In this document: positions 1-64,000 of the stretch, one piece after another
How the letters are laid out: the number at the start of each line of letters is the position of its first letter
Numbering within the stretch: the first letter of the stretch is position 1
Source: Chondrosia reniformis
Lineage: Eukaryota; Porifera; Demospongiae; Chondrillida; Chondrillidae
DNA length: 64,000 nt
Direction: 5' to 3'
Assembly (NCBI GenBank): GCA_947172415.1
Contig: OX359198.1
Span: 6,293,401-6,357,400 of the forward strand
Position numbers and translations under genes: made by a program
Notes under the pieces: generated by a model
Databases searched by the model: none
Told to the model about the DNA's origin: nothing
The model's input: the letters and a program-made list of their open reading frames with translations, nothing else

Positions 1-3000
1 GAATTAAAGAGACTCACTGATTTGTCAGTCTCACAGAATACTACCTTTATTGTGGTAAACAGCCTGTTAATACAAGATATGAATGCCAATAATGTTATCC
101 CTAATAGTCTGACTTCAGCCCTTCCTTCATCATCATTCTACCCAGACACCATTCCACCACAACTTGCTAACTTTAGTCTGGACTTGAATTCTGATGTGCT
201 CTCCTTGACATTTGATGAAACTGTAGAAGCATCTTCCTTGAATGTAACATCCATCTCGCTAGTAAATGGAGGTGTTAACTGGACTTCTTTGTACCAGCTC
301 ACGGGAGGAAATCAGACTTTGGAAAATTCAACTGTTGTTGAAATTACCTTGAACAAAGTGGATTCTGATTTCATTCGATTTTTGGACGATCTTGCTGTAA
401 GTGCAGAGAGCACTTTCATTATCATAGAGAACTACACAGTGGAGGACATGAACGCAAATCCAGTTGTGACAACTGTTATGAGAGCAAGTAATTTCATTTC
501 TGATTCCCAAAGTCCTTATCTTGTAGAATTTGATTTGGACATGAATGAAGGACTGCTGATAGTAAGCTTTTCAGAAACAGTAAATAATACATCACTCATG
601 GTAACAGCCTTGACTTTACAAAATGTTGCTTCATTTGGTAATGAATCAGTAACTCTGACAGGAGGACGTTCTTTATATGATGACAACACCACAATTACAA
701 TAGAATTAGACAGCGGTGACCTCAATGAGATTAAAAGACTAAGAAATTTGGCTACAGCCACTACTTCCACTTACCTCTCCCTGACATCAGCTGCAATAGA
801 AGACATGGCTGACAATGCAGTGATCAGGGTTCAGATGTCCAATGCAACAATGGTTGACCAGTACACAAATGATACTAGTCCTCCAATCCTAGTAAACTAT
901 GACTTTGACTTGGATGATGCATTGCTTTATCTGACCTTCTCTGAGACAGTTGACTCTGAAACTGTCAATGTGACCCAGTTCACCTTTCAATCTGGCAATG
1001 CCTCTTCTCTCTCTGATAACTCAACTGCCAATTTTACAGAATCTACTGTGTCGTACACACTAACAGAATCCTCTCGAGTTATAAGTAGTCCCAGTACAGT
1101 TATAGTGTTGAGGATTGGTAAGTTTGATTTGGACAATATTAAGAGATTTCCCGATCTTGCAGTCAGCAATGAATCTACTTACCTATCCATTACACCAATG
1201 GCAGTAGCAGACATGTTTGGAAATGAAGTTAGTCAGATTGATATGTATGCTCCTCATAGGGTAGCCATCTTTACACAAGACCAGACCAATCCATCATTAG
1301 AGGAATTCAGTCTCTTCATGAATGACTACTTGTTGTCTTTGACATTTTCAGAGACTGTTAATGTAAGTTCCTTAAATATTACTGGTATTACACTAGGGTT
1401 TGGAGTAATGGGACCAACTCACACATTGGAATCGCCTGAGACCTTTGCCCTGACTGATGATGATCCAGTTGTAAATATACTCCTATCACCAGATGATATG
1501 AATATAATAAAGAACATCTCCTGGGTAACTGATCTTTCAAATACCTATATCAGTTTGGAGAATTTCACAATCGAGGACATGGCAGGTCGGGAAATGGATG
1601 CAATCGCTAACCATCCAGTAGTCACTGCTACACCTGACACCTTTGGTCCAGTTTTAGAGAGCTTCACTGTAAATCTGTCCAATGAACTTCTTGTTCTTTA
1701 TTTTAATGAAACAGTTAATTCAACCTCTTTGGATGTTACAAGACTATATCTTATGAACAATAATAATGCTACTGATACAATGCCTATCAGCCTACGTGGC
1801 AGTACAATACTCTCACCAAATGGACCCATTCAAATCGTACTCCTTGGATTTGATGCACTAGAAATGATCAAGTTAGACCAAGAATTGGCTACTTCAGTTA
1901 ATGACACTTACTTGAGAATTGCCTCTTCAGCAGTTTATGATTTGACTGATAATGTGAATTTTGAGGAGGTGATCCAGGTAGAGAATTTCACTTCAGATTT
2001 TGTTAGTCCAGAGCTGGTGGCTTTCTCCGTGGATTTAACAGAAGCTATTTTAATGTTGCTATTCAATGAACCTATTAATGCAAATTCTGTTGATGTCCCT
2101 TCCATCACCCTCCAATCAGCCGCCAACATCACATCGGGTGGCACAGCTTATACTCTTAAGGGCGGTAATGTGACTAGCATGAATTCTCTTCTACTTAGAA
2201 TACTTTTAGATCAGGAAGACCTTAATATTATAAAGCGGCATGTTGACTTGCTCAGAAATGTATCCACTACTTATATCAGTTACCCTGAGGTCTTCCTCAC
2301 TGATATGTATGGCAACTATATCACTCCTGAAGATCCTGAATCTGCCTTTAGAGCTACCAGTTTTATAGATGATGTTTTGAGACCTCGACTGCTTGGTTTT
2401 AGCATAAACATGACATCCGGAGGGCTTATGCTTACCTTTAATGAGACAATGGATGTTAGCAGTCTGAGCTTTACTAGTATTTCATTTCAACTCTCACCAA
2501 CTCCAGTTGATCCTTATTACAGCTTCCAACTTACAGGTGGAGAGCTGCTATCAGGTATAGACAACGCAGAGGTCTACTTCAGGCTGACCAGATTTGACTT
2601 GAATGAGCTAAAAGTGAGAGGCATTGGTAGATCAAGCAATATGATATTCATCATGATCTCAAATATGACTATAACTGATATGGTAGGCTTGTACGCCTTC
2701 CCTGTCACCAGCCTCAACACTGTCTCCCCTGAGCCCTTTGGTCCAGATGAGGATATTCCTTATTTGGAATCCTTTCAACTGGACCTCACTAGTGAGGAGC
2801 TTATACTAATCTTCTCAGAAGCCATTGAGGAGGTGGATATCAGAAATGTTACACTACAATCAGTGAGGAATATTAGTAATAATTTTTACTTTGAAGAATA
2901 CAGTTTAACTGACAGTGAAAGAATAAGTGCTGAAGATAGATTAATTACTGGATATGATGGCTCTACCTCAAGGGTAGCACTGATCATGCTGTCCATCAGA

Positions 3001-6000
3001 GATCTTAATGAAATAAAGCGACTAGAAAGTTTAGCCATTTCGAGAAGAACTACCTTTTTAAGGTTAATACCAGAATCATTCAGTGACACATCAGGCCACA
3101 TGGTGATGGAAATATTTGAAGATGATGCACTTAGAGTGGATCCACCTTACATTGGAGATATGAATAATCCTGAGCTTCTTAGTTTTTCCCTTGATCTCTC
3201 TGATGACATCCTATCTCTCACCTTTTCAGAGACGATGAACTCATCCTCTTACAATGCATCTGGATTTACCTTCTATGGAGGATTTCCGATTGAGGGGTTT
3301 GACTCCTATACTCTCACAGCTGGAATGGTGTTGACTTCTAATGCTCCTGTAGTGGACATACAACTTGGGTTTGGTGACTCCAATATAATCAAGAACCTTA
3401 CACAATTGGCTGTAAATGAGAATACCACTTTCCTTTCCTTAGAACCATTTGGCATTAGGGATATGGCAGGCAATGAAGTTGTTAATGTTACTCTTCAAGT
3501 TGCACAAGGAATGTTTAGTGAAGATTTAAAGCCTCCATCCATTCTTGCCTTTTTAGTTGACATGAATACTGGTCAAATAACCTTGAGTTTTTCTGAGACA
3601 GTGAATGTAGATTCACTAAATCTTACTAGCATAATCATTCAAAATACCTTTACACTGAATAATAACACAGAATTCGTTCCATTAACAGGAGGAGCTATAC
3701 AGTGGTACAACTCTGATGTAGTTAGCTTTGATTTTAATTTTGATGACTTGAATGACCTGAAGTCCTTTAGAGAGCTAAGCACCAATGAAAACAACACATT
3801 TTTGACCTTCAGAGAAATGGCCTTTGCAGACATGAATTTTAATACCATCAGCTCAGCTTACACTGTGCCACCACTTTCAGGTGAAGTTGTTGTAAGAGTC
3901 ATCCCAGATACTAACCCTCCCTCGCTAGTCTATTTTAACTTTGATCTTAATTCTGGCATACTGACTCTGGTCTTTAATGAAACTGTTGCCATAGAGACCT
4001 TTGATCCTACTGCCATAACCATCCAAGAAGGAAGCAATGCTACACTGGGAGGAGAATATTTTACTCTTTTGGGTGGAGAAGGGGTAAACTTGCTAGATGT
4101 CACTACTGTGGAGGTTAATTTAACCATTGTTGATCTCAATGAGATTAAAAGACTCACTTCTCTAGCAATCTCCCCTGAAACAACTCACATCTCTTTTCCT
4201 TCAACACTGGTCATGGACACAAATGAAAACTCCATTATTCCTAAATCTAATGAGGATGGAGACAATGTTCAAACCTTTGTTTATGATTCAACTAATCCTC
4301 GGCTGGTATACTCAGAGCTAGACATGGATACAGGACAGCTTCACCTTGTGTTTGATGAAACAGTAAATGTAAGTAGTTTTGATGTTGAAACACTCACATT
4401 ATACAATTCTGATGTCAATTCCACTGAAGACCTGACACTTACTGGAGGTTCCTATCCAGCTACTGATTCACATGAGATTGTAATTCAGATTACATTTGAA
4501 GATTTGAATGAACTCAAGAGAATACAAAGTTTATGTGCCTTTGACCAAATGGGAAATGACTGTTTCCTGTTCTATGGTGAGATGACTTTATTTGACAATG
4601 CGGGAAATTACTTTACTCCACCTGTCAACGGCACTCCAATGCTGATTGACATGTACGTACCAGATACCTCTCCTCCATCTCTTGTAAGCTTCACTGAATT
4701 CAATTTTGTCAACGAATGCATCACTCTAACTTTCAATGAAACTGTTGACCTGTCAACATTTGATGCTGTATTGATAAGTTTTCAGTCATTTAAGGAGCTT
4801 ATAGCCATGGATGAGTCCATCACACTCACTGGTGGCATTCTACAAGGACCAGACACTCATATTGTCACACTTAAGTTGACCACACCAGACATTGACAGAA
4901 TTAAAGCCACTACAAATGTCTGCCTAAGAAGAAACACTTGTTGGCTAACGCTAGCACTTGGAACTGTCCTGGATATGTCTCAAAATCCTGTGGTTGCTAT
5001 TGACAACACAAACGCAGAATATTCTTTGACTTTCATAGAAGATTCCATACCACCAGTTCTTGAGTACTTTGATCTTTCAATGGAAGACCAATGCTTGACA
5101 CTCTATTTTTCAGAACCAGTGGACCTTGAATATTTCCTGCCACAAGAAATTATTCTGCAGTCGTCACAAAATGTGAGCATGTCAGAACAGATTTGGTTAT
5201 CAAGTGGAACTCCCATACAAAGTAGTTACGGTAGACAGATTAAAATCCTTTTGTCTCCAGAAGATGTAGAAAGAATGAAGGCCTCTACATTCCTAAAGAC
5301 GGAGAATGACACTTTTATTTCCTTCTCCTCACAGCTTGTTACTGATGCAGCCTTCATGGGAGGAGATACAGTTTACAAAGGAGTACCCATAGTGGCCATT
5401 AGCAATGAAGCAGCACAAAGAGTGAGGGCTTACTATGCTGATGAAACAGGTCCACTTCTTCAATATGCTCATCTTGATCTGAACACTGATCGACTTGTTC
5501 TCTCTTTTAATGAGCCACTGTTGCCTAGCAACTTTGTATTTGAAAGGGTATCTTTACTTTCTTCAGAAATGGCTCCCAGTATAAATGTTACACTTACTCC
5601 TGGTCAACTGGACCCTCTTTCCATTGATGGAGTGACAGAACTCATAATTTACCTCTCACCTGATAATCTTATCCTTTTGAAGGTAGACCCTTCCATTGCA
5701 ACTGGAACAAGGAACACATTTGTTATGCTAGCTCAAGCTGCCCTCACAGATACAGCTCCAGAACCAAATGTGGAACAGGTTCTTCCTCTCTCGGTGTTCA
5801 CTCCAGACATTACACCAACAGTCCTAATGGAGTATACATTAGACCTAGATGAGGGAATTATTTATCTAACTTTTAATGATATTGTTAACACTACCAGCTT
5901 CAATGCCTCAGAAATCCGTGTGCAAAGTGATAGCTTCCTTATTCCTGGACTTTTCCACCAATTAAGTGACAGCTCTTTTACCAATAGTTCTCATGGATAT

Positions 6001-9000
6001 GAAGTTGACATATTTCTGTCAAATTTTGACTTGAATGAACTTAAAGCTAACTTGTTCTTAGCCACGGATATTTCAAACACTTGGCTCACCCTAACAGCCA
6101 TGGCTGTGGATGATATCTATGGTACAGATGTGATTGCTACCACTGATGGGAAAGCATTGCAGGTCTCTAATGTGACCCAGGACTCCACGCCTCCTGAATT
6201 GGCTGAATTTGTCTTGGATTTGAATAGCAACTTGCTTATTCTGACATTCTCTGAAACTATAGAAGATGACTCTAACTTTACTGTGGATTTGATTGCACTT
6301 CAAAACCTTGGAAATGAAAACTTCACAGTTTACCTAGGCATAAGTCCAGATTCTGAATATATTCAAAGAAGCAGAACAGTTATTGAAGTCTTGTTAGTGA
6401 ACACAGATGTTAATCAGCTTACTGCAGATAGATCCATTGCTACTAGCAGTAACAATACTTTTATTAGTATTGGTGACAGCGCAGCTTTTGATACAAGTGA
6501 CCTTCCCAATGTGGCAATCAATTACACAGATGCTCTGAGGGCTAGTGCAATCATTCCTGACAGAATGCCACCCACCTTGCGTGATGCTCAATTGGATCTG
6601 ACTGATGATATCCTTTCCCTGACATTCTCTGAGACAGTTAATGCAATCACTCTCAGTCCATATGCAATAACTCTACAAGACAGAGCTACAAGATCCTCAG
6701 AAGATACCGCTGTTACCCTAACTGGAGGAAATCCCAGCACTGTTGATTCAACAGTAGTGCAGCTTAATCTTACAACCCAAGATGTAAACAGATTGAAAGA
6801 AATTGCTGACTTAGCTACTTCAGTAAATAACACTTTCATCACATTAACTAGCACAGCAATTGAAGACGTAAGTGGAATACGAAATACTGAGATACCTGAT
6901 GGAGAAGGTGTGATGATTTCATATTTTAGAGGGGATAGCATTCGCCCATCCCTCCAAAACTTTACACTTAATCTCACTTCAGAGTTGCTTACGTTAACCT
7001 TTTCAGAAACAATGAATGTGCTATCGCTTGACCTTCAGGAATTTACTGTTCAAAATGCTAATATACCAACTGTGTCTTATGAGCTAAGTGGAGGGATTGT
7101 TAGAAGCAGCCAGCAGAACTCAACAGTTGTGGTTATTGAACTGACTAGAAGTGATTTGAATGGATTAAAAAAGGATTTTAGCCTTGCCACTCAACTTACT
7201 AACACCTTTCTCTCAATCTCATCTGGTAGTGCTGAAGATGTGTTTGGAAATCCAGTTTTCCCCACCCAGATACCTGCTCTAGGCTTTACTGAAGATCTAA
7301 CTGCACCTGCACTTGAAGCTTTCACCCTTGATATGAATGCTGGTGTCCTAAAGTTGTCATTTTCAGAAACCGTTGCAGCTATCACCCTCATGGTACATAG
7401 AATATATCTTCAAAATGACATGACAACACGTAGCAGATTTGTACAACTTGATGATGGTGACTTCCTCACTGATCCAACTGATGTGATATGTATTAATATC
7501 ACTAACAGAAATCTTGACAATCTTAAATTTTATTATGATTTAGCAAAATCTATCAGCACTACGTTTATAAGTTTTGCAGACTTAATTAGAGATACAAATG
7601 GTAACATTGTGCAATCCATTCCAAACTATAATGCTCAAATGGCTGCAATGTTTATTTCAGATATATCATCCCCAAATCTACTTCAATTTAACCTTGATTT
7701 GGACAATGGACAGCTTCTGCTATTCTTTGATGAAGTCATACGTAGCTCTAGTGTTGAACCTCTTGAGCTAACCTTTATTGCCTTTCCAAACAGCTCCACA
7801 ACATATTCCCTTACAGGAGGGACAATACGTGAAGGAAATTCAAGTGCTATTCAAGTTACAGTAACTGAAGATGATCTTAACTTTTTGAAAGCATTTGATG
7901 ATTTAGCCTCTTCTAGAGATGACACCTATATCACCTTGACTGTGTTGGCAGCTAGAGATATGTGCGAGAATTTTGTTGCTGAAATACTCCCTGAAAATGC
8001 ATTACAGGTTAACAGCTATCAACCAGATATAACCAGACCGCGGATTGTGTCATTTGATGTAAACCTTGACAGCAATATCTTACTATTAACTTTCTCTGAA
8101 ACTGTGAATGCCAGTAGCTTTGATCCAACACAACTTCTATTTGTATCAAACTCATCTTCCTCTCCTGATGCAGTCTACAGTCTCACTGGTGGTAATTTTG
8201 ACCTTAGGAATTCACCCACAATCTCCATTGAGCTAACTGCTGATGACACCAATACTATTAAAGCTATTGGAGGTCTAGCTGATGATGCAAGTACAACATA
8301 TCTCTCATACAATGAATCCATAGCAAGGGATATGGCTGGTCTATCTGTAGAGCCCAGAGATACTAATGAGGCCCTTCCTGTATCAAACTACATACCAGAT
8401 ATACAAGGACCCATTCTCTATGCATTTGATCTGGATGTCAATAGTGGTGTGCTTGTCCTAAGGTTCAATGAATCTGTACATACTGATACATTGCGAGTAG
8501 ACTATATAGTACTTCAGTCACACTTTGACAGAGGGGGTGAAGATTTCCAAGAGTATCGCTTGAGCACAAATTCATTTGTAGATACCGTTGAAAACCTGAC
8601 AGTTTTACAAGTGCAGCTTGATGGTATAGACATCCGTAACATCAAGACAAGATTTGGTTTGGCTACAGAAAGGAACAACACATATTTGAAGTTTGAGAGC
8701 CGGGCTGTTTATGATACTTCTGGGAATCCTTCTGATGATGTCATTCTCCTAGTGAGTAACTACACTTCAGATACAACTGGTCCAACTGTTCTGACATGGT
8801 CCCTTGATTTGAACAGCGAAGTGATCACTGTCAACTTTAATGAACCAATCGCAGTAAACACAGTGGATGCCACAGGGTTGATAGCTCTTAGTCATCCAAA
8901 TAGCACATCCTCACATCAGCTTTCTGGTGCCTCAACTGATGGAAGTGATGACTTCTTCATCCAATTAACTCTGTCAAGATCAGATTTGAATGTCATTAAA

Positions 9001-12000
9001 ATGATTGAAGATTTGTGGACATCTAACGAGACAGCGTATCTCACAGTTCAAAGCCATTTCATATCAGATCAAGCAGGTCAACCAGTGCAACCAGCTGTAA
9101 GAATTCCTGTCACTCTTTTCATTAGTGATGCCGAGAGACCATATCTAGAAAGCTTTAATTTAGATATGAACAATGGAATTTTAACATTAAACTTTTCAGA
9201 AACTGTGAATATTACAACTTTTGATTTGACCCAAATTACCCTGCAAGAGATTTCAAATACTTTCTTAACACGTGTTCCCAGAATCCATAACTTAATGAAT
9301 GGCACTATCATCTCAATTGGTGATGTGGCAACTGTGATTGTACAACTCTCTGAAGAAGATTTGAATGTAGTTAAATTTCAAGAAATTGGCCGTAACAGAC
9401 AGTCTGTGTTCTTGGTGATGACAGATTTGACTGTGGAAGACCAGAATGGAAATAATAACATTCCATTGCTTAATGGGGTTAATCCAGCCTCCCCTTACAA
9501 TTTTGTACCTGACACTACAAATCCAGTATTAAGGTCATTTATACTCAATTTGACTTCAGATGTTCTTCTGTTATCTTTCTCTGAGACAGTTAGAGTGTCA
9601 TCTTTTGATGTTACAGAAATATTGCTATTAAATAATGCTAATGTGACCACCTTTTATCAGCTAACTAATCTCAGTTACACACCATCACCAAATGACCCAA
9701 ACCTTGTGGTATTACTTTCAGAGTATGATTTAAACAACCTAAAGAGATTAACAGATTTGGCAACCCTGGAAAATGATACATTCATTTCATTTTCTGTCAA
9801 TCTGGTATCTGATATGGTTGGGAATCAAATAGAAAGTATTTCCTTGAATGTATCCCAAATGGCATTTGAAGTGTATCCAGATGAATTCAGACCCATTTTG
9901 AGAGGATTTGACCTAGATCTCACTGCTGAAACCCTCACTCTCACTTTTAATGAAACTGTTAATGTTGATACATTTGATGAAACCCAAGTCACACTGTTTG
10001 AAGATAGGTTTAGTGACTTCTATACTCTAACAAACGTCTCCATCAATCATCAGAATGATCCAATTTTGGTTCTGCATCTAGTTCGATATGACTTGGATAT
10101 CATTAAGGAAAAGTTTTATCTTGCCGTGGATAATGACTCAACTCTCATTTCCATCACTAATCTCACAGTGCAAGACATGAACTACAACTTTGTAGAGCCT
10201 GTACAGCAGGAAGATCAACTCATGGTGACAGTTTTCACAAGAGATATGATCAATCCATCTCTAGACTTCTTCTATGTAGATTTGGATGCTTCAACATTGA
10301 CCCTATTCTTTGATGAGACTGTGAATGCAGATAGCTTGGATGCTAGAAACATCACTCTAGTTAATGCTTATGAGAACTTTACAGCAATGTTCTCACTGAC
10401 TGGAGGTACTACTATCAGTTCTAATGGTTCTGTAATTGTTGTTAATGTCACCAAGGAAGATTTGGATTTAATCAAACAAGATAATGCTCTCTTTACTTCT
10501 CTAGAGGATGCATTTCTTTCAATACGTCCTGGACTTATTACTGATATGTTTGAAAACCCTGTTAATGAGATTTCATTGGAAACAGCAAAGCAAGCCGCCA
10601 ACTATACTTCAGATACAACTGATCCCATTCTAGAATCATTTGATTTGGATATGAATCTGGGAATCCTCCATATGACCTTTTCTGAAACTGTCAATGTTGC
10701 ATCATTTGATCCATCAATGCTCACCCTTCAAGCAGTTCAAGAGACCAATTCAAGTGAAGAAATGGTCACTTTAACTGGTGGTTATACCAACCTGACCACT
10801 GAGAACCACACTATAGTTCGCCTACTGTTAACCACTGGCGATTTGAATGCCATCAAAGCATTACCTCTACTGGCTACCGGACCAGTTGATACTCTCATCA
10901 CTCATACACAGTTTTTGATTCAGGATATGAATGAAAACAGGGTAGTTGAGAAACCAGATGGAAACGGACTCTTTGTAAGGAACTATACTGAAGACACTAC
11001 ATCTCCCTTCCTTGATTCATGGTCAATTGATATGAATCGAGGATTGCTTCACCTCACTTTTGATGAACCCGTAAACCACTCAACCTTTTTTTATAATGAA
11101 TTTATCCTTCAAGATTCGTCAGAGCCATTACTGGACTACCATAGGCTGACTGGTGGAACTATTCCTGCAGTATTCAGTCCATTGATGACCATCAATGTCA
11201 CATTCGATGACCTTAATCAAATTAAAAGAAAGCAGCTATGTACACATCGCAGGAAAATTGAGGATTGTTACATAATCTTCCCAAATGTCACCCTAGAAGA
11301 TATGAATGACAATGTCTTGACTGTTCTGAATATTAATGAAGGTCGTCAAGCTGAAGCTTATATTGATGATACTACTCGACCAGTACTTGATGATTTTGTG
11401 AACATAAATCTTCGAGAAGAGACAGTAACTTTGAGGTTTACAGAAACTGTCAATGTATCCTCTTTTGATCCAACTCAACTAACTTTAAAGAGGTTCTCAT
11501 TTGATCCTGGTGCCCCACCCCCTTATATTTTGTACAACCTCACTGGTGGCTATGTAATCACAAAGACGGATAACACCACTATAACATTCATTCTAACATA
11601 TGAAGATGTTAACTTGCTCAGAACTGATCCAAATACTTGTGTAGGTGCTGATGGAACTGACTGTTTTCTGCAATTTACTGAATTGCTTGTATCTGATATG
11701 GCAGAACTACCAGTTGAGCCAGTCAGAGGTCTTCCTGGAACTCTTGTTGGCAAGGCCAGTCAGAATATCCTCGACGATGTTCCTCCTATGCTGTTGAATT
11801 TTACTTTGGATATGAACACCGGAGAGGTTGTCCTGACTTTCAATGAAACTGTGGATTACCAGACCTTTGATTCAACTGGCATCACATTCACTTCAACACA
11901 AACTGGAAATCAAACTTATACCCTGACTGGAGGAACACTAATAACTGACACTCATTCCAGATTTATCGAGTTTAATCTCTCCCATTCTGACATTATAGGA

Positions 12001-15000
12001 ATAAAAGCTCTTGAAATGTTGGCTACTAGTTCAAGTGATACTTACATTTCTATCACCGAAGCAGTTATAATGGATACTTCTAGAGGAAGAAATCCAGCAC
12101 AGCCTATACCCATCAATGAATCTATTCCTGTGTTGAGGTACACACGTGATGTGGTTCAGCCTAATCTTTTGAGCTTCAGGTTGAATTTGGAAGACGACCT
12201 GCTTCTTCTAACCTTCGATGAACCCATTGTTCTAAATTCCACCATTTTTACAGATGTAACTCTTCAATCAAATGCTAACATATCAGAAGCCACTGCAACT
12301 AGTGTCACACTCTCTGGTGGATCTGTGGAGTATATGCCTGGTACAGTCAGCAAATCACAGCTTGTAATTACAATAACTAGGCATGACATGAGATTAATCA
12401 AAACGGATGATAACTTGGCTGAAGTTAGAGTAGCAAATAGCTTCAATCCAATTGACACTTTCATTTCTTTTCCTGAGGATACATTCGTTGATACTGCCTA
12501 CAACCCTGTTGAGGTGCTTGGCAATGAAACAGCTTTGATGATTGAAGAATTACTTATTGACAGAGTGAACCAGCAGGTTGAGGTAATTGATATCAATCTG
12601 AATGCAGGTACCATTACAATATTTTTTGATGATGTCGTTAACCAGAATAGTTTGATACCTGCTGAACTTACACTTCACAACCAATCAGATCCTGACTCCA
12701 GCAACAGTTACACATTAACGGGAGGGTCTACCTCTTCAATTGATGGTTATTACACTGTCTTAGACCTTACAGAAACTGATCTGAACAATATTAAACGTAA
12801 TGAAGGTCTTCTTACTAGTGAAAATGACAGCTTTGTCACAATTTTTGAATTCTTCATTCGTGATGATAATAATGAATTGGGAATAGAGCCATACATTTTT
12901 GATCCAGCTGAGCAAGTCAGAAACTTTACAGCAGATACAAATAGACCATCACTGAGAAGTTTTACACTTGATATGAATGAAGGACTCCTACACTTGACAT
13001 TTAATGAAACTGTTAGGACCAATACTCTAAGGACATCAGGAATTACACTACAGAGCCAATCAAATGCTACTTCCTATTGGGATGGCAACATGACTGTATA
13101 CACAGATCCTGAGGTGTTATATTACACACTTACAGGTGGTGACTATAATGACTCTTACAACCATAATTTATTAACCATTGGCCTCTCTAAAACAGACCTT
13201 GATGCTATTAAAAAAATTTATGGCCTAGCAATTTCTAGTGACACCACTTTCATCACATGGCCAAATGACACCATCTTTGATATGAATGGAAATGAAATAG
13301 TGGAGATATTATCAGAGGACGCAAAGATGACTGATCAATTCATACCTGATTCAACTGAACCCGAAATTGTACTGTGGGATTTGGATATGAACAAGGGGAT
13401 GATTTTAGTGTCATTTACAGAAACTGTCAATGCTTCCAGCTTTGATGTCACTCAAGTGCATATCCAATCAAATGCTACCTCTAATGTTGGGTTCAATCTG
13501 CTTGGTGGCATGGCAACACTGGAGGATGGCTTGGTTATTTCTGTCAACATCACCAAAGATGACTTAGATGAAATAAAGAGAATTGAGGAGATTGCCACTT
13601 CTCTTGAAGATACCTATCTTAGCTTTTCATCTTTACTGGTAAGAGATATGAATGAAAACCCAATTGTTCCCAGGGATGCAAACAGAAATGCAGTACCGGT
13701 TAGATTTTTCATTCCAGATGAGACTCCACCACAACTTATTAGCTATGACCTTGACATGAACTTGGGAACACTCTACTTGACCTTCTCTGAAACTGTAAAT
13801 GCTCCTTCTTTGGAATTGCAAGGGATTACATTGCTCAACATGCCTGGTGCTAACTTTACAGATGAATACTTTGTTCTCACTGGTGGAAGTTCAACACAAA
13901 TGGACAGCATTTATGTTACAGTGAATTTCTCTGTCGATGACCTTAATGTTATCAAAGAGTTATTTACATTGGCAATATCTATGGAGACCACATATTTAAG
14001 TATATTAAATGGTTCTATACTTGATCAGAATGATAATCTTCTACTGGCTATCAACCAAAGTGACCCTCTCCCCATCAGAAATTTTACACCAGATGAAACA
14101 TTTCCAGAGCTTGTTAGCTTTGATTTAGATTTAAATGCTAATCTGTTGTATTTGACCTTCTCTGAGACAATAGACAGTCAGACATTTAATCAAACAGATA
14201 TAGTTCTATTGGCCAATACTAATATAAGTGCTGAGCACCACAGGCTGGCAGAAAACAGTCAATTCTTAATGGAAAACTCAACCATGCTCACTGTCTACCT
14301 CTCCATTGAGGATTCCAACCAAATCAGAAGACTATCAGGCCTGGCTGTGGATAATAGCTCAACATTTATTGCTTTCAGTGAATTCCTGGTGAATGACATG
14401 AATGGAAATGAAATTGTAGCAATCACCGCTGACGAGGCACAAATGGTGTTCAATTACACTGAAGATGTCACCTCTCCTGAGCTGGACTGGTACGATCTGG
14501 ACATGAATAATGGCATATTGACATTGTATTTCAGTGAGACTGTAAATGCAACATCATTGGCAGTGCAGGAGATTGGAATAGTGTCTAGCAACGATTCAAG
14601 TGATTACATCTGTGTGTTGGATCGTATTGAAGGTGTCAAAACATTCCTTGAAGTGTTTCTTGGTGAAAACTTTAATTTGAGTGATTGCAATCAAACAGGC
14701 CCTTTTATGTTTGATCAAACTATGACTGGTACAGCCACACTTTATGATAATATAGTTGAGGTATACATAAGTAACATGGATTTGAATGCTTTAAAGAGAA
14801 TTAGAGGCCTAGCTATTGATAAAAACTCCACATATTTGACACTAACCAACTTTACTATCCTGGACATGAATGGAAATTCTGTCACTTCCGTTCCATATGA
14901 AGAAGCCTTAATTGTCGATACATTTATCCCTGATAATACCAGTCCACAATTGTCCAGTTACACCATCAACATTGAAGAAGGTGTGATAGTGTTAAACTTT

Positions 15001-18000
15001 ACTGAAGTTATTGATACTCTGACATTGGATTTGGATGTCATCTCTCTCCAATCGGCAATCTCCACCTTCAGCTACACACTTAGCAACGGTACAGAACCAC
15101 TCTATAGTACTATTGCTACAGGAGATGGTACAAATGTGACCATTAATATAGGTGTTCTTGATTTGAATGAGATTAAGCGTATTAAGCAGCTGGCTAGCTC
15201 AGTAGACAACACCTTCATCACCTTACCAGAGTCCACTGTAATGGATATGGCAGGAAACCTCCTGTCACCTATTTTGAGTAATGAGTCACTGCAAGCTGTT
15301 GGACACTCTCCTGATATAAGTGGCCCCATCCTATACAGTTTTACTTTGGATTTAACAGATGAACTTCTTCAACTCACGTTTGATGAAACTGTGGACGTGT
15401 CAACTTTGGATGTACAAGGAATCACTCTGCTGTCAGTTGGTGAAGATGGTGACAATTCTACTAATGAAACAAGCTTTTACACACTGACAGACTTCAGTGC
15501 ACTCAGCATGGAAGACAGTACAGTTGTGAATATTTCACTTCACATTTTGGATCTTCATGAAATCAAATTAATGAGAGAATTAGCAAGCAGTGCACAAAAT
15601 ACTTTCATAGAGCTCACTGAATCAACTATATTTGATACAGCTGATGCTGCCAATCCTAACGTTCCTGTGATAGAAAATGTGACAGCTTTTGTTCCAGATA
15701 ACACTCCTCCGATGCTAACCAGATTTTCAGCTAACCTCAATATTGGGAGAATTACCCTTTTCTTTGATGAACCTGTTGACCGATCCTCACTCAACTTCAC
15801 TGGACTCACCCTGCAGTCAGCAAACCCTACCAACAGAACTGATCAAATGAAACCCCTGACAGGTGGCACTTCCAACAGTACGGATGGATTACAGATTGAG
15901 ATCAACCTCTCAGAGGAAGATCTTAATGATGTCAAGAGAGGAGACATGCTATTCACAAGCGTAAATACAGCTTTTGTTAGCATTGAGAGGTATTTCATCT
16001 CAGATATAGCTGGAAATCCTATTACACCTATTGCAGATGGTGATTCATTGCCTGCTTTCAATTTTACAAGTGATATGACCATGCCAGTGCTGCTCTCATT
16101 TGATTTAGACATGGATAGTGGCATCATGACACTCTATTTCACTGAGACTATCAATATTTCTTCTATTCAAATAAACCAGATCACTCTCCAGAGATATCCA
16201 AATACCACATTGGAGAGATTTCAGTTTTCACTGTCTCAGGGTACCTTTTTAAACTCTGACAATGATCCAGTTGTGAAACTGATGTTGGGACTTGTAGACT
16301 TGAATGAACTTAAAGCTAGGACAATTGCCAACAGTCGCAACACCACTTATCTTGTGTTTCCCAGCTCAGCCATCCAAGATATGAACAGTCAAGAAGTGGA
16401 AGCTCGACATAACAGCATCAACCCAGCACAAGTGTCACTTTACATAGCAGATCAGACAGGGCCTGAAGTCAATAGATTTGATCTTGATATTAACAGCAGC
16501 CTTCTGGTGCTCCACTTCAGCGAAACTGTAAATATTGAGAAGAGCTTGGATGTAACTCAACTGACATTACGGAATGCCATGACCAGAGATGACTCTGTCG
16601 TTTTCAGTTACTATTCTCTTACACCCTCATCACAGTCAAGCACCCTAAATGGACCAGTTATGGTGGTAGGACTTAGCCATGATGACACCAATGAAATAAA
16701 GAAACGTGATATATTAGCTACCTCTGTCAATGACACTTTTCTCAGTTTCACCAGTAACCTGATTGAGGATATGTTTGGCAATGAGGTCATTCCTCGGCTG
16801 CCTGCTTTAGCAAGCTTCACACAATTACCAGGAACCACTTGGCCACCTCCCCCTCCGGAGTATTCCACACCATTGCAAGTAACCAGTTTCGTATCTGATC
16901 AAGTAAGACCATCTTTGGTTGCCTATGATTTGGATTTGACTGGAGAAATTATCAGATTCACATTTTCAGAAACTGTTGACATCTCCACATTGGATATTAA
17001 CCAGTTTACCCTACACCAAACTGAGGTGGGAGCTCTTGATAGGGACTTTTTCACCTTTACTGGTGGTTTTGTCAACTCCATGGATTCTCCTATTTTTGAG
17101 GTCGAGCTTCTAATATCAGACCTGAACATGATCAGGGAAAATTATGAACTAGCAGTCGGCCATAATACCACTTTCCTGTCCTTCACAGAATTAGCCATCA
17201 AAGATATGGTTGGACTCCCAGTCCAACCAGTCTCAAGCAATGCTTCCAGACAAGTATCAGACTTTATAGCAGATGAGGTCCGACCTCAATTAGTCAGCTT
17301 TGACTTAGATTTAAATGGTCCAGGTTCTCTCAGTTTAGCATTCTCAGAAACTGTAAATGTTGACACTTTAAATGTTACAGGTATTACCTTACAAAGCCAA
17401 GAATCTGGTGGTAGCAGCTATACATTGAGGACTAGTACATCTGCTAGCCCAAATGGGACCACTGTAGACATTGAACTGTCTTCTCTGGACAGTAATGAGG
17501 TCAAATGTATTTCTGACTTGGCAACTAGTTCTCTAAACACTTATGTCACAATCACCAACTTTGCCATTAGTGATATGAACAGTAATCCCGTTGAATTCTT
17601 GGCCAGCGGTCTAGAAGTTGCTTCCTATAAGTCTGACATAACTAGGCCAGAGGTACTTGGCTTCAATATTGATCTAACTCATGGCAATTTAACCATCTAC
17701 TTCTCTGAAACAGTGCTAGCTAACACATTTTCCCTTTCGCAGTTAACACTGCAAGATAGCCCTCAAGTAAGCTCTGCTGATAGCAGTTACACATTAACTG
17801 GAGGAGAGATCACTTTGGATGACTGTCACACTCTTTATGTTAAACTAACAAGGGAAGACCTGAATAATATCAAGTGTCTGCCAAACTTGGCCTCGTCACC
17901 TAGCAACTCCTTTATCAGTTACACATCAGAGTTGGTTTATGATAGATCAGGGAATGCAGTTATACCGCGATCAACGTTAGAGGGCCTGTCTGCTGATGGA

Positions 18001-21000
18001 TATACTCCTGATAGGATAAAACCAACTGTTGTTGATTATGTCATGGACATGAATTCTGGAGACTTTATTTTGACCTTCAATGAAGCAATTAACATTACAA
18101 CTGTTGACATTACCTCTTTTATTCTTCATGACTGCTGTTACTATAGCAACCAAAGTATGGAAGCTCTGATGAACATGACATTTAGTGACTTGAATACTAC
18201 AGTAAATGTCACTGATGGCAATAGCACAATGTTTAACATGACTGATGATTCTTCCAGCATGTTCATAGAGTATGTCTCAGATGTTCCTCTCTTCACTTAC
18301 AACATTTCAGGAGGTACCTGCCACCAGACAGATAAGATGGTAATAAGATGTTCTCTCACTGTTAAAGACCTAAATGAAATAAAAAGACGTAGGATTTGTG
18401 CTAATGAGAATGATGGTGAAGATTGTTGTTTAGGCAGTGTGGGGGACCCCATTGAAGATTTGGCTGGAAATGATATTGAGCCCATATTTGACAATTGTGG
18501 TCTACAGCCAAGTCGATACATTTCAGATGAGAATAGACCTTACCTAGTGGAATTTAGCTTGTTTGATCTAAATAATGGCCAGCTTGTACTCACATTCAAT
18601 GAAACTGTCAATGCATCCACAGTGGTTCCAACTGCCATTACCCTCCAGTCCTTCTATCACATGCCTGGTGTGAGTCTAAACCTACGAGGAGGGACTGTGC
18701 TATCTGGAGATGGTACCAGTGTCAGAATTGAGCTTGTTAAAGAAGATTTAGATGAAATTAAGAGGCAAAACCTCCTCTGTACCAATATTGCAAGATGCTG
18801 GGTGTCCTTTACGGAGGACCTGCTCTCTGATGTTGCAGAGAACATTGTTCTACCAGTTCCACCTGATGAGGCAGTATATCTGATAAACTTTATTCCAGAC
18901 ACTACCCCTCCAATTCTTGAAAACTATGTGCTCGATATGGAGAATCAAACACTCACTCTAACATTCAATGAACCAGTAGTGGCATCCTCTTTTATGGCCA
19001 GTGCACTTTCTTTTCATTCTTCTCAGAATGACCTAGAGGTCGCAGTGCAACTCTCCTCTGCTACCAGTGATGGCCCCCAAAACCTAACCATTGTGGTCAC
19101 ATTGGATGAATCAGATGTGAATGCACTCAAGACCTACCCATCACTGGCCACCAGTGTCAATGATACCTTCATCTCGATCTCTGACAGCCTGGTCACAGAT
19201 ACAGCTGGTACTAATAATGCACCAATTGATGCTAACTCAGCACTTATGGCTTTTGACTATGTTTCTGACATTTCTCCACCTTTTGTCACTGATTTCACAC
19301 TTGACCTTGACAGTGACCAATTAGTACTTCATTTTAATGAGCCAATCAATTCATCTTCACTCAATTTCCAGAGTTTCATGATTGTATCACTAAATAACTC
19401 TAGAAGATTGATTGGTGGAGTCATTGATAATTTTGTGGAAGAGTTTGGTGTTCTTTTCCTCACCATCAACCTTACTTGGAGTGACATAGACTATCTTAAA
19501 TTGTCCTCCAGGCTAGCCACTGACTTGTCCAATACACAGCTGGCATTCAATTATGCAGCTGTCTATGACATGGCTGATAACCCTATTGATGCAGTGTCGA
19601 GATATAATCCTATTTTTGATGGTAACTTCATAACAGACACCACAAAGGCAGAGCTCATCTCCTTCCAACTTGACATGAATGAGGGCCGGCTTCTCCTCAC
19701 CTTCAATGATGTGGTTATCTCATCGACTTTGTACACGCGTGCCTTCACTCTTCAGGACCTTTCAGATCAAGGTGAATATTTTGTCAATCTGTTGTATGAC
19801 GGCACATCCATCACTCCCAATGGTCATTACATGACTATTGTCATTGACAATACTGACTTGAACCGCATCAAAGTAAATCCTGAATTGTGTACTAGTGTCA
19901 ACAATAGCTTTCTTGCAATGAGAGCAGAAGCATTTGAGGACAATTATGGCAGAGATGTTGTCGCTGTGACTGTTCACAGAGCTCTCCAGGCTTCTAGATT
20001 TATCCCAGATGAAACCAGTCCTTTCCTGACTGGCTTCTCCCTCGATATGGATACTGGAATGATCTTCTTGACATTTAACGAGATTATCAACGCGAGCACT
20101 TTGGACCCACAGGATGTTGTCCTACAAAGCAATGGAAGCATTGATATGTCTAATTCTTACTACCAGCTGCAAAATAGTACGGTTCTAAGCCAAGAAAACT
20201 CCATTGTCGTGGTAGTACAGATTGGAATAGATGACTTGAATGAAATTAAATTTCTTTATGATTTGGGTACATCTGAAGAGAACTCCTATCTGTCTTTCTC
20301 AGAAAATCTCACCAGAGACATGAATGATAATCAGGTTGTGCCCATCTCCAACCAGACAGCAGCTGGTCATTTGGCCGGTGCCTTTGTGGAGGACAATACT
20401 CCACCTGAACTGGTTAGCTTTGTCATTGACCTTACTACTGGTGTACTAAATTTGACATTCTCAGAGACGGTAGATTCCTTGACTCTGGACCCAAATCAGG
20501 TCACCATCCAAGGAAGAATGGAGAGATTGAGTTTCCACACACTTCAGAATAGTGCTGGTTTGGAAGAAAACTCAACTGTTGTCACTGTCTATATTGCTAC
20601 TGAAGACCTGAATATGATCAAGTCACTAGAGGATGTAGCTACCGCTATCTCTAATAGTTTCATTACTATATCTAATGAGACCATCAGAGACATGAATGGA
20701 AATCCTGTGGAGGCCATTCCACTGGATGTTGGTCTTCAGGCCTCCGGATTTACTGGTGATACTATTAGACCAGAGCTAACTGGTTTCTCTTTGAATTTAT
20801 CTTCAGAAATTCTAACACTGTTCTTCTCTGAAACCATTAGATCTTCCACATTAGACATGCAGAACTTTATCCTTCATAGTTTGGAAGATCTTCATCAGTC
20901 TTCATCATCATATGCCCTTACAGGAGGTCTGGTCCTTAGCGGAAATCTACCAGTTGTTGATGTGGAGTTGACTACAGCTGACCTCAACGAGATCAAGCTG

Positions 21001-24000
21001 CTCACAGATCTTGCTACCAACCGTTTCAATACATTCCTCTCAGTCGTAGAAGCCGCTGCTAGAGATATGTCTGATCTACCGCTGATAGCAATACGACACA
21101 TTGAAGGACTTTCAGTCGCCATGCTGACTCTAGATCTAGTGCCTCCAGAACTAGATGGCTATACATTGGATATGAACACTGGACAACTCATATTAAAATT
21201 CTCTGAATCCGTCAATGTAACATCACTTAATGTTACTGAGCTAACCATTCAAAATGAAACAGCCTTATTTGAAGACATCTCAGCATTCACTTTAAGTGTA
21301 ACATCTTTCACAACTTCTGAAAATGGTCTGCTCATTACCATCCAGCTCTCTGACGATGATCTTAATGAAATCAAAAGGTTAAATACACTGGCAACAATGG
21401 ATAGTACAACCTTTATATCATTTGAGTCGTCCTTGATATCTGACATGAATGGAAATCCCATTATAGCTGCACCTTCCTTGAATGCCTCTAATGTCCAGGT
21501 ATATATTGGTGACACTAATCCTCCGAGGGTCCTTGAATTTGACTTGGATCTGACTAGTGGGATACTAACTTTGAGATTCAATGAAACTGTCATGGCAGCT
21601 ACTTTAGATGTAATGGGCCTAGCAATACAGTACTCGTTGACTGATGATTTGTATTCATATTCCTTCAATCCTAATTCTTCCTACACTATTTCTGAGGATA
21701 GCACCACTATTATAGTACAGATGGGTCAGTCTGACTTGAATGAATTGAAACGTCTCAGAGAGGTTGCAGTTTCTTTTAATTCCACCTTCCTCACTATTGA
21801 TGGCAGCAGTATTATGGATATGAACGGCAACCCTGTGGTGATAATAGATGTACTCGCTGCACTTCCTGTGACATTATACACAGAAGATACCATCCAGCCA
21901 AGCTTGATTGACTATTCACTGGATATGGACACAGGTGCACTGGTATTGACATTCTCAGAGACAGTTATGTTTGAGTCTGTAAACCTCTCTGCCTACACCA
22001 TCCATCCTAGACCGGGAGGTGTGGCAATGTCACACACCCTCTCTCCACTAGCTTCAGCTGTAGTGTCTGATCAAGATGATACTGTTGTAATGATAGAAAT
22101 AGGTATAAGAGACTTGAATGCTATCAAGCGACTCTATGCATTAGCCACCTCAGAAAACAATACCTATCTTTCAGTGACTGAGGATGGAGTGCAGGATATG
22201 AATAATCTCACTTTAGATCCCATTCCTGTACCCCAAGCTATCTCAGTTGGATCATATGTTCCTGACACAGGGAGTCCAATTTTGGTTTCATTTTCACTGG
22301 ATCTTAGTAATGAGACCCTTTCACTGACATTTGATGAAGTTGTCAATGTTGATAGCTTTAATGTGACATATTTGACTATACTCTCAGCTCCTAATGACTC
22401 TAATGCCACTGAGATACTGTTAAATGATTATAGAGGCATTAATGAGAATAACTCAACTGTAATTACTATTCAATTGGCCCTGGAAGATCTACATCGGATT
22501 AAGCTTCAGACTGAGCTTGCTGTGAGCACTAACTCAACCTACTTGAGTATTCAGCCAGAAACAGTTGCTGACATGGCACTTGCTCCAAACAGTGTTGAGG
22601 AGAAAGTACTTCAAGTTTATCTCCTTATCGCCGATGTGGTTAGTCCTCAACTGGTAAGGTATGCAGTGGACCTGAATGAGGGTACTCTAACACTGATGTT
22701 TGATGAGCCAGTAGATGTAGCCTCCATTAACTATACCTCAATAACCCTGCTGTCATCCTCCTTGGCTTTGAATGAATCTTTGGGGAATTTCTCAAATGAT
22801 GATCCTCCGTCAAGTTATATGTTGACATCAGGTTTAACAACCAGTAGTAATGGCCTTGCTGTTGTAGTGAATTTAACTCAAGATGATCTTAATGCTATCA
22901 AGCAAATTGAAGGATTGTACATAAGTTTAGATACATCATTTATCAGCCTATCTAGTAATTTCATCAGGGACATGGCAGAAAACCTTATAATGGAACTACC
23001 ACCAGAGATAGCACTTCAAGCCATACTCTTCCTAAATGATACCACTAGACCTGTTTTGTCAAGGTTCAACCTGGATATGAACTTAGGTATACTTACCCTG
23101 GTATTCCCCGAAACTGTCGATGTGACAACAGTGATGTATGCTGGCATCATTCTGCAGAGAAGCTTTAATGTGTCTGGTGACAATCAACAGCAAATGCTCA
23201 CAAATGGCAGCCTGCTTATGATGGAGGATGGAGTAACTGTCGTGATAGGGATAACTCTAGAAGACCTGAATGAACTAAAGAGAAAAGGTATTGGTGTTTC
23301 CATGGATACCTCATGGTTGGCCATCAGTAATTTCACAATTGTTGATATGTTTGATTTGCCAGTGGTTCCATTAATCAATGGTTTATCTGCAAAGGTTGTC
23401 AATATGTTTACACCAGATACAACACCACCAGAACTGGATTGCTTTACTTTTGATTTGAATAGTGGATCCCTAATTTTGTCTTTCTCTGAAACTGTCTCAA
23501 TTTATCAGCTTAATCTAACTGCCATCACACTACAAGACAGAGAGGATGGTATTAACCTTCTTAACCACTATACATTGACTGATGAGAGTACCCTAGTAAG
23601 CCCAACTGGGCCTGAACTAGAGGTTAAACTGAGCTTGTCTGATCTCAATGAAATTAAGAGGCTGACAGAACTGGCAATTAGTCTGAATAGCACTTATCTC
23701 AGTCTGATATCAAGTTTAGCTAGAGATGTGTTTGGGAATCCTGTCACACCCAGGAACTCCACTTCAGCCTTGCAAGCTTGTGAATACATTGATGATGAAA
23801 TTCCTCCCATGTTGGTCAGCTTTGACTTAGATCTGGACAATCAAACACTGATTCTCTATTTCTCTGAAACTGTCAGTGTTTCCTCTTTAGATGTTACCAT
23901 GATAAGGTTGCTTGGAGGATTACAAAATGATTCCTCATACTATCAACTCTCCAGCAGTACAACATTAAGCACAAACGATCCTGTCCTGGTGATTGAGCTG

Positions 24001-27000
24001 AGTATTGAAGATTTTAACAATATTAAAAGATTACCTCTCCTTGCCACCAGTAGAAATGACACTTTCCTTTCCTGGACTGAAGGTGCCATCAGGGATATCA
24101 GCATGAATGATGTGGTACCTGGATTTGGTGAACCAGTTGATGTGTACATTCCTGATCGCAGTAGACCTACCCTGGATTTCTTTGATTTAGACATGGATGG
24201 TGTCTATCTAATCTTGTACTTCTCTGAAACTGTGAATATCAGCTCTGTTAACTTTACTTCTGTCACCATACAAGGCAGTAATGCTGTCACATCAGTACAG
24301 CATACACTGCAAACTGGTAGAGTTGCTAGCCTTGAAAATGGGCCTCAAGTTAGCATAGAGATACGTAGAGAAGATGAGGACGAAATAAAAAGACTCACAT
24401 CTCTAGCCACTGCTGCCTCTAATACCTTTATTAGTATATCACACTACCTCATTGTTGATATGGATGGTAACCAAGTTGAACCTATTTTAAAATCTGATGC
24501 CATTCCAGTGAGAAACTATACATCTGATACTACCAGACCAAATCTGGTCAGCTTTGACTTAGATCTGAACAGTGACAGCCTGCACCTTGAATTCTCGGAG
24601 ACAGTGAATGCCAGCTCTCTCGACATTACCAGTATTACACTACAAGATGGTGTGGAAATTGACAGTAATGAGACATCTTATGTCACACTCTCTGATAGTT
24701 CTGTTGTCTTGATGGATGGTCCAGTATTGAATGTTAGTCTCAGCCGCTTTGATAGAGATGAGATCAGAAGGCTGACAACCCTTGCCACTAATATGGGGGA
24801 TACCTTCATTTCAATAAGTGAAGCAGGGATATATGATATGGTAGGCCTACCTGTGAATGAAACAGCTAACCATTCAGCAATACCGGTGTCTATCTACACG
24901 GAAGATTTGGTTAGACCTTACTTAGAGAATTTTGCTTTGGATTTATCTTTGGAAGTCATAGTCCTGTCTTTCAGTGAGACTGTAAACATTGGATCCATTG
25001 ATCTCTCCCAGCTGACACTCACCAATGGCAGGTCAGCTAACGTCGCCTTAACTGGAGGAATCATTCTTAACTCAGATCACTCCAGTATCACTGAAATCCA
25101 ATTGACAGAACCAGACCTAAATGACATTAAATTCTATGCAGACCTAGCTGTTAATAGAGAGACATCTTTTATAGTCTTTACTGAAGACCTGTTGATAGAT
25201 ACGAATAACAACAAAGTCATTCCTCAAACAGAGCCCATCCAGGTATCCGATTATGGAGAAGACCGTTTACCACCATCTCTGATCATGTTTGATCTAGACA
25301 TGAATGCTGGGGTTCTAAGTCTCTACTTCTCAGAATCAGTCAATGCTGACTCCCTCGATGTACAGCAAATCACTTTGCTATCCAGGCCTTCCAACCAAAC
25401 TGATGTTCAAAGCTACAGACTAACAAATATTCCAACTCCTGGATCTTCCACAACAAGTCCAAATGGTACTAACATTATTATTAACCTTAGTAGGACTGAT
25501 TTGAACTTTATTAAACAGCTTCTTGATTTAGCTGTCTCAAATGAAACAACATACATCAGTTTTACCATGCTAGCCATTCATGATATGAATGAGAATTATA
25601 TCAATGAATTAGAATCTAATGATGCTATGCGTGTGAGAGTTTACACTGAAGATACCACAGCACCTATGCTGCAGTCTTTTACACTTGATTTGAATACTGG
25701 CATACTTGATCTCTTTTTTGATGAAACAGTCAATGTGTCATCAATTGTTCAGGATGGACTTACTTTGCAGGATAGCAACTTTGGGTATTCCACTAGACTT
25801 CCAATAAACAGCGTTATTTTCTCAGATAGGAATTCAGCTGTAGTTTACATTAACATCACTGACAGAGATCTTAACTTGTTAAAGAGTAGTACCACTTTGG
25901 GTACGGCATTCAATAACACATTTCTTGCCATCCTAATGACATACATCAGAGATATGAATGGTAATCCAGTGGTACCAATCTTTTCATCTGATGCACTGCA
26001 AGTCAGTAATGTAACTGAAGATATTGGCAATCCAGAGTTAATCTTCTTCAATTTGGATATGAATAATGAAGAATTGCAGCTAATATTTTCAGAATCAGTT
26101 AATATATCGTCTCTGGACCCAACTCAGCTGAGGATTGTTTCTCCTTCCTCAGGGCAGCAGCATTCACTCAGGGGCTTAGCAAGTGAACCAGCTTACAATG
26201 ATGAACAAAACGTCCTAACTCTACATCTTCTCAATGATGACCTTAATGTAATTAAGTTTCTTGAGTCCCTAGCTACCAATGCTAATGACACCTTTTTATC
26301 ATTTACCAGCAGTCTTTTAGATGACAATTCTGGCAATGAGGTTATCCCTATCATTAACCAACAAGTAACAAACTATACTGCAGACACTACCTGTCCAAGG
26401 CTATGCCCATCAAACAATACACTAGACATCACCACTGGCGAACTGTGCCTACAATTTTGTGAAACTGTAAATATTTCCAGTTTAGACTTTCAGAGCATCA
26501 CTCTGTATAGCGATCCTAGTCGGTTGCTAACTCCATTTGCTCTCACTGGTGGGACTATGGTCACCATGGAAAACTCAGATTTGGTCTGCCTTATGCTGCA
26601 ATTTGCTGATTTACAGGAGATTAAGGCTGAAACAAGTCTTGCTTCATCTTCAAACAATGCTTTTGTTGATCTGGAGATAGGCGGTATTCTAGACATGTCA
26701 GGCAATGAGTACTGTAATGATACGACACCAGTTCAAGTTGAAGTGCCACCGGATACTGAACAACCCACTTTGGAGTCTTTTGAAGTTGATTTGGATGCTG
26801 GCATCCTCACTCTGACATTTAGTGAATCAGTCACAAATGGTTTGATTAATGGGATTTTACCTATTTCTTGGACTCCAAGTTTGAATCTGGATCAAATCAC
26901 AATTTGCAATTGGGACTGTAATTATTCTGTTCCTTTGACTGGTGGTACAATATCAATTCTTCAGCCTCCTAATATTCTGAATGTAAGCTTATTAGATGAA

Positions 27001-29724
27001 GACTTCTACGCCATTCAGAGCATTGCAAATTTGGGTACTTCTCTAAATAATTCTTACTTATCAATCACCAGTGACCTAGCTACTGATTTCTCTGGTAATC
27101 CAGTTGTAAATATCTCCATGTCTGAACCCCTAAGCGTGTCTTCCATCACTCCTGATCAAACCCCTCCAACATTAAACGATTTTGATCTGGATTTAAATAC
27201 CAATCAGCTGAAACTTACTTTCTCAGAGTATGTGAATGATAGCACTTTTAATCCTCTAGGGGTCACCATTGTCGGTGATAAGAATGACACTGTGTCACAC
27301 ATGCTCACTAACAGTACTGCAATGCTGACTGACCTGACGGTTCTCTGCATCATTCTCTCTCCCAACGATGCTAATATGATCCGCACCCTTACTGGTCTAG
27401 CCACCACTCGAGAAAACACCTTTCTTGCCATCAATGACTTGCTTATAGAAGATTCTGGTCAGTTACCAGCCGTGTCTATTGACGTGTCAACAGCTCTTCC
27501 GGTGAGTAGATTCATTAGAGATAACACCAGACCATCTCTTGTCAGCTTCAGTCTCAACTTGTCATCAGAGGTGCTTTCGCTGACATTTGATGAAACTGTG
27601 GAGGCAAGCAGCTTTGTGGAGACACTGCTACAACTGCAAAGTGATCTCTTTGGGTCTCATGCTGTTTCACTGTCAGGAGGCTATGTGGAGAGTATTGAGA
27701 ACACACCTGTTGTAGATTACAGGATCTCTTGGCTCAACTTAAACGACATCAAACGAAATGTCTTGCTAGCAACTAGTGATAATAATACTTGTCTATCTGC
27801 CATGGATGCTGCCATTTTTGATTTAACTCATCCAGGTCCAGGGTCACAAAATCCTTCTCTTAATGCAACTTTGTGTGTAGATGAATTCAATGAGGACTTT
27901 GTACAACCAGAGCTCTCTAGTTTTGGAGTTGACTTGAATGCCAGCTTGCTCTATTTGGTATTTAATGAACCGATGAATGATTCCACTCTTGATGTAACTC
28001 AGATCACTCTGCAAGCAGATAGTCTTGTCTCATCCTCAGAATTACAACAGACATTGACAGGAGGAGCAGCTTTCACTGTTGACCAACTGAGTTTCACCAT
28101 CTCCTTGACACAGTATGATTTGAATGAGATTAAGAGGAAGACCCTGCTATTAAGAAATATTGCCACTTCATATATTAGTTTCACTAGTGATTTGGTATCA
28201 GATACAAATGATAATCCTGTTGTTTCGATTCCTAGAACTGCTGCTACTCCTGCCAGTATGTTCATAGATGACTCTGTTCGACCATCATTGGATAGTTTTG
28301 ACATGGACATGAACACAGGTGAACTTACACTATACTTTTCTGAGACTGTAGATCTCAGTACACTACAATTGGAAAATATTACTCTTCAGAGAGAGTACAC
28401 GTCAGACGATACTAGCAGGCACACACTAACTGGAGGATCTGTTGTGACAAGGAATGACTCTTCTGTGATTGTAGTTGTCCTTAGTAATGACGATCTGAAT
28501 GATTTGAAGACAGAACATATCGGACTTGACAACAGGACACTGTACATTGCTATTGAATCCTCAACAGTTTCTGACATTGTTGGCAATGCTGTAGTTCCAA
28601 TGCTTAATGGTATGAATGTCCAATTGGTCAATAGCTACATAGCTGACTATACTCCACCAAGGTTGGAAAGCTTTACTTTAGATCTTACAGCTGAAATATT
28701 GACCTTGAATTTCAATGAGTCAGTTGACGTCCGTTCTCTTGATATTTCTGAGATCATTATTTCTGAAGGAAGTGGATCAAGTGAACAGTCATACAGACTC
28801 TCAGGTCTGGAAGGTCCTATTACCACTGACTTACCAACACTGACTCTTCGTTTAACAGTTGATGACTTAAATGTACTAAAAATGAGGGAATCCATTGCTA
28901 TTGATTTGAATTCTACATTCATTTCTTTTACTTCAGCCTTCATTGCTGACGTATTCAATAATCCCATAGTAGCCATCCCCTTAAACGACAGCAAACCAGC
29001 TTTGTCCTACTCACCAGACACAATCGACCCCTTGCTGGATGACTTTGATCTTGATATGAATCTTGGAATCCTCACCCTTACATTTTCTGAGACTGTCAAT
29101 TCTACGAGTCTGATTACTAGTAGAGTAACTTTCCACAGTGAACTTATGTCTCCCAATGAATCCTATACATTAATGTTTCCGTATGTGAGTGTTTCCCAAC
29201 CCTCTCCTGTTGTTAAAGTCAGCCTTGATAATGATGATCTGAATATCATTAAGAACCTGACTTCTCTAGCTGTAAGTGAATCTACCACATTCATTCATCT
29301 GGGAAGTGGCGCCATCCAGGATCAAAATGATAATCCTATACAGGAGACCCCAGTGCTCACTGTTAATATGTACACAGTTGACACAACGTATCCATCTCTG
29401 TTGAGCTTTGTCATTGACATGAATATGGGAGAATTGACTCTACATTTTGATGAGACTATTGACCATACAAGTGTCTCATTTGAGTCATTTGGTTTACGAC
29501 ACAATGCAACCATACCTGCTGATTTTGACCCTGAAACGCAGCACATTCTAAGCTCTGGCGTCACTCTTTCTCCCAATGCTCCTACAATTAAGGTCAGGTT
29601 CACCGAAGATGATCTAAATGCCATCAAACGAAAAGAACTCTGCACTCGGAGACTTGGAATTGAAGACTGCTTCCTTGTGTACATCACAGAGGCAGTCAGA
29701 GACATGGCCTTAAACCCAATACAG
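1..29724 (+). CDS. Giant extracellular tandem-repeat protein (about 78 repeats), single exon, 5' end outside window
   Basis: One frame is open from base 1 to a phase-0 splice donor after 29724 (ACAG|GTATGT), so the first ATG at 22 is internal. The protein is a chain of about 78 repeats, counted by hand from one recurring motif (D-L-N-x-I-K), each averaging 125-127 residues. A typical unit runs: D-T-x-x-P, F-x-L-D-L-N-x-G-x-L-x-L-x-F-S-E-T-V-N, a TLTGG-like turn, D-L-N-E-I-K-R, L-A-T-S, N-T-F-I-S, then D-M-N-G-N-P-V. The beta-rich pattern with an FSETVN-like strand resembles bacterial Ig-like repeats of the SbsA/SwmB type; that is an inference from pattern only. N-glycosylation sequons (FNET, NVSS, NVT) are very dense, so an extracellular or secreted role is likely. 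No signal peptide or membrane segment lies inside the window. Adhesion or matrix function is plausible but unproven. Confidence 0.9.
1996..29724 (+). repeat. Higher-order repeat: 18-domain block within the giant protein
   Basis: Variant units recur with a period of 18 domains. Units lacking the usual L-A-T-S and reading like 'IGRSS' or 'IGVSM' are numbers 7, 25, 43 and 61, starting near 2368, 9127, 16069 and 23038. Each is preceded by a unit with a bulky residue in place of the Ala (numbers 6, 24, 42, 60). Cysteine-paired units are numbers 12-13, 30-31 and 48-49. The block length is about 6.8-7.0 kb. After unit 61 the phase shifts: the equivalent pair is 74-75 and the last cysteine unit is 78. 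This suggests amplification of an 18-unit block followed by loss of a few units. Confidence 0.75.
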
Positions 29725-29726
29725 GT

Positions 29727-29770
29727 ATGTATGTATATACGTATATACGTATATGTATATATATATATGT
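29727..29770. repeat. TATG/TATA microsatellite just after the giant exon
   Basis: Short alternating pyrimidine-purine tract (GTATGTATGTATATACGTATAT and on) that begins inside the splice donor of the giant exon. If the donor were not used, reading would continue through this tract for about 15 Tyr/Ile/Val-rich residues to a stop at 29770-29772. Confidence 0.85.
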
Positions 29771-29935
29771 AGCTATTATTTGTAGACTGTATACAAACTG
29801 CATTGGATATTATTACTTATAATGTCTATGGAATCCCAATTTGTTAACATCACTCTTACTACATTACAGATTTTTAGATATTTCATACAAGCAGTTAGTA
29901 ACATAAATATATTTTCTATCTCAATATTTCTGTAG

Positions 29936-29968
29936 GGCTGTCGATCACTAACTCCTAGACCTGGTTAA
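29936..29968 (+). CDS. Possible short last exon of the giant gene
   Basis: A pyrimidine-rich stretch ending TTCTGTAG at 29935 is a good acceptor, compatible with the phase-0 donor at 29724. The exon would add ten residues (GCRSLTPRPG) and a TAA stop at 29966-29968. This sequence is not repeat-like, so it would make a blunt C-terminus without a membrane anchor. I see no better downstream continuation, but another distal exon cannot be excluded. Confidence 0.4.
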   Translation, partial: GCRSLTPRPG

Positions 29969-30379
29969 AGCTTTCTGTACATCAGCTGAACAAACTTTAG
30001 TAAACAATAACACTTTTACTGATAAACTAAACTCCATTAACATTGTAATTAAGATATATATATATATCAATTCAGTAACATTATTTGCATGAGTTCAATA
30101 CGTATATTATACACACATAGCTGAATAGAGCTACTTGGTTCTCAATTCCAGTAGCCAATGGAGCAAAAGAAGAAAGATCTAGAGAAGACGGATCCTGTGT
30201 CCTCATCCAAAATTCTCACCAGCAATATAGGTATAGGCTTTTAAATGGTGTATTCTATTGGAAAGCAACAACCGTTGAATTACTTCCGGATTGTTTTGTG
30301 GGTTGAAACATCGCGAGTATATCTATATCCTTGGCTCATTCAAAGCTTGGTCGAGCTTAATAAGAGAGAAAATTCTGTT
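29969..30379. other. Gap between giant gene and SRCR gene A
   Basis: AT-rich and without a convincing ORF. It contains a TA-repeat near 30054-30067 and one copy of a dispersed repeat element (30150-30245, listed separately). The end of this gap must contain the promoter and 5' UTR of SRCR gene A; I cannot point to a clear TATA box or initiator. Confidence 0.6.
30150..30245 (+). repeat. Dispersed ~90 bp repeat, copy 1
   Basis: Diverged copy of a short interspersed repeat. The diagnostic core here is CTCATCCAAAATTCTCACCAG, preceded by GGAGCAAAAGAAGAAAG. Other copies in the window are at 41299, 45979, 53422, 56115 and 58085, with a fragment at 41855. Confidence 0.65.
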
Positions 30380-33309
30380 ATGAATGTTGTTCACTTGAGC
30401 TTAATATATGTTTTAGCCTTTATCTGGTCATTTGAGTGTCAAGGTGAGTCTCTATGAAACCGGTATAATATATTATATCTAATTGCGCTTCAAGTACGTT
30501 AAACGTTACGTACTCAATTACAATTGAGTGATAGTCAGAAGACACTTGTAAAGCTTCCCTGTATCGTGCATTAATCACGAAATCTTTATATTGGATTAAT
30601 TTCTGGTGTATCTTATATCTCTAGTAGATTGTCTTTCTTATACTCTAGACTATTCTTAGTCAAAGTTGTCCTATATCTAGGTAGCTTACATAGTTTGTAT
30701 TGTCTGTAATGGTGTCCCTTAGCTCAAGAACGTGGCGATTTAAGAATTACTGGAAGCACTACCTATAATGGGCGGTTGGAGTACTATAATGGCGCTGAAT
30801 GGGGGACAGTTTGCGACTTCCTCTGGGGATCTGAAGATGCACAAGTTGCTTGTCGACAGTTGGGATATGTCGGCGTATTTTCGACATATACTGTGGACGA
30901 TGCAACGGGTGCCATACATTTGTATCGAGTGGAGTGTGAAGGCGATGAAGACAAGTTAACTGAATGTTCTCGCAGTGATCCTCAAGGAAGTAGCAGATGT
31001 GATCATAGCAATGATGTTGCAATATTTTGTAAGTTTCCAGACTTGTGTATGGATCGAATGTAAACTCATCAATAATACAGCAATACGATAAGAATGTACA
31101 AGTTGTTCAGATGTTGAGTAAACTCATACAGACTTTCTGATCTATTGATACATGAAAATAAATACAGGCAATTTCTTTGGGAAATCTGATTGATTAGGTG
31201 CTGATGGAGGTGTGATAGCTGGGATTGTGATTGGTGTCCTCTCACCCTGTATTCTCTGCTGTGTGTGCATTGGAGTTTGCATATGCTGTGCAGTACATAC
31301 GTCCAAAAAGAAGAAGACAACAACTGGAGTCCACTATCCTAACTCTGGAGGGCCTCAACCAACTACAGTATACACTTACCCTACAGCAACAGGCCCTTCT
31401 GTTAATCCTCCCTCATTCAACCAATATGTTCCTCCTGCTGCATCAGCTCCTCCTCCAACTGCCTATACTGGACTTTATCCACCAAACACTGCAGGATATC
31501 CACCCCCAGCCAATATCACTGGTGAGTTCCAAATAAAGTAACAATGTTTAGCACTGCTTGCAAATGCACTGTTTAGTTACCGTATATTAGATCAGTGAAC
31601 AACTGACTATATACACTTTCCTGGTAACCTACCCAACATTGTAGAGTATCAACTTGCTGCTAACATCACAAATGGTTGGTCTCTGAGATAAGATTGGCTT
31701 ATATACTGTATAACATACTGTAAAACTGTTAATAATAGCGTCCATCGTTTTTACCTAGTATACTTTTTTATGTCCATTAGATTTATCATTTTGTTGCACA
31801 CTCCGATTTGCCACAGAAATATTAGTACATGGGTCATCACAACTTGACAGCAAAGGGAAGGACTGTTTTCTTTTCTGACAGGGAGGACACCATAATTGCA
31901 CTTCACTTACAATGTGGCACACTACTGCATAATAATAAACATTTTAGTGACCATAAATGTTTGCAAATGATATTGTGAATTTAGCCAACATTAATGGTGC
32001 GCTAATATTAATGGTTTTACAGTAGCTTCAACTATATTGGCTTGCGTAGTTTCTGTTCAAGGGAAATTCCCTACAATATGTAAAATATATAAGCATTATA
32101 TGTTCATTAAATATCAATGTTAATTTCTAGGCAGGAACAGTTGTAAAATCATCACCATGACAGCTTGGAGCCAAATAGTTTGTACTTATATAGATGAACA
32201 TCTAACTGGACATATTTTGTCTACTGCACTGTTGCCATGTGTAAGGCGCCCTTTTAGTACAGAATACATGGTCAATCAATGTGCACAATTTCTATAAATT
32301 CTGGATTGATGAAATAAAAGAATTAGAAGCCTGATTGCCTTTGCAAGAAATTGGCTCTAGTGTTAGGCTAAGCTCATTTATTCTGTTTTCATGTATATCT
32401 AGTACCTGGTCCAGCTGGTTTTGATCGAGGTGCTCCACCACCATACCTTGGGGAACCTGGTAAGGTTTCATTTAAGTGACCTGAAATATTAGTTGCTAAT
32501 TGCATAATATATAAATATAGACAAATGAAATATTTGAAAACTGTTTCCACGTCAACTTATTCTATGTTTATATTACCTTAACATAGACTACACAGCTATG
32601 CACATCAAAAAGCTCTCTGAGAATAACTTGCTAGAAGACATATAAGGAACAAGTCTATGAGATTCATTTATTATAACAACACTTCGACACTTTCACTCCT
32701 ACTCAATTGTAAAGACTCACAATTGTACATAATACATTTCTGCTTCAGGATCTGAACGAGTAATTATTGTTTTAAATGTTTAGCATGGTATATTTTGTAT
32801 GCATACTTTATTTTCTGTATATATATAGTACATTGCAAAATTTCAACTCTGTAAACCATCAATTAACTTGTGCCTATGTGCATTTGGAAGCACTTATATG
32901 TAGCACAGATTTTAATTGTCAATGAATGAGTATGATACAATTTGAAAACCTATAATATTAGCTAATATATACAAAGTTACTTTTAGTTGGGTATATATGA
33001 TGACTTGACCATTCACTGTCATTCATTAGAGTGTATATATTCATACACACATTAATATAAACTCTGAGACATTTATATATTGAATTTAAATGTCTCTTAT
33101 TAAACATACATATATATGACGATTGATCATGCACCGATTAGCAAAAGGATGTTGCTAATATAATATACCATTATCTATATATAAGCGTATGTGTTAATTT
33201 GTCATTTCGCACACACATACACACATCAGTTCATTCATTGTTACAGTCTATATATCATCTTTTACTTTTACTGGCAGTGTCCTGCAGAACCAAGGCATTT
33301 CAACGGTGA
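30380..33309 (+). CDS. SRCR-domain single-pass receptor, gene A
   Basis: Exons: 30380-30443 (signal peptide MNVVHLSLIYVLAFIWSFEC), 30723-31028 (one SRCR domain), 31198-31521 (membrane helix and tail), optional 31645-31674, 32403-32459, and a tentative last exon 33278-33309. All junctions are phase 1. The SRCR domain has the family hallmarks W-G-T-V-C-D, A-C-R-Q-L-G-Y and E-C-x-G-D-E-D, with six cysteines. A hydrophobic, very Cys-rich helix (CILCCVCIGVCICC) follows, then KKKK and a Pro/Tyr-rich cytoplasmic tail. Exon 32403-32459 adds a PPPY motif, a typical WW-domain ligand. Exons 2 and 3 are the same length as in genes B and C (306 and 324 nt), so the three are paralogues, with A inverted relative to B and C. 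The ligand is unknown. The 3' end differs from B and C and is the weakest part of the model. Confidence 0.8.
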
Positions 33310-34675
33310 GGCACTCCAGAATTGTAACCCCACATCTATCGGATGTGATCGAAAATGCTCCGATCCATCACTGGGTCGCTCCAAATTTCCATGTCGACTT
33401 TTTTACCAGATTTAGGTGACCCCTAAATTTTAGTCGACAAGCTTATCCGGGTTATTTAAATTAACAACTGTACTGTACATAAATAGTTAGGTTTATTGGA
33501 GCTATATATCATAATGAACGCAACTAAAATTACTCCCTATCACTTCATATAAATTACATGTACATACGTACATACTTTATAACCCAATAACTTTCTTGGT
33601 CCATCAAGTGTATTATATACATATGTGAAGCCTGTTTTAAAGTCTCTCTTTGATAAATCAAATTTCAATGATGGAAGTATCATTTCAAGGTAAATTTGTA
33701 CTAAATATAGCTGAGATATATACTGAGAGAGCACTACATTAAATATTCTTCTCTTTCTTATATGCCTTTGTATTTAATAGAGGTGGGGTCACTATCTTGG
33801 AGATATGTTTTGGGCGCTCCCTATTTAGAGAGTACTACCATGCTTCATTTTATATACGTAGTCACAAAATTGTGGATCATTGAAACAAGGAAACTACTAT
33901 ATTTGTTAATAACTTTTAAAATAAGAGAAAGTTTACATTCAAATAATGTAAGTTTATATTCAAAATTAGCATTAAAATATAGTCACTGTTAGAAATTTGA
34001 AAGCACAATATAATGAGATCATCTATGTAGTTTACTGAGTCTGTTTCTAGCCACTTTTCATTAAAATGGATTCAATCTGCACATGTAAAATATACGAGAA
34101 CAAATCAAATCTGACAAACATACATATACATAAGCAAGCTAAACACCAATGTACAAAATGTACATATATTCCAAATCACAATGACTAAATTTCCAACTGC
34201 AGACCCTGGAACAACTAGCTTTTAAAATTGCTGCGTCTAAACATATGAGGGACAGTGGAAGCTCAAATGACCAGTCAGAGAGTGATATGGCCATGTATAT
34301 ATAGACTGCTAATACAGCAGGACACAATTAAAGAATGAAGCTATAGCTATAGCTTGAAAATGACAAATCAAAAACTTAGGCCAAGGCCTTCTTGTTTTCT
34401 GGATGAATTATAATTCCAGTACATTCGTAAGGGTTAATGCAACTTACTTTAAAAAGAGCCTGCATGCATCTCTCCACTCTGTATATAAAGTGAGTGCAAT
34501 ATGCTATTCAGCTGGTATATTGAGTTTAGACTCCTTGATGAACTGTACGCAGTATGAGAGAGAAAATATAAAATAATATTTTATATACATAATGGTAAAT
34601 CTGGATTTGAACTCACTTGAGGATAATTCATCTTCAGTTTGGTTTTGTACTCCTCTTTGTATCAACTTCCAACCA
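33310..34675. other. Gene-free AT-rich stretch
   Basis: No ORF here has domain character or believable splice context. A small, less AT-rich patch at 33290-33440 around two GTCGAC sites interrupts the AT-rich background and could be the edge of an old insertion, but I cannot assign it. The rest is low-information AT-rich sequence. Confidence 0.5.
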
Positions 34676-34835
34676 TGAAAAAGTTGAATCCGGGGCACAC
34701 CACGCGGAGGTGGGAGTACATCGTGCCCCCCACTCCGCCCAGTAGTGCTCCACGTTCTCAGCTAGGAGGGGAGGAAGATGCGCGGGAACGGCTCGGCGTA
34801 CCTAGCCGCCCTTTGACCAGTTACTAGATCAAGGT
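34676..34835. other. GC-rich island 1, unassigned
   Basis: A sharply bounded patch (GGGGCACACCACGCGGAGG, then CGTGCCCCCCACTCCGCCCA) in otherwise AT-rich DNA. It is open on the plus strand for about 60 codons but the peptide is not recognisable. The abrupt change of composition suggests inserted DNA or a pseudogene fragment. A second GC-rich patch lies 0.9 kb downstream. Confidence 0.5.
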
Positions 34836-34973
34836 ACAAATGCTACGTGTACAATGACCCGACCCTGGCGGACCTCAAACCTTCTTCATTGAGAATCATG
34901 ACACACCGGCGTAGCACCAGAGAACAGTGCGTCACTTTACCTCAAATCAGACCTGCCTTCGTATGAGATAGGG

Positions 34974-35023
34974 ACCACTAAAGGAATGGAAAGGATATAC
35001 TAAAGGAATGGAAAGGATATATA
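34974..35023. repeat. Two-copy 22 bp tandem repeat
   Basis: The unit ACTAAAGGAATGGAAAGGAT appears twice in direct succession (near 34978 and 35000), followed by a degraded third start. It lies between the two GC-rich islands. Confidence 0.7.
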
Positions 35024-35473
35024 CTAAACAATGGTAAACTTAAGCATACATACATAGAATGTACACAGTCTAACACACTATGCATGATAGGAGAAAATTT
35101 ATAGGACATGACAATCAGCTCAAATGACTATAAACATGACCAAATAGACCAGAGACAACTCGCACAAAGTGATTAGGGACTGCCACAAGCAAGCTCATAG
35201 TTGTAAAATCCAAAAACAGCTAGACCAGGAAAACAGGAACCACCAGCTCAAAATGACAAGTTAAAATGGATGAAAGTAGATGAAGTATAGTCAGGAATTA
35301 AAAGGGAAAACCTGTGGAATGTAGGAAATACTATAAATACAACTGCATATTTGTATATGTAAATATGGCAAACCTCTGAAAGACAAGATCAAGTGCTGGC
35401 ATATCTCTATTTCTTCAGTTAAATTGTTTTGTAAATTTTGTTATTTTTACTCTTGCTCTTAAATCAATGTACG

Positions 35474-35908
35474 AAGAATGAAATTTGGGACTGCCAGCTG
35501 AAATTTGCAAAATCTATGATAAATAGGATAAATGCCCAAATGATAACCAAATTCAAGTGTATGCAATGCAATTACCTTAAAACGGGCTGCCTAAAACAGG
35601 GACTCCGGTCAGAGCTTCTCTTCGCCGAGTCGGTGGGTATTGGTCCCACGCACTGCTTCCAGACCATCAGCCTCGATCTTCGGGAGAACAAACGCACAAA
35701 GGCGAGTTGTTGGGGAGGAACAACCCCGGATCCCAGGCCGTACTGGAGAAGACCACCCCCCTCAGAGAAACCTCAGGTCCTTCAGCAGCACATGGTCCCA
35801 TGACCGTACTCCAAGCCATGGTTGTCGCACCAAATTCCCGGAGGCTGGCGAACCGTATACTCCGGCGCTGGAACGGAGTGGGGCCCGAAGGCCAAAGAAT
35901 GAAATTTG
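35474..35908. mobile_element. Possible insertion: GC-rich island 2 between 14 bp direct repeats
   Basis: GC-rich sequence at about 35585-35895 (for example GAGGAACAACCCCGGATCCC) lies between two identical copies of AAGAATGAAATTTG at 35474-35487 and 35895-35908. The 14 bp repeats could be target-site duplications of the sort left by target-primed retroposons, or could be chance. All three plus-strand frames stay open across parts of the island, but I recognise no protein. It might be a fragment of a retroelement or a processed copy of a gene. Confidence 0.3.
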
Positions 35909-36729
35909 CTAGGATCTATTTATAATAAACGACTTTTTTGCAAACGATCTTCTGGTGGCAAGTTCGAGAACAATGAGTACGTGTAGTACATCCATTCAGC
36001 TATTCAGCAAAGAATAGTCAATAACAGCTCAGCAAAACCTTCCTCCATAGAACGAACATCAGCAGGCGAAAGTCACAACAGCTCAGCCACGAACCTCTCT
36101 ATAGACTCATTCTTCCGTATATAGTATACATCTATTGTACCCAGTACAACAGCATGTAATCAATTGCAATCGAACACTCTATACACACACATCTAGAGTA
36201 AGTTATATAGAACATTTTTATTCTATAAGTTCATATACATCGCAGAAATTCAAACATTAAGTTTGATATATGCCCCGTTTACTCTATAGGTTCGTACTCT
36301 TAAGATGGAGCAGTTTACAGATCGTTCATAAGCTCGTAAGCAAGTTACAAAATGTATTTTGTTCGCATCTTTGTAGCTTTCGTATAATGCATATACATAA
36401 TTTGACATTGTAAATTTACCAATTTAATTACTATTGAGCATTGCAAAATTCGAAATCTAATGTGTACAATAACACCCGCAATCTACGTATTACGGGAAGA
36501 TCTAGAATGATGCATTGGAGACACGTCTACTGGCAACGTGATGATAAGATGGCAACCGTCAAGTGAAGGTACGGCTTTATTAATTTTTTACTTTTGCGAG
36601 ATTACAGTTGTTTAGAAACCGCAGTCCCAGCTTTCATTATACTGTCAATGGCGTTAATAAAGCACTTCTTAAGTCGTTTGAAAGATTTTGACTGAGAAAT
36701 TGATAGTGTACGAAATGATGTGAGTCGTA
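35909..36729. other. Gene-free stretch
   Basis: AT-rich with no coding character. An AATAAA hexamer at about 35924-35929 follows the GC-rich island and might be a relic polyadenylation signal on the plus strand. Nothing else is recognisable. Confidence 0.4.
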
Positions 36730-37535
36730 TTTTATTAAAACTATGCCGTATGTAGCTACATTGTATGTGTATATAAGACAAGTCCAGACCAGCTAGTTAT
36801 AACACTTGATCAAATATGTACACTTTCAGGCTTATTTGACAACTAATATTGGTGTTGTCATGGTAATTTGTACTTGTATACTTAAATGGTTTGATAATTT
36901 CCTTCAAGTCAGACTAGAATCATTTGAATTGTTTTTAGAGTTATCTACGTATCTCAGTCCAGACCAATGAAAGTACATGTTCGTTCTTATTATCTAGCTA
37001 CTATAAGTTTAAGTTTTGTTTTAAATTTCTGATCATAAAGGAATTATATTTATGGTGCTAACCAAAGGAATCCCAAAACGTTTCATACAATTTGCCAGTA
37101 GTTCAAGCCACTGTCAAACTGTATGAAACACTTAAACATGACCGCCCAATTTGATGTATTTCAATTAGCACTTGATTAATCAGCAAAAAATCCCTACTTC
37201 AACTATCATTCATGGTGTAGAAGTGATGTATATCACTTAAACTTTACTTCTAGATTCAGTTTTAAAATGTTTTGTTTTACTTGTTTTATTGTTATGTTAA
37301 ATATAGAAAGTGAGATATTTACACTAAAGTATGGAAAAAAGTGATAGAACTAGTTGAGAAAGTCTTTAATTTGTTAGAATGTTCTGGTTATTGTATGTTA
37401 TGGGACATAACAAAGCAGACTAAAGGGTCAAGCTCAACACAAGTCATGCCATATTTAGCAGTTCATTTTCAGAATGACAGCCAAGCGGCACCAGTAGAAT
37501 TGGAATAACAGCCATGCTGTGAAAACAATAATTAG
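36730..37535. repeat. Diverged tandem duplication, copy 1
   Basis: Shares ordered blocks with 38045-39005: TGTATGTAGCTACATTGTAT with ATAAGACAAGTCCAGACCAG (36746 and 38056), GTTATCTACGTATCTCAGTC-type sequence, a CATGACCGCCC block, and the final block TTTAGCAGTTCATTTTCAGA with CAGCCAAGCGGCACCA. Indels separate the blocks. There is no ORF, so it is an old non-coding duplication or two copies of an unclassified element. Confidence 0.8.
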
Positions 37536-38044
37536 GAAAATTAATTCTTGGCTAATTATATTAGGCTTATATATATATATACAAGACTTTATGAGAATAT
37601 ATGTAAACTGTAAGAAGTATATATTACATATATACTACCTATTTACCAACTGTGTGCATGCTGCATGGTTTTAATATATAAAAGGATTGCTTGCATGTAT
37701 ATACGTATAATTACCTAACATTGTGGTACGTACATACAGATGGTTAAGGGGAATTACAGTGGAACCTCTATTATATTATCCATTACCTAAAAGGAAAAGG
37801 AAGGTACGTATATGGGACAACTAATATACAGTGTGTATGCATTCCTTATAATCATGCACTTTTAAAGAACAAACTATAGAATTGTTGTTTGAGCAATCTT
37901 TTTTTCTACATTTTTCCAACCAAGTGTCAACTAGAGGAAGCACTTGCACTTTATTAATTATGCACACCTTCAGGCTTGACATGCAGTAAATATTTTGTAT
38001 ATAATAGTTTTAAATTTGAATTTTATCCTTAATGGAGTCGTATA

Positions 38045-39005
38045 TATTTTACGCTGTATGTAGCTACATTGTATGTGTATATAAGACAAGTCCAGACCAG
38101 CTAGTTATATAACACTTGAATTTTCCTTCAAATCAGACTGGAATCATTTGAATTGTTTTTAGAGTTATCTATCTCAGTCCAGGCCAATGAAAGTACATAT
38201 ATATTTTCAGCCATTTCCATTCTTAGGATCTAGCTACTATAAAGGAATCTATATATGGTATATATAGTCAAAGGAATCCTGAAGGTGTTTCATACAGTTT
38301 GCCCGTAGTTATAGCCACTGCAAACTGTATGAAAACATAGCATGACCGCCCTCTATTCAATGTATTTTCATTACATGATCAGCAACAAAGCAATTTTGCT
38401 GTCATTTATCCATGATTTTCTAAATGTCAAGGTGTGTTTCAATGTCCTCAACCTTTGCGTTACAATGGTTAATAATTTCTGAAATTGTTTTCTTCTTATT
38501 TCAAATGAATAGTACCAGCATGTGAACTTAATATGCAATTTTTAAATTGTGAATAATTTTTACTAACTAGGGAATAGGCTACCCAAAGTTTTAATAAATT
38601 CTGCCAAACCTATACCATCCCTGCTTCATGCAGCTATCAAAGCCTATCATTCTTGGTGAGCCCAAACACAGAAGTGATGTGTATGATTTCTAGATTCAGT
38701 TTTTAATGTTTACTTGTTTTTTGTTTATGATTGCCTACCCTGTTAAAAAGAAAGTGAGATATTCACACTATGTATGATAAAAGTGATGAATACTGCCACA
38801 ATAAGTTGATCAGTAGTTGAGAATGTCTCACTATTTTTAACAGAGTACTGTTAGATAGAGATAGAATGTTCCAGTTGGCATTGTTATAGGGTCAAGCTCA
38901 ATACAAGTCATGACATATTTAGCAGTTCATTTTCAGAATAACAGCCAAGCGGCACCATTAGAATTGGAATAACAGTCATGCAAGCATTTGCTGTGAAAAC
39001 AATTA
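38045..39005. repeat. Diverged tandem duplication, copy 2
   Basis: Second copy of the 36730-37535 segment, with the same order of blocks, about 1.3-1.45 kb downstream. A third, weaker copy of only the last block lies at 43225-43420 (TAGAATGTTCTGATTGTTAA and later AGAATAACAGTTGCACAAGC), so the sequence is a dispersed family and not only a local duplication. Confidence 0.75.
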
Positions 39006-39215
39006 GGTTTTTCCAGTGCCATTCTAGTTGTTGTACTACATTTTCTAGTTGAATGGAACCTGGGTTGGTGCTGCAGGGAAGCATTTGATGCTAAAGGAGT
39101 TGATGGTGTAAAGGAGTTGACTGTTTGTTGTAAAGTAAAAATTCCTGACACTCTCTTCAATTGTGCATGTACCATCTGAAGCATTTGTTCATCACTTGTC
39201 TCCTTAGTTTTCTCC

Positions 39216-39465
39216 ATTTAAAGAAGGAATTAAGAAGAGAGAAAAATAAAGGAAGAAGAGAAGACTCTCTGAGGAAAATGGGAAGAAGAGGAGAGTAAAA
39301 AGAAGGAAGAAGAGAGGAAAATAATGGAAGAAGAGGAGACTCTGAGAAAAAAAGAAGGAAGAAGAGGAAAAGAAGATGAAGGAAGAAGAGGAGAGTAAAG
39401 GGAAGAAACAAGAGAAGAGGAAAATGAAGGAAAAGGAGGAGAGGAAGGAAGAAGAAGAGAAGAAC
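39216..39465 (+). repeat. Purine-rich (GA) low-complexity tract
   Basis: About 250 bases are almost entirely A and G on the plus strand, built of GGAAGAAGAGGA-like units. The long Leu/Phe/Ser ORFs on the opposite strand are simply the pyrimidine complement. All plus frames hit stops, so I do not call a Lys/Glu-rich exon. Confidence 0.85.
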
Positions 39466-40222
39466 AGGCACAGTCCTACATATTGCTGAAAAGAAGCGAG
39501 CTCATGCACTCTCATATTATGTTAATAGTTATGGACAACATCTACATTTCAGAATCCAAAAAGAGGAAGATCAGATTGCCTGATGATGCTGTAATATCAT
39601 CGAAAAGGCCGACAAGACTACAGTACCAGGGTTTAGAGTAACTTTATGCCCTACAGGGAATATTTTGGATGATGATGTATATGTAGAACAGTGATCACGA
39701 ACTACAAACTACATTCATGCTGTTCATTGTTAGAACTAAATATATATGATGTACATGATGGTCACACTATAAATAGTGGTATGAATTATTTGTATTCATG
39801 GGCACATTGTGTATGTTAATATTGTTCATAGAGTCAAAGTGAAAGGGTAAGACAAAGGAGAACTTGAGGAAGGAAACACTGTGCATGAATATACTAATAA
39901 ATATTAATGTTCGACAATTTGCTTCATAATAATTACTAAACAGGTTTCTATAGATTTATTAAAAATTGCTACAGTCACTTTCAGCTACTATATACAACTG
40001 CTATACTACTGCTACTACCACTACTACGTACGTGCTACTAGTGATATATAGTGCTAGTACAGCCATATTTATGTAATTGTGATGTTGCACAATTTATAGT
40101 TTTGTGGGAAATGATTGCACAATGCACTTCCTGGAGTATTCCACTTTTAATGGCTAGTTACACCATAGATGGTTACACAATATACAATATACAATATAAG
40201 GGGCAGCCACAGGCAGCCCCTA
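39466..40222. other. Gene-free stretch before the segmental duplication
   Basis: AT-rich with no coding signal. It includes a short CTA/CTG triplet-rich run near 39985-40040. The duplicated segment carrying SRCR gene B begins at about 40223. Confidence 0.5.
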
Positions 40223-40781
40223 AAAAGAATACTCAAACCATATAGCACTCAAAACATGAAGGTTATGAACAATTCCTTATAATTAATGTTCTGCAGTTCA
40301 TTAATACCCAACAATGTCCTAAATTTTCTTCCTCGGCAAGAGCCAGTCTTTTCAAGTGGTCTCAGTTAGTAACCATGGTAGCAGTCTTGATGCACACACC
40401 TTACAATTAAGGATTGGGGGAGCTACACAAGACCGTGAAGTTTGACTCCATTCGAACACGTGAATGGCTACTGGTTATAGACCATTTTGTAACTTAACGT
40501 GCACAAGGGATTTTACATTTCAGCATTTCAAGCCCTTGTGTAGTGTCTTGATGCAACACAATCAGAAGGATTAGATAGTACATACTCGATCTTTAAAATA
40601 TCAAACATACAAAACTAATACACTCTAAACAGGAATCTGTAAAATTGAACACCATGCATACTGTATGTTATGTTATTCCAGGTAAAATACACATTGATAT
40701 ACTGGTACACAAATATAAGCCATAAAGATGCCTGTAAGAATAAATGCTATATACCACATGTACACTCCAAACAATATGTTT

Positions 40782-42960
40782 TCAATATTTGAGGACTTCC
40801 GGTTGTCCAGGATAAGCTGGTGGAGCATCACCAGTGACAACTGGTGGGGCTGCAAATAGATAAATATACATATGTATATTATATCATGCATGGAACCAAA
40901 CAGTGCATATACAAGCAGTGCTAAACATTGTTACTTTTTTGGAACTCACCAGTTATATTGGCTGGGGGTGGATATCCTGCAGTGTTTGGTGGATATGGTC
41001 CAGTATAGGCAGTCGGTTGTGGAGCTGATGTAGCAGGAGGGATATATGGGTTGAATGAGGGAGGATTAACAGAAGGGCCTGTTGCTGTAGGGTAAGTGTA
41101 TACTGTAGTTGGTTGAGGCCCTCCAGTGTTAGGATAGTGGACTCCAGTTGTTGTCTTCTTCTTTTTGGACATATGTACTGCACAGCATATGCAAACTCCA
41201 ATGCACACACAGCAGAGAATACAGGGTGAGAGGACACCAATCACAATCCCAGCTATCACACCTCCATCAGCACCTAATCAATAGACAGACATGTAATATG
41301 GCTCAGTGGAGCAAAAGAAGAAAGAAAACACTCCTGTATCCTCATCCAAAGCTCTCACCAGATTTAGTTCCCTATAAGCTTTACAATTTATTACAGAATA
41401 GACATATATAGCATGTGGGAAAATTGTGTATTTTAGACTATTCATGTTATATACACACTTTAGTAATAGATAATTTGATGCAATCAAGCTAGTGGCGGAG
41501 AGTTTAAGAAAATGGTCTGAAATGCGTTTAAAAATGTCATCATCAGGAGATTGGCCAACCCTTTCACACCACACTTTTACAGACTCAAAGTTACACATGA
41601 TTAAACTGACTACTGAGTAATGTACACTGTTGACAAAAGCAACACATACAGTGATTATTGATCTCCACTCTAGTTCCCCAAGTGTATGTATATGCATATA
41701 TAATGGGGATATTTTCTTCCATTAAAAGTGTTCATTCCATTCCATGGACATGTAGCTGAGTACAATGAAATTAAGTTTCTATTTCTAGTGTTAGTAAGGG
41801 TGCATGAAAAATCTAAGATACCATTTTCCTACATGCTATATGCCTATTCTGTAAAAGAGCCTATAGGGGAACTAAACCTGAACTAAACCTGCATGTATGC
41901 ATACAGTGCTAGAAATAATGGTCAACAATTTTATGAACAAAACTCCCAAATTAATAATTAACAGGTTATTCAAAATTGCCATCATATTCTATTTCAACTA
42001 AACTGAAACACACTGAAATGGAATTTACATTAGCATGTACTAATACTATTGCAGCAACACTCACAGGTGATTCCAACATCATCACTGTGAGAACAAAAGA
42101 AAGCAACGTTAGAATCAGAGGAACATTCTGTTAGTCGGTCCTCATCACCATCACAATGGACATTAAATAGGTTAATTGGTCCAGTCCCACCACCAACAGT
42201 TGCAGTAGATATAGCACTAGAATATCCCAGCTGTCGACACACAACGTGAGCATCGTTCAAGTCCCAGAAGAAGTCACAAATTGTTCCCCAGGTATAACCA
42301 CTATAGAACTCCACTCTTCCTTCATATGGCCTACCAGACCCTACTAGCCTTACATCGCCATATGACTGTCCTACATTGATTGAAGGTAGAGAAAACTTCA
42401 ACAGGTACAGATACATGTAGGCGAATATGTACATGTATATGTATGTGTGGTGTAATAAGCCAATCAAGGTATATGGCTAAATTACTCTTATACAGTAGCT
42501 TCATCAGCATGTTGTACACGCTATGTAAGTAACCACATCAGCCAGTCAATACAAGTAATTTCAGTTCTTACTCTAGCATTCAAATTTCTGGTTTAGTTAA
42601 TTTACTGAGAATTTTATAAAGGTCCTGTCGTGTCAATTGTATGTCATAATAAAAACTCGAATTTATATCCATGGGCAAGAAAATTAAATATTGTCCTATC
42701 CTATGGACGAGACTCGAGCGGAAAACTGATTGGTGCGCTTATACAGTAGCTTGTTTCGTTGGTAAAACTCTGACACCTATCACTAAGTATATTGTACAAG
42801 TGAAGTTTGAAAAAATGTGTAAATAAAGGACTTACATATACAGCTACCTATTTTGTATCACAAATCTAGAGTAGAGTGTTATTCAATGGAACTCACCGGC
42901 AACAGTATCACAGAGGATCAATTGGCAGATGAGGTGGAATAGAATTAACATTTGGTACAT
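40782..42960 (-). CDS. SRCR-domain single-pass receptor, gene B
   Basis: Minus-strand exons: 42897-42960 (signal peptide, MYQMLILFHLICQLILC), 42065-42370 (SRCR), 40950-41273 (membrane helix and tail), 40782-40849 (end, stop TGA at 40782-40784). All introns are phase 1 and the model gives 253 residues. The SRCR domain shows WGTICDFFWD, VVCRQLGY, HCDGDEDRLTEC and a closing DDVGITC, with six cysteines. The helix is Cys-rich (CILCCVCIGVCICC), suggesting palmitoylation, and is followed by a KKKK stop-transfer. The tail is rich in Pro, Tyr, Thr and Gly, including AGYPPP and PPAYPGQP, resembling WW- or TSG101-binding tails. It is nearly identical to gene C and less similar to gene A. A scavenger-type or adhesion receptor is likely; ligand unknown. 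Confidence 0.85.
41299..41394 (+). repeat. Dispersed ~90 bp repeat, copy 2
   Basis: Good copy of the dispersed element inside intron 2 of SRCR gene B, with core CTGTATCCTCATCCAAAGCT and TTTAGTTCCCTATAAGC. It lies antisense to the gene. Confidence 0.75.
41855..41887 (-). repeat. Dispersed repeat, fragment
   Basis: GTAAAAGAGCCTATAGGGGA is the reverse complement of the right end of the dispersed element (TAGTTCCCTATAGGCCTTTTAC). It also lies in intron 2 of gene B and is missing at the corresponding place in gene C, so it separates the two copies. Confidence 0.55.
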
Positions 42961-43190
42961 CTCGACACTCTTAATCCTGGCTGAATCGTTTCAGCTTTTC
43001 ACCTTGCGGTATATAGGTTGATGGTGCAATCATATAAACTACGTAGTACGTACGGTTACGTAGTTAATATAGTCTATGGTGCAATCGTCTAGGTTGTGCA
43101 TTGAGGTGATCGTATGATGCAATTCAATATAGACATTCTTATTTTAGATTTGTGGAATTAGTTAAATGATATCCAATTTCTAATTTTTTC

Positions 43191-44151
43191 TAAACAGTGA
43201 ATAGTGATTAGAGAGAACTTGGCTAGAATGTTCTGATTGTTAATACTGTTAGAGGCCAATAACAAAGAGAACTTTATAGCAGTGTCAAGCATAAGCAAGC
43301 TCAAAAACAACTCGTGCAATAGCAATCCTATTACAACTTGTATATTGCCATATATGGTAACAGTTCATAATCACAATTCATCATTCAAGTAGAATAAGAA
43401 TAACAGTTGCACAAGCAATTGAAATTGCCTTGAAACGATTTCAAGAGGAATTTATTTTTTTACAGAGGTATACAGAACTAAGTGTATATACATTAAAATG
43501 CTGGTATGTAGCTGCATATGGTGATCATGAGATATAGGGCAAATATATTTCTCTTCATCAATTATGCTAAATCTTATCTATAGGGTCTGCATTGATATCT
43601 TTGTGACCAACTCCCCAGGTTCAAAGGTATATATGCTCTTTATAAGAAACATTTTCAGTGTGGGTATACCCTTTTTGGACTTCTTTTTTCTGCTTTATTG
43701 ATCACCTTAAGCATATTATTACCAAACTTGTGGCTAGTCCCATCTGTTAACCATACTTTTATCGCTTGTCCATACCCCAATCCTATTAAACAAACTACCA
43801 TTTAGTCTCTTCCTAAAATCAGCACTGCATGGTACCACCTTTATTTCCAACTAGTTGAAGCTTTAAGAATGGATTGGTCACTGTAATACTGGCTATGGAG
43901 TGTGGGGTAAACCTGGTGACAATGAGTTATCATCCAAGCACTCCTTTTATATTGTTAAGAGTTTGTGATATTCCCTTGATGTGGTGTTACATGTACAGTT
44001 AGTGATTGGATGTGAAATAGACTTCATGCATATTCAGTGTGTGGTGGCACTAGCTGTACTGCTTCCCAACTAACCAAATCTCATAAAGGGATGGAAACAT
44101 GTATATAATTGGCTGTATGATTGCACCTAGCTATATAATATATAGCAGGTA
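43191..44151. other. Spacer between duplicated SRCR units
   Basis: No gene seen. It contains the weak third copy of the 36.7/38.0 kb repeat family at 43225-43420. The remainder is AT-rich unique sequence. Confidence 0.5.
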
Positions 44152-44335
44152 CAGTAGAATCTCATTATAACGAAATCGCTTATAGTGAATGTCTCAGTAT
44201 ATATATAGTGAAGTACTTTGCTAGCCCCAGCAAAAGTTGTATACTATTATATACATTCAATATAGTGAATTGAATATTCGATATAAAGAACTTATTTTGG
44301 TCCCCTTTGAGCTTCACTATAATGAGATTCCACTG
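44152..44335. mobile_element. Mini inverted-repeat element (Tc1/mariner- or pogo-like MITE)
   Basis: 184 bp with near-perfect inverted ends: CAGTAGAATCTCATTATAAC at the left, and the reverse complement of TATAATGAGATTCCACTG at the right. It is flanked on both sides by TA, the target duplication expected for Tc1/mariner/pogo elements. No coding capacity. A single similar end (CAGTGGAACCTCTATTATAT) occurs near 37757. Confidence 0.8.
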
Positions 44336-45151
44336 TATATAGGGATGGAAAGAAATTATAATGTCCTCATAGTGCCATCCATAGATTTAGCTTTACCTCC
44401 AAGCAACTAAACATCCGGTATTTTGTTATTTGCACTGTATATATTATAGTTGGACTTTTGGGATTCAATTAAAAAAGTGGCCACGCACTTAAGGAAATGA
44501 CATCTAATTGATTTGATCATTAATACAGATTGCACTGTAGTATACAACGTTTTAAATTAATTGACCTGCAGATCGATTCAAAGGTCAGAAAATATTTAAA
44601 AAAGAATACTCGAACCATATAGCACTCAAAACATGAAGGTCATGAAAAATTCCTTAATGTTCTGCAGTTCATTAATACCCAACAATGTCCTAATTTTCTT
44701 CCTCGGCAAGAGCCAGTCTTTTCAAGTGGTCTCAGTTAGTAACCATGGTAGCAGTCTTGATGCACACACCTTACAATTAAGGATTGGGGGAGCTACACAA
44801 GACCGTGAAGTTTGACTCCATTCAAACACGTGAATGGCTACTGGTTATAGACCATTATGTAACTTGATGTGCACAAGGCATTTTACATTTCAGCATTTCA
44901 TGCCCTTGTGTATAGGTGTCTTGATGCAACACAATCAGAAGGATTAGATAGTACATACTCGATCTTTAAAATACTCAATCTTTAAAAATCAAACATACAA
45001 AACTAATACACTCCAAACAGGAATCTGTAAAATTGAACACCATGCATACTGTATGTTATGTTATTCCAGGTAAAATACACATTGATATACTGCATGGTAC
45101 ACAAATATAAGCCATAAAGATGCCCGTAAAGAAACAATATGTCCTTATAAT

Positions 45152-47547
45152 TTAGCAATATTTGAGGTCTTCCGGTTGTCCAGGATAAGCTGGTGGAGCA
45201 TCACCAGTGACAACTGGTGGGGCTGGAAATAGATAAATATACATATGTATATTATATCATGCATGGAACCAAACAGTGCATTTACAAGCAGTGCTAATTG
45301 TTACTTTATTTGGAACTCACCAGTTATATTGGCTGGGGGTGGATATCCTGCAGTATTTGGTGGATATGGTCCAGTATAGGCAGTCGGTTGTGGAGCTGAT
45401 GTAGCAGGAGGGACATATGGGTTGAATGAGGGAGGATTAACAGAAGGGCCTGTTGCTGTAGGGAGAGTGTATACTGTAGTTGGTTGAGGCCCTCCAGTGT
45501 TAAGATAGTAGACTCCACTTGTAGTCTTCTTCTTTTTGGACATATGTACTGCACAGGATATGCAAACTCCATAGCACACACAGCAGAGAATACAGAGTGA
45601 GAGGACACCAATCACAATCCCAGCTATCACACCTCCATCAGCACCTAATCAATCAGATTTCCCAAAGAAATTGCCTGTATTTATTTTCATGTATCAATAG
45701 ATCAGAAAGTCAGTATGAGTTTACTCAACATCTGAACAACTTGTACATTCTTATCGTATTGCTATATTATTGATGAGTTTACATTCGATCCATACACAAG
45801 TCTGGAAACTTACAAAATATTGCAACATCATTGCTATGATCACATCTGCTACTTCCTTAAAATATTCAAATATTGCAACATCATTGCTATGATCACATCT
45901 GCTACTTACTACGATCACTGCGAGAACTTTCAGTTAACTTGTCTTCATCAGCACCTAATCAATAGACAGACATGTAATATGGCTCAGTGGAGCAAAAGAA
46001 GAAAGAAAAGACTCCTGTATCCTCATCCAAAGCTCTCACCAGATTTAGTTTCCTATAAGCTTTTTAATTTATTACAGAATAGGCATATATAGCATGTGGG
46101 AAAATGGTGTATTTTAGACTATATACACTATGTTATATACACACTTTAGTAATAGACAATTTGATGCAATCAAGCTAGTGGCTAAGAGTTTAAGAAAATG
46201 TGTTTGAAAATGTCATCATCAGGAGATTGGCCAACCCTTTCACACCACACTTTTACAGGCTCAAAGTTACACATGATTAAACTGACTACTGAGTAATGTA
46301 AACTGTTGACAAAAGCAACACATACAGTGATTATTGATCACCACTCTAGTTCCCCAAGTGTATGTATGTGCATATATAATGGGGATATTTTCTTCCATTA
46401 AAAGTGTTCATTCCATTCCATGGACATGTAGCTGAGTACAATGAAATTAAGTTTCTATTTCTAGTGTTAGTAAGGTATGCATACAGTGCTAGAAATAATG
46501 CATATGGTCAACAATTTTCTGAACAAAACTCCCAAATCAATAATAAACAGGTTATCCAAAATAGCCATCATATTCTATTTCAACTAAACTGAAACACACT
46601 GAAATGGAATTTACATTAGCATGTACTAATACTATTGCAGCAACACTCACAGGTGACTCCAACATCATCACTGTGAGAACAAAAGAAAGCAACGTTAGAA
46701 TCAGAGGAACATTCTGTTAGTCGGTCCTCATCACCATCACAATGGACATTAAATAGGTTAATTGGTCCAGTCCCACCACCAACAGTTGCAGTAGATATAG
46801 CACTAGAATATCCCAGCTGTCGACACACAACGTGAGCATCGTTCAAGTCCCAGAAGAAGTCACAAATTGTTCCCCAGGTATTACCATTATAGAACTCCAC
46901 TCTTCCTTCATATGGCTTACCAGACCCTACTAGCCTTACATTGCCATATGACTGTCCTACATTGATTGAAGGTAGAGAAAACTTCAACAGGTACAGATAC
47001 ATGTAGGCGAATATGTACATATATATGTATGTGTGGTGTAATAAGCCAATCAAGGCATATGGCTAAACTACTCTTATGCAGTAGCTTCATCATCATCATT
47101 AAGCATGTTGTAAACGCTATGTAAGTAACCACATCAGCCAGTCAATACAAGTAATTTCAGTTCTTACTCAAGCATTTAAATTTCTGGTTTAGTTAATTTA
47201 CTGAGAATTTTATAAAGGTCCTGTCGTGTCAATTGTATGTCATAATAAAAGCTCGAATTTATATCCATGGGCAAGAAAATTAAATATTGTCCTATCCTAT
47301 GGACGAGACTCGAGCGGAAAACTGATTGGTGCGCTTATACAGTAGCTTGTTTCGTTAGTAAAACTCTGACACCTATCACTAAGTAAGTGAAGTTTGAAAA
47401 AATGTGTAAATAAAGGATTTACATATACAGCTACCTATTTAGTATCACAAATCTAGAGTAGAGTGTTATTCGATGGAACTCACCGGCAACATTATCACAG
47501 AGGATCAACTGGCAGATGAGGTGGAATAGAATTAACATTTGGTACAT
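45152..47547 (-). CDS. SRCR-domain single-pass receptor, gene C
   Basis: Minus-strand exons: 47484-47547 (signal peptide), 46651-46956 (SRCR), 45321-45644 (helix and tail), 45152-45222 (end; stop TAA at 45152-45154). The product is 254 residues, one longer than gene B because a TGA-to-TGC change lets it read on to the next stop. The domain order and six SRCR cysteines match gene B, and the SRCR exon differs by only a few residues. In the helix exon some substitutions separate it from B (CYGVCISC for CIGVCICC; SGVYYLN for TGVHYPN). It is divergently arranged with the receptor kinase, whose start is 434 bp away. Confidence 0.85.
45650..45960 (-). pseudogene. Embedded fragment of an A-type SRCR gene (exon 2 end plus intron)
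   Basis: Inside intron 2 of gene C lies sequence that reverse-complements gene A's intron 2 (31029-31197) and the last ~40 nt of its SRCR exon. That exon end appears twice in tandem (45818-45856 and 45869-45906, each with CATCATTGCTATGATCACAT). It then rejoins B-type intron sequence through a second copy of the exon-3 acceptor (CATCAGCACCTAATCAATAG at about 45948). This is a chimaeric junction left by unequal crossing over or gene conversion between A-type and B-type genes. The exon scrap has no usable start of the domain. Confidence 0.8.
45979..46076 (+). repeat. Dispersed ~90 bp repeat, copy 3
   Basis: Same location and orientation in gene C as copy 2 in gene B, so it was duplicated with the gene and not inserted independently. 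Confidence 0.75.
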
Positions 47548-47981
47548 CTCGACACTCTTAATCCTGGCTGAATCGTTTCAACTTTTCACCTTGCGGTATA
47601 GGTTCATGGTGCAATCGTCGATTCTAGGTTGCGCATTGAGGTGATCGTATGATACATTTCCGAATAAATGTATTCTTGACAGTGGACATACGTAGACATT
47701 CTCATTTGATAAAATCATAGATTTGTGGAATTAGTTAAATGATTTCTAATTTCCAATTTATAACCATTCACGTTTGGCCTAGGTGAGTTGTTTATAGTAA
47801 AAGAACATACGTTCAACATTTACTACAAAATGTAAACGATTTCCGGTGACAGTTACAAATCATCGCCACCGGAAGCCCTGCATGTCTAGGTGCATTCCTA
47901 TATACCTTTATATGTGTCTGTAACCTAAGATAATTCTAACCCTAGTAACGTAATATAGCCAGTGGCAGGCACTATGGCATC
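47548..47981. promoter_or_regulatory. Head-to-head intergenic region between SRCR gene C and the receptor kinase
   Basis: 434 bp separate the two divergent start codons and must hold both promoters. The left half is part of the segmental duplication and so also lies upstream of gene B. The right half (from about 47760) is unique. No clear TATA box or CpG island is visible. Just before the kinase ATG, an upstream ATG starts a three-codon ORF (ATGGCATCATGA at 47974-47985) that overlaps the main start. Confidence 0.5.
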
Positions 47982-50900
47982 ATGAATTTCCGAATCTATA
48001 TCCTTCTTTTAGTACTGGTAGAGACGAGATCACAAGAATGTCTCTGGCCTGATGATGATAGTGAGTGCACTGTGGTTAAGTTTGCGTTATATAGTACGTA
48101 TATTGTTAGTAAGAAGCGCTGCCGTGTAACAAGAGGAACGAGTCGATAATGAGACAGTTTTTTGTTCCTTCGAAATATTTATCCACAGTCACCGAGTATA
48201 CGTAATGCGATAAATTACAGTACACACCTAAACAGTTATGAATCTAGTGAACTATATGGAGAGGGCGCAACAATGTGGATAGTGAATATTCTGTAATTAT
48301 AACGTAATGGAAAAACGAATTAACATGTATAGCTCTTCCATTGGACTGTAAGTCTTTAATCAATTCGTATAATTATTAGTTACCTATATTGAGGTATACA
48401 TAGAGAAAGGTAGTTAGTAGGAATCCAAATTCTATCAATATTAATGTAAATATTTAAATAACAGACACCATATAATAGTCAATTAATGAATATCATTTCA
48501 GATTCCATTGAATAAATCCATTACACATAATACATGTATGTGTTCTTAATTAATTACAGATTGTACTGAAGATATTAAAGTCACAGCTTCCTATGACCAG
48601 CCGCTAATCACAACTGAGCAAAAGTTAACTTTGAGATGTACTACCAAAAATCCTTGTTTAAATCATACAGCCTTTAGGACTTGGGACTTTACTAATGGAT
48701 TAAATATGAAAAAAGAGGGGGCCTGTTTGAATGGATCAAACCTTCAGCCTATCAATACCCAGTATAAAGAGGACGATACAATCATCCTTGTGTATGAGTG
48801 GTCGGCTACTGAATCGATCTCTAATTTTGCTGAATATGAATTTATATGCTTTTCAAATGGAGTAGGATGCATCTGTGCTGAACCAAGGATTTCCCAGCAA
48901 TTCAACATTACTGTGCTTAATAGCAGCTACATGAGTAAGTATATTATATAATCACTGAAGATATTGTATAATATACATACATAACATAAGGCAGGATGTA
49001 TACATACATCACATAGAGTTTTACATGTAAGTACATTTATGCATGTATTATCTATATTTGATTCACAGAGCCAATTGAATTCATTGACAAGGGATATTCA
49101 GCTGAACTATATATTAATCTAACTGTAACAAACCAATATGCAGTGAATATTACAGTAGAAACATTGCAAAAATTCCAAGAAAATGTCAAAATAAGTTTAA
49201 AACATACAGCTCCAAGTAGATATGGCTTCTCTATTTTAGAGGAATACAGCATTATCAATACTACAAAACATTATCATCAAGGCGGCGGTAAAGTAACATT
49301 CTCCCTGGCATTCATATTTAAGTCTGCAGCTGCTGACCTGCAGGAATATATAGAAGAAGAGTTGGTTTGGTCTGTCAGCCTCTTCAATTTTAGCATCAAC
49401 AAAACAATACATGTTACACTAGAGCTAGGGGACCCGGAAGAGGAATCCTCTGATAATAACGTACCAATTATAGTTGGCACTGTAATTTCAGGAATTATGA
49501 TTATTGTCACAGTAGCAGTAATAATATTAGTGTCTCTTTGTTGTTATCATCAAAAATTTAAAGTTAAAGCCTCCAGACCCGTGGAATCAGACACTGAAAA
49601 ACTATTACACAAGGTATGTATACTTTCCTTATAAACCTAATAGTATGCTAATTATGCATGTTAGGAACTAGAAGTTCTTGTGATTCATTCATATTTATGT
49701 CTCTCAACAATCATGCATCAAAGGTGGAAGCTGAGTTTCTTAGCACTGGGCTACTATACCAGTGGGACCAGTTGGAAATGAAGGAAGTTTTGGGAGAAGG
49801 AGCTTTTGGCATAGTGTACAAAGGAACGCTTAAATGCGGTAGTTCACAACCCAAAGAAGTGGCTGTAAAATCTCTTAAAGGTACTACGAATAACTAAAAT
49901 GAATTAATTTAATCCAAAACATCTACCTGTTCCTCCCTCCATCCTTTGGTTAATCTATTTGTCCTCCATCAATTTTTCCATCCATTTGTGTGTTTCTGTA
50001 AAATGAGCTGTGATGAACAAGTTATAGTCAGATATTCAAATATTCTTCTATATAACTTAGAGACCTATCTAGCTATATATGTGCATTATATATAGCATGC
50101 ATATGGATGTACATGTACAAATGAAATGATATGGGTTATTTGTTGGTATCTAGGTGTATTCCTTTGAACATATTAATGGATGTGTATACATGTAATATAA
50201 GGGTATAATCAGGAATGATGTAATGTTAGAGCCAAATTGAATAACAGCATGTGTTAATGGATAATGTCATTCCAGAGAGTATCTAGGTGTATTCCTTTGT
50301 CCATATTAATGGATGTGTATACATGTAATATAAGCATATGGTTTCCACCTATACGTATGCAGGTAATCCCAATGTAGAGACTTTAAGAGAGTTTGTTAAT
50401 GAGTTTAGGTTGAGTTGCAGAGCTGGATATCACCAAAATATTGTTAATTCAGTCGGAGCAATAATCAAGCAGAGTATGTTTTTGATCCACATATATATAT
50501 ATATATATATCTATTCTGACAAACTGTATGACTTCACATACGTACATACACGAGCGTGAAGATTTGGTTCTCAATTACTTTATATGCTTGTACATACATA
50601 TGTACATAAAGGTATATGATAAGCACTAAGTAATTTACTCATCATCGTAGCCTTTGCACAGGGCAAGTGTAATTAATTCCCTTCACACATAGGTATGTAA
50701 TGCATATCTAAGGTTGATGTACATATTTGTAGGCTTTAGTATGGTTGGCTTGCATTCATTCAATATAATATGTGTTCCTTTAGATCATTTTTATATCCTG
50801 GGAGAACTGGCCAGTCAGGGTAATTTACTAGCCTATCTGAGAAAGAAACGACACAATGGAGAAATACTTTCTTGGCAAACAAAAATAGACTATGGCCTTC

Positions 50901-53900
50901 AGATTTCCAAGGGAATGGCTCACTTGGCCAACAAGAAGGTGAATCATTTAGGCTGACTTGAATACCTGTGCATCCATTGTTGAGTTTAAGTTTTGTTGCC
51001 ATTTAGATATTTCACTGTGACTTGGCAGCTAGAAACATAGTCATCAGTGAGAATGGAACTCTAAAAATAGCTGATTTTGGTTTAGCAAGAAAGATTTACT
51101 ATGAAGTGTATCTCAAACAAGTAACTAACAAGGTCGGTGTTTATGTACTGTACAAATATACTTAGTTTAAAATTGTATTATATAACTGCATACTGTAGCA
51201 AAGTGACCTATCAGTTGTATAATTAAAATTGCATATCATATGAGACATTAATTATATAAGGAAATATTAAAAGGTGTATTTATTACAAATCTTCAATATT
51301 ACTCCCCTCCAAATTTGCAATCTGTGATATGTTAAACTTAAAATATCTCTCAGATGGTTTCATCTTGTGAGCGTCTAAAGATGAACCATCTGAAGATATT
51401 ACGTTTGATGAAGTTAAAAGAAATCCCTGGCAATCTAATTTAATATACACTTAAAAAATTTCAAGAATTACAGTAAATGCTCATGTGGGCGGACAACAGA
51501 CATAACACTATTTCTAATATCTTGCATCATAATACTCATCATAATAAAATAGCAATATATTGTATAGATACGTATGTATATAGAGATGAATTTAATATAT
51601 AATATATATATATTATGGGTATATACGTATATATATATACCACAACACCAAATAAGGACCAGAGTACTGTTGTATATATGTATACATACTAAATGCTTTG
51701 TATGATTTTGTGTGAACAAGAATTACATAGTTACACCTTGAGGCATGTACTAGACATGAGGGAGGTAGTCAGTGGTATGAGAATGTTGGTTGGTATACAA
51801 TAGGAGTAGCCGAGCTGACACAATGTGAACAATTATATTGTAATATGATAGCATGGTGAAACTTGTGCTCACGTTCTATATATATAGAAACAGTTGATAC
51901 ATTTTTATGCATTTTGTTACATGTTTGTTGTTATTGATTACATACAGACTAAACTCCCCCTCAAGTGGATGGCTCTTGAAAGTTTAGAAGGATATGAATT
52001 TAGCAGTCAGTCAGACGTGTGAGTTGTTAAAGTTATTAAAACAGTATTATTGCTGTGTATATGTTATATGTAAATGCATTATTGCTGTGTATATGTTATA
52101 TGTAAATGTATTATTGCTGTGTATATATTATGTAAATGCATTATTGCTGTGTATATGTTATATGTAAATGTATTATTGCTGTGTATATATTATGTAAATG
52201 TATTATTGCTGTGTATATGTTATATGTAAATGTAAGTATTCAATCATAGCCAGATTGTATACATTCTTAGTCAGTCTTGACCTTGTTTTGTGGATGAAAG
52301 ATTAGTACATTGTGTTAGTTGTTTTTACTACAAGTCTAAGCTACCAAAGTACAACAGACTGCTGCATATGCAAAATTAATGCCAATTAATTGCATATGTA
52401 TATACCATGTTGATTGTACATACGTATATAGGCAGAGAGGACACTTCAATCTTTATAAGTGCAATTTAACAGAGAGAAGACTTATATACTTCCTATGTCC
52501 ACTCAACTACCTAATTTTCATTTCTTAGTGAGGCCCTGTGGCTAGAAACAATTAAAACTGTAATTGCAATGGATTCAATGAAACACTGTGCTTTCAACCA
52601 CAAACTGACCAATAGTCACCACATCTCATATAATGATATCAACAATTAATTAGCTACATACTGCATAATTGTTTATTAAACCATAACATTATTATACATA
52701 TGAAATTACTTATGTTTAGGTGGTCATATGGTGTGTTGCTATGGGAGATATCGACTATGGGACAGTCCCCTTATCCTGGTATACAACCTTATGAAATACC
52801 CTCCAGATTGAAGGAGGGTTACAGAATGGAAAGACCACCTGAATGTCCAATTAATCTGTGAGTTGTTATACCATGAACAAAGGCTATAATGTTGTTGTGC
52901 AAAAACATTACCTTGTCATTCTAATTATTAACTAAGTTTGTGTCATCTTATACAAGTTACATTTTAAACTTTGTTATATGTATGTTACAGTATATATAAC
53001 AACATACGTATATAACCATTTAAGTATCACTGACCACATTTTGTATACATATCTTGGCTGGGGGACAGGCGTCCAAGATGGATTTGCTTATCACCATAGC
53101 TTTGCACAGGCCAAGTGTAATCAACTCTTCCCTTACACCTTTATGTATATGTGTATGTACGTATATATATTAGGTGGACGTTAATAAGGAGTTGTTGGCT
53201 GCCGCTTCCAAATGAGAGACCTGCCTTTTCACAGCTTGTTGCAATGATGGATTTACTTACAAGTGACTGTGACTCTCTACTGGTATGAATGTATATTTAA
53301 TACTAGACAAATCTTAACTATAGATTATCTATATAAAACACCACATTCCAAAAACTGTAGTTACCCTGCCTATGAAGCTAAGGAAACATAAAGAGAATAG
53401 CTAAATTTTCTTAGACTAATGACTTAGGGCAAACCTATAGAGCTTTGGATGAGGATACAGTTAGGCTTCTTTTCTTCCTTTCTCCACTGGGCCATTTATT
53501 ACATGTACAGTTGGTCTATAAGTTATAGGTCGTCATGGAGTAGATGCATGTTATGCATTTCTTGCCCTATTTGGAATAAACAATTCAGGAATTATTCTAT
53601 AGAAATTAAACCTATATCAATAAAAGCATTTTTATAACAAATGCAGGCCTCTTCTGATCTTATAAGCAACCATGGAGGAGCTTACGCAAGCAACTGTGAG
53701 AACATCTTAGAGGACAATGAGGGAGATCCCAACAATACTGAGGGCACCTGGTTCTCCTTCTATGGAGGCTCATGTGAACATTGTGGACAAGACTGTTCTA
53801 CCTGTGAAAGGCAAGGGAATGTTCACATCCATGAGGGAAATGGAGAATATACAGAAGAGACTGACAGTGATTGCTGTCACCACTGCAAACAAACAGTCAG

Positions 53901-54366
53901 AAGAATGGTACATATACGTACATATATATATTAATATATGCATACTTATACAAGTGCTATATCTCTACATATACATGCATATACGTACATATATATATTA
54001 ATATATGCATACTTATACAAGTGCTATATCTCTATATATACATGCATATACATACATATGTATATTAATATATGCATACTTATACAAGTGCTATATCTTT
54101 ATATATACATGCATATACGTACATCTATAATTACACTCTTATATAATGTGTAGCCTTCACAGTACAGTAATATTAGTGACAGAAGTACCACCGGATTAAT
54201 AAGAAAACTAAGTCTAAACAATGAAACTTGCTACAATCCAATTCCAATTTGTGAAAATACTGATCAAGAATCAGAAACAGCCAGTTCAAGAGCTGATTCT
54301 GGGACAAGAATGCTCCCATCATTCGGACTGCATTATCCACTAATGTCCAATTCTAGTGAAGTCTAA
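47982..54366 (+). CDS. Receptor tyrosine kinase with unfamiliar ectodomain and Cys-rich cytoplasmic tail
   Basis: Twelve exons: 47982-48060, 48560-48934, 49069-49613, 49724-49880, 50363-50473, 50784-50938, 51007-51132, 51948-52018, 52720-52857, 53174-53282, 53647-53907, 54154-54366. Phases all agree and give 779 residues. Signal peptide at 1-17; exon 2 looks like one Ig-like domain (Cys, Trp, Y-x-F-x-C); helix at about 281-308. Kinase about 350-620: [11 protein letters not shown], catalytic Lys382 in EVAVK, Glu399, HCDLAARN (Asp479), DFG at 497-499, paired Tyr in the activation loop (KIYYEVY), [20 protein letters not shown] and CW-x5-NERPAF. The AARN and KWMA signatures mark a tyrosine kinase. 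The HRD Arg is Cys here. The tail has a CxxC-rich segment (exon 11) and several tyrosines. The ectodomain matches no receptor family that I recognise. The exon 4 acceptor and the GTCGGT donor of exon 7 are the weakest sites. Confidence 0.88.
52041..52232. repeat. 32-33 bp tandem repeat in kinase intron 8
   Basis: About six units of ATTATTGCTGTGTATATGTT plus ATATGTAAATG, some shortened. It starts about 25 bp after the exon 8 donor and carries no coding potential. Confidence 0.9.
53422..53502 (-). repeat. Dispersed ~90 bp repeat, copy 4
   Basis: Inverted copy of the dispersed element in kinase intron 10: CTATAGAGCTTTGGATGAGG followed by TTCTCCACTGGGCC, the reverse complement of the GGCCCAGTGGAGAA-type left end. 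Confidence 0.7.
53908..54130. repeat. 67 bp tandem repeat in kinase intron 11
   Basis: A little over three units with a spacing of 67 nt, measured between the CTTATACAAGTGCTATATCT blocks at 53945, 54012 and 54079. It fills almost the whole intron between exons 11 and 12. The Tyr/Ile-rich ORFs through it are artefacts. Confidence 0.9.
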
Positions 54367-54672
54367 GTGAATATGACTATAGAGCTTTAAATTCATTTTA
54401 TCAACAAAGCATGTATATTATACCAAGAACTTACACAAAACATATTTTAATTTTTCCAAATGAATTATAACATGTACAGTACTGTATATGTTCAATAACA
54501 TACATTTGTAAAAGAAACATTCAATGAACTATATACATTTATTACATGAATCAATATAACACATATTAATCTGTTAATTTTAAAAGTACGTATATATACG
54601 TATTTAGAGATTATTCCCCGCATCTGAATAGTACTTCTCTTTTAATTGTAATACTCTTGCTTTATATCATAA
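54367..54672. other. Convergent 3' gap between the kinase and SPO16-like gene
   Basis: 306 bp, very AT-rich. A TTTATT at 54537-54542 is AATAAA on the minus strand, about 130 nt past the stop of the SPO16-like gene, and is a fair polyadenylation signal. I see no canonical signal for the kinase on the plus strand. Confidence 0.5.
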
Positions 54673-56811
54673 TTACACTGTGTCTTCTTGAAAGAATTGC
54701 GTCACTGCTTCTGTGCCAAGCAAAAGCAGGTCCTCCTGAGAGGAATGAGCAATGTTTGAAAGGCTGCCAACTCTACTTAGGAGCAGAGCAGTGTCTAGTA
54801 AAAGAATACGTGCACACCAAATGATGGTAGGTATATAGTAAAACAAATATATCTACTAATTCTGTGTATATATGATACACATGTATATATATATGTATGT
54901 ATATATGTACATATATACATACATATGTACATTGTATGTATGTATACATATAAAAAATCTTAGTACCTTGCTGATTAATGGGTAAGCGCTGGCATATTGC
55001 TTGAATGGATGAGTCTGAATATGGGCTTTCGGTGAACCTTTGATATCGCTCTTTGATAAGCTCACTTACCGATTTCACTGAAACCTTTGAGAGTACAAAA
55101 ATACACAAAACAGTGCATCAACAATTAAGATGTTAAGACATTTTATTACATTTAGGCTTGACTATACATATATAGAGGATCGTAAGTAGAATTGATCCAA
55201 TACACATGCCCCATTCAGAAGATATGTACCATAACAGTAGAAGTGATGTGTATATGCTCAGTATGTCACTTCTGTATGGTTTATTAGTTTATATTACATG
55301 ATCACTGTTTGATAAATATTTTTCTATAAGATCTGCCATTATCATTTATGATGATGTTTCTAATTTTGAAATGATTTCATTTAACTTGTAAATACAGTAT
55401 ATACCTTGGCTATCTGGATCATCACATCCAGGCATTCTGGAACATTGTGGACAGGCAATAGAGATGTGGGGTGACCTAAAAATCTGCAAGAAACAAAAAT
55501 GCAACCTATAGTGTATAGATTGTATTACAATGTGTATATACGTAGGTCTGACATTATACTCCAATAACATAATGATAATGTAAAGATCATGTGTGAACCA
55601 GTGACTCCAGACCAGACTTATGAATCAGTGACTCCAGACTAGACTTATGAATCAGTGACTCCAGACTAGACTTATGAATCAGTGACTCCAGACTAGACTT
55701 ATGAATCAGTGACTCCAGACCAGACTTATGAATCAGTGATTCCAGACTAGACTTATGAATCAGTGACTCCAGACTAGACATACTTTACTTTACCTTTAAT
55801 TACATTACATTAATTTTGTTATAGTGACTCATGGGCCTAGTGCTGCTTTTTTAGTTATACCATGTGTCACTTTAATAAACAATTATTATTATTATAATAA
55901 TCTTAACCATTCTTACTTGTTCTGAAGAGTGGTGAATGCAGATCTCTCCTCTGGTCCATGTATAGGAGACAGAGCTAACAGATAAACCTTTTGATGTCCT
56001 TGTTTGAAACTGTTTATTCTACACACAACAATGTACACATTTGGTTCACTTAAAACTCTATAGCAATATAAGTATATTTAAACATCATTTTTCAACATGC
56101 TACCTCTACTTTAGAGTAAAAGGCCCTATACCTATAGTGATGAGGATTCAAGAGTTTTCTTCTCCACTGGGCCATGCCCATATCATCATGGAGACAACCT
56201 TAAAAACCTGCTTGTCATGCAAGATATTGTGACAAATATTAATAAAATGGAGGATAAGGTTCTAGACTCAAGGAACTATGTATGTTTTTCCTCCAATGAT
56301 GTACACAGATGACTTTTGTTTGGTTATAATAACCTTTTGACCAGTACGTATACATGAAGGGCGTTGTTCTATACACACACCTTTCTAAAAGGTCAGGGGA
56401 TATCCTCTTTTCTCCATCAACCCACTCGACCAAGACTTTAGACATATCCACTAGCAAAAAAGCGACAGCTGGAAATAGAATCGTGCCGGTAGGAAGTAAC
56501 TTTGAGACTATACCAACAGAGGAAGGATATCTATAGATTCACATATACTTCAGTAACTTGTTTAATCACTGAATTAATTAAACTCTATTCACGTTGCTCG
56601 ATTATTTTGGTGTCAGAAAGTTTGTATCGTATGTATCTTCCTATTTCTAGTGAAATACGCAGCTGGGAATATATACATATATAGATAAACTCGACTGCTA
56701 ACATTTAACTTTAATTTTCGTGTTTCCCTGACAAAACTGCTGTAAGCAAATCTCCATCTCGCTACCCCTCAAACTTTCATCGAGTACAACAGACCATTCG
56801 ACAACTTCCAT
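54673..56811 (-). CDS. SPO16: SPO16-like meiotic crossover protein (C1orf146 homologue)
   Basis: Minus-strand exons: 56738-56811, 56381-56530, 55917-56018, 55405-55483, 54967-55084, 54673-54794, giving 214 residues with consistent phases. The key stretch reads GTILFPAVAFLLVD ... HGPEERSAFTTLQNKFLGHP ... LLPVHNVPECLDVMIQIAK. This matches my memory of vertebrate SPO16 (VAFLLMD, HGPEEW, RFLG, LPVHN, TIAK in the same order and spacing). The family has an XPF-ERCC1-like fold and works with SHOC1/Zip2 in the ZZS complex that stabilises meiotic recombination intermediates. The last exons (ICQRLP ... LLSRVGSLSNIAHSSQEDLL) look like a helix-hairpin-helix module. The exon 1 donor (CAGCA|GTTTTG) is weak, but it restores both frame and family length. 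The assignment rests on recalled similarity; other XPF-like proteins such as FAAP24 are less likely. Confidence 0.72.
55590..55785. repeat. 27 bp minisatellite in SPO16-like intron 3
   Basis: About seven near-identical copies of a 27 nt unit (AGTGACTCCAGACTAGACTT + ATGAATC). Because 27 is a multiple of three, one minus frame stays open as SLESLIHKS repeats. It lies between exons at 55483 and 55917 and neither end is a splice site, so I treat it as non-coding. Confidence 0.92.
56115..56175 (-). repeat. Dispersed ~90 bp repeat, copy 5
   Basis: Diverged inverted copy in SPO16-like intron 2: AGTAAAAGGCCCTATA, then TGATGAGGATTCAAGAG and TTCTCCACTGGGCC. Confidence 0.6.
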
Positions 56812-57069
56812 AATGATTTTTACTGTATATCCATGGATATTTGGAGTGCTGTTTGCTTTAATCGTAAAGCGCGCGGGGCGAAAGGACGCGATACGTTACG
56901 CGTATAGAATATTCACGTACACTTGCGGCAACTATATGCATGGACCTTATATATAGGGCTGTAAGTATGCGTTCCCTTCCCAATGAGATATTATCAAGAT
57001 GTATTGTTCACATTGTGAATAAAGACCATCAATAAGATTACAGATATAATATATACTTGTGTTTAATCT
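56812..57069 (-). promoter_or_regulatory. Promoter region of the SPO16-like gene
   Basis: 258 bp between the stop of the transporter gene and this start codon, both on the minus strand. It contains a local CpG-dense patch (AAGCGCGCGGGGCGAAAGGA at 56866 and ACGTTACGCGTATAG nearby) that stands out from the AT-rich background. An ATTAAA on the minus strand at 57062-57067 sits directly after the transporter stop and could serve its polyadenylation. Confidence 0.5.
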
Positions 57070-60000
57070 TTATCTACAGAAATTTATTAGCCTATGATAA
57101 CAGATGCGAAGAAAATGAGGAAATTTTCTTCTGAGAAGACTTTGCTGTGAGGGATCTTTGACAGGTGGCATAAAAATTATGGCAACTCCTGCAGCAAACA
57201 CCATCAGAGCTACAGTCAGGATGGGAACACCTATAGACAGTTAAACAGGGAGGAAATGGACAGTATATTTACCACCAGTGGACTTCTTTATCAATGTAAT
57301 GAGCTGCAGTAATAAGGCTGAGCTAAAACCAAATAACATTGTTGTGACTCACATACACAAGAAAATGGTGTTACCTGGATTTGTGTTTCGTAGTGCAGCA
57401 AATGCAAATATAGCTGTAATTGACGCTATCCTGCCCAAGGCAGTGAATGTGCCAAAAGCAGTGGATCTACGTAACATGTAGAAATCACTCATGATAACCT
57501 TCAAGAGAAGCATTTTGGTTCAAAGTGCTGTACAATCTACTACCTTTAACACTTACACCTTGTTGTGCAAAATTCTGGACTTTGAATTTAAAAAAAATAG
57601 ATATAACAATTTTGTATGTATGTAAAAAACACTTTGTAAAGTAAACATCATCTAAATCATACATACATATTAAAAGTGTTGGCAGGAAAGCCATGCATGT
57701 CTGTTGACAAATAGTCACTGTCCAGCATAAGCAGTGTATAGTGGACTAGTTATATATTATATTGGCTGACCTAATCTTTGTGGGGAACCCTTCCACTATT
57801 ATGTAGTCCAATGCATTCCATCCCACAATGCTAAAACCGCTAAACAGAGTTGTCATGGCAACCACAGAAGTCTCATTTGCTGGTATAAACCAGAAAAAGA
57901 ATACGCTCAGACTTGCTACTGCCATTGAGACCACTGCAAACAACAGACACAGTATAATGTCACCATTTACAATGCAACCAAAGACTCAGATCAAGAAGAC
58001 AAAGATTCCCAAGATCAAGAAGAAGACAAAGAGATTCCCGGGGTCACTGATGAAGGGTGCAAATCCCAGAACAGCTATCTGGCGCGGTGGAGAAAAAGAA
58101 AAGTAGAAGGAGAAGCCTCTTGTATCCTCATCCAAAGATCTCACTAGGTTTAGTTCCCTATAGGCCTTTTACTATAAAGTAGATGTATGTAAGAAAAATG
58201 GTGTATTAATTATTCATTTCCTATACATACATTATGTATAATATAATATTGCAATGATTGACATATTTACCAAATAAAAACTTTCCTCCAACAAGATTAA
58301 TAGTGATAGCAGCTGTAAGTTGTCCTGGTAAATTTGCTGATGCTGCAATTACAGAGTCAAGAAAGGCCTTGGAACAATCTTTATGTAGTGTGACATTGTA
58401 GCCACATTCCTCAATACATTGTGTAGTTGTTGAGTTTTGTAGATCTTGAAAATATTCTGGCAGCCATATAAGTAGACCATAGTATCTGGAGGATTAGGAG
58501 AACACTTAACACAGGCCCATAGCTTCGCACCATGCAGGAATTGTCATCTACTGAGCATTAACAAACAATAATGTTCAGTATGTGAGGAAATGATAGGGAG
58601 ATTGTATGTTGCGCTCATTTAGAATAATAATAAGCCTCAGAAACAATATCTCAGCAATTGAACGTTTTGACCCGGAGGTTTTCATAAGCAATGGAAAAAA
58701 ACAAGTATGCAAGTACAACTGCAACCCTAACTGAGGAAGTACAACAATTATTTCAATTGAGGAAGTACCAATTATTTCAATTGAGAAACAATAACAAGTA
58801 TGGGGGATTTATTAATTTTCTGATGCTTAATTGATGCATTTAGCAATGTATAAAATTTAAATTTCCAATTTATCATCACCACTAAAAGTAGTAATGTATA
58901 TAATATGTAGCTGTATGCATATGGAGTTCTATAGACTCAAAGCGAGTTTATGGAACTAGTATGGAACTGTACTGAGAACACTTACATTGTTGCTTCAAGA
59001 GCTGTATCATGGTGAATAAATACACAGACCATGGTACGCATACAACACTCTACAAATACGTACAATAATATTATGCACCAAATGCAATGGAACAGAATGG
59101 GAGATTGATTGATGTCTTATAAGGAGGAGGTAAGAACATACCCAAAGCCAAGTGACCAAAACACGAGAATGACAATCACTGAACTACAAACATGTGCTCG
59201 AGTGAATAGTACAATGAAATTCTTGATTATCTGAGGGAATAGAAAAGGAATTAAATGCTACAGCCCGATAGATACAGAGTACAGCTAGATGGATACAGTC
59301 TACAGCCCGATAGATACAGAGTACAGCTAGATGGATACAGTCTACTGCTAGATGCTATACAGTAAAGTGAAAATCACAGAATTCATACCTTAAAAGATAT
59401 AATGAGACCCTTTTTAGGTATGGGATAAACTCTCTTTTCACAAAAGGTCTTTGTCTCCTCCCTGTCTTCCTCAGTCTCATCATTTACATTAGGAGACTGA
59501 GTATTCAAATTTTCAAATATGTTCACAAGATCTTCATTTGTGGACCTCCTATAGCAACATGCATTGTTAATTCGCTTTATTTTCAATATTACTTTCATAA
59601 ATCTCCCAAATTTCTTTTTCTAAATAAAAAGTGCATAGTAAAATTAACAATTTAGCAGATTGGCAGATACATATAATATTTGGTTGAATGTGTTCATACT
59701 CTTGGATTAGCTTTTTGGAGGTTTCTGTAATGTACTGCTGAAGATGGACCTCAATCACACATGTACTCACACGCCTCAATCACACATGTACTCACACACC
59801 TCAATCACACATGCACTCACACGCCTCAATCACACATGTACTCACACACCTCAATCACACATGTACTCACACACCTCAATCACACATGTACTCACACACC
59901 TCAATCACACATGTACTCACACACCTCAATCACACATGTACTCACACACCTCAATCACACATGTACTCACACACCTCAATCACACATGTACTCACACACC

Positions 60001-61616
60001 TCAAGCAGCCAAGCCGGACTCTCAGGCATACAGAGTAGAAACAGAGCTGATGAGAGTGCTGGTAATGTGCACAGAATGATAAACACTCTCCAGTTTCGCA
60101 AAGTAATGAGTCCAAGTGGTACATTAATGGAGCAGGGCTGGCTCAGGACAGCCCAAGCTAACAGCGCCACAAAGAATTGACCGACAGACCAAAATGAGGC
60201 TAGTGTGATAATAAGGGGACCTTTCTTCTTTGAGGTCAGAAATTCATAAAAGTAAGAGTAGACGACTGGAAAGGACCCTCCGACGCTGTAAAATAAAAAG
60301 AAATTTCAGTCAACAGCCAAAGACTACATACAGTTAGTCTCACACAGCCAGAACGTTCTTAAGATACAAGCTATATAAGGCAACCGAGCTGAAAAGGATG
60401 TCATAATGAGAAACCTTACCAATGTCGTACGTTTAGAGAACACAAACCATGTACAGTGAAAACTGGTTAACACGAAGTCGCTTTACACGAAATATTGCTT
60501 AACACAAACAATTCGCTGAGACCAGGTTATTTACCATACTAAATATACCGTTTTACGCGAAAAGTGCCTGTTAACGCGAAGGCATTAACCGTGTAATTTG
60601 TCAAGATGGCAGTCGCGAAGAAGCAGCGAAGCTACTCGATAGATTTCAAGATAAAAATTTTCGAAGAGATTGACGCCAAAAGGTTCTCTAAGTCGGAAAT
60701 TTGTAAAAAGTACGATATTCCCAATTCGACACTGTCTACGTTCTTGAAGAACAGGACTAAAGTCGAGGTAGAAAACTCCAGCGCCAACGGGAGTAGGAAA
60801 CGTCTTCGCGAAGCAGCCTACTCTGATATCGACGAAGCGTTTATATAGCGTGAAGCGTGTTTATATGCATATATATATATACACTTTTGTATCATTACAT
60901 TACATGTATGGAGATCTGATAACAAGAAATACTGTTAACGAGAAATGATTTGGCTTGCACCGTGAATTTCTCGTTAACCAGTTTTCACTGTATTTGAGAT
61001 AAAATAAATCTTTCTCACCAAAGAAATATATATATATATTATTATTATTATTAGAGTGCCCATGCATACAATGAATAATGGTCTCAGACAAGGAGCTTAA
61101 ATTGAAGCAAAAAGCAAAGTACACTTATACCGTAGGCTACTGCGGGACTCTGAGAGTGACTCACCCAATTCCGCTAACAAGTCTAAAAAGGAGAAACCAC
61201 TGGTAGGATGGCATAAAGGCAGACCCCAGGCCCGCTAGACCGTTCATGAGAAGAGAAATAATCAGTGACGCTCTCCTTCCAATCGTATCGGACAAACTGC
61301 CCCAGAGAAATCCTCCAATCATCATGCCAACGAATATAATCGAATCGACCGCTCCTTTTGATATATTGTCCAAGTGTAAATCTGCCTTGGCCACTGGAAC
61401 AACGAAGGATATGGAAAAGATTTCAAACGCATCAGAAGCAATGCCCCAACCAGCAACCACTAAAAATATTACGTGAAAGAGACCGTATCCAGCGGCGTCC
61501 AGTGCCACGCGCAGCACGTCATTTTTCTCAACAACCTGTTCCTCTACTACTAAAACTCGAGCGTCATTCTCTTCAGAACCAGGAATTAGATTAGACTCCT
61601 CGCCCGATGACGCCAT
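57070..61616 (-). CDS. SV2/SVOP-like major facilitator transporter
   Basis: Eight minus-strand exons: 61165-61616, 60000-60285, 59389-59619, 59142-59230, 58271-58485, 57771-57933, 57375-57466, 57070-57230, giving 562 residues, close to SVOP at about 550. Exon 1 has helix 1 (AGYGLFHVIFLVVAGWGIAS) and MFS motif A (GFLWGSLSDTIGRR). Exons 1-2 spell the SV2-family signature RLVSGIGVGGSFPVVYSYFY, and exon 2 ends ESPAWLLE. Exon 3 gives the cytoplasmic loop, and exon 5 holds YYGLLIWLPEYFQ and a four-Cys extracellular loop with an NVT sequon. Exon 7 carries FPTKIRSTAFG. The family moves organic ions across the plasma or vesicle membranes; the substrate is not predictable. The helix 7-8 junction between exons 5 and 6 lacks the usual GRK loop, so a small exon may be missed. 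A MITE sits in intron 1 and a minisatellite in intron 2. Confidence 0.88.
58085..58175 (+). repeat. Dispersed ~90 bp repeat, copy 6
   Basis: Well preserved copy in transporter intron 5, opposite to the gene: TTGTATCCTCATCCAAAGAT then GGTTTAGTTCCCTATAGGCC and TTTTAC. It defines the right end of the element best. Confidence 0.75.
59263..59350. repeat. 42 bp tandem duplication in transporter intron 3
   Basis: Two direct copies of a unit containing ACAGCCCGATAGATACAGAG and TACAGCTAGATGGATACAGT. Non-coding. Confidence 0.85.
59750..60002 (-). repeat. 25 bp minisatellite with splice-donor-like units in transporter intron 2
   Basis: About ten copies of a roughly 25 nt unit, on the gene strand GAGGTGTGTGAGTACATGTG + TGATT. 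The first unit begins with the real donor of exon 2 (CTTGAG|GTGTGTGAG), so each unit repeats a donor-like GAG|GTGTGTGAG. The peptide repeats HTHTPQSHMYS on the plus strand are translation artefacts. Confidence 0.92.
60454..60990 (+). mobile_element. Pogo/Tigger-type mini-transposon with short DNA-binding ORF
   Basis: 537 bp with inverted ends CAGTGAAAACTGGTTAAC and the reverse complement of GTTAACCAGTTTTCACTG, an exact 18 bp match. TA flanks both sides (60452-60453 and 60991-60992). CAGT termini with TA target duplications are typical of pogo/Tigger elements. It contains one ORF for a CENP-B-type N-terminal domain but no transposase catalytic domain, so it is non-autonomous. It lies in transporter intron 1 on the opposite strand. 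Confidence 0.88.
60606..60848 (+). CDS. CENP-B-type helix-turn-helix protein of the mini-transposon
   Basis: 80 residues, MAVAKKQRSYSIDFKIKIFE at the start, then a helix-turn-helix of the pogo/CENP-B N-terminal type (SKSEICKKYDIPNSTLSTFL). A basic patch (GSRKRLREA) follows, and the ORF ends at TAG. Full Tigger transposases continue with a second CENP-B DNA-binding domain and a DDE domain, both absent here. The product, if made, could only bind DNA, perhaps the element's own ends. It is likely the retained 5' end of an internally deleted autonomous copy. Confidence 0.75.
   Translation: MAVAKKQRSYSIDFKIKIFEEIDAKRFSKSEICKKYDIPNSTLSTFLKNRTKVEVENSSANGSRKRLREAAYSDIDEAFI
61026..61053. repeat. AT/ATT microsatellite
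   Basis: (AT)n followed by (ATT)n just outside the right end of the mini-transposon. Confidence 0.85.
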
Positions 61617-61887
61617 TTGTAACTTAAATTTTACGCTATTTAGTCAATCCACATTATTAAATAATACCACCTGCTTAGCTAGCTGTAGCATGTTTTCCAA
61701 CATTGAGGTACCAAGCACCGCACAGTACAAAACAAGAAGACAAATTTTGCCTAATAAAGTCACCAATTGTTTATCTAATATGAGATTTTCAAATTTGTGA
61801 ATCACACTCCTTGCATATTTAACAGGCAATCAGCAATCTCTGTCCTGCATGACATACGCCTCAGAATTCTCATAAGTTTTTAAATGT
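61617..61887 (-). promoter_or_regulatory. Gap between FDXACB1 stop and transporter start
   Basis: 271 bp that must contain the 3' end of FDXACB1 and the promoter of the transporter, both on the minus strand. No clear TATA box or canonical polyadenylation hexamer is visible, which suggests a compact, possibly overlapping arrangement. Confidence 0.4.
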
Positions 61888-64000
61888 CTACCGAAGGATA
61901 ATTTGCAATTTATCTCTAAGAGTCAATCTCAACATTTGCTGGAATTGATAAGCTTTTGATCTTGAAACAATCTCATTGAATGAGTAATACAATATTCGGT
62001 AGCAGAATCCTTCTGACTTCTCATCAGCACTGATATAGTGATCTTCAAGAGCCACAGATGCAAGGATATGTGTCGGGTCAATGTCATACAGGAAAGAGCC
62101 AAATCTATCTCTAGTCCAAATAGACTGCTTCTGAGGAGTATATATCCAGTAGCTGATGTCATGGGTGAACTTCACTGGGTAGAGGATGGAGGGAGAGAAG
62201 GAGGTGCAAGTTGGATCAGACAGTTGGGCCATCTCCCTGGCACAGCCAAGCAACCTCACATCAGGGATCTGGTAGCTGATGAGTGCAAGAGCAGTCAAAT
62301 GGTGAGACACATGCAAAAAGATTGCAGTTTTGCTGGCTTTCACAAGTCCAGGAGATGATGTCACTTTGGGTCCATGTGAATATTGAGATGCAATTTGGCA
62401 GCTTTCAGCCATGGCAGAACAGTCCCACCTTGTAATACTACATTCCAGGAGAGGAAAAGAATCAATAAGAAACTCAAAACCAACTGCATAGCGAGATGGC
62501 AATGGTGGATTGCCCTGACATTCTTTCTCTGGAATCCATACGAGATTATAATGTATAATCACCTCAACCTCAGCTGATTGACTATCTTCTGTTGTTACCC
62601 ATGCAAGACTTCCTTTGAGTGAAGAGGAACAGAGACTGGTGTCACTAAACAGAAATGAGTTTTCAGTTGGCCCAGGGAGACACTTGAGGTGTTTCAGTAG
62701 AGAATCTCTAAAGGTCAGACATTTTTCCATGGCCTGTTCATAGCTGCTGACTGGTATTGTACCAGTTACAATTGGGGTGCACCTCTGGGACACTAGGTGG
62801 ATGCTTGGCAATGTATTTTTAAACTCTGTAACTATAGAGTACACTCCAGCTCCACTTGGTAGAGTCTCCTTCGATCTTGATTGAGTACTTAGAATCCTTT
62901 GGAAAGCTTTCCTGAGAACTGGCCTACATAATATAATAACAACATCATGTTTTTAAGTGGTTCATCAGAGAAGTTTGGCACAGCTAGAAGGAATCCTTAT
63001 CATCTAACATCATGTTTTACAACATATTCATTGCCCAGAAGAGAAGAAAATTGTACCTCATCAAAAGCTTTGTGGGTGAATTCCAATACATAGAAAAAGT
63101 GGCATTTTGATAATTTATGGGGACTGACTTTAAAGTGTATATCTAACTCACCCAACAGACTGTGCCAATGCTATCTTTACTTGGTGTCCGTTAATGGGGA
63201 CACTAATTACGCTGCCACAGTCCTCTTTATCTTGTTGAACTTTCTCTCCGGCAAATATTACACTGTGAGCATTTAGACCACTGGAGGTCCAGACCTCGCA
63301 TAAGGGAACCAACCCTAACTGTGAATATAGTGGACAAAGTACTTCTTCCAAGACTTTAACAATAGGAGTGGATTGTAGTAGCCTTACAGAGGAGAACATC
63401 AGACTGTCCTCTTTTAAAGGCACACACAAAGGTCTATCTAGTTTAGCATCACACAGTACTACAAATGAACATGATTCGCTCCAAAGCTTTGCTTCTCCTC
63501 CAACCTCACTGTGGGAGTTGCAGCTACATTCATCTGTGGTGTGTGTAGCAAATACGTGAGTCAGGGAACCATCGTTATAAAAGGATTTGTTTTGACTTCT
63601 ATATCCGGTTGAGGTGTATTCAGTGTACTGTTCCCTGTTAAATGGCTGAACTCGTACTAGTTTGAGATTTGCCTCTGCAGCAAGTTCAACAACTTTCCAG
63701 GTATCGTTGTAACGTCTCTGATGATCAGTGGGTGTACCTCCTTGACCTCTACAGAGGGTGATGTGTATTTCTCCCGAGCTAGCCTCAAGCAGCTGACACG
63801 CCGATGCGCAGAAAGCTGCAACTAGCTCTCTGTTCCTTTTAATGTTACTCTTCCCGCCCACGTGGGGAAAATTAAAGTAAATACGATTATATTTTTTATT
63901 CCAAATTTCTGGATAATCTTGCAGCCGAGTTGCGTCAATATTATGGATAATAGTTACATTTGGTAATAGGTCTAGTTTTGTTATTGTTTTCTTGCCTTGC
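61888..64000 (-). CDS. FDXACB1: FDXACB1 homologue: BMT5-like methyltransferase domain fused to FDX-ACB domain, 5' partial
   Basis: Minus-strand exons 63152-64000 (open at the window edge) and 61888-62923; the donor GTTGG|GTGAGT and acceptor TATGTAG|GCC join in phase 2. The upstream exon reads IYFNFPHVGGKSNIKRNREL, then ITLCRGQGGTPTDHQ and STGYRSQNKSF. These match the DUF2431/BMT5-like Rossmann domain of animal FDXACB1, including FPHxGxK and CRGQGGTP. The downstream exon ends with an FDX-ACB fold: PVKFTHDISYWIY, the region around DPTHILASVALEDHYI, then GFCYRILYYSFNE and a final LRDKLQIILR. The ATG at 63861 is internal, since the frame stays open to 64000 with homologous sequence. Compared with the roughly 620-residue human protein, perhaps 50-60 N-terminal residues are missing. 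The cellular role is unclear: the family joins an rRNA-methyltransferase-like domain to an anticodon-binding-type domain. Confidence 0.88.

Follow-up and report, generated by a model that had tools for sequence, protein, structure and literature searches.

We found that the chain of Ig-like units encoded by a giant exon of the sponge Chondrosia reniformis (gene P) contains an 18-domain block that has been amplified several times with the order of its variant units kept, as originally predicted and as supported here by offset scans, a unit tree and phase prediction. The window, i.e. the whole stretch of 64,000 nucleotides that was analysed, holds exactly 78 complete units (136-29724, by segmentation). 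The gene P array extends beyond it and the finding is bigger than the window: about 93 consecutive units, from P21 upstream to U64, are in register, corresponding to 5.2 blocks.

Results

Units, marker residues and locus

A profile matched 78/78 of the window units and one partial unit preceding them. The unit numbering in the original prediction was identical to that obtained by segmentation, and its start coordinate, 1996, falls inside unit 6, complete units beginning at 136. The cysteine pairs placed at 12-13/30-31/48-49 were recovered, a post-helix loop with two cysteines being present in seven of the 78 units (12, 13, 30, 31, 48, 49 and 78). For the shortened 'IG' type, positions 7/25/43/61 were right, with the corrections that unit 43 reads 'IA' and that 4, 14 and 75 share the shortening (segment one residue shorter in 7/78 units: 4, 7, 14, 25, 43, 61 and 75). 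Likewise, a bulky residue does replace Ala at 6/24/42/60, and four further units carry one (8/78: 4, 6, 24, 28, 34, 42, 60 and 74).

Table 1. Positions of the gene P features in the window
Feature	Position	Strand	Basis
Gene P giant exon, 3' part within window (29.7 kb, 62%)	1..29724	+	open frame
U1-U78, the 78 complete Ig-like units of 118-173 aa	136..29724	+	segmentation, profile
Block 1, U1-U18, phases 1-18	136..6924	+	offset scan, phase profiles
Block 2, U19-U36	6925..13707	+	offset scan, phase profiles
Block 3, U37-U54	13708..20748	+	offset scan, phase profiles
Block 4, U55-U64, phases 1-10, in register	20749..24516	+	tree pairs, phase ranks
U65-U71, register lost	24517..27144	+	no consistent phase
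U72-U77, back in register at phases 4-9, four units lost net	27145..29370	+	shift score
U78, phase-12-type cysteine-pair unit, last of array, shortened by exon end	29371..29724	+	profile, markers
U7, shortened IG-type unit	2362..2736	+	marker count
U25, shortened IG-type unit	9118-9501	+	marker count
U43, shortened unit of same type	16063-16440	+	marker count
U61, shortened IG-type unit	23029-23406	+	marker count
U75, shortened IG-type unit	28261-28635	+	marker count
Cysteine-pair doublet U12-U13	4276..5031	+	marker count
Cysteine-pair doublet U30-U31	10984..11763	+	marker count
Cysteine-pair doublet U48-U49	18001..18888	+	marker count
Probable splice donor CAG/GTATGT, phase 0, end of gene P giant exon	29725..29730	+	sequence

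Including the upstream sequence, the giant exon of gene P measures 47,949 bp (chromosome 10, C10:6275176-6323124) with a 15,998-codon open frame, which begins with an ATG and a signal-peptide-like stretch (judged by eye, no predictor) and encodes 127 Ig-like units. The motif CAG/GTATGT is the probable donor closing this exon. An SRCR gene adjoins the array. That the SRCR and transmembrane exons encode the C-terminal end of the giant chain was considered and rejected as the main reading since the splice phases disagree. A signal-peptide-like exon near the SRCR gene (ATG at about 30380, donor AAG/GTGAGT in phase 1) fits the SRCR acceptor, which is also in phase 1, and the best donor of the giant exon is in phase 0; the SRCR gene therefore appears to be separate. 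A poorer donor could join the giant exon to the SRCR/transmembrane exons.

The 18-unit period in gene P

When the 78 units were compared by pairwise alignment without a multiple alignment (offsets 1-59), the off-diagonal signal at 18 units was found, and offsets 18, 36 and 54 stood out (z = 7.29, 5.44 and 3.4). The null maximum was 3.24 (95%) and 3.73 (99%), so that offset 54 clears the 95% level only, and the next-best offset was 2 (z = 1.97). An alignment-based scan gave z = 5.1-5.4, 4.3-4.5 and 2.8-3.2 for the same three offsets, with all others below 2.2. Extending the offsets to 69 also raised offset 68 (3.53), which reflects the shifted tail units. In the unit tree, units join those 18 places further on much more often than adjacent ones, and neighbours do not group: of the within-clade pairs, 36 were separated by a multiple of 18 units (null mean 4.6, maximum 20 of 1000) and only 2 were at offset 1. 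Leave-one-out phase prediction was correct for 28/61 units, compared to a shuffled mean of 5.1 and a maximum of 14 (30 shuffles).

The period signal persisted when the marker segment or the cysteines were removed (z = 4.0 and 4.8), and after phases 6, 7, 12 and 13 had been dropped (units 1-64) the top offsets were 36 and 18 (4.03 and 3.34, given with no shuffled null). When the offset scan was restricted to the first half of each unit, z was 2.99, below the corresponding null of 3.29. The strength of the same-phase signal varies along the block: it is high in phases 5-7 and 11-16 and close to zero, or even negative, in 4, 10 and 17, and about half of the P phases have little of it.

Fourfold-site identity at offset 18 was 0.332 (322 of 970) and 0.321 for all pairs. 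This saturation indicates that the block amplification is old, in agreement with the original prediction of blocks diverged at the DNA level. The order of the block duplications was not separable (block-pair means 0.70-1.36, errors 0.25-0.43).

Register along the chain

Block 4 is tied to the preceding block by tree pairs 41-59, 42-60, 44-62 and 46-64, and the expected phases of U62-64 ranked 1, 5 and 5 of 18. A register break had been placed after unit 61; the break is real but comes later, the register being kept in aggregate to about unit 64. No phase assignment held for units 65-71, and the offset-11 run from 55-58 to 66-69 scored 4.02, below the 95% null of 4.67. U72-77 re-enter the register shifted by 14 (score 40.7, next best shift 22.4), the run of 4-9 vs 72-77 scoring 4.58 (null 95% = 4.51). 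The order of 72-78 was significant (p = 0.0015), and over units 65-78 taken together the order did not clearly surpass shuffled orders (p = 0.07). The proposed loss of units at the tail stands, with four units (net) missing in front of unit 72 and two in front of unit 78, with the qualification that units 65-71 could include gains.

When trained on units 1-64 of the window, the phase profiles put the upstream units P21-P49 in the window register (8-unit phase sums of 24-74, against <=19.3 for the next best shift), the expected phase being ranked first in 10/29 units (chance 1.6). With the same profiles none of P1-P20 was in the window register, and P1-P8 matched a different shift. Gene P has three register breaks, including both array ends, which indicates that domain gain or loss was tolerated in places.

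Genes M and B

Gene M lies head-to-head with gene P and has an inferred product of 41,432 aa with 335 units. Offsets 23, 46, 69 and 92 gave z = 19.6, 12.3, 11.8 and 10.7 (null 95% 3.47), and the leave-one-out phase at period 23 was correct for 148/335 units (chance 14.6). There are 27 paired-cysteine doublets, and all 26 intervals between them alternate between 11 and 12 domains over 300 domains; the longest alternating run in 20,000 random doublet placements, a crude null, was 1. The four marked phases have a cysteine pair in 55/59 slots, the pairs having been lost in slots 323/324. Since 328 start-to-start domain spacings fall within 108-138 aa, the domains were not miscounted. The block of 23 consists of one 11-domain and one 12-domain half. 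Fourfold identity at offset 23 (0.324) was not above that at other offsets (0.313-0.332), indicating that the exact spacing has outlived synonymous saturation. The 5' end has a signal-peptide-like start (by eye, no predictor). The giant exons measure 48 kb in P and 67 kb in M, and the eight inferred splice junctions of M are in frame with GT-AG ends, which is not independent proof as the choice between candidate junctions favoured good sites and the restoration of domains.

In a third array, gene B (121 domains), no period was significant (the best offset, 6, gave z = 2.9 against a null of 3.32), yet this array carries ordered matches to the phases of P and M; a period is thus not a requirement in this family. 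Gene B also has IPT/TIG in three stretches and one Calx-beta domain. Phases 11-16 of P correspond, one after another, to phases 12-17 of M (run score 6.98, 95% null 3.88). The P and M blocks have in common a core of about six domains in a fixed order, including a doublet of domains with paired cysteines in one loop. In an own-genome pattern search with two queries, in which 46 of 124 and 46 of 119 candidates were scored, all matches listed (110 and 146) were within P, M or B on C10, and further members may exist; such pattern-based searches detect close relatives only.

Fold and relatives

Ig-like models were confident for a single unit (pLDDT 96.4) and a triple (95.6), the modelled units being ones without the cysteine pair. 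The window frame contains 266 sequons vs 151 ± 11 when shuffled. The bacterial Ig-like Pfam family Big_5 matched 6/78 units weakly at E <= 1 (best E = 1.8e-4) and a 1000-aa piece at 14.7 bits (gathering cut-off 23.6 bits); it was absent from the matches for either half of the window frame (E <= 0.1) and for P, M and B pieces (E <= 0.01). No family reached the Pfam cut-off in the P pieces, three of the B pieces or the largest exon of M, to which the scan of M was confined, and weak matches below cut-off were scattered. I-set Ig and FnIII gave no match in the window-frame halves (E <= 0.1), upstream P or M's largest exon (E <= 0.01), and were also absent among the 25 of 35 families listed for the 78 units. 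Calx-beta was found neither in the scanned P pieces nor in M's largest exon.

A profile search of PDB sequences returned only two weak matches, neither of them an S-layer protein (best E = 0.13); with the bacterial S-layer proteins SbsC and SbsB the identity is 14%, at most a common fold. Pattern searches gave 28 matches in prokaryote genomes, none confirmed, and 11 in one search of viral contigs, none confirmed, the other viral search being without a match; no relatives were found in phages and plasmids. A description of this domain family was not found in the open-access library searched, which does not prove its absence.

Discussion

The explanation that best accounts for the results as a whole, and that we consider reasonably probable, is that the block-grown chains P and M form secreted giant rods with regular nodes. 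As the sequences show, the P chain grew via repeated duplication of the 18-domain block, with domain order kept since then over about 93 units, and gene M, a head-to-head paralogue, grew likewise by a 23-domain block. The products would be secreted, N-glycosylated rods located in the matrix or at the cell surface of a sponge that has no mineral skeleton. With titin-like extension, taken as about 4 nm for each domain, the distance between nodes would be about 72 nm in P and would alternate between about 44 and 48 nm in M. The mechanism we favour would be an extracellular ruler like titin, and the spacing in P and M may itself serve a function, as in titin. That the two are paired rulers of different pitch (72 vs 44/48 nm nodes), derived from one ancestral core and sharing a common divergent promoter, is put forward as a tentative possibility.

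As described in the titin accounts cited, the A-band has 11 C-zone super-repeats of 11 domains and 6 D-zone super-repeats of 7 (PMC10665226, PMC7427331). Titin and the sponge arrays are both giant tandem beta-sandwich chains, in which equal positions in successive super-repeats are most alike and position-specific conservation is clustered at some positions only (PMC10665226, PMC7427331); in both P and M, equal block positions were more alike than neighbours. Unlike titin, P and M are probably secreted, consist of a single domain family with no I-set or FnIII match in the pieces scanned, and have blocks of 18 or 11+12 domains in giant uninterrupted exons of a sponge. Nebulin also has repeats within repeats, its super-repeats being matched to the filament period, but its modules are short, helical and intracellular.

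An alternative that we judge rather unlikely is that the super-repeat is a mere footprint of growth by unequal crossing-over of large blocks, with functionless spacing and with P, M and B differing by growth events. Block duplication suffices for offsets 18/36/54 and 23/46/69/92, and the lack of a significant period in gene B, the register breaks at both ends of P and the inseparable order of its duplications fit this explanation. However, 26/26 intervals in M and 55/59 marked slots were kept despite saturated fourfold sites, and a common core has kept its order in both P and M, whose block lengths differ. It is improbable that the proteins serve in adhesion or recognition, whether between cells, in allorecognition or towards microbes, with the diversity of the domains mattering and their spacing not. 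Probable secretion, the richness in sequons, the IPT/TIG and Calx-beta domains of gene B and the adjacent SRCR gene agree with such a role, and sponge aggregation factor core proteins are large secreted glycoproteins in which Calx-beta domains occur. The number of units in recognition molecules usually changes through gain and loss, whereas order and count are rigid here; moreover, the scanned pieces of P and M lack Calx-beta and any Pfam family at cut-off, and the SRCR gene appears separate. A misassembly or a decayed non-coding array is very improbable, given frames of 15,998, 22,295 and 15,845 codons uninterrupted in the arrays, the eight in-frame GT-AG junctions of M, units averaging only about 26-31% identity, which makes assembly collapse unlikely, and the QV of 69.8 quoted for the primary assembly (PMC12181767).

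At its inferred 41,432 aa, M would be longer than titin, which has about 35,000 aa. The 26 exact intervals in M are unusually clear evidence of a fixed domain number between nodes. Giant muscle proteins are known to have super-repeats that match a spacing, and here super-repeats are found in probably secreted proteins of a muscle-less animal, in two adjacent genes with differing block lengths and one core. The question of whether block length itself is selected thereby moves beyond muscle biology and becomes testable across sponge species.

An 18-unit period in the window

A 9,923-codon open frame spans the start of the window and ends at 29772. When this frame was cut at the conserved strand motif near F-S-E-T-V, 78 complete Ig-like units (U1-U78) were obtained at 136-29724, the number given in the original prediction, which had described an old 18-domain block, amplified at least three times with the order of its variants kept. 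The unit profile matched 78/78 units and one partial unit ahead of them, and mean identity among the window units was 30%. The marker units lay where they had been placed, and extra units with the same markers were also present.

The period of 18 is real, with four methods in agreement. The mean unit similarity at offsets 1-59 was compared with 2,000 shuffles of unit order, giving z values of 5.1-5.4 at 18, 4.3-4.5 at 36 and, more weakly, 2.8-3.2 at 54, with all other offsets in this range below 2.2. Pairwise global alignment without a multiple alignment gave z values of 7.3, 5.4 and 3.4 at the same three offsets (null maxima 3.24 at 95% and 3.73 at 99%). Leave-one-out profiles of the 18 phases, i.e. 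the places within the block, assigned the correct phase to 28/61 units (mean 5.1 and maximum 14 in 30 shuffles), and when periods of 10-26 were compared by phase prediction, 18 gave 29/65 correct and the runner-up, 12, gave 11/65. In a maximum-likelihood unit tree (a quick search, weakly supported on many branches), 11 of the 29 cherries paired units at multiples of 18, three of them with support below 20, and none joined neighbours, as had been anticipated for such a phylogeny. Offset 18 was still top with cysteines masked (z 4.8) and without the 21 marker-segment columns (z 4.0). The second half of the unit alone was above its null (z 4.68) and the first half alone below (z 2.99 vs 3.29).

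Register and age of the blocks

Judged by tree pairs and phase ranks, units 1-64 are in register in aggregate, despite the own phase not being top-ranked in 33 of the first 61 units. Units 72-77 fitted best at shift 14 (score 40.7; next 22.4), corresponding to phases 4-9, four units short, and unit 78 was of the phase-12 cysteine type. The order of units 72-78 was better than shuffled order (p = 0.0015); for units 65-78 taken whole, p was only 0.07. A register break had been proposed after unit 61; the break was recovered but not its position, since aggregate register extended to unit 64.

The identity at fourfold-degenerate sites was 0.332 (322/970) for units 18 apart vs 0.321 for all pairs, which bears out the claimed divergence at DNA level. 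Synonymous sites of the window units are saturated and the surviving signal is at the amino-acid level, concentrated in phases 5-7 and 11-16, which can mean either stronger constraint at these places or a greater distinctness that they had from the start, in the ancestral block.

Gene P and its neighbour M

As printed in the assembly's account (PMC12181767), the Chondrosia reniformis assembly comprises 117.37 Mb (117,390,217 bp also appears) in 14 chromosomes and a mitochondrion, chromosome 10 (C10) being 7.66 Mb. The window lies at C10:6293401-6357400, and the frame seen in it has a full length of 15,998 codons and starts with an ATG and a signal-peptide-like stretch immediately 3' of a stop codon. 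In this giant-exon gene (P) the array numbers 127 units, of which the first is only half a unit, and U1 is P50. Phase profiles trained on window units 1-64 only placed P21-P49 in the window register (8-unit sums 24-74, with no rival shift above 19.3), the expected phase being top-ranked in 10/29 of these units and in 0/20 before them. P1-P8 fitted a different shift, from phase 12 on (50.9, next 14.9), indicating that a phase-12-like unit stands at the start of the array as well as at its end. Cysteine doublets (adjacent units, each with two cysteines in one post-helix loop) begin at P1, 25, 43, 61, 79 and 97, and single cysteine-pair units are 4, 11 and 127. The total equals 7 x 18 + 1, with units 1 and 127 both phase-12-type; the register breaks between are +6 or -12, -4 and -2, and the total is perhaps due to chance.

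Gene M is transcribed head-to-head with P on the opposite strand, and the 962 bp between the start codons (C10:6274214-6275176) are a candidate shared promoter. The predicted exons join in frame across eight introns, with GT-AG ends in 8/8 and a weaker exon side at donors 6205889 and 6152169; the exons reach 66,689 bp in the longest case, and the predicted product has 41,432 aa (4.49 MDa). The stop codon falls mid-domain with AATAAA downstream, and P opens with half a domain.

Among the 335 M units (four partial), the offset scan peaked at 23 (z 19.6), 46, 69 and 92, and lesser peaks at 11 (5.1) and 34 (3.7) indicated that the 23-unit block behaves as 11 + 12. Two loop cysteines were found in 57/335 units; 55 of these occupy 55/59 slots at phases 1, 2, 13 and 14 (the exceptions being units 1, 323, 324 and 335), and two, 79 and 147, lie outside. 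The 27 doublets, from unit 13 to 312, follow intervals of strictly 11, 12, 11, 12 without exception. Units were not miscounted, because all 328 spacings were within 108-138 aa. Fourfold identity at offset 23 was 0.324, the same saturation as elsewhere. Four internal introns (units 180, 234, 247 and 306), at differing phases of the block, split the domain at a near-constant profile position, 45-55, as if every domain once had an intron there and most have since been lost.

Coordinates of the arrays and of other genes in the window
Feature	Position	Strand	Extent or basis
P giant exon	up to probable splice donor at window 29724	+	47,949 bp, 15,983 aa, 1.76 MDa
M exon 1, signal-peptide-like	ATG at C10:6274214	-	sequence
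M further exons (n = 8)	to stop codon at about C10:6148100	-	predicted joins
Gene B	C10:7567592-7520058	-	121 units in 15,845-codon frame
SRCR gene	window 30380-31541	+
SRCR gene	window 42476-40921	-
SRCR gene	window 47062-45301	-
SRCR fragment	window 45952-45800		stops inside
Receptor-tyrosine-kinase-like gene	window 47949-52861	+	kinase pieces at 50.7-52.9 kb, preceded by a signal-like start (about 48 kb) and a TM-like stretch (near 49.5 kb)
MFS transporter gene	window 57746-61643	-	Pfam MFS_1 at 61161-61643
CENP-B-type DNA-binding fragment	window 60597-60848	+	Pfam CENP-B_N
BMT5-like frame (rRNA methyltransferase family)	window 63148-63999	-	continues past window edge

The three small SRCR genes have similar TM and proline-rich tails; one has its own signal-peptide-like exon and two are inverted. 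Compared with the plus copy, the minus copies show identities of 89% and 94% in the TM exons and 53-54% in the SRCR exons. The transporter looks SV2-like, and the CENP-B-type fragment is presumably a pogo/Tigger-like transposon remnant.

A core shared by P and M, with ordered matches in gene B

In own-genome searches with two queries, each scoring 46 candidates (117,379,552 bases, 15 contigs), all matches listed fell in P, M or a third array on chromosome 10, gene B, whose units are followed by three stretches of IPT/TIG and a single Calx-beta domain. When the 18 P phases were compared with the 23 M phases, the top ordered run of six was P 11-16 with M 12-17 (6.98; null 95% 3.88). P profiles run over M found 13/14 possible phase-12 starts among the 18 best core places, only three individual places being above the shuffled maximum (62.5); the remaining five were all at phase 23. 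P1-P2 onward matched M phases 1-2 onward in order (90-95; null 63.2).

No significant period was found in the offset scan of B (best offset 6, z 2.9 vs null 3.32). Ordered stretches matching P and M phases occur at B units 1-7, 54-60 and 107-115: B1-B3 onward matched M phases 13-15 onward (75-78; null 60.3), B55 onward P phase 12 onward (68.3; null 56.6), and B109-110 onward P phases 6-7 onward (77-79). It follows from these ordered matches that the order of domain types predates the separate growth of the three genes and that both block lengths were built around the common segment.

Discussion

As read from sequence, the blocks have grown by amplification, are old and have retained their order, with exact spacing in M and a core common to P and M. 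The main rival, that the super-repeats are a mere footprint of array growth, is a serious alternative. For titin, the accounts cited here give 3.98 nm per domain, an 11-domain super-repeat yielding a 43-44 nm interval, and conservation clustered at two super-repeat positions only (PMC7427331, PMC10665226); titin is the precedent for a domain super-repeat of fixed length that gives a regular interval. If its measure per domain applied, the repeat would be about 72 nm in P and 44/48 nm in M. The giant proteins are probably secreted, and the core may act as a node, in which case the spacing between nodes would be the conserved quantity.
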